From: Rhynchopus sp. YZ270_cl-10
Taxonomy: Eukaryota > Euglenozoa > Diplonemea > Diplonemida > Diplonemidae
Assembly: GCA_964035575.1 (NCBI GenBank)
Contig: OZ037867.1
Span: 744,001-808,000, forward strand
Length of the DNA: 64,000 bases
Direction: 5' to 3'
In this document: positions 1 through 64,000 of the stretch, one piece after another
How positions within the stretch are numbered: position 1 is the first letter of the stretch
Layout of the letters: each line of letters starts with the position of its first letter
Notes under the pieces: generated by a model
What the model was told of the DNA's origin: nothing
The model's database searches: none
Seen by the model: the letters and a program-made list of their open reading frames with translations, nothing else
Translations under genes and position numbers: made by a program

Positions 1-42
1 AATGACAAAAAAAAATGACACTCAATTTACACAAAAAAACAG

Positions 43-1404
43 ATCACGTCAAAGCTCTCCTGCATCCGTGGACAGCAGGGCGCTGAGCGCGAAACCTTTG
101 TCAGCAGTGTGCAGGAACTGATACGGGAGTGCAAGAAGAAGATCCACTCGCTTAAGGTAATGTCTACAGCTCGTCTTTTTCACAGCCTTCCCCCTTTTTC
201 GTTACGCCTGGGCTCCCACTGGCCCCACTATGACCGCTACGTAGCTACCACAAGGTGACTAAGCACGAGAGGCTTGGGCTCATCTTCTAGAACTTTTCTT
301 TGCTTTCCTTTCACTATTCTGTGAAGAAAACCCGTGGCTGCTATCTAGTGATAGTAGTCTAGAATCAAACAAAACTTTTAGCCATTCTGCTCAGGGCACA
401 TCCATATTTCAAGCTATTTTTGCACTATCAACTTCACTTTGTTTTACTCCATCATAATGGACATGGCATGTATGGGCATCATCACAATATACCCATAGGT
501 TGAAATCCGTGGTCTCCCTGGCTCAGAAAGACAGATGTACGACAAGAAGGTCAAAAGCCACCAGAGCCGCCTTGAGCAATGCCAGCAGCAGCTCCGCGAA
601 AAGGAGGACCAAGGGTATGCAACACTCCCCCCCTCCTCCCCCCTGCAAACATTCCTTGCCAACCTTTTCAGTCTAACCCTCAGACACTTCAATTCACCTG
701 ACAATACTTTGACAGAATTTCACATTTTTTTATGACAACTTGTTGTCAACTCTAAAAAGATTGGAGGTAGCGCGGCAAACAAAAAACGGATTGAAAAAAT
801 ACGGAATCTTGCTCGTTTTCTTTGAGCACTCAATTAGCCACAACAACCATACAGTTTAACACATTTTTTTTTTTCTTCACCTTTTTGTTTCCGGCTTTGA
901 GCGCACAAAAGACCCGATCTTTTTTCATCGAATTTTCCAAAAAATCCATAATTCCCCAGACAAACGCCCCTTGGTGCTGAGGACGACTATGGTGGAGGAG
1001 GTGGCGGTGGTGGTGGTGGAGGGAACGGTGCGCCACAGGACGATGGCAAGCAGGAGGTGCGCAATGCGTTTGGACGTATTGCGGGGTACCAGAACAAATC
1101 GAAGGCGGCACTGGCGGATGCGGAGGAAGTGTTGCAGGAGACTGAGGTGACCGGGCAGAAGGCTGCACAGGATTTGGCGAGACAAGGAGAGCAGCTGCAG
1201 GCGATTGACGAGGAGTTGGACCGTCTCGGCACCGACATTCAACGTGCCAAGCGGGAGCTGAACGCCTTTGCCCGTCGCATGGCCACCGACAAACTCATTC
1301 TCTGCTGTCTCTTCCTCCTCGTCGTCGGCATCGTCATCGCGATCATCCTCAAATTTGTTCTCAAAAAGGACGATGACAACAACGATGCGCCAGTTTCCTC
1401 TTAA
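43..1404 (+). CDS. Qb-SNARE, NPSN/Vti1-like (3' part, three exons visible)
   Basis: Membrane-anchored Qb-SNARE that would drive vesicle fusion. Three exons join in phase: about 43-156 (donor GTAATG at 157), 499-614 (after CCCATAG, donor GTATGC at 615) and 960-1404 (after CCCAG). The last exon holds a Gly-rich linker (about 991-1030), a heptad SNARE helix and, after the ATDK motif that Vti1/NPSN proteins share before the membrane, one hydrophobic anchor of about 20 residues and a short acidic tail. The first visible exon has the helical character of the N-terminal Qb three-helix region. The start lies upstream of the window. An alternative 3' splice site at 55 also keeps the frame. NPSN versus Vti1 is judged only from the pre-membrane motif. 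Confidence 0.8.
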
Positions 1405-1715
1405 GAAAAAAAAGACCTTTTGTGTTCCAATGAGACCTAAATCGGGTGGTGTTTGCAAAAAAAATAAAAGAAGTTCTGTGTGATTCGACCAATCGGTATG
1501 AGGAGAACTGAGAGAAGAGAGAGAGAGAGAGAGAGAGAGGTTTTGGTTCGGGGTGTAAAATAAAAATAAAATATTTAGGTCTCGGGAAAAAGGTAGAGAA
1601 AAGGGGGAGGGATTTTAGTTTTTTTTTGGAGAACAAACTGTGTGAGGGTTGCTGATATTTGAGCAGATACCCAACCAGGATGGGTGGATATTAGGCTGTT
1701 GTCGATAAGTAGACC

Positions 1716-2035
1716 TTGTGGAGTTCATCCTCTCGGGTTACACTAATACAACCAAATTTTCAAAAAAAAAGGACAGTGGAGATTGCACAACTGTGGCAAC
1801 ACTACCGAGGCAACTACACTACTCCAACAATTTATCAAAAAAAAAGAAAAGGACATAAAAAAAGGTTCTGCTATTCGTCTGAAGATTATGTTCCTGCTTG
1901 CAACCTCCCTCGTGGTAACCGTGTGTATACCAATGAAGTGCTCTCTGGGGGTTCGACAACCGAGAACCGGTGCCCCATGCGTCCGCCGATGCACGGTGAG
2001 GCGTTTGCACTTTCAACTTCTCTTTGTATTGAGAG
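1716..2035. repeat. Cluster of three short dispersed motifs
   Basis: Holds a GTGGAGTTCATC motif ending in TTTTCAAAAAA (about 1717-1768), a GTGGAGATTGCACAAC motif with GTGGCAACAC and ending in ATTTATCAAAAAA (about 1777-1842), and a CCGCCGATG hairpin followed by GCACTTTCAACTTCTCT (about 1980-2030). Each recurs elsewhere in the window (for example 6401-6535, 11198-11250, 12640-12716, 12952-13003, 50275-50340). Confidence 0.7.
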
Positions 2036-2639
2036 TGCGAAAAGATATTATTTATATAGCAACGTCCAAAAAGCCCCCCCTCCCCCTCCAGTCAGTGCGG
2101 CCCCCGGAGGCGTTTTGATGTCAACTTCACTCTTTTTAGTGCACCCTATTATACCTTCTATTCAGAATAGTTAGTATATGAAACACTTTTTTTATATCGC
2201 CCTCCCCCTTTCCCCTCAAAACTCCCCTATTCTGTTTTGGTATCTGTACATTCGTTATTGCTCAAAAAAAATAGAGCAAAAAAAAAAGGTGGTTTCTGTC
2301 CCGTGTGTGTGAGGGAGGTTGGTGTGTTTCTTGTGTGTTTTTATTATTTATCTCTTTCTTTTTAAAGGTGCGTGTGTATGCACGAAAGGCACATTCATCT
2401 TTCAAGCTTTCTTTTTCACCCAATATACGAGAAACCTGGGTCAATAAAATGAATGTGCAGCAAGAGAACGTTGTCCATTCCATTGTTCTAACCATTTTTT
2501 TTTTGCTATTTTCTGAAGTTGTCGTGTGTGTCATTTTTTATGTAAATGATGACTAAAAGAGAGAGAGAAGAAAAAAGGGAGGGGAAAGTGAATACAAGGT
2601 GGGGGTATTTGCCATCCCCCTTCCCATTTTTTTTTTTTT

Positions 2640-2935
2640 GTAGCTACACTGTCACGAGAGGGCTTTGTATTTCAAGTTAACTTTGTGTTGGGCCTTCATC
2701 TGGTTCTACACCTCTGTGTGAGACAATGCTGCACTTTTCAACCTTTCTTTGAGGCCCATTCTTTCTCTTGTTTCTTCCAGTGTCTGCGTCCTATGTGAGA
2801 GATCCGCACTTTTTTTCAACTGCTCTTTCTTTAAGGTGTGTCTGTACCTTCTTTTCATTAGAAAAAGAATGTATATGAAACAATTTAAGGTACTGTCAAG
2901 AGAGGGCTTTGTATTGTTCAAGTCAATTTCTTTTT
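2640..2935. repeat. Two copies of the TACACTGTCACGAGAGGGC motif
   Basis: Copies at about 2643-2690 and 2888-2935 share the core GAGAGGGCTTTGTATT followed by TCAAGT. Further copies lie near 14350, 59526 and, more diverged, 58805. No coding potential is seen. Confidence 0.65.
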
Positions 2936-3974
2936 GGGAAGCACCGAAGAAGCTCACCCCTTTTTAAACGTGACTAAGCATGAGAGTGTTTCCCCCAAAG
3001 CCTTGCTTAAAACAAGTTGCCACCTACGAGTAGTAATACCACACAAAAAAAAAAAAAAGCAAACTGACTGATGAATAAACCAGATAAGGTGAGCGAGCAC
3101 AGAAAAAATGGGTATACTAGATGCAACCCACTATTCAGTCAACGCGCCTTTTGTTCGGGGAGTTTTTCGATTTCTTTTCGTGAAAAGATAACCCCTGCCA
3201 TGCTGGATGGCTACGCACCCTGTATACAACCTAGTGGTATCCGTGTGTATGCCAAAGAAGTGCTCGTTGGGGTTCGCTACATGCAGAGAACGGTGCTTGT
3301 GTCCGCCGATGAAGGGTGGGGCGTTTTGTTGTTCCACAACTTCTCTTTTTTTTTTTTTGTGTGGAGGATGTGGAGGATGGTCACATTGGTGGGTGCAAAA
3401 AAAAATGAAACAAAACCTCTCCAAGCCTCCGACGTACATCATCACCCCCCAACACCTCAGTTAGTTGGGCGTTGCTGTGCTTTATTCCCTCGCACGATGA
3501 CCGAGCTATGCCTGTTGAGGTATACCAAGTGTAGGTAACTAGTTACGTTTATTACATAACAAGGGGTACCTTGTCATATTAACTAGACCCCTAAGCAAAG
3601 GGGGTTCAAGTAAGGAGGTGCAAACTAGCATTACGTGAGCTTATGCATGCGTTGATCTGCAGAGGGGTGTCTGTGTCGGTGTAAACCCGCCCTTCTTTTT
3701 TTAATGGAATCCTCCTTTCCGCACCTTGTTACACAACAAGGGGTCTGTTGTCAATACCCCTTTGCTTGTTACTACCCTTGTTATAACAGGCATAGTTATA
3801 TTTGGGCATAGCTAGGTCGTCGTGCAGATTCCCCCCCCGCCCCCCTTCTTCCCTCCTGATTCGTTTCCGTAGTATTGATGTGGAAAAAAAACGGACTTTT
3901 TTTGACAGATTTAAACAATTTCCCTCTCCAATGAGCTGTGTTCGACCTTTTCCTCAAATATTTTTGCAGCCCTG

Positions 3975-3998
3975 CCTCCGCCGATTGTACGGCGGAGG
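3975..3998. repeat. Perfect GC-rich hairpin upstream of the PABP gene
   Basis: CCTCCGCCG and CGGCGGAGG flank a 6-base loop. The downstream TTTGCACTTTC matches the tail of the hairpin motif family seen at 1980, 6490, 47459 and 54305. It lies about 250 bp before the PABP start codon. Confidence 0.7.
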
Positions 3999-4246
3999 AA
4001 TTTTGCACTTTCTGGTGTGGCTGAAAGGGGGTGCTATTTTGTGCTATTTTCTGCTATTTTGGGGTCGTCAGCCACACCACTTTCAACTTCTCTCTTTTTT
4101 TTCTTCTCCCCCATCTCTCTCACCTCCACCTTCACCACCTTCACCACTCAACAGGGAAACCTTTCGTCTACAAAGCTTTTGCTCTAAGGGTCTCTTTTTG
4201 CTTAGCCCGGCGTCCCCCCCCCCACGCCCCCTCCCAAGCCCCAAAA

Positions 4247-6117
4247 ATGGCTACGGGATCCGGCTCGCTCTATGTCGGTGACCTCCACGCTGAGGTGACA
4301 GAGTCGACGCTGTACGATGAGTTCAAGCAGCTCGGACCGATCATCAGCATCCGCGTCTGCCGTGACACCGTCACCCGCCTCAGTTTGGGATACGCGTATG
4401 TGAACTTCCAGAACCCGATCGATGCGGAGCGCGCAATCGAGACGCACAACCACCTTCCCATCAAGGGACGCCCCGCACGTATCATGTGGTCGCAAAGGGA
4501 CCCTGCCGTGCGTAGAAGCGGTCTCGGAAACGTCTTCGTGAAGGGTCTTGAGAAGGGTGTTGACAACCAGGCGCTGCATGACCACTTCTCCGCCTACGGA
4601 AACATCCTCTCCTGCAAGGTTGTCATGGACGACCAGGGCGAGTCCAAGGGGTTTGGGTTCGTGCACTTCGACTCGGATGAGTCTTCGGGCAAGGCCGTCG
4701 CAGAGCTCAACGGCACAAAGCTGTGCGGGGAGGCAATCTTCGTGGGTCCCTTCGTGAAGCGCAGCCAACGCCAGAGCGGCTTCCTTACACGCTTCACGAA
4801 CGTCTACGTGAAGGACCTTGTCGACATCGACGCTGAGGGTCTCAAGGAGAAGTTCTCCGCCCACGGAGAAGTCACCAGCGCGTTCACCAAGCGCGACCTG
4901 AACCTGAACAAAGTCTTCGGGTTTGTTAACTTTGCCAAGCACGAGGAGGCCGTCAAGGCCATCAACGACTGGCATGGTGCCGAGATCGAGGGTCTCTCCC
5001 TCCCCGGTGGCAAGGTCTACGTGCAGCGTGCGATGAAGCGTGCCGAGCGTGACCTCGAGCTCCGCAAGCGCTTCCTCGCAGAGAAGGCCAAGCGTCAGTT
5101 CCCCCCGGCCAACAACCTTTACGTGAAGAACCTCGACGAGGGCACAACGGAGATTGAGATGCGCAAGATCTTCTCCACCTACGGCGACATCTCGTCGTGC
5201 GTGCTCATGGTTGACGGCGTGACGAAGGCGTCGAAGGGCTTTGGGTTCGTGTGTTTCAGAGAAGCGGAGATGGCGCAAAAGGCGCTTCTCGAGATGAACG
5301 GAAAGATGTACGGAGACAAGCCGCTTTACGTGAACATTGCACAGAAGAAGGACGCACGTCGCTCGATGCTGGAGCTGCAGTACGCACAGCGCCGTTCGAT
5401 GCCGCCGCATGTGTTCATGACACCGGGACCGGGCTACCCGCCGAACCAGATGTACTACGGCGGCATGCCCCCGCAGTACGGAGGCAAGGGCATGCCCCCG
5501 CAGATGGCGCCCGCACAGTACGGAGGCCGTGGCGGCAAGGGCATGATGCGTGGTATGCCCATGCGTCCCCACGCAGGCAAGGGCCGTGTCCCCAAGCAGA
5601 ACATGCGCCCCGCCGAGGCGCCCGCAGCAGAGGCCCCCAAAGAGCCCGCCCTCACAGCAGAGTCTCTCGCCGCCATGTCCGCCGACGAGCAGAAGAACGC
5701 CCTCGGAGAGCAGCTGTGGTACAAAATCCACGCCTCCCACCCGGACCAGGCTGCCAAGATCACTGGTATGTTCATCCTAGGGGTTTAAAGGTGACTAGTG
5801 GAGAGGCTGGCTGAGACTGAGGAGATACTTTTCTTATTTTTCTCTTTTTGGCTGGTGTGAGGTTCAGGGTCATTTTTAACTCCGCGGTAATAACCCGCGG
5901 AGGATCAATAATCTGCCAAAGCGGCGTTTGCACTTCAAACTTCTATTTTAGCTTCCAATGTTCAAAAAAAAACAAACTAAAAACCACACCACCCCCAGGT
6001 ATGCTTTTGGAGATGGATGTCAGCGAAACCCTGAACCTGCTTGAGTCGCCCTCCATCCTTGCCAGCAAAATCGAGGAGGCGTTGAACGTGCTGAAGGTAT
6101 GCCACTTGTCGCCTTAG
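4247..6117 (+). CDS. PABPC: Polyadenylate-binding protein, cytoplasmic type
   Basis: Binds mRNA poly(A) tails and, through the C-terminal MLLE domain, PAM2-motif partners in translation and mRNA decay. Four RRMs follow one another, with RNP1 cores GYAYVNF, GFGFVHF, VFGFVNF and GFGFVCF, then a Met/Gly/Pro-rich linker and the MLLE domain. The MLLE is split by a phase-1 intron (donor GTATGT at 5766, acceptor CCCCCAG before 5999): exon 1 ends in KITG and exon 2 begins MLLEMDVSETLNLLESP. The product is about 545 residues if the stop at 6115-6117 is used, close to the usual length. A GTATGC after the lysine at 6096 could be another donor leading to a short further exon, so the last residues are uncertain. 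ATG 4247 follows a long pyrimidine-rich leader and is the first Met before RRM1. Confidence 0.95.
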
Positions 6118-6257
6118 CTTTCTTCTTCACTCAGAAGAAGACGCCACAACGCGAACGGATGTTCCCAACTGACAAAAAACAAGTCAGACCCTACGAATCT
6201 GTGTTCATTTTGATATTCTATGTGCTTTGTGGTGACTCAGATAACCAATTTGAACAA

Positions 6258-6535
6258 GGTGACTAGGATGAGAGGCTTAGGGTCATCTTATAGTTTCTTC
6301 TTAGATTTAGGGCACTTTTATTTTCGTTACTGTAGTCTAGTAACGAAAAGTATAAAGTGCTACTGCCCTTGTTGGATAAATTTTTTTTTGTTTCCAAAAA
6401 AAGACAGTGGAGATTGCACAACTGTGGCAACACAACCGAGGCAACTACACTACTCCAAACAATTTATCAAAAAAGACTTGTTTTACTACCTCCGCCGATG
6501 TACGGTGAGATATTTGCACTTTCAACTTCTCTGAA
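6258..6535. repeat. Motif cluster downstream of PABP
   Basis: Contains the AGGTGACTA...GAGAGGCTTAG motif (6259-6290), the GTGGAGATTGCACAAC motif (about 6401-6472) and the CCTCCGCCGATG/GCACTTTCAACTTCTCT motif (about 6488-6535), in the same order and spacing style as near 1775-2030. Confidence 0.65.
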
Positions 6536-6539
6536 TCAG

Positions 6540-8760
6540 GCTTCGCGCTAACTTTTGGAAAAAAATCTGAAAAATCGTATTCCGGGCCCAAAACAACGCA
6601 CCTCAAATAGGGTTACATCTGGGGGGTGAAAAAACAGTGTTTTGTGGCATTTCCGAGCCAATCCCGCGCTGTGGTGGGGCATATTCGGGAAAATGGACAA
6701 AATTTTAGTGACTTAAATTTTCACAAAATATAAACCCGTACTCCTAAACAAGGGGCATTTTCAGTCTGAAAACCCAAATTCAGATGAAATTGTGGTGTTT
6801 TTGACTGTTGGCAACAGGTAGCGCCGCAGGCGCACGGTACCCAACTTTTTTCCTTTTTTCTTTTCCCTTTTATCTGCTTTCTTTTGATTGTGCGAGCCGA
6901 TTGCTCTCCACGGTGGGGTCACATGTGTGTACAAAAACACTCTAAAGTACCCTTACTATGAAAATATGAGATTCCTCTGGTTTTAGTCTGGAAACCCCGG
7001 TGCCAAGAGGTCGTTTTGTGGTATTTCCGAACCAATCCCGGCTTGTGGTGGGGGATATACGGAAAAATGGGCAAAAATTCAGTGACTTAAATTTTCACAA
7101 AATATGAACCCATACCGTAAACAAGGGTCATTTTCAGTCTGAAAACCCAACTTGGCGTGAAATTGTGGTGTTTTGACTGGAAACACCATTGTACTGAAGA
7201 AGCTATGGGGATTCTGTGACCACAGAGAAGAGTGAGAACAAAAACCAGGACGGTTGTGGCCTCGGAGGGGGTGCCGCCCTCACGCAGCGAGGGTGGAGAC
7301 GGTTCAGCAGCGCATTATCGTACTCAAAAGAAAATGAACACTGTACATAAGTACATCATATTTAAAAGTAAAGTAGGGTAAGCGCCGCAGGCGCACGGTG
7401 CCCAACTTTTTTCTTTTTTTCTTTTCCCTTCTCTGCTTTCTTTTGATTGCGCGAGCCGATTGCTCTCCACGGTGGGGTCACATGTGTGTACAAAAACACT
7501 CTAAAGTACCCTTACTGTGCAATATGGGATTCTCTGGTTTTCTTAAGGAAACCCCGGTTTGCAAAAAAAAAACGCACCACAAAAATCTCCAAAAATCCGG
7601 GCCAAGGGCCAAAAATTAGCGCAAAGCCTGCTCTGAATGCAGGCATGATCCTAAGATAGAGGAAAAAACCGAAATTTTCGAAGTTTTAGATAAGAAATTG
7701 TCCCGTTTTTTTTCACCCATTTTTGCTGTATTTTACCCCATACCCTCGCATATTTTGCATCAAATCCCCGTTTTTTGACGCCCGCCCCCTCCCCGCTCCC
7801 ACCAGTATTTTCTCTCGGCCAGTTTTGAGAAACACGTTCACTCTAGAAGGAGATCCTTAGAACAACATATCTGTGAACCTGGACACATGTAGCCTACTGG
7901 AGAGTTTCGCGGTACCAAAAAACGTACCTGAAACAGCTGTGCACCAGGGGGTGAAAAAACAGTGTTTTGTGGCATTTCCGAGCCAATCCCAGGCTGTGGT
8001 GGGGGATATACGGAAAAATGGACAAAATTTTAGTGACTTAAATTTTCACAAAATATGAACCCATACTCATAAACAAGGGTCATTTTCAGGTCTGAAAACC
8101 CAGCTTCAGATGAAATGGTGGTGTTTTTGACACCACTGAACAGTAGGTAGCGCCGCAGGCGCACGGTACCCAACTTTTGTCTTCTCTTTTTCCCTTTTAT
8201 CTGCTTTCTTTTGATTGTACGAGCTGATTGCTCTCCACGGTGGGGTCACATGTGTGCGCAAAAACACGCTAAAGTACCCTTACTATGAAATATGAGATTC
8301 TCTGCAAGCATGTTCCCAGATCACGAAAAAAGGGAGGCGTTTTTGAGCGTTTTTGTTGATCGCATCGTCCGATGCGGTGCAATTGCAGAAAGTGATGGGG
8401 TCATTTTGGAAAAATGGACGAATTTTCGGTATTTAAGTTTTCACCATTTTTTATTCCTGTGCACTTGTTGAGACTGCCGATTCTCGTAAACAAGGGTCGT
8501 TTTCAGTTCTTGATTGAGAACAGTAGGTAGCGCCGCAGGCGCACGGTACCCAACTTTTGTCTTTTTTTCCCCCTTTTCTCTGCTTTCTTTTGATTGCGCG
8601 AGCCAATTGCTCTCCACGGTGGGGTCACATGTGTGTGCAAAAACACGCTATAGTACGTTTACTATGAAATGTGAGTTTCTCCGATTTTAGTAAGGAAACC
8701 CCGGTTTGCAAAAAAAAACGCACCGAGCAAAATCGCCAAAAATCTACGGTAGTTGGTAGC
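6540..8760. repeat. Long dispersed repeat family, head-to-tail copies
   Basis: At least four units share two blocks: AAAATGGACAAAATTTTAG with ACTTAAATTTTCACAAAATA (near 6690, 7060, 8015), and GCGCCGCAGGCGCACGGT followed about 70 bp later by CACGGTGGGGTCACATGTG (near 6830, 7383, 8153, 8528). Spacing between the second blocks is about 550, 770 and 375 bp, so units are rearranged. The same blocks return at 33540-34370. No ORF is shared by the copies, so this looks like a non-coding interspersed repeat of unknown class. Confidence 0.8.
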
Positions 8761-8828
8761 AAGTTAGCGCGACCCCGACAGCATGATGCCCCTTTTTTGC
8801 GGGGGGGGGGGGGGGGGGGGGGGGGGGG

Positions 8829-10083
8829 GTAGGGGGTTCCACCAAGGGCGTTTTGCTGTCCAAAACCCATTTTTTTGAAATTTCGGTGAAGAAACCCACT
8901 AAAATGGGCGTGCCTGGCCGCAAATCGCCCTGGGGATCACCCATATATCCCAATAAACCACCTGACGACCTTCACAGAGCATTTCTTGTCCAAAAAAAAT
9001 CGATTTTTTGTGGAAAAAAGACCCCAAAATTGCGTAACGCTCGCGTAACGCTTGGGGACCAAAATTTAACACTTGCCAAGGAATTTCTCCAATCAGGCAA
9101 AACTCCTTCTAAACACCTGAAAAACACCTCAGTCCACATCTTCTGGGGTCCCGGGGTGGAAATGTATAGTTTTTGCAGCTTTTAGGGGTCCTGGGATGGT
9201 CCCAGGCGTATTCATGAGGGTCGGAACCGCTTAAAATGCCCAAATTTACCTCTTTTTTTGGGTGCTTTTTCACCTTAAAAATTCAAAAAAAAGTGCTCAG
9301 ACAATCACAGAAGTGTCAAAACCCCCTCGGAACTACTCGCCAGACCCCCTGCGGGGTGGAGAATCATATTTGCGATCACTGTTTGGGCCATTTTGCCCAA
9401 AATAACCCCATGTTACACTTTTGTTACACTTGCCCCAAAATAGGGTATTTTAGGCTATTTTGGGACAAGTGTAACAAAAGTGTAACATGGGGTTATTTTG
9501 GGAAAAATAGCCCAAAAAGTGATCGCAAATATGATTCTCCACCCCGCAGGGGGTCTGGCGAGTAGTTCCGAGGGGGTTTTGACACTTCTGTGATTGTCTG
9601 AGCACTTTTTTTTGAATTTTTAAGGTGAAAAAGCACCCAAAAAAAGAGGTAAATTTGGGCATTTTAAGCGGTTCCGACCCTCATGAATACGCCTGGGACC
9701 ATCCCAGGACCCCTAAAAGCTGCAAAAACTATACATTTCCACCCCGGGACCCCAGAAGATGTGGACTGAGGTGTTTTTCAGGTGTTTAGAAGGAGTTTTG
9801 CCTGATTGGAGAAATTCCTTGGCAAGTGTTAAATTTTGGTCCCCAAGCGTTACGCGAGCGTTACGCAATTTTGGGGTCTTTTTTCCACAAAAAATCGATT
9901 TTTTTTGGACAAGAAATGCTCTGTGAAGGTCGTCAGGTGGTTTATTGGGATATATGGGTGATCCCCAGGGCGATTTGCGGCCAGGCACGCCCATTTTAGT
10001 GGGTTTCTTCACCGAAATTTCAAAAAAATGGGTTTTGGACAGCAAGTCCTTAAGGATTTCCTTATACGTGGAACCCCCTAGGC
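8829..10083. repeat. Giant inverted repeat (foldback), 591-bp arms
   Basis: Bases 8853-9443 are the reverse complement of 9455-10045 with an 11-base centre. The pairing sum is constant (18898) at the centre and at both ends, so the arms have no net insertion or deletion, although scattered mismatches exist (for example near 9390 and 9510). Weaker pairing resumes outward at TAGGGGGTTCCAC (about 8829) against its complement ending near 10083. A poly-G run (8801-8829) abuts the left end. Both arms give the same meaningless translation, so it is not coding. Confidence 0.95.
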
Positions 10084-10884
10084 ATAGGTGCCGGCCGAGT
10101 CGTTTTTGGGCGAGTTGTCCGAACTCCACGATTTTACCAAACAACTCGCCCAAAACTCGGACAACTCGGCCACAACTCGCCCTATACTCGGCACAACTCG
10201 GCCACAACTCGGCCACAACTCGCCCATTTTTACAGGCAAAAACATACAGGGATGGGAGGTGACGTTGTAAGGTTACACACATGTAACGTTGGTACAACAC
10301 ATGATCTCAAGAAAAACAACCAGGGCTAAGGCCAAACGCCACTCATTACATGCACCTTGTCATATGACTAGTCATAGGTGGTAACTAGGTCGTGGTGGTC
10401 CATGGGCCACCGTGCACACTCACGGTTTTTGGTAATTGCTGGGGGGAATGGGATATACTCCGTACATGGATACCCACACAGAACACACGGTTACCCAGAC
10501 ATCTGTCAGGCAATCACTGATTCACTTCACACAGGTCGGGCAGGCGCTGCCTGCCCATCCTCTTTTCCTGTCTGCTATCGATTCCAGGTTCACAACGTTC
10601 ACACGTTTAGTCAAAATGCTTTGGGCAACGACTTCCTTTGGGATACACAAAACCACACAAAGCGCACATTCACAGACCAGCTGTGAAGCGTGGGATGCAC
10701 AAGATAAAACGTGATGTGGTGTACCTGTGTACCTGTGTACCTGTGTACCTGTGTACCTGTGTTTTTGTAGCCATAAAAAATCCCAAAAAAAAACAACTCG
10801 CCCAAAAAAAATGGGCGAGTTGTTGGCCGAATTTGGGCGAGTTGCCGAGTTGTTTTAACTCGCCGGGCACCTATGCCTAGGGGG
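10074..10884. mobile_element. TIR element with ACAACTCGGCC subterminal repeats
   Basis: CCCCCTAGGCATAGGTGCC at about 10074-10093 is repeated inverted at about 10865-10883. Inside both ends lie degenerate arrays of ACAACTCGGCC/ACAACTCGCCC (10140-10230 and, inverted, 10795-10862). Terminal and subterminal inverted repeats around about 810 bp without a transposase suggest a non-autonomous DNA transposon. The poly-G tract outside the right end hides any target duplication. Confidence 0.6.
10719..10758. repeat. Octamer microsatellite (GTGTACCT)5
   Basis: Five uninterrupted copies of an 8-bp unit inside the TIR element at 10074-10884. Confidence 0.9.
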
Positions 10885-12244
10885 GGGGGGGGGCAAAAAT
10901 AATTTACTCCGAAAACACGTTATTTTGATAGTTTGGAGACTCGTCACACCTCTGGCTTTTCTCTCGGTAACTTTTGACCTAAAGAACACTGGTAAAAATG
11001 CACGACAAAAACGGGACAAAAAAACGGGACAAAAATGACTTTGAGCAGAATTCCTTAGATGTCAGGAAGACTTAGGATCATGCCTGTCTGAATGGAGAAA
11101 TTTTTTTTTATTCGCCCTCCTTCCTCCCTTCCCTGCAAAAATAGCAACTCTTATTAAAAAACTGGCGATTTTATGTTGTCTATAAACAAACAATATAGTG
11201 GAGTTCATCTTCGGGTGTCTACACTAAAACAACCAAGTTTTCAACAAACAAAAAATTATCTTTCCTTCAGCAAAACGACGAGGCAGAGCAGTAAATGATT
11301 TTCCGTAAGAAGTCATAACGAATTTCGATTCAAAAACAAATCCAAAACAAAAAAAAAAACAACAAAAAACATTGAAACTGTGGAGATTTGCAACGAAGGT
11401 CGCAAACACATATTTTTCAATTTTCCCCCTCAAAAAAAACAACTCAAAAATAAGCAAAAAAAAAAAACACCCTCAAAAAAAAAAAATCGGGATTCGGGGT
11501 TGGGTGGGTTGCAACAGCTTTGTTCCTTGCTATTTTATATTTTATTTTATTTTTAGGACATTTTTTTCCCCCCCTGCACGCATTGAATGCACAGAATTAG
11601 AGAGGCGTTAAGGTACTTAGTAATGTGTTACCTCCCCCCCTCGCACCCCTTCGTTTAAAAAAAACAAATTGGTAAAGAATCCACCTTTTTGGTGATTTTG
11701 TCGCGACAAAAAAAAACAGAAACCAAGTTTTCAAAAGAAAACAACAGGAAAGCCCACATGAGATTAATAACCTCATTTTCTTCCCCTTTTTCAAAGGGGA
11801 CAATAGAGAAATGCCTTCGCCAGTTGTGTTTTTTTTTAAATTTTTTTTTTTTAAATTTTTTGATGGTATTATTTATCTATATTGTGTGTGTCCTTCTCCC
11901 CCCCATTACCCCCCCCACTCCATTGAGAAGTGTTCATCTTTCAAAATGATATTTTTTTTTTTTCCTTTCGTTTTTTTTGTTCTATAAAATTATATTTTGT
12001 AATATTTTGATTTATAGAGATGAGTTAGGTCGTATTGCGGAAGATTTTCAGAATATGGCAAAAAAAAAAAAAAAAAAAAGAAAATGGGGAGGGCTGTTTT
12101 TGTATGGGGAAAAAAAAGACCAAAAGAATAAATTAACTAGCCCGTTCTCCCCCATATTCGACTCTGTCCTTTTTCTCTCTAGGGCCTACCCATTTATTTT
12201 TTAAAAGGTGCCTGCGCTTTCGTTGTGAACTTTTTTTTTTTTGT

Positions 12245-12716
12245 TTTTAGGTGACCAAGCATGAGAGGCTTAGGTTCATCTTATAAACTCTTTTTTTTTT
12301 TGTATTTCCGGACAAGAAAAGATGGGGACCATTTTTATTCCCTTCTCCTATGCTATCAATTTATTGATTGCATAATGTTGAAATACTGTATTTCTGCACG
12401 ATAACGATTGTGATAACAGATGTGTGTGCACGAGAGGACTCATGCATTTTGCGAAGTATTTTTCTTTTTTTTTTATTTTATCTTTTCTTCAAAATCATCG
12501 AGTTGGTTTGTGGTCTATCAGGTTTATGAGAACGAAGGGAATCTTTTCACAGTTTATCCCCTCTTCCCCCCCCATCTCTCCACCCTTCCCATCCACCCAA
12601 GCACTCCTTTTTTTATTTTTTCTTTTCTTTTTCGAAATAAAGTGGAGACTTTGCACAAAACTGTGGCAACACAACCGAGGCAAACTACACTCCAAAAAAA
12701 ACAATTTATCAAATAA
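12245..12716. repeat. Two dispersed motifs, CTAAGC-type and GTGGAGA-type
   Basis: GTGACCAAGCATGAGAGGC follows a T-rich tract ending TTTTTAG at 12250. GTGGAGACTTTGCAC with the CAACCGAGGC core lies at about 12643-12716. Both match family members elsewhere in the window. Confidence 0.6.
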
Positions 12717-12809
12717 AAGTCCAAATGTAAACTTCCTTGATTATTTTGAAAAGTTGTATTTCAACGGATTCTCATTCAATAAGATTCCGTATCCCAATTG
12801 TGACCAATG

Positions 12810-13120
12810 GGTGGACTAAGCACAGAGAGGCTTAGGACAAAACCCCTAAACGCGCAAACCCAATCCAGGCAAACAAGAAAGACCATGTGCATAGGAAGAC
12901 TGTCTGAATTTTGGCAGCTACACTAAAGCAACATACTACAAGAAAAAAATAGTGGAGCACACTCTAGGGTGGCTACACTAATACAACCAAGTTTTCAAAA
13001 AAAGAGGGAAAAAAATAAGAGAAGGGTTTTTAGTGGGGAAACAAGAAAATAAAATGGGAGAGTACGATACGTTATTGTTGTAAGGTGGCTAAGCACAGAG
13101 AGGCTTAGGTTCATCTTATA
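12810..13120. repeat. Dispersed motif cluster
   Basis: Contains two CTAAGCACAGAGAGGCTTAG hairpins (12810-12836 and 13083-13120) and between them a GTGGAG...AACCAAGTTTTCAAAAAA motif (about 12952-13003). Confidence 0.65.
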
Positions 13121-16047
13121 AACTTTTCTTATTTTTTTTGGCGGAAAACTAAGTAGCAACCAACTTCCTAATTGGGACTTTGCTAACTTTTCTATATTTT
13201 TGTGTTGCAATTTTATAAAATAGTTGCATATGTTCCCAGATATCCCCACTTTTTTTTCTTCTTTTTTTTTTGTTTGAAATATCGTACTTACCTAGTAACC
13301 GATTCTCTCACCAACACAAAAAATAAAAGTTACTCTTAAGGGTTGAGGATGATCTGCGTCTATACCTTCTGTAGTACATAGGCTTCGGCCGTCATTGAGT
13401 ACAGATCGTTATACCAGTAGGTGTAACGTGATTGTCGATACAACAAAAAAATTAAAAAAAATCTCCATATTACCCATGTCCCCGCCCATGATCCACACAC
13501 CCCCACCCCACCACCCAAACCCCCTTTCTCCTGGGTTGCCCTCTCAAGTTATTTTTCCTTTCAGCAAGGTGCGATGGTATACCAAAGCCTTCCTTTAAGG
13601 GTATCTGAAGATGTATGTGGTTCACATCATGTTTCAAAAAAAAAATTTTTTTTGTTTTTTTTTCAAAATTTTCTCCCCCCTCCATCCCTTCTTGTGTTCC
13701 ATAAAACTGTTGTTTGAATGTTGAAATAATTGAGGGGAAAAGGGGGTGTGTTGGGTGCTGGCAGATTTGTCAGTTGAATTTAAAAAAAAAAAATGTTTGA
13801 TATTTTGAGTTAGGGGTGAGAGCGATTTTGGAAGTCAATGTATGGGTTTTTCCTAAGTCTGTAGTTGCCTTCAAAATGTTATGTCTGTGCGTGTCGATGT
13901 TGGGGGAACCAAAAAAGTGATACATTTTTTTTTTAGGTTGGCCACTCCCAACGAAGCTAGTGTACTATTTTTGCGATAATACGAAGAAGGAAATCAATAT
14001 CACTAACAAAAAAAAAAAAAAATCAGGGAAATGGAGTCAAAGAAAGTGAACCTTTTTTTTTACGAAAAACTTGGTTTGTTTTTTTTTCTCTCTCTTTCTT
14101 CAGTCGATTCGAGCGTTGTACTTTTTTTTAAAAATTTTTTTTGCATTCTTTTTATTCTCTACTTCGTTTTCTTTTGAGCGATTTTTTTTTATTGTACGTT
14201 TCGATGAAATATGCTGTGACACGTTAAGTAATCATCTTCAGCAGAGATGTGATCACCCCTCTGCGCTCTCGGCTCACAATGCCATACATTTTTTTTTTCC
14301 TCTCTTTTTTTTGACTGCACGATTAGGGTCCACCCCAGTCATTGTACCCTACCGGTACACTGTTCACGAGAGGGCTTTTGTATTTCAAGTCAATTTTTTA
14401 AAAGGGTGTGTGTATTTCGGGTAATGGCACTCTGTCTACCCGTGCGCCCACCCCCTCTCGTACTCCACAAAACAAAACTGTTGTGTCCTTTTCTCTCTTC
14501 CTCTCCTTTTTTTTCTGTTATTTTTTGAGGAAAGAATGGAGGATTTAGTTTAGTACAGGATTGTGTGTCTTTTGCGGGGAACCTGTTTCAAAAGAACTAT
14601 CTGTTCTGAGCAGAGCAACCTGTACTATGATTTTTTTTTCCCCCTCCTTTTTCTTCTTGACAAGATGACAAAAAAAAAACTGTAGATCGGGATGAAGCAG
14701 GATGGGGAGTTGGAAAAGAAGAAACCACCCACCCCCTTTGAAAATTATCCTTTTTCTTCTTAGCTTGGTTTTTTCTTTTTGATTGTGATTTTCTTGTTAC
14801 CCACCCCATCTCCCAGAAGGAAAAAAAAAAACCCCCTCCCCATCTCTCGCCAAACCCATTTCCCCCTCCCCGGATTTTTTCCCCCTCCACTCCTGGACCC
14901 AAATAACAAAAAAAGCACAAAATATTACAAAAATAACCTTGTAGCGTGCACCCCTTGGTGACTAAAACAAAACGAGGTTGAAAGCCATCTTACCAAAAAT
15001 AAACTGTTTTTTTTTTTTTTGTCTGGCTAGGATTTCTAATAGAAAGATTATTTTAAATGACAACGGGGTGATGGAGCTAACTGAAAATCAACACCAAAAA
15101 AATCGGTGAACAGATAGCTAGTGGGTAATCCAAAATAAGATGGGTGGGGGGGGGCGATTGGTAATTGCACAATAACAGGTAGCAATAATCTCGCTGATAA
15201 TTTCCCCAAAAATATTTTTTTTATAAAATTCAAAAAATATAATTGGTTAAAGTAAAGCAAAACAAAAAGAAGGGTGCTCCGTCCCAAATCTCCCCTCCCC
15301 CCCCTATTCGTTTCCATCCCCTTTTACCCCTCCCACCCCCGCAAAAAAAAAAAGTAAAAACAAAAAAAAAATTCTCTCCCCCCCCAAAAAAAAAAGATAA
15401 AAAAACATAAAAAAACATAGAAAAATATTCACATCTCGCGGGCTTGTAGTGGGAAAGGACGGTAGGGTGCATTACATCCTGAACCTTCCTCTTCTCCACC
15501 AAGTTAGCGGACCATAAAAATATGAAAAAAAATACAAAAAAAAAAAGTCTCTCCCTTTCTCCAAGTTTTTTTAAAATAGTAAAACAGCAAAACCTTTCCG
15601 GCTTCCGCGTAGAGTGGGAGGCAGCGAGATACGGTTCCTGTCATTTCGAGTATGAGCAGCTGCAGCAGTCACAGATACAAGACAAAACATCCTTCCCTGT
15701 TGGTGCACCAGGTGTAGATACAGCAGGGTCTCACTTAAGAAAGGGTCTCACCCCCAACGACCCCCCCCTTCTTCACCACTATTCATCAAAATTAAACAGA
15801 GCACAAAGCACTTTCAAAATAAATAAAAAAAACATTTTCGCCCCAGGGAACGTGGGTAGCGACTCGCCCAGTTTCCACCCAACTTATCCTATTCACCGCG
15901 GCACTCAGAACAACTTCCATAAAGCACGACAAAGCCATAGAAGGTCCATCCACTGTTCACAACATAGGTGTCTCCATTCACCTACTTTCCTCACCCAACC
16001 ACCCCTCTCTACATCGTTATCAGGGTACACAAAATAGGGGTTAAAAA

Positions 16048-17181
16048 ATGCAAAAACAGATCTTCCGGCAGATTTGCAAGCGGACTCAATGTCGTGCTCA
16101 TTCGATCCGCTCAATGGCTGATGACGAGGCATACGTTTTGTCGGAGCCTGTAGAAAACTTTGCTTCGGTGTGTTTAGAGGAGAAGCGTGGGATTACCATG
16201 GATGGGGGTGAGAAAAACTATTTGATGACCAAAAAGCTTGTTTTCACGAACCCATCTCGGGGGACGACATTCGAGGTGTTTCCGTTGTACCTGACGAATG
16301 TGGGGCAGTGGTATATACAACGTATCCTCACCTCAATCAGGAGCAATGAGAACTACTCGACTGTGTACCTCGCAAGCCCTTTCGTGACTGTTGACACAAC
16401 GGATCCTAAATCGCAGCGGGCGCCCGGTCTCTCCCTCCCCGTCGCCCTCGAGCTGTCCTTTACGCAGGATTTTCCTGCAAAGATTTTTATCCCCGACATC
16501 GAAGCAGCACCCACCTTCGTCCAGCTTTGCCCCTCCAAAGCAGACTATCTGCTGGGATTTGCCTCACGCAATCCCAATAAGGAGGTCCTCAAGCTTCTCA
16601 ACGTTCTGACCGAAGAACGCGAAGGGAAGTTCATGCATGAAAAGGATGCAGTCTGTTTGGTCACCTCCCCGGATGGGATGAAGAAGTGTGTGGAGCATTT
16701 CCAGGCGCGGCAGGCGGACGGATGGGAGATGCGCACCGAGGAGCTGGCAGTGTCCACCTCCCTCAACCGGGCGTACGGAATCTTCCTGAACGTCTTTGGC
16801 AGGGCGGTGAAGTGTCTGATTGCGTTGTTCATTGTTTACAACCTCAACATCCCTTTCGCTATGTACAAAAAATGGCAACTCGCGAATGAGTACGACGCTC
16901 GACCAAAAGAGATGCCGGCAGATAAAATTGTGTACATAAACACAGGGTACAAACCTGAACAGGAGGTGGTCCTCGACAAGCTGCAGGCCGTCATGTACGC
17001 CGCCCCCCCAGGCTCCGGAGTCGACGACCGTGTTCACAACACCTTCTTCAACCGCGCTCTCACCTTTGAAAACGTTGCTGCCCCGAAGCCCCTTCTCCCT
17101 AGAGATGTCCCTGTCATGCTAAAGAGCGGCAAAGTGCTCGATCCAAAGGACTTCAAAGCGCATCCAGACGCAGCAGAATAG
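16048..17181 (+). CDS. Hypothetical protein with one membrane segment and possible organelle presequence
   Basis: A 377-residue single-exon protein of no recognised family. The first 22 residues contain Arg, Lys, Gln and Ser but no acids, like a mitochondrial-type presequence; a second Met (MADDEAYVL, codon at 16114) could be the start of the mature protein or an alternative start. One hydrophobic stretch at about residues 252-272 could be a membrane helix. The rest looks globular and mixed alpha/beta. Codon use is more GC-rich than the AT-rich surroundings, as in the other genes, which supports coding. No partner gene is adjacent. Organelle targeting is inference. Confidence 0.75.
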   Translation: MQKQIFRQICKRTQCRAHSIRSMADDEAYVLSEPVENFASVCLEEKRGITMDGGEKNYLMTKKLVFTNPSRGTTFEVFPLYLTNVGQWYIQRILTSIRSNENYSTVYLASPFVTVDTTDPKSQRAPGLSLPVALELSFTQDFPAKIFIPDIEAAPTFVQLCPSKADYLLGFASRNPNKEVLKLLNVLTEEREGKFMHEKDAVCLVTSPDGMKKCVEHFQARQADGWEMRTEELAVSTSLNRAYGIFLNVFGRAVKCLIALFIVYNLNIPFAMYKKWQLANEYDARPKEMPADKIVYINTGYKPEQEVVLDKLQAVMYAAPPGSGVDDRVHNTFFNRALTFENVAAPKPLLPRDVPVMLKSGKVLDPKDFKAHPDAAE

Positions 17182-17971
17182 AAAAGTGGAGCAGGGCAGG
17201 GTGGGGTGGTATTTGAGGAAAAAAAAGGAAGCTCAAACAGTGATCTGTAAAGGGCCACATAAAAGGAGTATTGGGCGTGTTTTTTTTTTTTTTTAAATTT
17301 AGACATGCTGTCCTCTAAATCGGATTTAGGATTCAGGATTTTCTATAAGAAAATTTTATTTTTGCCGGTGAAAAAATTTTCATATGGATATGGGGCAGTG
17401 TCTTTTTTAGGGAGGTCAGAATAATTTCCTGGTAGAACAGTGGTTGAACCACGGGAGTACCCTGGGGAACTGAGTTACTGACCGCACCGTGAAATCCCAG
17501 GCTGTCCCCTAATTTTTTTTCGCCTGCGGCGCCATTATTTATTACTTTTTTGCTCCGCAAAAAAGAGTTCGTTGACTGACTCTGTAGTGTAAAAAGCTAC
17601 ATTTTACACCGTACCCTATTTTTTTTTCGCCTGCGGCGCCATTTTGTGTTATTCCTTTTGCTCCGCAAAAGGAAAAGAAAATACAGTTCCCTATGTACCC
17701 AATGTCTTCGCTGGCCAGAACTGAAAAACATCTTGGAGGACTGACCCCGAAAATCTTCAAATCTGATTCTTGGATAAGGCACTGTGGTGGGGAGAAAAAT
17801 GTACCACCCCGACTGCAGGCCTACAACAACAAAAAAATATCTTCTCCTGTTGTCAGGCCTGTTTCTAAATCCGGTCCCCGTCCCCAGATTTGGGAAAATA
17901 AATTTTTTTCCCGCACTTTTTTTCCCGCCGTCTCTACTGCGTTTTAGGGGTTCACAGGGGCTCAGAGGAGC
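17182..17971. repeat. Repeat block duplicated at 18760-19030
   Basis: Bases about 17440-17720 recur at about 18765-19035 with short indels, including CGCCTGCGGCGCCATT, TTTTGCTCCGCAAAA, GTTCGTTGA(C/G)TGACTCTG and the CCAATGTCTTC end. Each copy contains two CCTGCGGCGCC hairpin units. No gene is seen. Confidence 0.7.
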
Positions 17972-18629
17972 CCAGTGCTGACGCTAAGGAAAAAGCCGGT
18001 CATATATGACCAAAAAAAAAAAGGAAAAAAAAAGTCTGAAAATATGCCGGTCATATATGACCGGTCATATATGACCGGTGTTGGGTGGGTGGGCAGGGTG
18101 GGGTAGGGGATGGTCGGAAGTCCCCCCCAGTTGGCACCTCAGACGAGCCTACGAGAGTGACCAGAAATGGCCTCATGAACAAAGTGACCCCGTCACAGCC
18201 AGAACGCGACTCAATTGGTTAAATGCCGAAGGAAAAGGAGCAGGCAGCGTGGCGAAATAATAAAAGTAGCGTACCGTGCGCCTGCGGCGCAAGCTTGCCA
18301 AGGCACCCTTCCCTTTGACATAGTATATTAGTAAAAATGTGCAATTTTAAGCGCAATTTTTTGAAATGTTGCGTACCGTGGCTTCGCCACGAACCTTTGG
18401 GTGCCATGACCGCCGTTTCTTATTGTAAACTGATCCCACGCGTGCCTGGTGCAAATATCAGTGAAGTGCCGAACTCTGCAGAGGAATTCTCACATTCCGC
18501 CGGAGGCCCCCAACTTGAGCTGGGTTGGGGACCCGGGCGCGCGAAGCGCGCCCGGGCTCGGCCGAAAAAAAAAAAGTCAAAAAAAAATTTTTTATATGAC
18601 CGGCCAGCCGGCCTTAGCGTCAGCACTGG
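17972..18629. mobile_element. Non-autonomous TIR transposon with 6-7-bp target duplication
   Basis: CAGTGCTGACGCTAAGG at 17973-17989 is repeated inverted at 18612-18628, with further inverted matching (GCCGGTCATATATGACC on the left, TATATGACCGGCCAGCCGG on the right). The element is flanked by AGGAGC at 17966-17971 and 18630-18635, a likely target duplication. It is about 658 bp with no transposase. Inside are tandem GGTCATATATGACC palindromes (17995-18011 and 18046-18080) and hairpins with 3-base loops. The family is unknown; the duplication length does not settle it. Confidence 0.7.
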
Positions 18630-20434
18630 AGGAGCCCGAGAAAAAATACCACGTGTCTGGATGAGACCGCTCATGCAAAATAACCAGTTTTTTGGGGGAG
18701 GGAAAAAAAAGTGGGGGAGGGGTGCCGAATCCAGAACGGCACCCCACCATCACCAAGTCCCCCTGTGGTTGAACGGGAGTACCTTGGGGAAGTGGGTTGC
18801 TGACCGCACCATCCAGGCTGTACCTCAAATTTTTTTTGCCTGCGGCGCCATTTTTCATTTTTTGCTCCGCAAAAAAGGGTTCGTTGAGTGACTCTGTGGT
18901 GTAAAAAGCTAGATTTTTACACCGTGCCCTATTTTTTTTTTTTTGCCTGCGGCGCCATTTTTTTTTTGTATTTTTTTTGCTACGCAAAAAAAAATACAGT
19001 CCATCTGTTCCCAATGTCTTCCCTGGTCAGCAGCGCCGAAAATTATCTCATGGACCACACTTCGCTGAGGCGGTGCACGAACCAATGGTTCATTTTCTTT
19101 CAAGTCTGCCTCGATAAAGAAATCTCTGAAACTCATACAGAAAACAGTGGTAGTTTTTCCGAGAGACCACAAAGTGAGGTGGGCAAACGCCACTTTCGGA
19201 GGATTACTGCAGCCCTGGCCAACCTGGAGCCCTCCATCGCCGTCGTCGAGGCACAAGTACCCCCTCCACCATTCTTCCACACTATCCGTGAGGACGATTT
19301 TGCGCTGCGTATGAGCAAGGGGCCAGCCCATATCAGCTTTGTCTAAAAATCCCTCCACCCATCACCCAAATATGGCCCAGATTGTGTTCAAATGGGTCAA
19401 ATTTTCACAGCGCTTCCCAAATTTGTCATGGAGGCGGGCGCAAAGCGCAAAAAAACCCCGAAAAAGGGCACAAAAATCACACAAAAAAGACGCGAAAAGG
19501 GCGGGAAAAGGGCGGGAAAAAAACCGGTCCCCAGCCGAAAAAACCCCGGAAAATAGGCCCGTCACGGTTCTGGCCTGCCTGTTGTGCCCGAAAAATTTTC
19601 GCGCGCAGCGCGAAAATTTTTTTTTCTATAAGGGTAGTGTAACTTTTTCAGCCTGTTACCGTTACCGCCCGCCGGATTTTTTGAAAACCAAAAAAAAAAA
19701 GTTATGTAGAAAGTACCTAGGGAAAAAAGTTATGAAGAGGTTCCATAGGAAAGATATGGGTGGGGCTGTACAGGGCCCATACCTAGAGCAGTTCACGATC
19801 ACTTGGTGAGTAAGCAATTTTTTCTCGAGAGAAAAGTCGTTTTCCTTCGCGAGTGTTTTCTTGTACACTGTACACTGTACACTGTACACTGTACACTGTA
19901 CACTGTACACTGTACACTGTACACTGTACACTGTACACTGTACACTGTACACTGTACACTGTACACTGTACACTGTACACTGTACACTGTACACTGTACA
20001 CTGTACACTGTACACTGTACACTGTACACACTGTAGTACCTATAACTTTCTGGAACCCAGTTATTCTGGGAACCAGACACCCGGTGCCCAGGAACCTAGG
20101 TACCCAGGCAACATGATAATGAGAAGACACAAAATGCTACACGCAACAGAAAACAAGCTACACGTCACGAAAATAAGGATTTGACTGTGAAGAAAACTCT
20201 GGAAAAATGTAAGAAAATCTCTTCATAACTTTTTTCCCCCTGGTAAAACTTTTTTTTCTTCATAACTTTTTTTCTCCGCCGCCCGCCGGGTTTTTCGAAC
20301 ACCAAAATAACGGTAACAGACCGAAAAAGTTACACTACCCTAAGAAAATTTTGAGATTTAAAAATCAGAAAAATCCTGATTTTTCCCGGATTTAAGGACA
20401 TGCTTGAATTTAGAGGCAGGGGAGTGGAAAGGTG
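18630..20434. other. Spacer with hairpin repeats and tandem array
   Basis: Holds the second copy of the 17440-17720 block (18765-19035), a GCGCGCAGCGCG hairpin with A/T arms (about 19590-19622), and the heptamer array. The phrase GTTACCGTTACCGCCCGCCGG near 19655 and its approximate inverse near 20280-20330 bracket the array, so 19620-20340 may be one inserted element. No gene is supported. Confidence 0.5.
19862..20029. repeat. Heptamer array (TGTACAC)24
   Basis: Twenty-four uninterrupted 7-bp units (168 bp). The unit is nearly self-complementary (GTGTACAC), so each strand can fold on itself. It has reading frames on both strands only because 7 is coprime to 3. Confidence 0.95.
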
Positions 20435-20538
20435 CTTTTTCACCTCCCACCTCCCACGATGCATCATTTTCGTTCCACCAACAGGAAACGTTACCCCATT
20501 TCCCCCCCATACTCCTTTCCCTTTCCCCAACCCCAACC
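20435..20538 (+). promoter_or_regulatory. Conserved leader of effector gene A
   Basis: The 104 bp before the start codon, beginning CTTTTTCACCTCCCACC and ending CCAACCCCAACC, is nearly identical upstream of genes B (35028-35147) and C (39136-39256). It is pyrimidine-rich. CCACCAACAG inside it could be a 3' splice site. Conservation of non-coding leader along with the header exon suggests shared promoter or 5' UTR. Confidence 0.65.
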
Positions 20539-23500
20539 ATGCCTGATGGCGCTGTTCCCGATGACCCTGTAGCAAAGGCTGAGCGGGAGGTTGAAAGACT
20601 AAAGGCAGAGCAGAAGAAGCTGGGTGAGCAGATCACAGCCTGCGAAAGGTGCAAGAGGGGCAAGGTGACCGTCCATGATCTCGAAGAACTCGATGTCTAC
20701 GTGGACGATATCACTGACGCAACCACCCCTAATGGTAAGGAGAAGATCAACGCTAAGATCGTCGAGCTCAAGGAGAAGGAGAAGGTATGACCCTTGCTTT
20801 TCACCCCCCATTTTTTATTTTATCTTTTCTAGCATGACCCATTCGCAACATGTGTGTGTGTTTGATAACTAGTAGGGGTAATTCTTGCTCAGAATATGGC
20901 CCCAAAAAGGGGGGGGGGGGTGCTCACGTCACGGCAGACGCCCCCGAAGGGTCGTGACGGTGATGCAGTGGTTGAATGCCTTCCTGGGCCGCGTGCTTGA
21001 ATTGCGGGTGGCAGGAGTGGCAGCATTCGTTTAGGCTTTTTCTGTCCAAGTGGCAGGCCCCACAGCGCGTCAATCTGTGGCTCAGGCAGAAGTCCATCAC
21101 AAGCTCAAGGCCATCATCCTCTCTGTGGTGCAGGTTGCAGCAGGTTTCCACTACGGCTCGCACTTTCACACAGGACACACATCTGACTTTTCCGTGGCTC
21201 TCACATGAGATGATTTTGGCGTTCTTGCGGGCCCCCGCGGGGGCTGGTCGCGGGGGTCTGGACCTGAAGGCTGCAGTGTCCACCGCCGCTCTGCCCCGTG
21301 CCTGGCTGGATGCCTCCGTCCAGTTCGCGGCGTAGTGGTCCTGGGGGTAGAACCGTGCTGCCCATGCTTGGCTCTCCTCATACAGGATGGAGCTAGGGCC
21401 ATGCGGCTGTTCGCTGCGGATGTTGTGGGCGTTGAGGTGGCGGAGGACGGCCTCTGTCTTGGCGGAAAGCACAGCCCGTCGGTTTACCCCTTGCACCACT
21501 GTCCCTCCGAGCGCTGTCAGACTGGTGACACCTCCCTCTTTGCCTCTGGTCCAACTGTCGACTTGGACCACACTGCGTAGGTCACGGGTGAGGCTCTGCA
21601 GTGACAGTGCTTTGGCCCATACGCTCTTTTGGAAGAGAGGGTATTCTGCAGCTGCCTGGCTTAGCTGCTCCGCCCTCGCAACTTCGACCGTATCCATCGC
21701 TTCATTGCTGAGAGCGTCAGCGTCAGTGTTGAGGTTCCGCTTGACGTGGCGCCATTCGATGACGTAGCGGGGTTGCAGGTCTCGGATTTGGGCCCTGATG
21801 CGGTGGAGGAATGGCTGGAGGTTCTCTTTGCATGTTGTGTTCCCCTTGATGTGCTCGATGATCAGTTTAGAGTCACCGTATATGGTCGCCTGGCCACACA
21901 CTTCTGGGGGTAGGTCGCGAAGAAGGCAAAGGCCACTGCTAGCCCCTTCGTACTCGGCAACGTTGTTGCTTCTTGCAAATGGCAGGGGCGTAGCTACGGA
22001 TGCTGCCTTCACCCCGTCGATGTAGACAACTGCTCCTGCCCCTGCCCTCGCAAATACCGTACCGTTCTGTCTAGCACCACCATCAAAGAACACCTCTGTG
22101 CCCTGGCGGCCTTCTAGGGTGTTGCGCACAGTGCACACGGTTTGAGACGCACAGTATGGCTGGTATCTACGGTTCTTGATACCCGGCAAGGAAAGTCCCG
22201 TGGTCAGCTCGAAGTCTATTGCGAGCTCAATGTAGCTAACGGAGTGCTCCGATCCGTTATGCGCCCATTGCAGACTGTTTACCCAGTGGTTGGTTGCGTA
22301 CCATAGGTCTTCACTGTGTTTCCATATGGCCCCCACGTCTTGGTAACGCAGTGAAGGGAGTTGCACTCGCATGGGTTGGGGAGAAGACCATCCCCATGGG
22401 TAGTCAACCAGGCGGTGGTGGCGGGCCGACTCTGCTGGGCGGTCATCTCGAATCTGTCTTTGCCTGACTATCTCTATGAATAGCCTTTGCAGATTTCTCA
22501 CTAGTGCGATCCTCTCGTGGTCGTCTCGCGGGAGAACGTTGTCGTGGCAGTCGTGACGGTACCGTGGTGCCACCCCGCAAATGACCAGACAGTTCGGCCA
22601 GTCCGTCCTGTCCGCGGCTGCGACAGGGTGACGGCTGCGTACCTCCTCCCACGCACTGCATTCCCACCACATATGGCGAACTGTTTCGCGGGCTTCGGTC
22701 TCACAGTAAGGGCATCCGTCGGTGATGAGGCCGGATCTACCCGTTGTTGTCATTGCCCCTGCGATGATGGAGCGAAGGATGCCTTTCTGGTACCCGGTTA
22801 AGTTGCTCTCGGGGTCTTCCAGCAGGTGCCTGGTCACTCTGCCGTCAACTCCATGTTGGAGTCCGTCGTAGTCGCTCGATCGCTTGTTCGCAAGGGACCT
22901 CATTAGGGCATTCCGCAGTTTGTGACGTGCCTCGGCCTCGACTGACGTGGCTTGCTTTTCGGTGAGGGTGTCAACGTCCAGCAGGGTTTGGTCTCCTGAT
23001 TCGTTGGTGAATCTGACTTGGTTGGGGGCAACCCAGTCCCACCCCAAGGCGTTCAGTGATTCATTGAGGAGGAAGAACGGTCCGTAGGACAGGGAATCTC
23101 TGTGCTGCCACGCCACCGCACATAGATGTCTGCAGTTTTCTCTTCTCATCTGTTTGATCCACGCACGTAGCCTGCGAATGTGGAAGACCATCTCCGGGTC
23201 TAGTCGGTGGCCGTGCTGTAGGATGTGCATGACCGCCACCACAGCACGTCGCGAAGGCCCGGTCCAGACAGCTGCTGTGAAGTTTTTCTGAAGTTTTGCC
23301 CGTTTCTCCGGGGACAGGTAAGTCACGGACGCGCCATAATAGCACTTTGACCCCGCAGTCATTGCCGCTATGTGGTCTCGGTGGTTTACTGGTGTTGGGA
23401 GGGACCGCACCCTTCCCAGGTTCTTCACCGCGTTTGAGGACCTGTTGGAGATGCGATTGGAGACGGGCAAGGAGCTAAGGTTGGTGCCTGGTTGTGCGTG

Positions 23501-26500
23501 CTGCATGACCCCTGTGCTGTCGAAGCTGTTCTTGACAGGGAGGAACGTCGGAGGGTTGTGGCACATTAGCTCTCCGGTTTGCACGTTGATCACCTTGATT
23601 TCACATGGGCGCGTGCGGCACGTGGAGAAGGTGAGCGACTTTGAGACGCTGATGTCCATCTGGGTGTGGTGAGAGAAGATCACTGTTCGGTCAACGGCCA
23701 TCTGCTGGAGCTGGTGAGATGGGGCAGTGGCGTAGATGTCGTCAACGAATGATGTGGTCTCAGCCCCCTTGCTGTCGACCTCACGCATCCATACGCTGAT
23801 AACAATGTTTATTAGGATCACACTCAATGGGCACCCCTGCATGATACCATTGGTTGGTGTGAAGGGTTCTCCCACAGACCCGTTGCACCGGAAGTGTCTC
23901 TTCATCTTCACATAAGCCTCTCTGAGTACCGATAGCACCACTCCATTGAAGCCCAGTCTCGCTGCAAGGCACATCGCGATGTTGATGGGGACGGTATCAA
24001 AGCACTTCTTAAAGTCTATGGCTACTCCAAAGATGTGTTCACCGGTGAGGTGTGCGCATTCTAACTGTGCTGCGAGGTGCCAGTACAAGTCCTCCGTCCC
24101 GTGTTTGGGCCTGCACCCGTGCAATCCTGCAGGTGACAACTTGTCCAACCACGGAAAGGCGGATTGAGCACGTATCGATGCCCATATCCTATAGAGGACC
24201 GCCGTGATGGTGATGGGTCGTTGCGACAGGGGGTCTCCATCACTGTCTGGTTTCGGGATTAGCGGCACCAGTGCTTGCATGAGGGCTTCAGGCCACACGC
24301 CGTCCCGTTCGACGGCATTTAGGCATTCCACAAGGATGGCGATGATAGAGTCAGGTAGCTGTTCCACTTCGTGTGCTCTCCATCCGTGCATGCCTGGTGA
24401 GGTGGTACGCTTCATACGTTTGAGTGCCTTGTGTACATCTTCCACCTTGATGGGTTCACAAGTCATGTCTTCTGCCGCCGGTAGTACATCTTCGTACACT
24501 GCGAGGAAGGAGTCCCAACTTGGCTCGGGTGAGGAGGCGTATTTTTGGAATATACCACCCCATGCCTGGTTGTCTCTGAGGAGGGAGTCAACCTTGGCTG
24601 GGTCAGCCGTGAGAGTGCCATCTTGTTGCTTCATGAACGCTGCCGGCGTGGTGAAGCGGTCAGCCACATAGTCGAAGATGGCACCTTGACCTTTGCTCCC
24701 AACGTTTTGCATGGTGTGCTTCCAATGCAGACTGCGTTGTGCCTTCATGGCGGCAAAGGCTTCTCTCTGGGAGCCTTCGAGTTTCTCTAGGAGGCGGTGC
24801 AGGTAATCCACTCCGGGGTTTGGTACGAAGAGGGCCTCAGTGATCTCATCCCTCAGCGGGCCTCCTCGGAGTCGGGACAGCGCCTCCCACGCGTACCTCT
24901 CCCTGCGGGTCATTGCGTACGGCTTGTCCACAAGCAGTCTGGCCCTTCCTATTTGGAGAAGCGTGCGTAGGTTTCCCATGACAGCGTCCCTCGCCCTTGT
25001 TAGCTTTGAGGACGCCCCATTTTTGCTGCTGTGCTTTGTGGCGTGCCTGGCCGTCTTCACAAGGGATGTCTCGCTTCGCCCGCAGTAATCAGAATGTGGG
25101 GACGCTATGCTGTCCTCATGGAGGAGGAGTAGGAACTTCTCACCCACCTCTGCAAACTCAGCAAGCTTGCTTTCTCCTGATGCCTCGCTCCTGTCGTTTT
25201 TCTCCAGCTGGCTAGCAAATGCCACCGCAGTCTCTGGGGTGTTCCTTGGTCTATCCAGTGGGAAGGGCTTGGGGAGCACGCATCTCCGGGTGCGGCCAGA
25301 ATATACGTTTAGGTCGAGGGTGAAGGTGAGCGGTACATGTGTCGGGAAAGGGCAGTCGTCGAAGCTGGAGTCAACTGTCACTTTATAGATCGCTGGTGCT
25401 GCCGTCGCATTCGCCAGGCACATATCAATCCGCGTTCCGTTCGAGTTGGCCGTTCTGCAGGTGAAAGGTGGAGGGGTCCGTTGGGCAGCGGCTAGGCTCT
25501 CCGCCACATCAACCCATCTTCCAGATCTCTGCGCTGCCGCAAGAGTGACGCTATTGGAGGCGTTGCAGTTGAAGTCCCCGATGATGATGACTGGGACTGC
25601 GTGACCCAGGCCAGTTGCCATCTCCAATGCGTCCTTGATGAGTGCTTCTCGTTCGGCCGCCGCCTCCTGGCCTGCGTGTGCGTAGAGGGAGATGACGTGG
25701 AAGGCAGCCCCTGCGCCCACCGCAACAGCTGTGTGGACCACCCTCGTTGAATCGTGACAGCGTTTTTCCACCGGTGATTTAGGCGCGATGGTTTGCGCTA
25801 TCAGGCCACTCTTGGTCATTATCGCCACGCCTCCCGGTGCGATTTGCTGGCGCTCGCCTCCTCCCGTCTTTGCGAGGGCCTTTCCCCAGTGTACCTCCCT
25901 TCCTTTTGCGTGGAAGTATTGCCCATGTGTGCCCATGTGTTCCTTCCCGACCCTTGTCTCCTGTAAGGCAAGGATATCAGCCGGGAGGTCAGCCACGTCA
26001 CGGTGGTGCGTTTGCAGCGACGTTACGTTGATGGTGGTGATGGTTAGGGGTCTGGGTGCGGGTGTAGGCGGAGCTCGGGGTTGCCGTCTGTTCCTGTTCG
26101 CCGGAGACGGTGCCTCGAGGGGGAGAATGCCGTTCTGACAGGCTCGTAGACTTCGGAGGAGAGCCATCGGGATTCTGAGTATGTCATAATGCTCAGGTCT
26201 GTACGTTAGTCCCAGCACACGGTTCCGTTGGGCAGGGCAGCCCTCACGTCGCAGTGTGCCACGACTTCCCGTGCTGGCGTTGAGGACCCATACCTCCGCC
26301 TTGAGGATCGTCGCTGCCGCCTGCAAGCAGAGGTGGTCCCCGTAGGTGCCGTCACGGCTCATGTGGTCCAGGTATATGCTGAACGAGGTCGTGGCTGCTG
26401 CCGGCCCGGCTTCATACAGGTACCTGGACTCTTCGTTTGTGCGCAGGTGGCTGATGACGTCTCTGCGCAAGGAGGCCGCACATATACTCCCGGTGCATTG

Positions 26501-29500
26501 TGAGGCGAGCGCCCTAAAGAGGCAGTTGCCGTCCCCAGGGATCACGTGACGGGAGGTGTGCAAGCTCGCTGCTGTCCGGTCCAGCCACACATTATTCTCT
26601 GCTCTCTCTGCAATAGGGTCATCCCCCCCCGCCTCTCATATTTGTACGATGCTTCCCGCACGCGGACGCGTATCCAATCTTTGAGTCGATGCTCATCTCT
26701 GGAGATGCTGGCGTTGTCACAAGCGGGAGATATACTTTCGGAGGGACTGCTAGGGTCGCCGTCATGAGAGGTAGGGGGATGATATGCTGAGGGTGCTGGG
26801 GTTGAAAGGATGGAAGTCGGGATGGAATGGTGATCGTTGGAGAGGGAGGGTTTGAGTTGTGTGAGGGGTTCGTTTGAACAGCCTCATTGCCGATCCTGAT
26901 TGCGTTCACGGGGGACTGTTGCGAAGCTCGTGATGAGCGGCTGCCCTGCGGACTTGGTCCCCTTTGTCGCCGTCGGTCCCTTCCCTTTCCCTTCCTTCGC
27001 TTGTGGTTTCGGGCCCACGCTGTACGGCCCTGTCACGATCTTCTTAGCCCGGTTGAACGTATCGGCGATCTGTTCCATCCGTGTAGCCCGCGGCATTTCC
27101 CCCGCGCTCCGGGCGATGGACCTATCGTGGTTGTCGCTCGGGGCTGAGGTGGGCTTTTGCTGGGGGAGATTCGGCGGTGCCTCCTGCACCAGTGGCCTTC
27201 AACTGCTGATGCGACGCTGGTGGTTGCTGCTCAGCCCTATCATGTGTGCTGACGACGTGTTCCAGCGCCGCTTCCACCTCACCATTGTGTTTGCACTGGT
27301 AACGCATCGCCTGCTCCTGGTCCTCCTTTATCCGTTGCGCTTCCCCGTCCACGGCGGCGAACTTGATGGTGGCGGCGTCAACCAGGTTGGCCGTACCCCG
27401 CTGTGTTTGCATCAGGGCCTCCTTCGTTTTGGCTTCGAGAGCGTGGTTGCGCTGCCGGGCCAATGCCGCCTCCTCCTCTGCTTGACTCCGGAGGAGGTTG
27501 ACTTCGTTGCTGAGGCGGTTCGCTGCGGCTGTCAGCCTGTCGTCGGTCTGGTGCGCCTTCTTCAGGGCCTCTTCAGCCATGGCTGATACCACAACAGTAT
27601 CAGCTGCCGCCTGCTGCGTGCGCCTGCCCTGTTCTTGCAGCCCTTCCTGGAGGTGGGGAACAGCGGCCTCAGCTCTCTTGTGTGCCTCCACGAGCTGTTC
27701 AGCCGTGCTGCTGGCGGTGGTAGCTTTCGCCGCAACCTCGGTTGTCCACGCGTGCAACTTCACGTACGCGGACTGCAGCTCCTCCGCCTGCTGGGTCTGC
27801 TGGCTTGCGGTTCTGGTTGACGTGTCTTGTGCCTTGTCTTGTGCCTGCGTCACTTGCATCACCCGTTCCTCCAACAGCTCCATTCTGACCGCTAGTTGGG
27901 TGGCAGCGGGTGCGCCGGACTGCACTCCAGAAATGGCTTTGACGATGACCTGCTGCTCCTTCTTTTGGTTGTGGAGTTGAAGGCGGATGTCTTCCATTTC
28001 CTCCCTCTCAAAGGTAACGACCCTCAGATTAGTGGCGGTGGCTGCTTCGAGTGCATTGGTCGCCTGCTTTGCCGCGCGTTCCGCCTTCTTCTTCACTGCC
28101 TGCAGTTCCGTGGACACCCCCACCTGGTCAACGGCCAGCGCCTTGGTGGCCCTCACCTCTTCGCGGAGCTGCTCGAGGAGGAGCTGCGTGCCTTCTGCGT
28201 TCTCCACTGCCTTCTCCGTCATCTGCCTTGTCACGGCAGCTGCCTCCTCTTTCGCCCGCTGCAACGCAGCAGCAAACTCCTGCCGCAGCTGTGCAAGCTC
28301 AGGTGCAGGTGTAGTAGCGGGTGCAGTAGCGGGTGTAGCAGCGGGTGTAGCAGACACAGCAGGTGTAGCAGGCACAGCAGACACAGGTGCAGTAACCTCA
28401 CTATGCGCAGACGCAGCAGCAGTGGTGGTTGTGACTGGAACTGTAGGGGAGGGCAGTGGTGTGGCAGGTGTCGTGGGCGTTTGCTTGGTGCGGTCCTGGG
28501 CGATGACCTTCAGCACCGCGTGGAGGTGCGCGACGGGGACGACGACGTCCTTCGCGGTGTAGCCCCTACCGCCTCCCCGCCCACCTGTTCGCTTGACGCC
28601 TTGCAAGGCCGCCAACAGGGCCGCAATGGCGTCCTCGTGTGCGCGGTGCTCCTTCTTCAGCCGCTTTTCCTCCTCCCTCCTTTTCCGCTCGGCACGGATG
28701 GTGTCCATGTCCTGGATGGACATGCGGTGCCCGTTGATGTCGAGCTCTGTGTTGGGGGGCGGATGCGGGGCGGTGACCTGAAGGACGTCCGCCTTCCTGC
28801 CCGTCACCTCGGCTTCCCACTCCATCTGCTTCAGCATGGCCGTGGCCTGTGCCTGCAGGAAGCTGGAGGGGAAGGGGTGGATGCGGTATTCCCGCGGTGG
28901 TTGGAGTGTCAGCACGAGGGGGCGCACTACCTGCTGTCCGGCTTGTTCGCCGTCGAGAATCTCGACGTTGCCGGGGGATGCCGCATGGAGGCCAGCCGGG
29001 TTTTGCATTGTGATAGTGTTAATTTCCCTCGTTCCCCCCATGTGTGTGTGTGTTGGGGTTGCAAAGTAGGTGCTGGAGATGTACAATGTGGTGCAACGTT
29101 GTTGTTTCTAGTTTTGCATTTATTTTCCACACACTGACAGAAACTTGGCGATCTGCTGTTCGAGGTGCAGAAGGAGATCACAGCAAAGTCGCAGAGGTTG
29201 GAACAGCAGGGCCCAAGTATTAGTGAGGTATGCGTGTTTTTGTTCTTATTCACGTGCATTTGCAGGTGCTGAAGAACATTGTGCAAACTGCGAAAACCTG
29301 TGAAATGAAGGCTCCTCCTGAAATGGATGCAGTGCGGTTCGGTAGGGAAGGTTTCGACAAGGTCGTGCTGGATACTGTGGAAGAAGTATCAAATAAATGC
29401 AACATCATGCAGAACACACGGGCCCTGGCGATGGCGTGTGCATCTGGTGTGGGGAAGACTTACGCCACACAGACGGTGCGGTGGGGTTGCCAGCAGCAGA

Positions 29501-31374
29501 GCAAAGCGGACAGGTTTGAGGTGGTATCTGCATACCTTGGGTTTAACAGCGTGTCAAGGCTTACTTCGGGCGAGGAAGCCTACATGAAGGGTGGTGGTTC
29601 TGTGGAGGCAGTCGTTCTTCGTCGTCTCCTCGTGTGGCTTACCCGCGCTTATAAGTGCGCCAGAATTTCAGAACTGGATTCTGAGGGGACGTGTGTACAG
29701 CAACAGGTTGTGATGCCTCGTGTGACGAAGGAAGTTCTCAGTGTACTGGGCAGCTTGAGCGGACTGAAGGCCCTGCGTCAGAGCGTCACAGAGTGTTTGG
29801 CGAACCTAGCAAAAAAAGTCGCAGACGAAGAAGGGAAGAATCTGGTTGTCCTTGCAGTGGTGGATGAGGGGCAGTTCTTCGATGAGTTTGTTCCAAGGAA
29901 GGATGGAAAGAAGGTAGGGGCACGGTTGGCGCTGCAATGCCTTCGGAAACTGCAACTGGCAGTGCACGATAACTTAGTGTTGCTTCCAATATGCACTGGG
30001 ATTAATCCTGCTGTCAGTCTGGAAACGGAGACAGAGGGCGAAAACCGTGTCCTTGGTCAGGAGGAACAAGTCATCATGCTGCATAACGAGTGGGTGAAGT
30101 TCTGTGCTCATGTCATGGGGAAGGAGTTATTGTCTGAGCTGTCAGACCAGCAGTTTCAATGCTTTGCAGCACTCGCGTGGCCTCGGGCAAGGGCATTCCT
30201 CGATATGGATGTGCGCACGAGGTACGGTGTTTCGTCAGCTGCTGATAGCTTGCCGTGGGGGGACACGGATGATGAAAAGGTGGAGAAGCGTGCTCGATGG
30301 GTGCTCAAAGCTGCCGCGGATGAGCAATATCTGCCGATGAGTGATGTACCTGCAAACATGGTTCGTCTTGATGCCGTTGATGCCGTTGGCATGACACGCC
30401 CTATTCTCGACTTTGCCTCCCTCAGTAGCATCATGACGTGCCTTGGTCTAAACAAGACTACATTTCGTCTACCAGACAGTCTCTCTCTCAACGACTTGAA
30501 GGGCGGGGACTGGGGTTCATTCGAGAAGGTTGTGTTTAATTCACTAGCAATATTCGCAGGACTCTTTTACCACAAGCAACCAGACCCTGATACTTACCTG
30601 CCTTCGGAGCCAAGCACCAGCGTCTTACGCACTTGGATCCCAGGAGGCGCTGCCAACTTCGTGTCAGTCGATACCCTAGAAAATCCGCGAAGGCACCGGC
30701 ATCCCCACAACACTGCGAAGACTGCACTGAGCAAAGCCTTTATAGCGAAGCTGGAACTGTTGAAGGCCAAAGGCGACACTGTGCTGCTTCACTGTGGAGG
30801 CAAGTCTCCACTTGACTTCATTCTGATGAAGGTGGTGAAGGTGGAGGTGGCGAAGGTGAACAATGGAAAGACACAGACGATAGAGACACGGACGATTGCC
30901 GCAAGGTTTGCTGAGGCGAAGCACACGGAGAAGGACGACACAACCGTGACGAAAAAAAATCTTGAGCAAGAGCGAGACAGGATGACGGTGAAGGCATTTA
31001 ACACTTACAGTGTTATGGCGCGCTGTGCCGAAGAAGAAGAGTTGGACAGGAGAACAGCGGGCCATACCAAAGTAAAGCTCGAACCCTTCAAGGATGATCA
31101 CTTTCTGCTGGTGACGAATAAACGTGTAGGCAAGATGTCGGAGAAGGAGGCGGAGCGCATCATGAACCCTGATACAACTGAGTGGCTCCCAATGACCCAG
31201 GTGTTGTTTGGGGCGCTTCCCACCTCAAGTCAGTTGGGATCGCGTCCCATATGGCCAGCGCTCTCTCAGCTCTCGGAAATTCCCAGGCATACGTGGAACA
31301 CACCGCTGCCGCAGACTGGAGCTAGGATGACGAGATATGCACCTGTCTTGCGCAGACTCTGCAAACTCATTTAG
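20539..31374 (+). CDS. Effector gene A: header coiled coil + P-loop NTPase + PD-(D/E)xK-like nuclease
   Basis: Three exons: 20539-20784 (82 codons, MPDG header), 29141-29227 and 29266-31374, all joined in phase 0; about 813 residues. The first intron holds an 8.2-kb LINE on the opposite strand; the second is only 38 nt. The header is a charged coiled coil without signal peptide. The NTPase has Walker A SGVGKT at about residue 175, where the usual first Gly is Cys, and Walker [11 protein letters not shown] at about 305-314. Near residues 614-665 LDFIL and later FAEAK fit the D and ExK of a PD-(D/E)xK nuclease; gene C keeps both. The layout matches Crinkler/RHS-type effectors, which act on nucleic acids of hosts, rivals or transposons. 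Target and activity are inference. Exon 2 ([13 protein letters not shown]) is diverged from that of B-D. Confidence 0.8.
20924..26590 (-). CDS. LINE ORF2: OTU protease, APE endonuclease, reverse transcriptase, RNase H
   Basis: 1888 residues on the minus strand. Order: an OTU-type cysteine protease (about 12-145; [10 protein letters not shown] with Cys23, and His134 in PEHYDIL); an apurinic-type endonuclease (about 180-425; LQETR, GDFNCN, final HVPLTF); reverse transcriptase (about 760-1030; [20 protein letters not shown] and catalytic FVDD near 948); a CCHC-like zinc knuckle (about 1290-1310, CPYC...H....C); RNase HI (about 1495-1640; [26 protein letters not shown]); and a Cys/His-rich C-terminus (about 1795-1888). 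The frame is open throughout and the catalytic residues named are present. The protein nicks DNA and copies its RNA at the nick. The OTU domain may cleave ubiquitin or the polyprotein; its role in LINEs is not settled. Confidence 0.92.
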   Translation of the reverse strand: MWLDRTAASLHTSRHVIPGDGNCLFRALASQCTGSICAASLRRDVISHLRTNEESRYLYEAGPAAATTSFSIYLDHMSRDGTYGDHLCLQAAATILKAEVWVLNASTGSRGTLRREGCPAQRNRVLGLTYRPEHYDILRIPMALLRSLRACQNGILPLEAPSPANRNRRQPRAPPTPAPRPLTITTINVTSLQTHHRDVADLPADILALQETRVGKEHMGTHGQYFHAKGREVHWGKALAKTGGGERQQIAPGGVAIMTKSGLIAQTIAPKSPVEKRCHDSTRVVHTAVAVGAGAAFHVISLYAHAGQEAAAEREALIKDALEMATGLGHAVPVIIIGDFNCNASNSVTLAAAQRSGRWVDVAESLAAAQRTPPPFTCRTANSNGTRIDMCLANATAAPAIYKVTVDSSFDDCPFPTHVPLTFTLDLNVYSGRTRRCVLPKPFPLDRPRNTPETAVAFASQLEKNDRSEASGESKLAEFAEVGEKFLLLLHEDSIASPHSDYCGRSETSLVKTARHATKHSSKNGASSKLTRARDAVMGNLRTLLQIGRARLLVDKPYAMTRRERYAWEALSRLRGGPLRDEITEALFVPNPGVDYLHRLLEKLEGSQREAFAAMKAQRSLHWKHTMQNVGSKGQGAIFDYVADRFTTPAAFMKQQDGTLTADPAKVDSLLRDNQAWGGIFQKYASSPEPSWDSFLAVYEDVLPAAEDMTCEPIKVEDVHKALKRMKRTTSPGMHGWRAHEVEQLPDSIIAILVECLNAVERDGVWPEALMQALVPLIPKPDSDGDPLSQRPITITAVLYRIWASIRAQSAFPWLDKLSPAGLHGCRPKHGTEDLYWHLAAQLECAHLTGEHIFGVAIDFKKCFDTVPINIAMCLAARLGFNGVVLSVLREAYVKMKRHFRCNGSVGEPFTPTNGIMQGCPLSVILINIVISVWMREVDSKGAETTSFVDDIYATAPSHQLQQMAVDRTVIFSHHTQMDISVSKSLTFSTCRTRPCEIKVINVQTGELMCHNPPTFLPVKNSFDSTGVMQHAQPGTNLSSLPVSNRISNRSSNAVKNLGRVRSLPTPVNHRDHIAAMTAGSKCYYGASVTYLSPEKRAKLQKNFTAAVWTGPSRRAVVAVMHILQHGHRLDPEMVFHIRRLRAWIKQMRRENCRHLCAVAWQHRDSLSYGPFFLLNESLNALGWDWVAPNQVRFTNESGDQTLLDVDTLTEKQATSVEAEARHKLRNALMRSLANKRSSDYDGLQHGVDGRVTRHLLEDPESNLTGYQKGILRSIIAGAMTTTGRSGLITDGCPYCETEARETVRHMWWECSAWEEVRSRHPVAAADRTDWPNCLVICGVAPRYRHDCHDNVLPRDDHERIALVRNLQRLFIEIVRQRQIRDDRPAESARHHRLVDYPWGWSSPQPMRVQLPSLRYQDVGAIWKHSEDLWYATNHWVNSLQWAHNGSEHSVSYIELAIDFELTTGLSLPGIKNRRYQPYCASQTVCTVRNTLEGRQGTEVFFDGGARQNGTVFARAGAGAVVYIDGVKAASVATPLPFARSNNVAEYEGASSGLCLLRDLPPEVCGQATIYGDSKLIIEHIKGNTTCKENLQPFLHRIRAQIRDLQPRYVIEWRHVKRNLNTDADALSNEAMDTVEVARAEQLSQAAAEYPLFQKSVWAKALSLQSLTRDLRSVVQVDSWTRGKEGGVTSLTALGGTVVQGVNRRAVLSAKTEAVLRHLNAHNIRSEQPHGPSSILYEESQAWAARFYPQDHYAANWTEASSQARGRAAVDTAAFRSRPPRPAPAGARKNAKIISCESHGKVRCVSCVKVRAVVETCCNLHHREDDGLELVMDFCLSHRLTRCGACHLDRKSLNECCHSCHPQFKHAAQEGIQPLHHRHDPSGASAVT
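26591..27121 (-). other. LINE inter-ORF segment with overlapping small frames
   Basis: Between ORF1 and ORF2, frame 27189-26884 (101 codons) overlaps the end of ORF1 in another frame, is rich in Lys, Pro and Thr and contains QPLITSFA, which fits the PCNA-interacting motif Qxx(I/L/M)xxF(A/F). A third frame, 26909-26619 (96 codons), follows. They may be extra small ORFs, or the true end of ORF1 reached by frameshift. Confidence 0.4.
27122..29008 (-). CDS. LINE ORF1: Ala-rich coiled-coil protein
   Basis: About 628 residues from the first Met that lies wholly inside the element (MQNPAGLH, codon 29008-29006); an upstream Met overlaps the target duplication. The N-terminal 100 residues look globular. 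Then comes a Lys/Arg/Glu helix, a Thr/Ala/Pro-rich spacer with repeated TPA units (about residues 190-255), and long helices rich in Ala, Gln and Glu. It sits upstream of ORF2 on the same strand where RNA-binding ORF1 proteins normally sit. No zinc knuckle or RRM was recognised, so the RNA-chaperone role is inferred from position and coiled coils. Confidence 0.75.
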   Translation of the reverse strand: MQNPAGLHAASPGNVEILDGEQAGQQVVRPLVLTLQPPREYRIHPFPSSFLQAQATAMLKQMEWEAEVTGRKADVLQVTAPHPPPNTELDINGHRMSIQDMDTIRAERKRREEEKRLKKEHRAHEDAIAALLAALQGVKRTGGRGGGRGYTAKDVVVPVAHLHAVLKVIAQDRTKQTPTTPATPLPSPTVPVTTTTAAASAHSEVTAPVSAVPATPAVSATPAATPATAPATTPAPELAQLRQEFAAALQRAKEEAAAVTRQMTEKAVENAEGTQLLLEQLREEVRATKALAVDQVGVSTELQAVKKKAERAAKQATNALEAATATNLRVVTFEREEMEDIRLQLHNQKKEQQVIVKAISGVQSGAPAATQLAVRMELLEERVMQVTQAQDKAQDTSTRTASQQTQQAEELQSAYVKLHAWTTEVAAKATTASSTAEQLVEAHKRAEAAVPHLQEGLQEQGRRTQQAAADTVVVSAMAEEALKKAHQTDDRLTAAANRLSNEVNLLRSQAEEEAALARQRNHALEAKTKEALMQTQRGTANLVDAATIKFAAVDGEAQRIKEDQEQAMRYQCKHNGEVEAALEHVVSTHDRAEQQPPASHQQLKATGAGGTAESPPAKAHLSPERQPR

Positions 31375-31376
31375 AT

Positions 31377-31616
<240 letters not shown>

Positions 31617-31655
31617 TGGGGAGTCGGGGTCTGGGGAGTCGGGAGTCGGGAGTCG

Positions 31656-31940
31656 GCTTATTTACACCCTTGCCCCCCTCCCCCTAACTTCACTACAATT
31701 TTTTGCACGGCGGAGTCCGTACACCCTAGGCTCCGTACATTTTACGGACCCTCAAGTACGTACCCGGCTCAGTAATTACTGAGCCTAGGGTCCGTAATTA
31801 CGTGGTCTAAGGTGTGAAATCACTGTTCGGATGTGTGACTGCTGGTCAGAAAAGCCCTGGGAGCAAAGCGGGAGTGGCACCCAGGTACACTGGTATACAA
31901 GGTTGTAAACTGTAAACGGTAAACTGTAATATGTACACAT
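31656..31940. other. Spacer with palindrome between gene A and GST copy 1
   Basis: A perfect 20-bp palindrome GGCTCAGTAATTACTGAGCC lies at 31766-31785, next to CCTAGGCTCCGTA and its inverse. Part of the stretch (about 31720-31775) recurs at 45322-45372. No gene is seen. Confidence 0.6.
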
Positions 31941-33286
31941 GGATGGTAGTCGGTCCGAACAGGCTGTGCGCTAACTTTTTGGAAATTGCTCGAAAAATGA
32001 AAATCTGGTCCAAAAAAATGTACCTACGGGAAGTTGAAGTGCGTGGACGCGCGTATTTTGCGTGTTTTTAAAGTAAGAGAAAGTCGAATGGAGTGGGAAC
32101 GTAGTGAGAGCGCAGAAGAGAATAAGAAATGCAGGAAAAATAGACAACGAGAAAAAACAAAGAGATTTTGACAATACTTTTTACAGACGTCCTCCACACA
32201 GTTCCTTCCTTCAAACCGTGAATGGTAACTACGCCAGTGGTGTTTGTAATGTCTGTTGTCCTCCACACCATTACAGGGGTAAATGCTTTTTGCGTGCGGA
32301 CCCACCCGGAGGTGGTTGGGGCGGACTCTGTGTGCTCCCTCTTGTCGTTGGCCTGACTCCCCTCACCATCCTTCTAACACTGAACACTTTACACAGACCT
32401 ACTACACAACACACACTCTCACAATGTCTGCCCCAGCAACACCGAAGCCGACCCTTCCCGAGTCGTATGTCGTGCCCGAGGTGTGGGTGGAGCCTGCTGC
32501 TGCAGCAGGGCCGTTCGGAGGCATCAACAAACCCACGGCAGGTGCACGCGAGGAGGAGGCTCTGCCAAAGGGGGAGCACCCGCTGCAGCTGTACTCGCTT
32601 GGCACGCCGAACGGCATCAAGGTGACGATCCTTCTTGAGGAGCTTGGTGTTGAGTACGACGCGTGGAAGATCTCCATCATGGGGAAGCAGTTCACAAGCG
32701 GGTTTGTGGCGGCGAACCCGAACTCGAAGATCCCTGCGATGTACGACTACGGCGTGGAGGACGGCAGTGGCGAGCCGCTGCGTGTCTTCGAGTCTGGGTC
32801 GATCCTTGTCTACCTTGCGGAGAAGTACGGGAAGTTCCTCCCCCCTGTGTCGGACATCCGCAAGCGCACAGAGGTGCTGAACTGGGTGATGTGGCAGATG
32901 GGGGGAGCGCCCTTCATTGGAGGCGGGTTTGGGCACTTCTACAAGTACGCACCTGTGCACATTGAGTACGCTGTGAACAGGTACTCGATGGAGACGAAGC
33001 GCCAGCTGGACGTGCTGGACAAGCAGCTTGAAGGGAAGGACTTTGTGTGTGGAGAGTACAGCATTGCCGACATGGCCATCTACCCGTGGATCAAATGCAT
33101 CGACGTTGGCTACAACGCTGCCAAGTTCCTCGAGCTCGACTCCTACAAGAACGTGGCACGTTGGATGGAGCTCCTTCAGAAGCGTTCTGCTGTGCGCCGT
33201 GGCTCGCGTGTCAACGGCTTCTCTGACAACGCTGTTGCTGAGAGGCACAGCAAGGACGACTTCAAGCCTGAGGACTACTAGACACG
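31941..33286. repeat. Segmental duplication, copy 1 (carries GST)
   Basis: 1346 bp colinear with 45498-46843 and without indels between the GGATGG start and the GST start codon (483 bp in both). Only a handful of substitutions were seen, mostly upstream of the CDS. Similarity stops five bases after the GST stop codon. Confidence 0.9.
32424..33281 (+). CDS. yghU-like: Glutathione S-transferase, YghU/YfcG (Nu) type, copy 1
   Basis: 285 residues. A thioredoxin-fold domain (about 50-145: HPLQLYSLGTPNG, NPNSKIPA, VFESGSILVYLAEKYG) is followed by the helical domain (GGGFGHFYKYAPV, RYSMETKRQLDVLDKQL, YSIADMAIYPW). These match bacterial YghU closely and colinearly; in that family the Thr-Pro-Asn turn, present here, helps bind glutathione and the enzyme reduces disulfides or organic hydroperoxides. 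No targeting signal is seen, so it is probably cytosolic. Strong likeness to the bacterial family suggests ancient transfer, which only a tree could show. ATG 32424 follows a CA-rich leader; an in-frame upstream Met lies in non-conserved sequence. Confidence 0.93.
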   Translation: MSAPATPKPTLPESYVVPEVWVEPAAAAGPFGGINKPTAGAREEEALPKGEHPLQLYSLGTPNGIKVTILLEELGVEYDAWKISIMGKQFTSGFVAANPNSKIPAMYDYGVEDGSGEPLRVFESGSILVYLAEKYGKFLPPVSDIRKRTEVLNWVMWQMGGAPFIGGGFGHFYKYAPVHIEYAVNRYSMETKRQLDVLDKQLEGKDFVCGEYSIADMAIYPWIKCIDVGYNAAKFLELDSYKNVARWMELLQKRSAVRRGSRVNGFSDNAVAERHSKDDFKPEDY

Positions 33287-33539
33287 TACAGACATGGTCA
33301 CTCCTTCCAAGACGGCTGTGATTTAATTGATGTGAGACGTGTCCATTTTGAAGCTTTCTTTTATTGATGTTATTTTGGTTTTGACTATCTTGTTGACTGT
33401 GCACGAGAAGGTTCGAGTCATCTGACAAAATTTGTTTTTTTTCTCTCTTTGTTTTTGTTGGCATTTTGCCTGTCACGCAGGCAGTGCTCCAACCTTTCTT
33501 CCAAACTAACTCCCGCGTCTTTTTTGTTTGTTTCTTGTT

Positions 33540-34370
33540 CAACCAGTGGTCGCGCTAATTATGGGGAAAAATGGGGAAAAAATGGATTTCGGGTACGGAA
33601 AAACGTTCCTTGAAAAGGTTAGCTGGGGAGGCCCGGAAACCCCGTTTTGTGGCATTTCCGGGCCAATCCCGGCTTGTGGTGGGGTATATACGGAAAAATG
33701 GACAAAATTTTAGTGACTTAAATTTTCGCAAAATATGAACCCATACTCGTAAACAAGGGTCATTTTCAGGAAAATTCGGAAAATTCCGAGATTTGGAAGC
33801 AATTTTTCTCCTGAAAATCAGTGGGTTTTCAGCCCCAAAACATACCGCGATTGGAATTTCCGGAATCCGTCCGCGCTGTGGTGGGGTCACTTTGCCGAAA
33901 TGGCCAATTTTTTGGTTTTGGTCAAAATCCATGTAGGGTAAAGAGGGCCAATGTAAATCCCACAACCAGATTTTCTCTCCCTGATCCTGACGTCTTGCAA
34001 CATGAAAATGCGCGAAAACACCGGCATTTGCATTTCCGGAATTCGTCCGTTCTGTGGTGGGGTCAATTTGCCGAAATGGACAAGTTCTTGGTTTTGGTCA
34101 AAACCCGTCAGTGTAAGGTAAAGGGGGCAAGTGTTTGCCTGTAGAAACTGGAAGGGAACAGGCAGCGCCGCAGGCGCACGGTAACCAACTTTTTTTTTTT
34201 TTTTCCTTTTCTTTTTTCTCCTCTTTCTTTTGACTTTCCGAGCCAATTGCGTTCCACGGCGGGGTCACATGTATATGCAAGTCCACTATGTGGTGGTCTT
34301 ACTCAACAATATTAGAACTTCTGGTTTCTTAATGAAATCCCCGTACTGCAAAAAAAAAACGTTCCTACCA
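33540..34370. repeat. Copy of the long repeat family of 6540-8760
   Basis: Shares AAAATGGACAAAATTTTAG and ACTTAAATTTTC (about 33700-33730) and GCGCCGCAGGCGCACGGTAA (about 34163) with the 6.5-8.8 kb block, plus a GTGGTGGGGTCA unit repeated near 33880 and 34057. It is followed by a T-rich run (about 34430-34464). No gene. Confidence 0.75.
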
Positions 34371-34430
34371 AAACCCCCAAAAATCCCGGGATGAGGGATG
34401 GACTTTAGCGCGAGCTCTGTGTTCAACTTT

Positions 34431-34464
<34 letters not shown>

Positions 34465-34844
34465 CGCTCGACTGTACAGCCACTCAAAGAGCGCATTTAG
34501 GATGGCGTCTGTTCTGTTGTGGAACGAGGCGTATTTTTTATAAAAGTTTCTTGTGCCATTTGTGTTGCGAGCAGTCCCTTTTCATTGTTGCTGTTTAATT
34601 CGCAGCTTTCTTCACACTTTTTCTTCTTCCCCTAGATGTGTGCAGCGCATTCATCTTTATCTTTTTTCCTCTGAAATCTTGCAGTTTTTTGGGACAGAAT
34701 GTTGACGTCGCGCACACTGCCGACTGTACCCATTCCAAAACAGTTTCCGAAACATCCCTCAGTCAAGAGCTATATGTGTTGAAAGCAAATGAACAGATGT
34801 TGCACACCACCTCCCAGTCTCGCCTTGTTCTCCTCCACCTCCAG

Positions 34845-35020
34845 AAGACGCTGAAGGACCAGATCGATGCATTGGAGGGATTCCGTGCACGTGCACCAGA
34901 CTATGACGTCAGCAAGTTGAAGCAGCTTCGTCTGTGGGATTTTACGGACAGTGACCGTGACACCCTTGCAGGCAAGCAGAAGATCTCCGACAAGATCTCC
35001 AAGCTCGAGGAGCAGCTTAA
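34845..35020 (+). pseudogene. Stray D-type header fragment
   Basis: Nearly identical to the header exon of gene D (about 43322-43490) but placed just upstream of the leader of gene B, with no effector end of its own. It is a fossil of an exchange between header types, or conceivably an alternative upstream exon of B. Confidence 0.7.
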
Positions 35021-35027
35021 AAGGAGG

Positions 35028-35147
35028 CCCAGTCCCTTTTACTCTTTTTCACCTCCCACCTCCCACGATGCATCATTTTCATTCCACCAACAGGAAACGT
35101 TACCCCATTTCCCCCCCATACTCCTTTCCCTTTCCCCAACCCCAACC
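35028..35147 (+). promoter_or_regulatory. Conserved leader of effector gene B
   Basis: CCCAGTCCCTTTTACTC to CCAACCCCAACC, shared almost base for base with gene C and, from CTTTTTCACC on, with gene A. Ends at the start codon. Confidence 0.65.
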
Positions 35148-37680
35148 ATGCCTGATGGCGCTGTTCCCGATGACCCTGTAGCAAAGGCTGAGCGGGAGGT
35201 TGAAAGACTAAAGGCAGAGGAGAAGAAGCTGGGTGAGCAGATCACAGCCTGCGAAAGGTGCAAGAGGGGTAAGGTGACCGTCCATGATCTCGAAGAACTC
35301 GATGTCTACGTGGACGATATCACTGACGGAACCACCCCTATTGGCAAGGAGAAGATCAACGCCAAGATCGTCGAGCTCAAGGAGGAGGAGAAGGTATGAC
35401 ACTTGCTTTCCACACCCATTCTTATGTTATCTTTCTAGCATGACCATTCGCAACATGTGTGTCGTGTCTATTCACTTAACCTTTGGATTGAGTCATTACA
35501 TGTGGTTGTACTGTCTGTGTGGCAGAGTGAACCTCGGACCTTTTAGAGGTATGGCGAGTAGTCTACTTGCTTTCCACACCTATTTTATTTTATCTTTCCA
35601 GCATGACCCATTCGCAACATGTGTGTTGGGGTTGCAATTGTCGGCACTGGAGATATACAGTGTGGTGCAACGTTGTTGTTATTTTGTTGTTTCTAGTTTA
35701 GTGCATTCACTTTCCACACACTTACAGAAAAAGAGTGCAGAGTTGCTGATTGCGCGCGTGGACTTGATGAATGTGAGGGCTCAGCGGCAGGGTCCCCCAG
35801 ACCTGAGCAACTGGGTCTGGGAAGACGCGCTCAACACTTCCATCCTCGGAGGTAAATACATCGGGGACGGGGCTGCCGATGAGACGCTTAGCTACCTCAA
35901 GGGGTTTCTGAATGTGGGTGATGAGAAGGACCGTCAGTTCGCTACTGTAACCCTGAAAGGTAGGCCAGGTACCCTGTCCCACATCTTCTGCCACATGGGG
36001 CTAATGGGCATGGGGAAGACTCGTCTGCACAACGAACTGTGCTCGCCCGACTCAGAAGTCGGGAAGAGTGTGGTAAAGGCAATGGAGGAGGTAGGGAAGC
36101 TGGTGAGGTTAATCCGACATACTTACAACGTGTTAAGCTCATACCAAGGCGTGAAGGGCCCGATAAACGCGGACACTTTTTGGAAGCACCTGTTGTACTT
36201 CCATGGTCTCAAAGCAGAAGAGGCAGCAAAGGTGAACAATGCAGGTGATGCTGTACGTCACATCCGTGATAAGCTGGACATGCAAGCGGACGCCACCCTT
36301 GTTGTATGTGTTGACGAGCTCATGCAGATGCCGTACGATGGTGATGGCGTACCCGACAATGCGATAGGGCGTCTGATGGGGGACCTTCTTACAATGCAAG
36401 ACTCATCTGACGCTCGTCTTGTTTTCCTGTTTTCTGCTGTCACTGACAAAATGCTTAAAGCTGCCAAGCGGGAATCGAATCGCGCGACAATACCAGCCAA
36501 GCTCCCCCGTCTGAGTGAGGATCAGATACGAGAGCTCTTGTTCGAAGAGCATCCGCGTCTTAAAGAATTCAAAGACGCACCAATGTTTGTGCTGCTCTTG
36601 AAGCTCTGTGCACCCACACCTCGGTACGTATTGGAGGGTTTGCCAAAAGCTTTATCACACACTGCGCGCAAAAATACACTGGAAACTATCTCTGCCTATG
36701 ACTTAGGGGATCAGCTGCAAACTGTACTTCAATGCAGCGGGTCCCAGAAATATTATTCGGGAGACTCTGTACTTGTCGAGGGCGCTGTCCGGTGCATGTT
36801 ACAAGGGAAGGGTCTGGAAGACACACAAAGGGCGGAACTGTCAATTAACGGGTGGTTGTGGACACGGAATGACAAAGAACTTCTGCATCCGATGGTTCTT
36901 AGAGCGTGGGCCGAAGAGGAAGGAAGGGCAGACAGCACCACACTCCTGCCCAACGTTGTCCGCACGATGTTCAGATTTGATTTACAAGCTACAAATGGAG
37001 CCGAGCTTTTTGCAGAAAAGGTGTTCATATACTTTGAGCAAGCAAGGCGGCTGAGCCTCCCAGATGATGCGACGACAACACTTCGCCGTCACTACCCCGG
37101 AGGGGACTTCCATGACTTTCCACCTGACCAACTGGACTTGCCCCTGACAGTACCGAAGCGAAGGATCGTGAACGTTGGTACTTTCAAAGATATGCAGAGC
37201 TGCAGTGATACGCTCAGTAACGGGTGTATTCTCATTTCCAATACAAGAAACGAACAAGGGGTGGAGTGTATCTTTCCTTTTCACAGAACAGAAGCAGGAA
37301 CCAGCCAAAGTACTGTGTGGTGTGGCGGCGTGCAGGTAAAGTTCACAGAGCAAGAAGCAGTGCCAAATACTGTCGGAGAGAACATATTTGCGAATTCTTT
37401 TATGGAATGGTTGGACAAGAAGAAGTCGTGCAAGTGTTTTGGGATCCTGGTGTCGACACAGCAAGGCAATGCAGCAGACTTCGACTTTGTTTGCTCGTTC
37501 AATGCGGAGACTCTCACCGAGTTGATGGAACCTTGTGTCGGACCGCTGCGTTTCTTGTATGAGATGATGCCTGCAGCACACCTGCAGAAGGCGGTGGCAC
37601 CAACGAAGCGCAAGCATGACACAGAGTCGGAGTCGGAGTCGGAGGCAGCACCGCCACCTAAGCACCAACGAATGTCGTAG
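35148..37680 (+). CDS. Effector gene B: header + P-loop NTPase + restriction-like nuclease + NLS-like tail
   Basis: Two exons, 35148-35393 and 35728-37680 (phase-0 intron GTATGAC...CTTACAG), about 732 residues. The header and the exon-2 start KKSAELLIA are shared with C and D; a different end begins after AQRQG. Walker A is GLMGMGKT at about residues 172-180 and Walker B is LVVCVDELMQM with Asp near 278. Near 580-625 ISNTRNEQGVECIFPF followed by GVQVKFT resembles the core strands of a restriction-endonuclease fold, with a preceding helix ELFAEKVFIYFEQ. The tail TKRKHD, a Glu/Ser run and PPKHQR look like a bipartite nuclear signal. Architecture is that of Crinkler/RHS-type effectors; the NTPase is not closely related to that of A and C. 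Nuclease assignment is inference from motif order. Confidence 0.8.
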
Positions 37681-37689
37681 GTTCACCGA

Positions 37690-38525
37690 GCGAGTTGGGG
37701 CTTTCACCTAAGTTCGTTTCTCTTCCTGGCACGGTGAAGCTTCTGGAGTTTAACTCGGATCATCACGGCTTCGAGGCTGTCGCCTTCCAGACTTTGGGTC
37801 TTTTCCTGGGATTCTTCTATCACAAAAGGCAAAACGACGACTACTTACGGCAGAGAGCCCTACGCAGACACTCCGGACATGGTTTCCACCTTCTGTGGGG
37901 GAGGTTAAGCGTGTGCAGAAACTGGATGACTCACAGGTCCAGGCTCACCCCTTCGACACACAAAGCTCCCAGAATCGCACAGCACTCAGCATCGATTTTG
38001 GGAACTCGCTTTCGAATCTGGTCAAAGACGGCAACACGATCCTGCTGCATTGCGGTGAATCGGCAGCGATGGACTTCATTTTGGTGACGTTGGAGAAGGA
38101 GGAGGAGAAGCATATACTACAGATCCGCTTGGCAGACGCGAAGTTCAAAAATGACCCAGCCAATACTAGTGTCACAAGTCACAAGTCACAAGAAGGAGAT
38201 GTCCAAGATGCTCGAGAAGGCAAAGGGCGTCCACGAATCACTATGTGCTATTCTCAAAAAGCTCGAGACTGCGGAGAATCTCAAGCATCTGAAGAACTGC
38301 AGTGTGGCTGAATGGAACAAAAAGAGTTTCCTTCACATCACCAACTCCGAGCTCGAAGGTGACTGTGTGATGAGTCCTCTGACGACAACGAGGGAGCCAA
38401 TGACGACACTTCTGTACAATGGTACTGGAAAGGAAGAGGTGATTGAGGTCAAGGCATTACCACCCGCAACTCTGTTGTCATCGCGTCCTGCAAAAAGAGG
38501 ACTGCACATATCCATCTCGGCAGTC
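37690..38525 (+). pseudogene. Fossil of an A/C-type effector end
   Basis: Related to the C-terminal half of genes A and C, including the FYHK segment, the LLHCG segment and the nuclease-core region. It is truncated at the front and broken in a few places, and is more diverged than A is from C, so it is an older copy. It is followed by the same 3' flank as gene C. Confidence 0.75.
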
Positions 38526-38970
38526 TAGATGAAGACGAGGCATTTGGGGTACTGAAGTTTGTGTCCTCCCTGCAAAGAGAAAGTGAAGGGTTCCTCTAAA
38601 GTGCAATGGGCCTTCAATCTGTGCTCGGGAAATATCGGGAAAGAAAGGAAAGGAATCAAAATAGTGATTATTTGTTTGTTTGTTTGTTTGTTGAAAGATG
38701 TGATTGTTTGCGTGTGTTGTATTGCCACAGGTGGTGTGTCCGCATATGGGGCGAGTGCAGAAAGAAGGGGACAGAAAGCAGTTATCACGAAACAAAAGTG
38801 AAATCAATTCAAAAATACTATTGAGAGGTGAAGAGAGGAGATGGCAAAAGCGAAAAGAAAGTGAACGCGGATGTCGCTGTTCTGTCTAAATGTTGTCCCC
38901 CCTTTTCTCTCTTTCTCTGCCTGTGTGTTGTGTTGTGTTGTGTTTTATGTCGATTTGTTTTGTTCCGTAA
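38482..38970. repeat. Shared effector 3' flank, copy 1
   Basis: 489 bp colinear with 42385-42873, beginning CGCGTCCTGCAAAAAGAGG and ending TTTTGTTCCGTAA. Differences are few (for example in a TTTG-repeat near 38668). It marks the exchange unit of the array and probably contains the 3' UTR. Confidence 0.85.
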
Positions 38971-39135
38971 CCAAATCGGCTGAATTATTTGGTCTTGGTG
39001 GGCGTTCTTTGCGAAGAGGTGTACTGTCTGTTTATGTATGTGCTCCTGTTCCCAAGGTAGGCACTGGTTGTACTACTGGTGAGGTGGTGAGGGACATGTT
39101 TGTTGTATGTTAGGAATGAAGACAACTCAAGAAAG

Positions 39136-39256
39136 CCCCAGTCCCTTTTACTCTTTTTCACCTCCCACCTCCCACGATGCATCATTTTCATTCCACCAAC
39201 AGGAAACGTTACCCCATTTCCCCCCCATACTCCTTTCCCTTTCCCCAACCCCAACC
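39136..39256 (+). promoter_or_regulatory. Conserved leader of effector gene C
   Basis: Same 120-bp pyrimidine-rich leader as gene B, ending at the MPDG start codon. Confidence 0.65.
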
Positions 39257-42200
39257 ATGCCTGATGGCGCTGTTCCCGATGACCCTGTAGCAAAGGCTGA
39301 GCGGACGGTTGAACGACTAAAGGCAGAGCAGAAGAAGCTGGGTGAGCAGATCACAGCCTGCGAAAGGTGCAAGAGGGGCAAGGTGACCGTCCATGATCTC
39401 GAAGAACTCGATGTCTACGTGGACGATATCACTGACGCAACCACCCCTAATGGCAAGGAGAAGATCAACGCCAAGATCGTCGAGCTCAAGGAGAAGGAGA
39501 AGGTATGACCCTTGCTTTTCACACCTATTTTTTATTTTATGTGTTTCCCCTACCCAAAAAAAAAAAAAAGGCTTTAGTAGAAGATACCAAATGTTCACAC
39601 GAACATCGGTTTCATAACTTTCACCCACCATATAAAGGGGAATTACTGAAGATGTCTACCCTTTTGAATACTACTGTATAATTCTTAAGACTGAAACAGG
39701 GTAAAAGTTCGAAACCAATCTACTGAAAGTTTCAATTTATGCAAGGAAACAGTTTATTTTTCCCCTTTCACATTTTTGCAACAAGGAATTTAAAAAAAGA
39801 TGGGTTGTTGTTGTTTTTTTATACACTTCCCTAATGCTTTCAAATTTTATTTGAAAGTATATGAATTTGTTATTTTATCTTTTCTAGCATGACCCATTCG
39901 CAACATGTGTGTTGGGGTTGCAATTGTCGGCACTGGAGATATACAGTGTGGTGCAACGTTGTTGTTATTTTGTTGTTTCTAGTTTAGTGCATTCGCTTTC
40001 CACACACTTACAGAAAAAGAGTGCAGAGTTGCTGATTGCGCGCGAGGACTTGATGAATGTGAGGGCTCAGCAGGGCCCAAGTATTAGTGAGGTATGCGTG
40101 TTTTTGTTCTTATTCACGTGCATTTGCAGGTGCTGAAGAACATTGTACAAACTGCGAAAACCTGTGAAATGAAGGCTCCTCCTGAAATGGATGCAGTGCG
40201 GTTCGGTAGGGAGGGTTTCGACAAGGTCGTGCTGGATACTGTGGAAGAAGTATCAAATAAATGCAACATCATGCAGAACACACGGGCCCTGGTGATGGCG
40301 TGTGCATCTGGTGTGGGGAAGACTTACGCCACACAGACGGTGCGGTGGGGTTGCCAGCAGCAGAGCAAAGCGGACAGGTTTGAGGTGGTATCTGCATACC
40401 TTGGGTTTAACAGCGTGTCAAGGCTTACTTGGGGCGAGGAATACTACATGAAGGGTGGTGGTTCTGTGGAGGCAGTCGTTCTATGTCGTCTCCTCGTGTG
40501 GCTTACTCGCGCTTATAAGTGTGCCAGCATTTCAGAACTGGATTCTAAGGGGACATGTGTACAGCAACAGGTTGTGATGCCTGATGTGACGGAGGAAGCC
40601 CTCAGTGTACTGGGCAGCGTGAGCGGACTGAAGGCCCTGCGTCAGAGCGTCACAGAGTGTTTGGCGAACCTAGCAAAAAAAGTCGCAGACGAAGAAGGGA
40701 AGAAGCTGGTTTTCCTTGCAGTGGTGGATGAGGGGCAGTTCTTCGATGAGTTTGTTCCAAGGGAGGATGGAAAGAAGGTAGGGGCACGGTTGGCGCTGCA
40801 ATGCCTTCGGGAACTGCAACTGGCAGTGCACGATAACTTAGTGTTGCTCCCAATATGCACTGGGATTAATCCTGCTGTCACTCTGGAAACGCGGACAGAG
40901 GGCGAAAACCGTGTCCTTGGTAAGGAGGAACAAATCTTCATGCTGCATAACGAGTGGGTGAAGTTCTGTGCTCATGTCATGGGGAAGGAGTTATTGTCTG
41001 AGCTGTCAGACCAGCAGTTTCAATGCTTTGCAGCACTCGCGTGGCCTCGGGCAAGGGAATTCCTCAATATGGATGTGCGCACGAAGTACGGTGTTTCGTC
41101 AGGTGCTGCTCGCTTGCCGCGGGGGGACACGGATGATGAAAAGGTGGAGAAGCGTGCTCGACGGGTGCTCAAAGTTGCTGTTGACTTGCCGTGGGGGGAC
41201 ACGGATGCTGAAAAGCGGGAGAAGCGTGTTCGACGGGTGCTCAAAGCTGCTGCGGATAAGCAATATCTGCCGATGAGTGATGTACCTGCAAACATGGTTC
41301 GTCTTGATGCTGTTGGCGAGACACGCCCTATTCTCGACTTTGCCTCCCTCAGTAGCATCATGAACTGCCTTGGTCTAAACAAGACTACATTTCGTCTACC
41401 AGACAGTGTCTCTCTCAACGACTTGAAGGGCGGGGACTGGGGTTCATTCGAGAAGGTTGTGTTTAATTCACTAGCAATATTCGCAGGACTCTTTTACCAC
41501 AAGCAACCAGACCCTGATACTTACCTGCCTTCGAAGCCAAGCACCGGCGTCTTACGCACTTGGATCCCAGGAGGCGCTGCCAACTTCGTGTCAGTCGATA
41601 CCCTAGAAAATCCGCGAAGGCACCGTCATCCCCACAACACTGCGAAGACTGCACTGAGCGAAGCCTTTATAACGAAGCTGGAACTGTTGAAGGCCAAAGG
41701 CGACACTGTGCTGCTTCACTGTGGAGGCAAGTCTCCACTTGACTTCATTCTGATGAAGGTGGTGAAGGTGGAGGTGGCGGAGGTGGTGAAGGTGGCGGTG
41801 GCGGAGGTGGCGAAGGTGAACAAGGGAAAGACACAGACGATAGAGACACGGACGATTGCAGCGAGGTTTGCTGAGGCGAATCACACAGACAAGGACAAGA
41901 CAACCGTGACGAAAGAAAGTCTTGGGCAAGAGCGAGACGATATGACGGTGAAGGCATTACAAACTTACAATGTTATGGAGCGCTGTACCAAAAAAATAGC
42001 GTTCGACAAGATGGTGTGGGGAGACAGGAGTCCAGCGGGCCATACCAAAGTAAAGCTCGAACCCTTCAAAGATGATCACTTTCTGCTGGTGACGAATAAA
42101 CGTGTAGGCAAGATGTCGGCGAAGGAGGCGAAGCGCATCATGAACCCTGATACAACTGAGTGGCTCCCAATGACCCAGGTGTTGTTTGGGGCGCCTCCCA

Positions 42201-42352
42201 CCTCAAGTCTGTTGGGATCGCGTCCCATATGGCCAGCGCTCTCTCAGCTCTCTGAAATTCCCAGGCATACGTGGAGCACACCGCTGCCGCAGACTGGAGC
42301 TAGGATGACGAGATATGCACCTGTCTTGCGCAGACTCTGCAAACTCATTTAG
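39257..42352 (+). CDS. Effector gene C: header + P-loop NTPase + PD-(D/E)xK-like nuclease
   Basis: Exons 39257-39502, 40014-40091 and 40130-42352, all phase 0; about 848 residues. It is the intact paralogue of gene A without a LINE in the first intron. The second intron is 38 nt (GTATGCG...TTTGCAG); reading through it instead gives an early stop. Exon 2 is KKSAELLIAREDL followed by the junction QQGPSISE. It keeps Walker A SGVGKT, Walker [11 protein letters not shown], and the LDFIL/FAEANHT region where A has EAK. Two internal expansions are unique to C: a near-tandem copy of a 27-residue [16 protein letters not shown] segment (about 41116-41260) and a lengthened KVEVAEV run (about 41755-41820). 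The first intron carries an unrelated dispersed repeat (39630-39870). Confidence 0.82.
39630..39870. repeat. Dispersed 230-bp repeat in the intron of gene C
   Basis: Shares ACTGAAGATGTC, GAATAC(T/A)ACTGTAT, AATCTACTGAA and AAAAAGATGG in order with 59050-59290, and its far end continues at 12310-12390 in that copy's version. The intron copy explains why this intron differs from those of B and D. Confidence 0.65.
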
Positions 42353-42384
42353 ATGACGAACTCCTCAAGAGTAGGACGGTAGGG

Positions 42385-42873
42385 CGCGTCCTGCAAAAAG
42401 AGGACTGCACATATCCATCTCGGCAGTCTAGATGAAGACGAGGCATTTGGGGTACTGAAGTTTGTGTCCTCCCTGCAAAGAGAAAGTGAAGGGTTCCTCT
42501 AAAGTGCAATGGGCCTTCAATCTGTGCTCGGGAAATATCGGGAAAGAAAGGAAAGGAATCAAAATAGTGATTGTTTGATTGTTTGTTTGTTTGTTAAAAG
42601 ATGTGATTGTTTGCGTGTGTTGTATTGCCACAGGTGGTGTGTCCGCATATGGGGCGAGTGCAGAAAGAAGGGGACAGAAAGCAGTTATCACGAAACAAAA
42701 GTGAAATCAATTCAAAAATACTATTGAGAGGTGAAGAGAGGAGATGGCAAAAGCGAAAAGAAAGTGAACGCGGATGTCGCTGTTCTGTCTAAATGTTGTC
42801 CCCCCTTTTCTCTCTTTCTCTGCCTGTGTGTTGTGTTGTGTTGTGTTTTATGTCGATTTGTTTTGTTCCGTAA
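42385..42873. repeat. Shared effector 3' flank, copy 2
   Basis: Colinear with 38482-38970 over 489 bp. It starts 32 bp after the gene C stop codon. Confidence 0.85.
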
Positions 42874-43254
42874 AGGCCGCCACCATTACCACCGAGGTCG
42901 GCAGCAGCAGTTAAAGATGCAGCACCAACAACGACTAGGAGCCTCCGAAGAAAAGAGAAAAGGCGCAGAGTTACCCCAGTTGGCGCAAAGGGTGCACCAC
43001 AGATGTCTTGCGTATGTTTGAAGAAAAAGGAAGGTTGATTCTTTCGATGTGGTACTTCCCTCGATTCGTTCTGTATTTTGTATTTGTTCTGTTTCCCATC
43101 ATATTATGTTTTTCATGCGTTGTGCTTCAGGCTCACAGTACGTTACTGACTCCTCCTCTTTATTTTATCAGCCCCGAAACCTCCTCTCACCAACTAACCT
43201 ACTGTACATCACAACAGGATGCACACCTCTCTCTCCTCCTCTCACACCCCAAGT
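42874..43254. other. Leader region of effector gene D
   Basis: Not shared with A-C. It ends in a pyrimidine-rich stretch with possible 3' splice sites (TTATCAG near 43171, CACAACAG near 43217) before the start codon, so an upstream non-coding exon is possible. Confidence 0.4.
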
Positions 43255-44876
43255 ATGCCTGATGGTGATGACTTGCCTGCTGCAGTCACTGCTGATCGGA
43301 GAGTAACTAACCTGGAGGGCGAGCAGAAGACGCTGAAGGACCAGATCGATGCATTGGAGGGATTCCGTGCACGTGCACCAGACTATGACGTCAGCAAGTT
43401 GAAGAAGCTTCGTCTGTGGGATTTTACGGACAGTGACCGTGACACCCTTGAAGGCAAGCAGAAGATCGCCGACAAGATCGCCGAGCTCAAGAAAGAGAAG
43501 GAGGTATGACACTTGCTTTCCACACACATGTTTATGTTATCTTTCTAACATGGCCCATTCGCAGCATGTGTTTCATGTAGAACTCTTTGCAGTTTCTATT
43601 CACTTAACCTTTGGGTTGAGTCATTACATGTGGTTGTACTGTCTGTGTGGCGGAGGGAACCTCGGACCTTTTGGAGGCATGGCGAGTAGTCTACTTGCTT
43701 TCCACACCTATTTTATTTTATCTTTCCAGCATGACCCATTCGCAACCATGTGTGTTGGGGTTGCAATTGTCGGCACTGGAGATATACAGTGTGGTGCAAC
43801 GTTGTTGTTATTTTGTTGTTTCTAGTTTATTGCATTCACTTTCCACACACTTACAGAAAAAGAGTGCAGAGTTGCTGATTGCGCGCGAGGACTTGATGAA
43901 TGTGAGGGCTCAGCAGACGTTGACGATGGAAGCTCAACTGCAGAAGGGTTACGGCAGAGGTGTGGTCAACTCCATGATACCCGAGTATCTTCTTCAGGTC
44001 AAAGTAGAAAATGGAGCTAAGTGGCTGTTGCTAAGGAAAACTATGTACCTTCATGCAGAGCTGCAGGGTGCGTTCTACGGTTGGTTTTATTACAGCAAGA
44101 ACGACCATGGTGTGGTCAACGAGACCAGTGACTTTAATTTTGTGCTCTACTTCTTGTCGACGCAACAGATGCAAAATATGGAAACTACTGTGCGTGCTTG
44201 GGGACAACAGCGTAATGTAGCTATCATGGCAGAGGCTAGTCAGCGAGGCGACTCTTATGGGTTCTACGACCGGTTTGGAGCGGTTTCTGATGATCCTAAA
44301 AGGGTCCACGCGAGTCACTATGAGGAAAACGGGTCACCCGACGGACGTGGCTGGAGTGAGGTGCGTGAAGACTATTCAGAGAGCAGCGCTACAACCAGGG
44401 TTAGCGAGGAACAGGTGGATTATGAATTTGTTCTTGCTGACCGTGTGGGGTCCCATGTGGCCCTAAGTTGTCACATCCTTCCTGCTGCTCAGTGTACTGG
44501 TGTTCGCGCGAAGTGTAATAAAGATCCCAACAACCGCATCATACTTGATGGGAATCTACACAAATTCTACGATCAAAGTAAACCAGAAGTGTCATTCTAC
44601 TGCGAGGATGCGGAAGACGCGTTCGATGAGCATGATCCGCAGAGCGATACCAGAAAAGAAGTGCGTCTTGTAGCTTTTTTCAGAACTGTTCAAATTGCTG
44701 ATAAATGGTTTAACATTGGGTTTCGTGAGGGTACCCATAATGTTAGTAGTCATGAAATTCACTTCAAGATTCATCACAAGGACCCGAAAGCATTTGTGCA
44801 ATACCTGCAGGCTCGTCATAATGAAAATATGGAGAAGATGGGTTATGCGGGAGGAGCTCCGCAGCTTTCTCAATGA
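43255..44876 (+). CDS. Effector gene D: header + HNH_2-like nuclease
   Basis: Two exons, 43255-43503 and 43857-44876, phase 0; about 422 residues. The header is a second subtype (MPDGDDLP...EGEQKTLKDQI, ending ELKKEKEV) clearly homologous to the A-C header. Exon 2 begins with the same KKSAELLIAREDL block, and a new end starts after AQQ. That end contains CHILPAAQC at about 287-295 and, 12 residues on, NNRIILDGNLHKFYD at about 307-321, which fits the HNH_2 pattern (H-I-x-P, then N-x-x-x-L-x-x-x-L-H-x-x-F-D). No P-loop is present, so unlike A-C this is a direct header-nuclease fusion. HNH enzymes cut DNA; the target here is unknown. Confidence 0.78.
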
Positions 44877-45131
44877 TACACATACCAGTAGTGTCAAGTT
44901 CGTTGCTTTTTCTGCTCTCGGGTTGGGAAGGGGTCGGGTCGTAATAAATACAAAGCAACATTTCATTAAAGTTAAGGCCGTAGTTGCCTTGGTCAAACAA
45001 AACCAACGTATCCTTGGGTACCTATTAATGCATCAAAGTTTTCAAAAAACGTGGAGATCACACAGGTGGTGACTACACGTTGTCAATTTTTCAAAAACAA
45101 AAAAATATAACTATTTATTGCTGTAAAATGG
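44877..45131. other. Short spacer after gene D
   Basis: Contains a weak member of the GTGGAGAT...TTTTTCAAAAA motif family (about 45050-45100) and otherwise nothing recognised. Confidence 0.4.
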
Positions 45132-45320
45132 GCGAAGCGCATCATGAACCCTGATACAACTAAGTGGCTCCCAATGACCCAGGTGTTGTTTGGGGCGCTT
45201 CCCACCTCAAGTCAGTTGGGATCGCGTCCCATATGGCCAGCGCTCTCTCAGCTCTCGCAAATTCCCAGGCATACGTGGAGCACACCGCTGCCGCAGACTG
45301 GAGCTAGGATGACGAGATGC
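45132..45320 (+). pseudogene. Fossil 3' end of an A/C-type effector
   Basis: About 190 bp matching the last 60 codons of genes A (31149-31334) and C, without anything upstream. Together with 45322-45372 it shows that the GST copy 2 block arrived attached to the end of an A-type gene. Confidence 0.8.
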
Positions 45321-45497
45321 GTACCTGGGCTCCGTACATTTTACGGACCCTCAAGTACGTACCCGGCTCAGGATCAGGATGCGAGTGACGGCGCAGATTC
45401 AAGAGACTCAAGAGGAACAGTCAGAGGATTCTGACACCTTCCCTCCAGACGTTCTCTACCTGTTGCTATTGTAAACTGTAAAGTGTAATATATACAT

Positions 45498-46843
45498 GGA
45501 TGGTAGTCGGTCCGAGCAGGCTGTGCGCTAACTTTTCGGAAATTGCTCGAAAAATGAAAATCAGGTCCAAAAAAATGTACCTACGGGAAGTTGAAGTGCG
45601 TGGACGCGCGTATTTTGCGTGTTTTTAAAGTAAGAGAAAGTCGAATGGAGTGGGAACGTAGTGAGAGCGCAGAAGAGAATAAGAAATGCAGGAAAAATAG
45701 ACAACGAGGAAAAACAAAGAGATTTTGACAATACTTTTTACACACGTCCTCCACACAGTTCCTTCCTTCAAACCGTGAATGGTAACTACGCCAGTGGTGT
45801 TTGTAATGTCTGTTGTCCTCCACACCATTACAGGGGTAAATGCTTTTTGCGTGCGGACCCACCCGGAGGTGGTTGGGGCGGACTCTGTGTGCTCCCTCTT
45901 GTCGTTGGCCTGACTCCCCTCACCATCCTTCTGCCACTGAACACTTTACACAGACCTACTACACAACACACACTCTCACAATGTCTGCCCCAGCAACACC
46001 GAAGCCGACCCTTCCCGAGTCGTATGTCGTGCCCGAGGTGTGGGTGGAGCCTGCTGCTGCAGCAGGGCCGTTCGGAGGCATCAACAAACCCACGGCAGGT
46101 GCACGCGAGGAGGAGGCTCTGCCAAAGGGGGAGCACCCGCTGCAGCTGTACTCGCTTGGCACGCCGAACGGCATCAAGGTGACGATCCTTCTTGAGGAGC
46201 TTGGTGTTGAGTACGATGCGTGGAAGATCTCCATCATGGGGAAGCAGTTCACAAGCGGGTTTGTGGCGGCGAACCCAAACTCGAAGATCCCTGCGATGTA
46301 CGACTACGGCGTGGAGGACGGCAGTGGCGAGCCGCTGCGTGTCTTCGAGTCTGGGTCGATCCTTGTCTACCTTGCGGAGAAGTACGGGAAGTTCCTCCCC
46401 CCTGTGTCGGACATCCGCAAGCGCACAGAGGTGCTGAACTGGGTGATGTGGCAGATGGGGGGAGCGCCCTTCATTGGAGGCGGGTTTGGGCACTTCTACA
46501 AGTACGCACCTGTGCACATTGAGTACGCTGTGAACAGGTACTCGATGGAGACGAAGCGCCAGCTGGACGTGCTGGACAAGCAGCTTGAAGGGAAGGACTT
46601 TGTGTGTGGAGAGTACAGCATTGCCGACATGGCCATCTACCCGTGGATCAAATGCATCGACGTTGGCTACAACGCTGCCAAGTTCCTCGAGCTCGACTCC
46701 TACAAGAACGTGGCACGTTGGATGGAGCTCCTTCAGAAGCGTTCTGCTGTGCGCCGTGGCTCGCGTGTCAACGGCTTCTCTGACAACGCTGTTGCTGAGA
46801 GGCACAGCAAGGACGACTTCAAGCCTGAGGACTACTAGACACT
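45498..46843. repeat. Segmental duplication, copy 2 (carries GST)
   Basis: Colinear with 31941-33286. Lacks the (GGGGTC)40 array that precedes copy 1. Confidence 0.9.
45981..46838 (+). CDS. yghU-like: Glutathione S-transferase, YghU/YfcG (Nu) type, copy 2
   Basis: Encodes the same 285-residue protein as copy 1. The only CDS differences seen are two synonymous changes (an Asp codon GAC/GAT near 46217 and a Pro codon CCG/CCA near 46276). The leader differs at a few sites. So near an identity means a recent duplication or ongoing gene conversion; the 3' UTR is unrelated, so the two copies could differ in regulation. Confidence 0.93.
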   Translation: MSAPATPKPTLPESYVVPEVWVEPAAAAGPFGGINKPTAGAREEEALPKGEHPLQLYSLGTPNGIKVTILLEELGVEYDAWKISIMGKQFTSGFVAANPNSKIPAMYDYGVEDGSGEPLRVFESGSILVYLAEKYGKFLPPVSDIRKRTEVLNWVMWQMGGAPFIGGGFGHFYKYAPVHIEYAVNRYSMETKRQLDVLDKQLEGKDFVCGEYSIADMAIYPWIKCIDVGYNAAKFLELDSYKNVARWMELLQKRSAVRRGSRVNGFSDNAVAERHSKDDFKPEDY

Positions 46844-47892
46844 TCACAACATCATTTTAATATAGGGGATGAACACCCCGTCCCCACCTGCAGTATGAGG
46901 GCATGCACCGTGAGGACCACAGACGCATCGCTCCCCTTACGCTCCCCCTTTCCTCTACCCACCTTTCTTCCAAACTAACTCCCTTTTTCTGTCATTGGTA
47001 ATGACTATGCGCCTGTTTATATCTTTTCTCGAGTGCAAAATTACGTGGTTTTTTTTTTTTTCTCTCTTTTTCACAAAATGACTTCATTGTGCGACAGTGA
47101 TTTTCACCTGTAGAGTGGTATTCAGCAGGAGCGTGCTTTGGACTTGATTGATCTTTCTTTGTTACTAATTTGACTGTATTTGGTTGTGTGATAACAACCA
47201 ATTTGATAAAGTGTGTTTATGTGCATATGTTGTTATGTTGGTCTAATTGATTTCGTTCTCTGCTGTCGCTCTTACCCGCACTGTGGACTATGCAAATAGC
47301 TCGGATGAGGCTACGATTGTCTTTTTTTATTGGCTCTCAGTCATTTTATACAATAACCAATTTTTCAAACAAAACAAAACAAAGTGGCTCTCTCTTCAAA
47401 AGGTGACCTAAGCGTGAGAGGCTTAGGTTCGTCTTAATGACCTTTTCTTACTTTCGGTGTCTGCGTCCGGTGTACGGTGAAGCGTTTTGCACTTTGCAAC
47501 TTCTTTCTTTCTGCTTCGTAGTTGACTATGCACGAGATGCGTATGTCACCTAAACAACCCCCTTTGTCTTTGTCATGATAGGCAAATCCGCGAGGGGATA
47601 AACGAACGTTTCATGTGGTCCATGCCTTCTGTATTGAAAGCAATTCAGGCAAAACAATTCAAAATACCGCATTTCCGACACAACACAGCATATTTTTTTT
47701 TCCAAACAACGTGTAATATGGGACAACGTTACTGTAGGGGTTTTTCTTTTTCTTCAATTTTCAAGATGGGGTAAACCAAACAAGCAAAAAAACAAAGTAA
47801 ATAACCGTTTCCCTTTTGCCTTTCTCACTGCTGACCCACATCACAACATAACACTGTATGCCAGGAAATAGGCGTAGTACGCAGAATAAGAA
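46844..47892. other. Spacer with short motifs
   Basis: About 1 kb without a gene. Contains AGGTGACCTAAGCGTGAGAGG (47401-47437) followed by the CCGGTGTACGGTGAAGCG/TTTGCACTTT motif (47459-47510). The last 200 bases may be the promoter of the next gene. Confidence 0.5.
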
Positions 47893-48825
47893 ATGCGGGT
47901 CTCTCTCTTGGTGTTGTTTGCGTCAGTCGTGTCGGCCCTGAAACTGTCTTGGCAAATTGAGGTGGGGGATACGAACTGCGTTGCAGTGGCCGAGATGGAT
48001 GAAGTCACAGTGCTGGTGGGGTGTGCTGGTGGGGTGCATGCTGTGGACGTTGTGCAGGAGAAGGTGGTGCAGAAGATTGCGTTAGCAGCCGTGGCAGCGA
48101 TTGTGGTCGACCGTGCTAACCACTATGTGTACCTCCTGCAGGGAAGCAACCTGACAGTCGTGAGGACAACTGACATCACAAAGATCACGGCGTCGCTGCA
48201 CCTCGGCTCTATTGGTGCTGGCATCGTGAAGAGTGCAGACTTCGACTCGCGTGGCTACCTCTTTGCGGCAACATCCTCAGGTGTGCTTGTGGTCAACGTG
48301 AAGGTCCCTCGCAGCCCTGTGGTGGTGTACCTGGACCCATTCTCCAAATATGAGCTGACAAGCGGGGCGTACCAGGCTGACAAACAGACGTTCGTCGCGG
48401 GTATGGTGGGTGGCGTGGTGCTGTACCGCATGGTGCACCCTACGAGCCCATCGGTGACTTTGAAAATGGACTTCGAGGGCGGGGACGCACAGGTAGGGAT
48501 TGTGGGGAGCTCGTTTGCGATGTGCATGGTTGGAACACAGAAGCCGTTCTGGGTGTACGACATCACAGACCCTTCATCCCCTGTGTTCAGCGAAAACATT
48601 TACATAAGATCTTGCAGACGAATGGCCACGAACGGGAAGGACAAGGCGTGCACAGCGGCTTTGACAGACGCAGACGTGCTGCTGCTGTCGGGTGACAATG
48701 TGTCCATACCCAAAAGCTTCACGGGCAACATGGGGTCTATTTCTGCCACCCTCTCTGCCGACGGCGATACCCTGTACACGGGGCTCACGACCAACGGCTT
48801 GGGGATATACGATGTGAGTCTGTAG
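47893..48825 (+). CDS. Secreted beta-propeller-like protein
   Basis: 310 residues with an N-terminal signal peptide (MRVSLLVLFASVVSALKLSW; likely cleavage after VSA). The rest is made of repeated four-strand units of about 40-45 residues with recurring VYDITDPSSP-like and VVNVKVPRSPVV turns, typical of LVIVD-type propellers found on cell surfaces. About six or seven blades would fit the length. No membrane anchor is seen, so it is probably secreted or lumenal. Ligand unknown. Single exon. Confidence 0.75.
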   Translation: MRVSLLVLFASVVSALKLSWQIEVGDTNCVAVAEMDEVTVLVGCAGGVHAVDVVQEKVVQKIALAAVAAIVVDRANHYVYLLQGSNLTVVRTTDITKITASLHLGSIGAGIVKSADFDSRGYLFAATSSGVLVVNVKVPRSPVVVYLDPFSKYELTSGAYQADKQTFVAGMVGGVVLYRMVHPTSPSVTLKMDFEGGDAQVGIVGSSFAMCMVGTQKPFWVYDITDPSSPVFSENIYIRSCRRMATNGKDKACTAALTDADVLLLSGDNVSIPKSFTGNMGSISATLSADGDTLYTGLTTNGLGIYDVSL

Positions 48826-50403
48826 TGTTCTGTTACGCCACTGAAATGCACTCACTTCTGGTTACCTTCACATGTCCACAAAGGGAGCACACCTCAGTAT
48901 TGGCAGTGTCCACTGGGGGATTACCCACACCTGCTTTCGGATAAGCATCGTGCTGCACAGGAGTTACCCGAAGTACATACACACCCATGGTGAGGTATCG
49001 CATGGTGCTTTGCCTTGTGGAGGGGGTTGCCGTGCCGCCCTCCCAGAGAGGCCTTCTCCAGAGGATACCAGTGTGTCAGGTGGTTGCAACGATGCTCAGT
49101 CTTAGGTGATGTTGCCAAATTTGTTCCAAAGGTCAAGCAGAAAGAGGCTCAGATTCACGACCATCTTCTGCCAGTTTTCCAACAAATACCCAGTAGTGGT
49201 GCAACAGGGTTTTTATATGCGTATCCCAGAAGCGTTTACACTGACTAACGTCACTTTGTGATGTGTGTTGAACGTCATACCCAGAGGCAAGACTTTGTTG
49301 AGGGGGGGAAAAAAGCGTTTACCCGGTGTGTTATGGACATACCAACACCCATTTACGGAATGCCACAACCATGGAGGGGTTTGTTACTTTAGAGGGGACT
49401 AAGCAAAGGCTTGGATTGGTCGTCCAGCATCTCAATGAACACACTGCCGTATTGTGCAGGATAATTCTTCGTAAATTAAAATGATTCTCTCTTTTATTTT
49501 ATAGGTCTTCTTTCCTGGCTGAATTGATCATGTGATCACACCCTTTTCCCAATCAAGGAAATGACTGTGTACCTGCTTACAGTTTCCCTGTCAGCAACCC
49601 CCCTCCGTGCAACACTCCGGGGTTCGATAACCTGGAGTAGTGTTCGCGTCGAGGCGTTTTGCATTATCAACTTCACTTTTGATCCTATCTTTCGATTTAA
49701 AAAAAAAAAAAACCCCTCAAAACCCTTGAAATTCATTTAGCCTTCGGGCGAACGTTGTGTACAGAACCCATCCTCGGACAGGTGATTGTCGAAACTACAA
49801 AAAATCTCAATATTTCCCCTTCCCCCCCCCCGATCACCCATACCCACGGCGGACTAGTCAGAGAAGACTACTAGTAGTGCTACTCGTCCAAATGACTAGT
49901 GTTTTACAACTAGTGTTACACCAGTAACACCACCAGTGTAGCACTAGTTGTTACGACTAGTAGCTTCACTAGTTCACCTGACTAGTCCGCCGTGCCCCCG
50001 ACACGTAGTACCTGCACTCCCATTCCTCTTCCCTGCGTATTGAAGGAGACTATGCTGTGTCACACTCTCTTATTTTCCCCTCCAGCACACCTGCACACAA
50101 CCCGACATCGCAGAGCACTGTCAAACAAATTTACAGTAACTGTGTATGCGCCAATTAACTCAGGGGATTAGGGTGCTAAAAAAACTGGTTTTCGAAAAAA
50201 AACAGAACTCTAAAAAAAAACGTCATCAGTACCCTAATACCCTGAATTAGCTCCAAAAAAAAAACGTTTGGAAAGTGGAGATTACAAACTGCGGCAACAC
50301 AACCGAGGCAAACCACAGTTCTCCAATTTATCAAAAAAAAAACATAAGGAAAACCCCCCCAAATCCACGCACCCTTTTTAAAACCAGCTTTTGACCTCCT
50401 CCT
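48826..50403. other. Spacer with motifs, a MITE and AT-rich sequence
   Basis: No gene seen. Contains a GGGGTTCGATAACC hairpin motif with GCATTATCAACTTCACTTTT (49605-49680), a GCCTTCGGGCGAAC...GTACAGAACC motif (49739-49815; relatives at 57335-57400 and 13380-13460), the MITE at 49845-49994 and a GTGGAGATTACAAAC motif (50275-50340). Confidence 0.55.
49845..49994. mobile_element. MITE-like element with ACTAGT repeats
   Basis: CACGGCGGACTAGTCAG (49845-49861) is repeated inverted as CTGACTAGTCCGCCGTG (49978-49994). The 150-bp interior contains many ACTAGT hexamers that allow the whole element to fold into a branched hairpin. GGACTAGTCAGG recurs at about 59668. Confidence 0.65.
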
Positions 50404-50642
50404 CCTACCTTCCTACCTTCCTACCTTCCTACCTTCCTACCTTCCTACCTTCCTACCTTCCTACCTTCCTACCTTCCTACCTTCCTACCTTCCTACCTTC
50501 CTACCTTCCTACCTTCCTACCTTCCTACCTTCCTACCTTCCTACCTTCCTACCTTCCTACCTTCCTACCTTCCTACCTTCCTACCTTCCTACCTTCCTAC
50601 CTTCCTACCTTCCTACCTTCCTACCTTCCTACCTTCCTACCC
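50404..50642. repeat. Octamer array (CCTACCTT)30
   Basis: About 30 uninterrupted 8-bp units, ending 47 bp before the start codon at 50689. One strand is all pyrimidine except for one A per unit. Confidence 0.92.
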
Positions 50643-50688
50643 TCTACTCCCTTCAACACCAAAACCCATTCAACTCAAAACTCTTCCA

Positions 50689-53600
50689 ATGACAGCTTTC
50701 AAAAGGACAAACCCAATAATGACATTAGAACACGACAAGGCAAAGCCCAACCCCGATGCCTTGCTCTCCTCTTTGCACCCAGAACGGAGGCAGACCGCAC
50801 GCTTTGGCACTGTATGGGGGTTGCTGAGTCGTCCGGGGAAGGGGGCGATGTCAGCGACAGCCTCTTCATCTGCACCGAACCGCGCCTTTCAGTACGAAGT
50901 GGCACCTTCTCCTTCACTGTCCACCCCACCACGGACAGAACCACGAGCACTTCTCCCAACAAAAACAGCGAAAATGCGGATGTCTGGCACCGTACCCCCA
51001 TCTGCCGAGATTGGCCGCACCCCTACAGTAGGTGTTGCAGTTGTACGTCGGTTACGCCATTCGTCTACTCCCCTTAAGAACCTCCGAGATTTGACCGGCC
51101 GAGACAGCCCCCGCCCTGCATGCCCTTTGACCGGAGAACAACAACGTGTTGTATTCAACCCACCACATGACACTGTCGCATCCGATTCTCCGGTAGGGGT
51201 TGCGGATAGTGTGCGGTCGGGGTTTGATAAATTGAGCTTTTCTATCGACACTATTGTGGGTGCGTTGCCAGATGATGACCTTGAAGCGCGGTTAATCCGG
51301 GTAGGGAAGTGGGTAGAACGATACCAATTTGATCAACAGCCAGGTGAAGTGGCGTCACGTCTGCTTCCCCTCCTTCAGGCGGCGCGGGCGGAAACCGCAG
51401 CTTTGGTGGTACCTAATATATCAATGCTTGCTGCCTCTGCGTCAGCGCTCTATCAAACGATTCTGCTCCTTAATGTGATGTATCCAGACTTTGCGCAGGT
51501 TTCTCTTCCATCATTCCGTATGATGCTTCGATCCGTCTTCTTCCACGACCCTTTCGAAGCAAAACGAGACGGAGAAGAACCAAACCCCCCTCTCCTCTTC
51601 ACAGAAACAGCAGATCCAGCGAAGGCTTTGAAAGATAGTATCATATTCTTTTCGGGGAAAACATATTTTCAAGCATTGCGTGATGTGTCAAAAAGGTTGG
51701 GCCAAGCGGTCCACCATTTCGAACAACAGTCTCAGGAACGTGAAAAGCTGTGCTCCGCGTTAAACAAAATCATTTCGGTGTGGCAATTAATGTACACCGG
51801 GTCTTTATTCCGTGGGTGGAGGAGTGTACGGTATCAGAGACTACAGCTGGAAGGGGTGGAATCAGTTCTAAAGCAAACCGATCAAGACAAACGCCGGGTC
51901 GAAGCGAAATTGAAACGCGTGGACACTGTCGTCGAGGAGACCAAGGACGAGAAGAACAAAGAGATCCAAATCCTTCGCGATGGTATAAAACGTGCAGAGG
52001 AAGATGCCTCTCGGATACGCGAAGAGAACCGCACACTACGCACAAAGCTAGCCCAAACAGAAGAACGTCTCGACGACTACATAGAACGCACTACCGAACT
52101 CAAGAACATCCTAGAAAAGCAGAAACGCGATTCGGACCTTAAATACGCGAACCTCGCTTGCAGAGCGTTTAAACTCATTTCAAGATCTCGCCCTGCGAAG
52201 TTTGAGACAGACCGACTAGAATCAGAATGGTCTTCCTTCTACGGGATCAATACCTGCACTCCATCCGGTCTGGACTCCTCGGTTGGCGCAGTACCAAAGA
52301 CATTTGGCGTGCTCTCCCCATCAGGTCAACCAGAAAAGCTCATTGCCTGGCTGAACCGCCTTTCCTCCTCATCCCTTACATTACGCCACTCTATTCCACC
52401 CATTACAACATTGGATGGTTCTCCTGGGTTTTGCAATGTGTTATCCTCTGCGTTGCACGTTCTTTCTCCTGAGCATGTGACCATGGCGGAAGTAGAAGAG
52501 GTATTTGGTGCAGACAAAGTGAACAAAGGGCGCATGGTGTTGAAGTTGCTTGTTGCATTGCAACTTCCAAAGGTGGTTACGGAGGGTGATATTATGGAGC
52601 CGAGTGGTGGGGGGTTGAAGAATTTTTTGTTGTGCACGATGCTCCATTTGAGGTTCCTGACACCAAGTATCGGGATGTTGCAATGCCAAATCGCTTATAA
52701 CGATCCTAACAAAGAGGTCCAAGAAGAGCCAAAAGCCTGGGAAGAGTACGACGTCGCAGGGGGTCTGTACAATGACGAACACCCCATCCCAGAAGTCGTC
52801 AGAAAATACCTGAAGGCATCCCCTTCCGCCGTCAGCGCTTGCTATGAGTCGGCGAAGGAAAAGGTTGCGCTCTTTGAAAACATCTCTCAGGTCATCACCC
52901 ACAACCTCTTTGAATCCTTTGCAGTCATCCTTGCCGACAAACAGAAAGGTTTCAAAACCGATTTTACGGACGATGCGATCGCTGATTTGGGGTGTTTTAT
53001 TGGCTTTGAACATATTACCTTTGCAAGAAGCGATAATGCCGTGCTTTCTGCTTGCGATATGACGGATTTTATGGAAATAAAGCAGATCCTAAAACGGCAT
53101 TTCTGTCAGCTCCGACTGATTTACCTGCACTATGGTGGAGGGGGTGCGGGGGGGCAGAGGGCGAGCGCATTGAACTCAGCCGCTTCAACACATTCTTCAT
53201 TTTCTACGGGAAGTTTTAGTGTTGAACTTCATTTTGAAGATTTATGGAAAATAATGCTGGACTGTGGAGTGGACCAGAAGAGCACTGGGATTGACCGCTC
53301 TTCCTTAAAAGAAGCGTTTTCTGCTGCACGAAAGGTTGAATCAAACAATGCATCTGGTGGCCAAGCGGCGCTCTCCGCTCGAGACTTTATTTATGCTCTT
53401 ATTCTCATTGCGCATACCCGCTTTTCACATCGCCACCACACCACTTTACCGACGCTCTCTTCCAAGCTTGACCACTTCCTCAAAAACTACATCCTCCCAG
53501 AGTCTTCTTACATTGATGGTACCTTTATTAGGCTCTTTAGTGATGATGAATTGAGCAGAAAGGTGTTGGAGAAGAGAAAGGCGGATGTGATGAGGTTGTT

Positions 53601-54021
53601 TAAACATTATTCCAATAGAGATGGGGCAGCGGAGAGGCGGCAGACGAAGGTTGTTGCCACGCAAAGCGAGGACGTCTGCGCCAATGTGATGAGCAGCAAG
53701 GAGTTTCTCATCTTCTGTGGGGAAGCAAAAATCACAGACGAGCTTTGCACCATTGCCTCAGTCAGCCAGGTCTACAAAAGCTATACAAGTGTTTCGTACA
53801 GCGAAGACGGTCCAGGCGGAGGGGGTATCCAAGGGATGGACCAGCTTGGGTTCTCCATGGCGCTCTGTGGCCTGTCTGCGTACAAATTCCCGAATCCATC
53901 AACGCCCCTCCACCTTCGCCTGCTCCGCATGTGGCAGTCTGCTATCCTCGTGAACCTCCACAAGAAACTCAAACTCACCGATGGAATCGAATTTGACGGA
54001 GAAGAAGGAATTAAGGATTGA
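50689..54021 (+). CDS. Large coiled-coil protein with CH-like and EF-hand-like regions
   Basis: 1110 residues, single exon. The first 130 are Ser/Pro/Arg-rich and disordered. A helical region (about 190-330) resembles a divergent calponin-homology domain (LIRVGKWVERY). A coiled coil follows at about 385-490 (KRRVEAKLKRVD, KNKEIQILRDGI). A second CH-like region (about 540-660) has LIAWLNRLSS and LKLLVALQLP. The C-terminal third (about 825-1040) has paired helices of EF-hand type (LWKIMLDCGVDQ, DRSSLKEAF, MSSKEFLIFCG) but no clear calcium loop. The order recalls cytoskeletal or flagellar scaffold proteins. Family not identified; CH and EF assignments are tentative. Start: first Met after the array; MTLEHDK, 10 codons on, is an alternative. 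Confidence 0.7.
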   Translation: MTAFKRTNPIMTLEHDKAKPNPDALLSSLHPERRQTARFGTVWGLLSRPGKGAMSATASSSAPNRAFQYEVAPSPSLSTPPRTEPRALLPTKTAKMRMSGTVPPSAEIGRTPTVGVAVVRRLRHSSTPLKNLRDLTGRDSPRPACPLTGEQQRVVFNPPHDTVASDSPVGVADSVRSGFDKLSFSIDTIVGALPDDDLEARLIRVGKWVERYQFDQQPGEVASRLLPLLQAARAETAALVVPNISMLAASASALYQTILLLNVMYPDFAQVSLPSFRMMLRSVFFHDPFEAKRDGEEPNPPLLFTETADPAKALKDSIIFFSGKTYFQALRDVSKRLGQAVHHFEQQSQEREKLCSALNKIISVWQLMYTGSLFRGWRSVRYQRLQLEGVESVLKQTDQDKRRVEAKLKRVDTVVEETKDEKNKEIQILRDGIKRAEEDASRIREENRTLRTKLAQTEERLDDYIERTTELKNILEKQKRDSDLKYANLACRAFKLISRSRPAKFETDRLESEWSSFYGINTCTPSGLDSSVGAVPKTFGVLSPSGQPEKLIAWLNRLSSSSLTLRHSIPPITTLDGSPGFCNVLSSALHVLSPEHVTMAEVEEVFGADKVNKGRMVLKLLVALQLPKVVTEGDIMEPSGGGLKNFLLCTMLHLRFLTPSIGMLQCQIAYNDPNKEVQEEPKAWEEYDVAGGLYNDEHPIPEVVRKYLKASPSAVSACYESAKEKVALFENISQVITHNLFESFAVILADKQKGFKTDFTDDAIADLGCFIGFEHITFARSDNAVLSACDMTDFMEIKQILKRHFCQLRLIYLHYGGGGAGGQRASALNSAASTHSSFSTGSFSVELHFEDLWKIMLDCGVDQKSTGIDRSSLKEAFSAARKVESNNASGGQAALSARDFIYALILIAHTRFSHRHHTTLPTLSSKLDHFLKNYILPESSYIDGTFIRLFSDDELSRKVLEKRKADVMRLFKHYSNRDGAAERRQTKVVATQSEDVCANVMSSKEFLIFCGEAKITDELCTIASVSQVYKSYTSVSYSEDGPGGGGIQGMDQLGFSMALCGLSAYKFPNPSTPLHLRLLRMWQSAILVNLHKKLKLTDGIEFDGEEGIKD

Positions 54022-54464
54022 AAAGGGGAAAGGGTGATGGGATGAGAGGGGAGATGGGGGTGGATGTGTGGGTCGTTCAAAAAATTTTTTTTTCTAAACG
54101 TTGTGTTAGAGATTGGCAGGGTAGAGTGTTTACACAGCTTCCTGTCTGTCATGAAAAAATTTTTTTTTGTCAAATTCATTTTGAAGTATCTCGGGGGGGA
54201 GGTGTCTAACCAAAGTTCTTCTCTTTTTTTTTGGCGCAATTTCCTCGATTTTCATGGGGTTGTATTGTGGCCGTGTGGGGGTTTTTTCAATTCCTTTTAT
54301 CAGTGCCCGCACCCGATATCCGGTGAGGCGTTTTGTACTTTCAACCTCTCTTTTCTAACATCTTTTTTTCTCTTCAGAAATCCTGATTTTCTTCACACTT
54401 TCACTCAAACACCTTAAGGAAGTCCCCAACCCCCCCGGACCCCTTCCCCTCCCCCTTCCCTTCA
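54022..54464. promoter_or_regulatory. Spacer and likely promoter of the PFK-2 gene
   Basis: Contains CCCGATATCCGGTGAGGCG followed by TTTGTACTTTCAACC (54305-54355), a member of the hairpin motif family, then a pyrimidine-rich stretch with CTCTTCAG (near 54378) that could be a 3' splice site before the start codon. Confidence 0.4.
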
Positions 54465-56041
54465 ATGTCGGCCGTGGAGGAGACAGACGTGCGGGAACGG
54501 TCATCCAGCGTGACTCGCGTTCGCATTGAGGCGACAAGCTATTCAGAGGGGATAGGCAATGTGGAGCAGGGACGGGTTTCTCAGACGGGGAAGATTGGGC
54601 CCCTGGCGGTTACAGGGTATGAAGCAAATCAGTTCACCGGACGGCCTTTGGTGATTGTCACCGTGGGTCTGCCTGGACGCGGGAAAAGCTACGTTTCACG
54701 CCGTCTCGCACGTTTCCTGAGCTGGCTTGGTCTAGAAACCTGCATCTTCCAGGTACACGGTTACCGCCGCAACATGCAGGACAACGGAAGCAAAGAAGGC
54801 ACCCCGCAGGACTATTTCAACCATGAGAACGAAACCTACGTGAAGCAGCGGGATAAGTGTGTGTGCTCGGCGATTTCGGATATGGTGGCGTGGCTGCGGC
54901 AGGGCGGGAAGGTGGGGATCTTGGATGGACAGAACGTCCAACAGGCGAGACGGGAGATGATCTTGGAGAAGCTGTCTACGGTATTGGATCAGGACCGAAT
55001 ATTGTTTTTGGAGGTGGGGGAGACGAACCAGGAGAGGCTGCTGCAGTACAAGGAAATGACGCTGACTTCCTCTTCTTCATTCCGTGGCCTTGTCCGCGAA
55101 GAAGCGTCCACAGAGTTTGACACACGAATGCGCTACTACCGTGCTGCCTACGAGCCCCTCACAGACGACGTGCCCTACATCCGCATGCTCGACGGCGGTA
55201 GCGACCTCGAGATGAACCTCATCCACGGCTACGTCCCCTGCCGTGTCGCAAACTTCCTTCTCAATGTCAACCTCTCCATGAAGCCCATCTTCCTCTCCCG
55301 CCACGGCCAAAGCGAGTTCAACTCTCTCGGGCGTATCGGAGGTGATCCGGGGCTTACACCATTCGGTATGTCGCTTTTTTATCAAAAAGTGGGGTGAAAA
55401 ATCAGAGAGCAACAGAACCGATTTGGTTCGATATGTTAGAGTCCTCCGGGGGTGTCGTATAGATCGAGACTATAACAGTGCATACAGTAGGACAAGAAAC
55501 TTGGCGACCAAATAATATTGGCGGATTTTGGGGGAATTTTTGCAATTGGCGACTTTTTTGGTCGCCATTATTTGTCCTACTGTATGTGTAAAGGGGGGGG
55601 AGGGATAATTGTAGTGGGGGATAACTGTAGAATGGCGGATAAAATAAAAAATATCGCCAGTTTTTTCTTCTCAAAAAATGGGGGATAGTTGTAGTGGGGG
55701 ATAAAAAAAAATATCTCTCTTTTTTCCCACCTGAATATCCCCATCCCCAACGAAAATCCACACCAAAAACGCGGTGTGGGAAATGGGGGATAACTGTAGT
55801 GGGTGATAAAATAAAATAAAATGGGGGAGAAAAAACGGGGGATAATTGTTTTATCCCCCACCCCCCCTTTATACATTTGACTTTCACCCAAAAAAAATGT
55901 CCACACAAAAAACAGGTGAAAGATATGCAGAGGAGCTTGCGGAATGGTTGAAGAACAACGCACCCGACGGCATTGAGGTGTGGTGCTCTACACTGCTCAG
56001 AACACGCATGACAGCTACACCTCTCTCAGGTATCGCACAAT

Positions 56042-56079
<38 letters not shown>

Positions 56080-57489
56080 ACGAAAAAAGATTCCTGAAGA
56101 CCAATTGGTCATGGATCCAAAACACAAAAGCAACAACAAAACAAAAAAGCAAATAGTACATTTTTAAAGACCACCAAAACAAAAAGAGCACAAAGCAAAA
56201 ACAACAACTTTCTGACAAACCCCCTCTCTCTCTCTCTCTCTTTCCCCTCGCACCCCCTGCCCCAAGACAACCGAGACCTTTAGTAAGATGCCTCACGAGA
56301 GGCTCATTCTGACAAAGCTTTCTTTATTTTTGTACTCATGATCTGCACTGCATTCTCCCCTTTTACAAGCATATGCAGGATTTGTTAACACCCAAGACAA
56401 GATATGACATTTTCCACTTTTCTGTTACAGGTCACTTCCCTGTTGTGTATTGGAGGGCGTTGGAAGAGATTGATGCAGGGGTGTACGATGGGCTGACGTA
56501 CGAGGAGATCAAGGAGACCGCGGCGGAGGAGTACAGCAAACGGCAGGAGAACAAATACTGGTACCGCTACCCGCACGGCGAGTCGTACCACGACCTCGTG
56601 GCGCGTCTTGACCCTGTCATCATGGAGCTAGAGCGCTCGAAACGACCCCTCCTCATTGTCTCGCACCAGGCCACTCTCCGTGTCATATACGCGTATCTCG
56701 TAGACGCTAAGCCTGAGCTCTGTACAAACCTTAGCATGCCACTGCACACGGTCGTCAAGGTAAAACCCTTTTTTATTATTATTACCAGATGAATGGTGAG
56801 GCGTTTGCACTTTCAACGTCTCTTATTAGTCAATCCCTGGGTAGGGGTAAGGTAGAGGGGTAGCCAGTAGGGTGATGTGTATTAATTAAAACAATGGGCG
56901 CAAAATTTTTTTTTTTGTTTGTCTTACGGATTTAAGTAACCCCCACACAACCCCTCATTTGTACGCACACAGGTGAGCCCCACGTATGGTGGTGAGTTTG
57001 TCGAAGAGCGCTTCCCAATCACCGAGATGGACAAGGATGAGGCTGATGTAGGCACCCACGGGAAGGTATAATATACACACCCTTTCTAACCCTGCAAAAT
57101 AACTGAGTATTGTTTATGAGGTCATTGAAGAAAATCAACGTTTTTCGCAGAAAAAAATACGGAAATTCACTCTACATACTCAGAACCGCCGAATACAGGC
57201 ATTAATAGACTTTTTATTTACAGGAAGGGTGTAGGGCAAAAACCTTTTTGCACACCCTTCTGCGTTGCAGATTTAAAGAGAAATGTTTCATTTAGGTTGA
57301 TGTGCACTCTTACCTTTGGAATTCAAAGTTATTAGCCTTTGGGAGACTTTGCGTACAGAACCTCTCTTCAGACAGAGTGATTATTGATATACCAAAAAAC
57401 CATTACATCAGGAGGACCTCAAGAAAGAAGAACCCGTTGGGATTGGCCGTGCCGCGGTAGACAAAATACCAGTTGGAATAACCAAGTAG
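54465..57489 (+). CDS. PFKFB: 6-phosphofructo-2-kinase/fructose-2,6-bisphosphatase
   Basis: Makes and degrades fructose 2,6-bisphosphate, the signal setting glycolytic flux. Five exons join in frame: 54465-55365, 55916-56029, 56431-56759, 56973-57065, 57412-57489 (phases 1, 1, 0, 0), about 504 residues, the normal size. The kinase domain has the P-loop GLPGRGKS (Lys74), YRRNMQD and FNHENETY. The phosphatase has RHGQSEFN (catalytic His280), GEVWCSTLLRT-like IEVWCSTLLRTRMT, EIDAGVYDGLTYEEI and the second His in SHQATLRV (about 417). The C-terminus (DLKKEEPVGIGRAAV) is lysine/glutamate-rich. All key residues seen are present, so both activities are expected. Introns 1, 2, 3 and 4 hold a MITE, GGGGATAA repeats, and short dispersed motifs. 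Confidence 0.95.
55485..55582. mobile_element. Small TA-flanked MITE in PFKFB intron 1
   Basis: CAGTAGGACAA at 55485-55495 is inverted at 55572-55582, with TA on both outer sides (55483-55484 and 55583-55584) and further inner pairing around GGCGACCAAA. TA duplication and size fit a Tc1/mariner-derived MITE. Confidence 0.65.
55595..55860. repeat. GGGGGATAACTGTAGTG interspersed repeats in PFKFB intron 1
   Basis: At least five degenerate copies of GGGGGATAA(C/T)TGTAG (near 55600, 55615, 55682, 55787 and 55843), some separated by AAAATAAAA. They add to intron length only. Confidence 0.6.
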
Positions 57490-58590
57490 AAATAACGCGA
57501 GAGATTTCACGGAAGATTTCACTCCCCCCTTTTTTTTTTTTGATATTCTCTCGGGTAGGGTGCCTTACATGAAAAAAAAATGGCATCTTTTTTTAGGTGA
57601 CTAAGCACAGAGAGGCTTAGGTTCATCTTATACACTTACGTTTTTTTTTTTCTCTTCTGTTAAATAACTGTTCCTTTTCCCTTTTAAGATGTGCGCCTAT
57701 ACGATTCATCTATCCTCCAATATTTTTTCTTCACCTTTTTTAAAAGGTGACTAAGCACAGCGAGGCTTAGGTTCATCTTCAAACCCCATCACCCCCTTTT
57801 TTTTACTCTTCGAGCGTACCGCCTGGTGTGTCCCCCGGTGAGGCTATTGTATTAGCTTTTCATCTCTCGGAACTCGCTTGCGGAAAATATGTGCAACACA
57901 TATTTATCCCTTCAAAATTTTTTTTCTTCTCCAGGTGTCTAAGCATTTACGAGAGGCTGGGTTCATCCTTTTCAAAATTTTTCTGTACTATTTAACAGTC
58001 ATCTTCATCGACAAACGAGACGAGGTTGACCAGGGAGTGGGGGGGGAGAGAGGGAGTCTCGGGTGCTGCCTTTCTTTTTTGTATTTTGGAAAAAAAAAAA
58101 AATCAGTTCTGGGTAAAATTCGTTGTCCGTTCATCAAATCTTCACTTTTCTTTGCAGCTCCTAATGTGCAGCACTCTGGGGTTCGATAACCCGCGGAGTG
58201 TCAGTACCCTGCGTCCCAGAGGGCGTTTTTGCACTATCAACTTCACTTTTTTTTTTTGGGCCTTGAAGCGGGGGGAGGTTTTTGGTGAAGACCTTCTCTT
58301 AGATATGTGTCCAAGCGGCGTGTTGGCATCGTGCACATTCGCTGTACGATCCCGATTGTGTTAGAGTTGGGGGGTAGGGAGAAGGGCGGATGATGGGAAG
58401 GGAGGGTAAGAGGAACAGATAGAAAGTGCTAGGCGCCCTTTTTTGGATTTGGCCTTCGGTCAAAAATTTTTTTGCAGCTTTTTTTTCATCTGTTTCTTTG
58501 CGTTTTATTTTCCGTTCTTGCCAACAGAACAAAAATTCGGTACTATTTTTTAAAAGGGGAGACTAAAGAACAGTTATGCCTATGTTTATA
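57490..58590. repeat. Spacer with clustered CTAAGC hairpin motifs
   Basis: Three CTAAGC...GGCTTAG-type motifs lie at 57596-57630, 57745-57780 and 57932-57969, each right after a T/C-rich tract ending in AG. A CCCCCGGTGAGGC motif (57815-57870) and a GGGGTTCGATAACCC motif with CACTATCAACTTCACTTTT (58163-58250) follow. No gene seen. Confidence 0.6.
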
Positions 58591-58731
58591 ATACAATGCA
58601 ACGAGGCTGAATCGGCCTCTTATTAAGGCCGGTTCAGGCGTGATTGTAGGTATGAGTACAGCCTCAGCCACGCCTCAGATAGATTTTCCTGACATGCCTC
58701 TTTTCAGGCGTCGCGCCTCGTTGCATTGTAT
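58591..58731. mobile_element. MITE with 17-bp terminal inverted repeats
   Basis: ATACAATGCAACGAGGC (58591-58607) is inverted at 58715-58731. The 141-bp interior also contains paired CAGGCGT/ACGCCT and GAGGC/GCCTC units. If the TA inside the ends is the duplicated target, the element is Tc1/mariner-like. Confidence 0.75.
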
Positions 58732-60037
58732 GAAAGTTTATCTCACAAAAAAACTTGGAGGACTGCATGGTTGGGGTCCAACCCGCGCACCGTGTCATGT
58801 ACCAAGGTGCACTGTCACAAAGCGGTATTTGTATTTTCAAATCAACTTTTGTACTATGGCGAAGAGAGGTAGTGGGTTTTCTCAAAGGGAGGGTGAGGGG
58901 GGAGGGGGGGGGAAGGGGTTAAGGAAGCGGGGGAGGGTGGCGTACCTCAGGTGATTGCTTATTTCCGTGTGCCTTTTTTAATCAATGTGGCTCAGTATGA
59001 GGCATAGGCTTAGTCATGTTAAAAACTTTTCCTTTTTCTCCCTTTTTTTTGGAAAGGGAAAATCACTGAAGATGTCCACCTTTTTCGAATACAACTGTAT
59101 GCTTCTTAGGACTGAAAAACAGGGTTAATGTCAGAAAAACCAAATCTACTGAAGAGTGTTTCAATTTTTGTGCATGAAACATTTACTCCGTTCCTTTTTC
59201 GCGTTTTGCAAAACAAAAAAAAGATGGTACCATTTGTTGATCCCCATACCTATGCTATCGATTTACTGAATGCATAATGTTGAAAATACTTTTTTGTTGT
59301 TTAGATGATTCATGTGTCCGAATTACATTTTTCATCTTTCAAATTTTTATTTAGTTTTGTTTTGCTGGGCAGCACCAACACCCTGCAAAACGCATGAACG
59401 TTACCATCGGGTAATCTTTTTTTTTTTTTTTTTGAAGATGACTAAGAACGAGAGGCTTAGGTTCATATTCCATACTTTTTAACAAAGGTGACTCATCTCA
59501 CTAACTTTTTCTCTTTTTATTTTTGGGTACACTGTCACGAGAGGGCTTTGTATTTCAAGCTACATTTTTTTCTCTCCCTCTTTTATAAAGGGTACTAGGG
59601 GTACCCTTTATACTTTCAGTTCCTGTACACTGCGTGGGGGCAGTGTGGGGCTTTATGCCGTTCTGGACGGACTAGTCAGGGGTTAGGGTTAGGGGTTTAA
59701 AAGATGTGAAAATCTAGTATTTTGCACAATCTTCTAAAAATTTGTTTTATTTTTTTCTTTTTGCAAAAAAATGGAGGATTGCAACAGTATGTAGGGGACC
59801 TGCACTGTTCGAACAAATAACGAAAACGGACGAGACTGATTCTTTTTTTTTTTTTTTAGTGGCGCCTTTCCCCACTTGGTTCATCGCAAACTGCATCCCT
59901 AGAGAAACAATACAGGGAGAGCAGAAAGACGTGGGGCTAGGGAAGCACTGTGCATAGTCACAAGCCCACAACAACCTTTGTTCCGTTTTTTTTTCACATT
60001 ATTATTTTGTTCCCGTTAATCTGCTCTCGTGGCACCA
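58732..60037. other. Spacer with dispersed repeats
   Basis: Contains a diverged CACTGTCACAAAGCGG motif (58805-58850), the 230-bp repeat (59050-59290), an ACTAAGAACGAGAGGCTTAG motif (59437-59470), a CACTGTCACGAGAGGGC motif (59526-59565) and the hairpin TATAAAGGGTAC/GTACCCTTTATA (about 59583-59611). No gene seen. Confidence 0.55.
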
Positions 60038-60039
60038 TA

Positions 60040-61074
60040 CAGTGTGACACAGAATTAATGGCCGATGACGACATTTTGTAAAAATTGTTATATTATTCTA
60101 AAAAATAGGCAAAATTTGACTCATTTCATGCCTGGCCAGTCAGCTTTAGGGAGGAACGAGAAAGGTTGGGAGGAGAGGAATGCTTGAGTAACGTTCGCAG
60201 TGTGGCAGGGTGCCCCATCCTGCTGAAACGTGTAGCTACTGTCAGGCAGGAGTTCTTTTATTTCTTTGAGCGCTTTCTGTAAGACGAGCGTACGGTACTT
60301 CTCTGCATTGAGAGCACCGTCATAGAAATAGAGCTTCGTCTTACCTCTGGTGGTGATTCCTCCCCAGACGTGAACCTTCTGCGTAGCCCTGACCTTATCA
60401 ACGGTTGGGGGCGGCTCATCACCATCTGCAACCCAGACAACATCGTTCTTCTTGCTCACCCGAGAAAAAAGCCAAAAGTCTTTTTCATCGGTGAACATCA
60501 CCTTTGACCAGTCGGTGTTTCGATGCGTTTCAGCAAACTCTATCCGGGCAGTGATGTTCTTTTCCGAGAGCTTTGGTTTGCTCTTCGTTTGAACGGGCTT
60601 CAGCCCCTTCTCCTTCAGGCACCTGCGGACACTCTCCCTCGAAATCTGTAGTCGCGACGCTACTTTCCTGCAAGACTGAAACCGCTTGCCCCGCATGTGT
60701 CTAACCACCCTATTCTTAACGGTGTCGGTGGTGGCCGATCTCTTGCGTCCCCTCCCTGGCTTGTCCGAAAAATTCCGCTCTCCAGCGCGGTACTCCTTCA
60801 CCCACCTACCCAAACTCCTCTTCGCAACGTTCAGCAACTCCGCCACCTCATCATGGCTCTTACCGCCAACAACGACTAGCGACGCTGCCTGTAGGCGCAA
60901 CCCTTCCCTCGTGGCCTCAGTGTTCACTTTACCCTTAACCATTATATTTTTGCTTTTATTGTGTTCCTGGGCGTAAATATTTTATGTTTTGGGGGTGTTT
61001 TGAATATGTCCTTGTCAAAATTTGCCGTTTTTTTATAAAATGTCTTCATCGGCCATTAATTCTGTGTCACACTG
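60040..61074 (-). mobile_element. Tc1/mariner transposon, internally truncated
   Basis: 1035 bp with terminal inverted repeats of about 46 bp (outer CAGTGTGACACAGAATTAAT, continuing GGCCGATGA) and TA on both sides (60038-60039 and 61075-61076), the canonical Tc1/mariner target. It encodes one transposase on the minus strand that lacks its end, so it is non-autonomous. Confidence 0.92.
60121..60942 (-). CDS. Tc1/mariner transposase, C-terminally truncated
   Basis: 273 residues. N-terminal paired helix-turn-helix DNA-binding region (about 1-110) with a GRGRKR AT-hook-like linker, then the DDE domain: first Asp in VMFTDEKDF (about 151) and second Asp in FQQDGAPCHT (about 242). The protein ends WPGMK where family members continue with SPDLNPIE-type sequence carrying the third catalytic acid. 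Only about 80 bp separate the stop from the terminal repeat, so the missing end was probably lost by internal deletion. It should be catalytically dead but may still bind the ends. Confidence 0.9.
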   Translation of the reverse strand: MVKGKVNTEATREGLRLQAASLVVVGGKSHDEVAELLNVAKRSLGRWVKEYRAGERNFSDKPGRGRKRSATTDTVKNRVVRHMRGKRFQSCRKVASRLQISRESVRRCLKEKGLKPVQTKSKPKLSEKNITARIEFAETHRNTDWSKVMFTDEKDFWLFSRVSKKNDVVWVADGDEPPPTVDKVRATQKVHVWGGITTRGKTKLYFYDGALNAEKYRTLVLQKALKEIKELLPDSSYTFQQDGAPCHTANVTQAFLSSQPFSFLPKADWPGMK

Positions 61075-61076
61075 TA

Positions 61077-61593
61077 TGTGGGCTTCCTTTTTGTTTCTAC
61101 ACTATTGACATAAATACATTGTTCGTTCTCAACAGTTTATTTTTTTTTTTCTCCCGTACAAATTTTCGGGAACTAAAAAAGACGGGAATAACCGAAAGGG
61201 TTCCACGATAAAAAAAACCCGCTCTGATTTTCATTACCTTTTTGAAATCTTTTGGTGAGGAGTTCGCTGTTCCATTACTATTTTTTTTTTATATTTTTTT
61301 TTCTCTTCTTTCTGCGTTCGCTCTTTAAGTGTACGCAAACTTCGTTTTGACAGGACTTTATTGTCAACCCCTAATACAATACTCCGGGGTTCGATAACCC
61401 GCAGAGTTGTATGCAACAGAACGCCCCGTTCAAAAGCGTGCGTTTTGTATGCAACAAAACGCCGCCAGGGCCTGCAGAAGCTGTACTATGTATCTACTTC
61501 ACCTTTTTGGTCCCAAATCACAGTGCTCTTTCTTTTCCTCACACCACACCCCCTACACCCCACCCCAGGAAGTGGTAGGGGAATCCAACCAAG
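61077..61593. promoter_or_regulatory. Spacer and likely promoter of the PDZ-RRM gene
   Basis: Contains ATACTCCGGGGTTCGATAAC (from 61378) with an inverted GCAGAGT and a TATGCAACA repeat (about 61374-61460), then a C-rich stretch with CACCCCAG (61568) before the start codon. Confidence 0.4.
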
Positions 61594-64000
61594 ATGGACG
61601 ACCTGCGTCACCAATATGCAGAGTTTTATGGAGCTCTATTTCAGCCACAGGGCGCAGCGGGACAGCCGCAGGAGGCAGCGAAGGGAACTGCAGTGAATCA
61701 ATACGACCAGTACATGCAGCAGCAGGCACCTGAACAGGAGGTGAAGGTGAAGGTTGAGCCTGGTGTGGGTGCGGCGAAGGATCCGTTGCTTGGGGCAGCT
61801 GTGGTGAAGGTAGAGCCGGGGCAGGAGGCCCACCATCACTCCCACCATCAGCAGCAGGCACAATACAGCGCATGGGACCAACAACAACAACAACAGCAGC
61901 AGCAACAGCAGGCACAGTACCCAGCTGAGCAGGCTCACCAACCCCAGCCTCACCAACATCACCACCACCACCACCACCACCAGCACCAGCACCAGCACCA
62001 GCACCAGCACCAGCACCAGCACCAGCACGCACAACCACAACCACAACCACAGCCACAGCCACAACCCCACCAAACCGCACCCGAAGACGTCGTCTACAGC
62101 TGGTCCGGTAAAGGTAAAGGCAGCAAAAAGGGTGAAAAAGGTGCCCCAAAAGGATTGGGAAAGGGTTGGGAAGGAGAGAAAGGCGGGAAGAAGGGGTGGG
62201 AGGTGGGTGGTGAGAAGGGCGGCAAGAAGGAGGCGAAGGGGAAGAAGGGGAAGGGTGGGAAGGCACCAACACCGCAGCTAGCTGTACCAGCACCGTATCC
62301 TGTTGGGAAGGTTCCAGCGCCGTATCCAGGTGGGGTACCACCGCCGTATCCGGTTGGGAAGGTTCCACCGCCGCATCCTGTTGGGAAGGTCCCAGCACCA
62401 TATCCGGTCCTGAAGGTCCCGGCACCGTATCCAGGTGGGGTACCCCCACCGTACCCGGTTGGAAAGGTTCCAGCACCGTATCCGGATCAGCACCAGCAGC
62501 ACCACGCGGAGCACACCAACACCCGCCAGCGCATCATCGAATTGAAACGAGGTGAGGGGCAGAAGCTTGGACTTGACTTAGAAGGGATGGATGTGACAGG
62601 CATTACCGAGGGGTTCTGTGCGCATAAGTGTGGGTTGAAGGTGGGGATGCGGTTCCTCGAGATCAACGGCACACCGGTACACTCACACGCGGAGCTGCGA
62701 CAGGCACTCCTGCAGGGGGGCCCGAGCATGCGCCTCAAGATCGTTGAGGAGCGAACCAAGGGCCCGATCCTGGAGGACATGAAGTACATCTGGGCCACGG
62801 GGATCGATGAGGCCCAGACTGAGGAGCAGGTGGAGGCGTTCTTTGGCGCGCACGGCAAGCTCTTCCAGCTGTGGGCCTTCGGGAAGGCGTATCTGATTGA
62901 GTTCGAGAACCCCCTTGAGGCGCTGGCTTCGCTTGACGACGTTGAAGGCGCAGGGGTCACACTCAACTTTGAGTACAAAAAGGCGCCTCCTGCAGAAGAG
63001 ATCAAACGCCACTCCCAGGCCCAGGCCCAGGCTGCCAACCCTGAGGCCACTATGGAGACGGACCCCCGCTACAGCAAAAAGTATTGGCTGCAGCGGGGCT
63101 ACACAGGGAACGCAACTGCCCTGGGGCAGTTCTTCCTTGTGCAGCAGCTTGATTTGAAGGACCGTGTCTTCTCGCGTGGGGTGCGTCCGAGAGGGACAAA
63201 GAACCCCAGCAAGCTGAAGGAGCTGTACCTCTACCCGTTCCCAGAGCATTTCTTCCCGGAGATGGTGTCCGACTTCATTACTTATACGTCACAGATTTGT
63301 GGGTTGGATGCACCAGTCATCACTGGGGTGGATGTGTTCCGGGGGATGACCGAGATCGAAGGACACCGTTACGTGGCAGCAAGGATAGAGACCGAGCAGG
63401 CACGTGGTGCGTCTCAGGTGTTGGGGTGCACGGTCGGGTTTGACAGCTTGTTTCCGATTGGCTGCAGCGCGTCGTTGCATCTGAAAGGGGATTTGGGGGA
63501 TACGCCGAGTATACCGCTGTCGAAAGAGCCTGTGATGTTCCCGTCAGTGCAGATGATGGCGCGAAAGGTTGACGCCGAAGAGCGTCGTGCCTGTCGTTTC
63601 CACTGCCTTTATGGGCAGTGCACCATCGATCAGTGCCCCAGAGACCACAGCCTCCGGCAAGGAGATCTTGCGTATCTCTGTAAACGCGCTGTGCGGGTCA
63701 ACAATGTGCCGAAGAAATGGAAAGTGTTTGACATCCAGAAAATCCTGCACCGTCTGGGCATCGATTCGGAGGTGCTCTGGTGGGACCACTTCCGTCTCAA
63801 GGCGTCGCCTGGGGTCAACAAGAGGGGATTGCCGATGACATATTATTCACTGATTCTACAGCTTTTCCGCCCCGAGTCGCTGGAGACGGTTCTCAACCAG
63901 GTCAGAGACGGAAAGGGTACACACCTCCACGCGGAGGCGCTGTCGCCTCTCAACTACAAGATAGACGGCAGGCTTGTGAATGATTCGGACCCGCAGTCGA
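61594..64000 (+). CDS. RNA-binding protein with PDZ, RRM-like and CCCH domains (3' end outside window)
   Basis: Open from ATG 61594 to the window end, 802 codons. Order: Gln/His-rich low-complexity region (about residues 35-160, with His and Gln-His runs); Lys/Gly-rich stretch (165-225); seven repeats of a PAPYPVGKV-type unit (about 228-293); a PDZ domain (about 305-385; KLGLDLEGM, HKCGLKVGMRFLEINGTPV); an RRM-like domain (about 392-465; IWATGIDE, KAYLIEFENPLEAL); a region of unknown fold; and a CCCH-type zinc finger near 670-690 (CRFHCLYGQC, CPRDH). PDZ plus RRM plus CCCH in one protein is unusual. The low-complexity N-terminus suggests a condensate or RNP granule protein. Function is inferred from domains only. 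Confidence 0.8.
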   Translation, partial: MDDLRHQYAEFYGALFQPQGAAGQPQEAAKGTAVNQYDQYMQQQAPEQEVKVKVEPGVGAAKDPLLGAAVVKVEPGQEAHHHSHHQQQAQYSAWDQQQQQQQQQQQAQYPAEQAHQPQPHQHHHHHHHHQHQHQHQHQHQHQHQHAQPQPQPQPQPQPHQTAPEDVVYSWSGKGKGSKKGEKGAPKGLGKGWEGEKGGKKGWEVGGEKGGKKEAKGKKGKGGKAPTPQLAVPAPYPVGKVPAPYPGGVPPPYPVGKVPPPHPVGKVPAPYPVLKVPAPYPGGVPPPYPVGKVPAPYPDQHQQHHAEHTNTRQRIIELKRGEGQKLGLDLEGMDVTGITEGFCAHKCGLKVGMRFLEINGTPVHSHAELRQALLQGGPSMRLKIVEERTKGPILEDMKYIWATGIDEAQTEEQVEAFFGAHGKLFQLWAFGKAYLIEFENPLEALASLDDVEGAGVTLNFEYKKAPPAEEIKRHSQAQAQAANPEATMETDPRYSKKYWLQRGYTGNATALGQFFLVQQLDLKDRVFSRGVRPRGTKNPSKLKELYLYPFPEHFFPEMVSDFITYTSQICGLDAPVITGVDVFRGMTEIEGHRYVAARIETEQARGASQVLGCTVGFDSLFPIGCSASLHLKGDLGDTPSIPLSKEPVMFPSVQMMARKVDAEERRACRFHCLYGQCTIDQCPRDHSLRQGDLAYLCKRAVRVNNVPKKWKVFDIQKILHRLGIDSEVLWWDHFRLKASPGVNKRGLPMTYYSLILQLFRPESLETVLNQVRDGKGTHLHAEALSPLNYKIDGRLVNDSDPQS

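Follow-up and report, generated by a model that had tools for sequence, protein, structure and literature searches.

Among described systems, the Crinkler-RHS-type (CR) proteins, as they are presented in the portions of PMC5289972 drawn on here, resemble the genes of this study in having an N-terminal header without a visible signal peptide, P-loop NTPase and candidate restriction endonuclease (REase) or HNH ends, and a sharp modular joint. In that account the joint is a coding HVLVxxP motif, whereas here it is an intron plus about 60 bp of exon; our genes also differ in having a header of their own, with neither B nor D matching the Crinkler (Ubl) header, and in a common C-terminal tail (PMC5289972). 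Diplonemids have the kinetoplastids as their sister group (PMC12699882), and the Trypanosoma RHS proteins are, like the present genes, a large recombining mosaic family, one member of which here has a retroelement inside it (PMC7563717). In the RHS family, however, recombination is placed in coding regions, and the word 'intron' is absent from PMC7563717. Massive exon shuffling between introns of the same phase, with a proposed LINE-like helper, has been described for the LRR genes of Tetrahymena, but there the exons are repeated 90-bp LRR units rather than unrelated enzymatic-like ends (PMC6564038, in part). Similarly, the SmPoMuc mucins of Schistosoma have repeat exons and flanking introns that are more than 93% identical within and between genes, attributed to concerted evolution and ectopic recombination, but these specify surface mucin repeats and not header and toxin-like modules (PMC2576457, in part). 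A search of the open-licence literature, mostly of listings, found no paper on a diplonemid header family or its intron, and the main text of the Diplonema papillatum genome paper contained 0 occurrences of 'rhs', 'nuclease' or 'ntpase'.

The window (the whole stretch of DNA analysed, 64,000 nt, from a 152-Mb genome, most likely that of a diplonemid, a marine flagellate consisting of a single cell) holds four genes, A to D, with their parts on the + strand. A preliminary description had proposed that each consists of a header exon, a phase-0 intron and one of several unrelated ends, and the identities and z-scores confirmed this: the ends showed no similarity between A and B (z 0.0), B and C (z 1.0), or D and an A/C-type relative (z -0.5). 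A and C carry an extra small exon and a second intron. Splice sites were placed from the sequence, at GTATG...CAG for the shared intron, and the phase of intron 1 in A to D from the open frames. The features are as follows.

20539..20784, + strand: gene A header exon, type H1, 82 codons (header comparison, genome search)
20785..29140, + strand: gene A intron 1, split by an opposite-strand LINE (other copies match at 20793-20857 and 29047-29140)
20860..29045, - strand: LINE-type retrotransposon in A intron 1 (edges approximate, within a GT run)
29141..29227, + strand: gene A exon 2, 29 codons, ending GPSISE
29266..31374, + strand: gene A exon 3, with P-loop NTPase, candidate PD-(D/E)xK domain and common C-terminal tail
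34842..35009, + strand: partial D-type (H2) header exon immediately upstream of the B leader (96.4% identical to 43324-43491)
35148..35393, + strand: gene B header exon, type H1 (header comparison)
35394..35727, + strand: gene B intron 1 (shared intron)
35728..37680, + strand: gene B exon 2, with KKSAELLIAR linker, second P-loop NTPase type, candidate QxK nuclease domain and KRKH-containing tail
37692..38510, + strand: C-terminal half of a further NTPase/nuclease end, present as a remnant (44% to P0027)
39257..39502, + strand: gene C header exon, type H1 (header comparison)
39503..40013, + strand: gene C intron 1, its 3' part being the shared intron
40014..40091, + strand: gene C exon 2, 26 codons
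40130..42352, + strand: gene C exon 3, end type as in A, with asparagine at the putative catalytic lysine
43255..43503, + strand: gene D header exon, type H2 (genome search)
43504..43856, + strand: gene D intron 1 (complete copy of the shared intron)
43857..44876, + strand: gene D exon 2, with KKSAELLIAR linker and HNH_2-like end
45135..45335, + strand: A/C-type end preserved behind D as a C-terminal remnant (74% to residues 704-772 of 778 of P0021)

Identity to the A header was 95% for B, 99% for C and 43% for D. Used as genome queries at E≤0.001, the A header found 23 places and the D header 25, which put headers on 10 contigs or more. A header model constructed for this study also matched the header of a D. 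papillatum protein (E=1.4e-9). The header is therefore not confined to this locus, and the earlier proposal of a lineage-specific header, a CR-style architecture and exchangeable ends was borne out. What it had taken for a cluster diversifying locally proved right as to exchange, which extends to headers, ends and tails, but not as to scope, since the system is genome-wide. By eye, the header appears to form two coiled-coil-like helices, and no signal peptide or other secretion signal was seen. The B and D headers matched no Pfam family at E≤10. The Ubl Crinkler header (PF20147) gave two sub-cut-off matches elsewhere in the genome, and control genomes were likewise without a proper match; the RHSP domain (PF07999) gave 0 matches in the genome, with none in A to D, and also 0 in the control genomes.

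The ends show the CR trait of a modular header joined to differing toxin-like modules. In the commonest of them the motifs indicate a P-loop NTPase: the residues of Walker A and B are nearly invariant, while Pfam AAA families scored below cut-off (best E 2.5e-4). The nuclease assignments are candidates, resting on motifs and sub-threshold Pfam scores. The A/C ends, 91% identical between the exons 3 of A and C, show E...D...(D/E)xK columns by eye and may combine the NTPase with a PD-(D/E)xK nuclease; the putative lysine is kept in 17 of the 19 sequences covering the site (by eye) and is lost in gene C and P0021. Gene C is predicted to lack nuclease activity. At the corresponding B-type site, ten sequences read by eye had QxK (4/10), QxQ (5/10) or QxR (1/10), and QxK was also seen in the C13 body. 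No REase-superfamily profile matched the A- or B-type ends, and searches of PDB profiles were empty or at chance level. For the D end, HNH_2 (PF13391) gave E=0.041, and the relatives P0003 and P0002 reached 20.8 and 19.6 of the 21 bits required; E was 3.6e-4 for one relative, and P0004, L077, L081, L079 and L074 had no match. Among ten HNH-type ends the N is invariant, the first H nearly so, and the last H changed in 2/10 (by eye). All NCBIfam matches were far below cut-off, including a weak one between D and a family of putative restriction endonucleases (E 0.044, 12.9 of 53 bits). PADLOC gave no match for A, B or D, and weak matches to PtuA (E 0.0012) for the P-loop piece of L086; a search with D alone found no phage relatives.

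The likely joint between these parts is the conserved intron, which the preliminary description had missed, along with the old ends that sit displaced after B and D. Exon 2 of B, C and D opens with KKSAELLIAR, while that of A starts with a different stretch of 12 residues. The 3' 145 bp of the intron are 96.6% identical between C and D, and the whole of intron 1 is 90.6% identical between B and D. A 25-base intron motif (≤3 mismatches) occurred at 169 places in the genome, against 0 for the reversed pattern used as control, and 100 listed motif sites resolved to 75 introns on 23 contigs. Eighteen full or nearly full copies had a mean identity of 90.0% (minimum 84.3%), a value biased upward by their selection through matches to the D and B introns, whereas the mean identity at the same loci was 34% for headers and 11% for ends, many of which could not be aligned at all. 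In 59 of 105 header-bearing pairs the header was below 30% identical yet the intron above 85%. The header loci L022 and L031 had no intron match.

Near-identical tracts mark out the exchanges at this locus. Leader, header and intron start are 97.7% identical between A and C and 95.6% between A and B; the 3' intron and the first 58-60 bp of exon 2 are 98.0% identical between B and C and 97.6% between C and D, after which homology ends, and B and D have no common DNA past 35785. On C78 and C90, similar ends are joined to unrelated headers. Swaps of headers and of ends are visible, and old ends have been displaced to positions behind B and D; the remnant behind B begins 12 positions past the end of the B stop codon. 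Intron sites have recombined among copies: a PHI-type test gave P=0.0003, the floor of 3000 shuffles, and 0/60 simulations without recombination reached the observed shift, although 6/60 gave P<0.05 and 1/60 P≤0.0025. Between D and C90:743450 the ends are saturated (pS 0.81) and the introns only 11% different, while the reverse is seen between D and C78:195149 (header dS 0.05, intron d 0.18); in close C78 copies the intron distance is about equal to the synonymous distance. Header distance was not significantly correlated with that of the 5' intron half (rho 0.18, P 0.10). End distance was weakly correlated with both halves (rho 0.23 and 0.29, P 0.009 and 0.0035), so the breakpoint is not assignable to one half and uncoupling is incomplete. 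Positive (diversifying) selection on the ends found no significant support: pN/pS was 1.1-2.1 in 14/15 NTPase pairs but reached significance in none, the pair A and C giving 1.25 (P 0.51). For the C90 HNH ends it was 0.48-0.75, with constraint at P<0.05 in 7/10 pairs.

Taken together, A to D probably represent a large lineage-specific Crinkler/RHS-like family of conflict proteins, whose diversity arose as exons were shuffled through a homogenised intron. Each protein would combine a header with a linker, a body of NTPase-nuclease or HNH type and, in some, the common tail. In the sequence itself, the parts are found in different combinations, near-identical tracts stop in or near the common phase-0 intron, this intron is much better conserved than its neighbouring exons, and displaced old ends follow new ones. 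The bodies may be nucleases that depend on NTP and attack nucleic acids during biological conflict.

Where such proteins act is a separate question, and that they are exported effectors entering prey or host cells has a little less than an even chance. According to the part of PMC5289972 used, oomycetes secrete their CRN proteins, which then enter host cells, and the KRKH tail of B could, by eye, be a nuclear signal. On the other hand, T. cruzi RHS is located in the nucleus (PMC7563717, in part) and diplonemids are called mostly free-living (PMC8061765, in part). Because no secretion signal is visible in the headers by eye, we lean slightly to defence within the cell.

The intron itself might be kept for a job of its own, as promoter, silencer or splicing element, with the swaps incidental. 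Conserved introns can be regulatory, and its interior is the most conserved part in the 18 copies (0.945-0.955, against 0.81-0.82 at the edges). The var genes of Plasmodium likewise have variable exons around a more conserved intron, which is a regulatory element there, but differ from the present genes in having a single architecture. Against such a job, neither coding nor covarying RNA structure was found. As a coding leader the intron was rejected, because the reading frame that runs from the ATG of the motif to exon 2 is open in only 8 of 22 distinct copies, and is out of frame and has a stop in all of A to D; as a structured RNA it was rejected on a covariation term of -0.05, with two-sided change kept in 3 of 64 predicted pairs, and Rfam had no match in the window. 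Intron and exon histories also differ in both directions in some pairs, with recombination inside the intron. We consider a role of this kind rather unlikely as the sole reason for conservation, although regulation could coexist with recombination. That the intron is instead maintained as a recombination platform, for in-frame reshuffling of headers, ends and tails, is equally tentative.

The many dispersed copies could suggest a mobile, introner-like element inserted in many unrelated genes, but this is very improbable: seven introns sampled from the 37 listed without a nearby header match, and one beside a weak header match, all (8/8) had header-like or linker exons by eye, and the header model confirmed 4/8 (E≤9.4e-5), with E=1.1 for L084 and no match for L088, L091 and L092. 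Within intron 1 of gene A lies a LINE of about 8.2 kb whose ORF2 encodes OTU, endonuclease, RT and RNase H, with an ORF1-like frame at 27125-29107. It was not found as a repeated guest of the shared introns, as among the loci compared only gene A's own copy matched (L009, L056). Plain tandem duplication with fast divergence and no shuffling is the least credible reading, for although local duplicates exist (GST copies 98.98% identical, repeated C78 blocks), tracts of 96-98% identity end abruptly at unrelated sequence, and unrelated ends occur with near-identical headers, as do unrelated headers with similar ends.

The reading of shuffling through a homogenised intron suggests, concretely and testably, how families of modular toxin-like proteins can swap parts and keep their reading frame, and the scars of exchange can be seen at one locus. 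A diplonemid family of modular NTPase-nuclease-like proteins with its own header provides a comparison outside the trypanosome parasites, the carriers of the puzzling RHS family. If the intron is indeed a recombination platform, a free-living protist would possess a standing repertoire of conflict proteins in many combinations, which may be active even now.

Each of the four genes in the window (A–D) was composed of a header exon of 82–83 codons, a following phase-0 intron and an end (body), with splice sites inferred from open frames and motifs. The inferred introns start with GTATG and finish with CAG; PMC12621601 gives GTATG as the commonest intron start in three of six diplonemid species, and reports GTATG/CAG borders for several. 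The headers of C, B and D were 99%, 95% and 43% identical to that of A, and A, B and C had a common 5' leader. Exon 2 opened with KKSAELLIAR in B, C and D, in agreement with the KKSAELLIA start given in the preliminary description, and differently in A. B and D carried their end as a single long exon 2, while A and C had two exons after the header, an exon 2 of 29 (A) or 26 (C) codons and a long exon 3. Exon 2 of D was 63% identical to Diplonema papillatum DIPPA_50233.

Shared tracts, remnants and an insertion in the cluster (window coordinates)
A 20435–20823 and C 39153–39540: leader, header and intron start, 97.7% identical
A 20435–20861 and B 35044–35467: leader, header and intron start, 95.6% identical
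B 35585–35785 and C 39870–40071: 3' intron and 58–60 bp of exon 2, 98.0% identical
C 39870–40073 and D 43713–43916: 3' intron and 58–60 bp of exon 2, 97.6% identical
37692–38510: remnant of another kind of NTPase end (its C-terminal half), directly after the B stop, 44% to relative P0027
45135–45335: remnant of an A/C-type end (C-terminal part) behind D, residues 704–772 of 778 in relative P0021
20860–29045, strand opposite to A: LINE in the A intron, 1903-residue frame with OTU, endonuclease, RT and RNase H

Past the B/C and C/D tracts the ends share nothing. Besides the two end remnants, a fragment (168 bp, 96.4% identical) of a header of the D type lay immediately upstream of the B leader. 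The simplest reading of these scars is that older ends were replaced in place by new ones. A copy of the B end at 140–142 kb of the same contig (C35) was 91% identical at the protein level and, over the fetched 400 bp from inside the intron onward, 98% identical to B in DNA; no header was seen in the 1.0 kb upstream (locus L087; blastn to the window and inspection by eye). Two copies of a GST-like gene, 31911–33285 behind A and 45470–46842 after the remnant behind D, were 98.98% identical, a recent local duplication. Long tandem repeats with short units of 7, 6 and 8 bases (96–100% match) occurred near the cluster at 19862–20029, 31377–31656 and 50403–50641.

Headers and ends were found in differing combinations. 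Close headers preceded unrelated ends in A/B, B/C and D/C78:195149 (a gene on contig C78), and similar ends followed unrelated headers when C90:743450 was compared with three neighbours, and C78:195149 with one C31 gene and four others on C78 (two-header genes entered by their first header). Among the 210 pairs from 21 genes (header score ≥0.6 of self, end z ≥8), both parts were alike in 14, the header only in 3, the end only in 37 and neither in 156.

The intron was the best conserved part. As a DNA query, the D intron gave at least 49 matches of 81–100% identity, with 40 of 188 candidates scored. Its 25-base motif GCATGACCCATTCGCAACATGTGTG occurred at 70 + 99 sites in the genome with ≤3 mismatches (reversed control, 0), and the 100 of these 169 sites that were listed fell into 75 introns, spread over 23 contigs; no header hit lay near 37 of these introns. 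Seven of these 37 and one intron with a weak header hit (L084–L086, L088–L092) were followed up: all eight had header-like or linker exons by eye, four confirmed by the header model. No intron match was present at the header-bearing loci L022 and L031. Across 18 full or nearly full copies (three without their first 26–79 positions), mean pairwise identity was 0.900 (0.843–0.991), a value biased upward by selection of copies through their match to the D or B introns; the surrounding headers, exon-2 starts and ends averaged 0.337, 0.272 and 0.113. Header identity fell below 30% with intron identity above 85% in 59 of 105 header-bearing pairs. Conservation peaked in the intron interior and was minimal at both edges; neither a coding frame nor covarying RNA structure was found in it.

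In some pairs, divergence of the intron was decoupled from that of the adjoining exons. D and C90:743450 have saturated HNH ends (pS 0.81) with adjoining upstream introns 11% different, and C90:743450 and C2:1515130 showed pS 0.76 against an intron difference of 7%; in the reverse case, D and C78:195149, header dS was 0.05 and intron distance 0.18. These pairs are extremes, and close C78 copies had similar synonymous and intron distances. Matrix tests gave rho 0.18 (P 0.10) for headers against the 5' intron half, and for ends 0.23 (P 0.009) and 0.29 (P 0.0035) against the 5' and 3' halves; ends therefore retain a weak link to their own intron, and headers no significant one. Site incompatibility within the intron increased with spacing, being 0.179 for sites up to 10 bp apart and 0.389 for those separated by more than 200 bp, and a PHI-type test gave P=0.0003, the floor for 3000 permutations. 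In 60 recombination-free simulations along an ML tree, with rates varying among sites, P<0.05 was reached in 6 and P≤0.0025 in 1; simulated mean incompatibility was 0.225 versus 0.309 observed, and the largest simulated shift −0.063 versus −0.119. The Hudson–Kaplan count of 23 is inflated by repeated mutation.

The LINE in gene A lies within the GT run of the motif conserved in the intron, with ATGTGTGTGT flanking both sides; its long frame is open, the OTU-protease domain precedes the endonuclease, and it was absent from the other family introns compared.

The header was not confined to the window. In the 152.4-Mb genome (126 contigs), the A header had 41 matches and the D header 38 at E≤10; 23 and 25 of them, respectively, reached E≤0.001. 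A model derived from 16 of the genome's headers matched the N-terminus of the D. papillatum protein (E=1.4e-9; best reversed decoy, E=1.3) and gave no forward hits in 8 unrelated control loci. The earlier view of a family diversifying in a local cluster is thus replaced by one of genome-wide extent. End match segments numbered 15 (D), 54 (B) and 108 (C), exons and fragments being counted apart. Other bodies followed the same intron: a second HNH-like type (L035, L036; by eye, without Pfam support), one of nuclease and kinase appearance (L038; by eye, DUF6826 weakly matched below cut-off, E=6.5e-4), two more P-loop types (L086, AAA_19 E=2.5e-4, sub-cut-off; L088, by eye only) and a C13 body with a P-loop and QxK (by eye; Pfam below cut-off at best). 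Two or more tandem header exons, each followed by the shared intron, were present at L016/L067, L019/L062 and L021/L059. An additional C2H2-like stretch ahead of the L012 and L035 headers (by eye) suggests a further exchangeable part. Five header places of equal score, spaced ~4.64 kb, form a recent tandem array at C19:1623879–1642641, and C78:187–294 kb holds a dense family cluster with blocks repeated ~32 kb apart.

No Pfam family scored above cut-off in A–D, and profile searches of solved structures with the ends gave nothing useful. In A/C-type ends (n=20), the Walker A SGVGKT and a DEGQ stretch were nearly invariant; downstream, E441 and D538 were invariant (motif by eye), and the putative (D/E)xK lysine was kept in 17 of 19 covering sequences, being N in gene C and Q in P0021 (by eye). 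B-type ends (n=14) had an invariant GMGKT and a nearly invariant VDEL stretch, with QxK in 4 of 10 covering sequences (B, P0006, P0013, P0017), QxQ in 5 and QxR in 1. The D end matched HNH_2 at E=0.041; its relatives P0003 and P0002 scored 20.8 and 19.6 bits (cut-off 21), further relatives had no HNH_2 match in the Pfam search, and the H-N-H pattern was mostly kept among 10 D-type sequences. The sole profile-level match between A/C and B alignments was a 48-column C-terminal tail (hhalign probability 40%, E 2.9e-4); this tail, the final ~50 residues (SRPVWPA...RRICKxI), is found on bodies of the A/C type, on two of the B type (P0006 and P0008) and on the C13 body. In the C end search, 17 places matched in the tail region only, 12 of them on C13 (frames 727–748 aa); these 12 form an array at C13:558–630 kb, and the copy read has a P-loop and QxK (by eye).

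The architecture of A–D works like that of Crinkler-RHS-type proteins. The Crinkler header model (PF20147) did not match the B and D headers; elsewhere in the genome it had sub-cut-off matches at C46:388562 (20.6 bits) and C31:1381676 (18.9 bits; cut-off 24.6). The RHSP domain of trypanosome RHS proteins had no match in A–D or in the genome, in a search that gave none in control genomes either. Judging from their families, the products are probably NTPase-controlled nucleases acting on nucleic acids, as proposed for Crinkler-RHS-type proteins (PMC5289972). Exon shuffling via same-phase introns is known in Tetrahymena LRR genes (PMC6564038), and conserved introns aid exchange in Schistosoma mucins (PMC2576457), but in both of these the exons are repeats. 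As judged from sequence comparison, combinatorial assembly of this family around a shared intron, with recombination within that intron, is demonstrable. Most likely, intron copies recombine when misaligned, or undergo gene conversion, and so swap header exons (phase 0) and ends without loss of frame.
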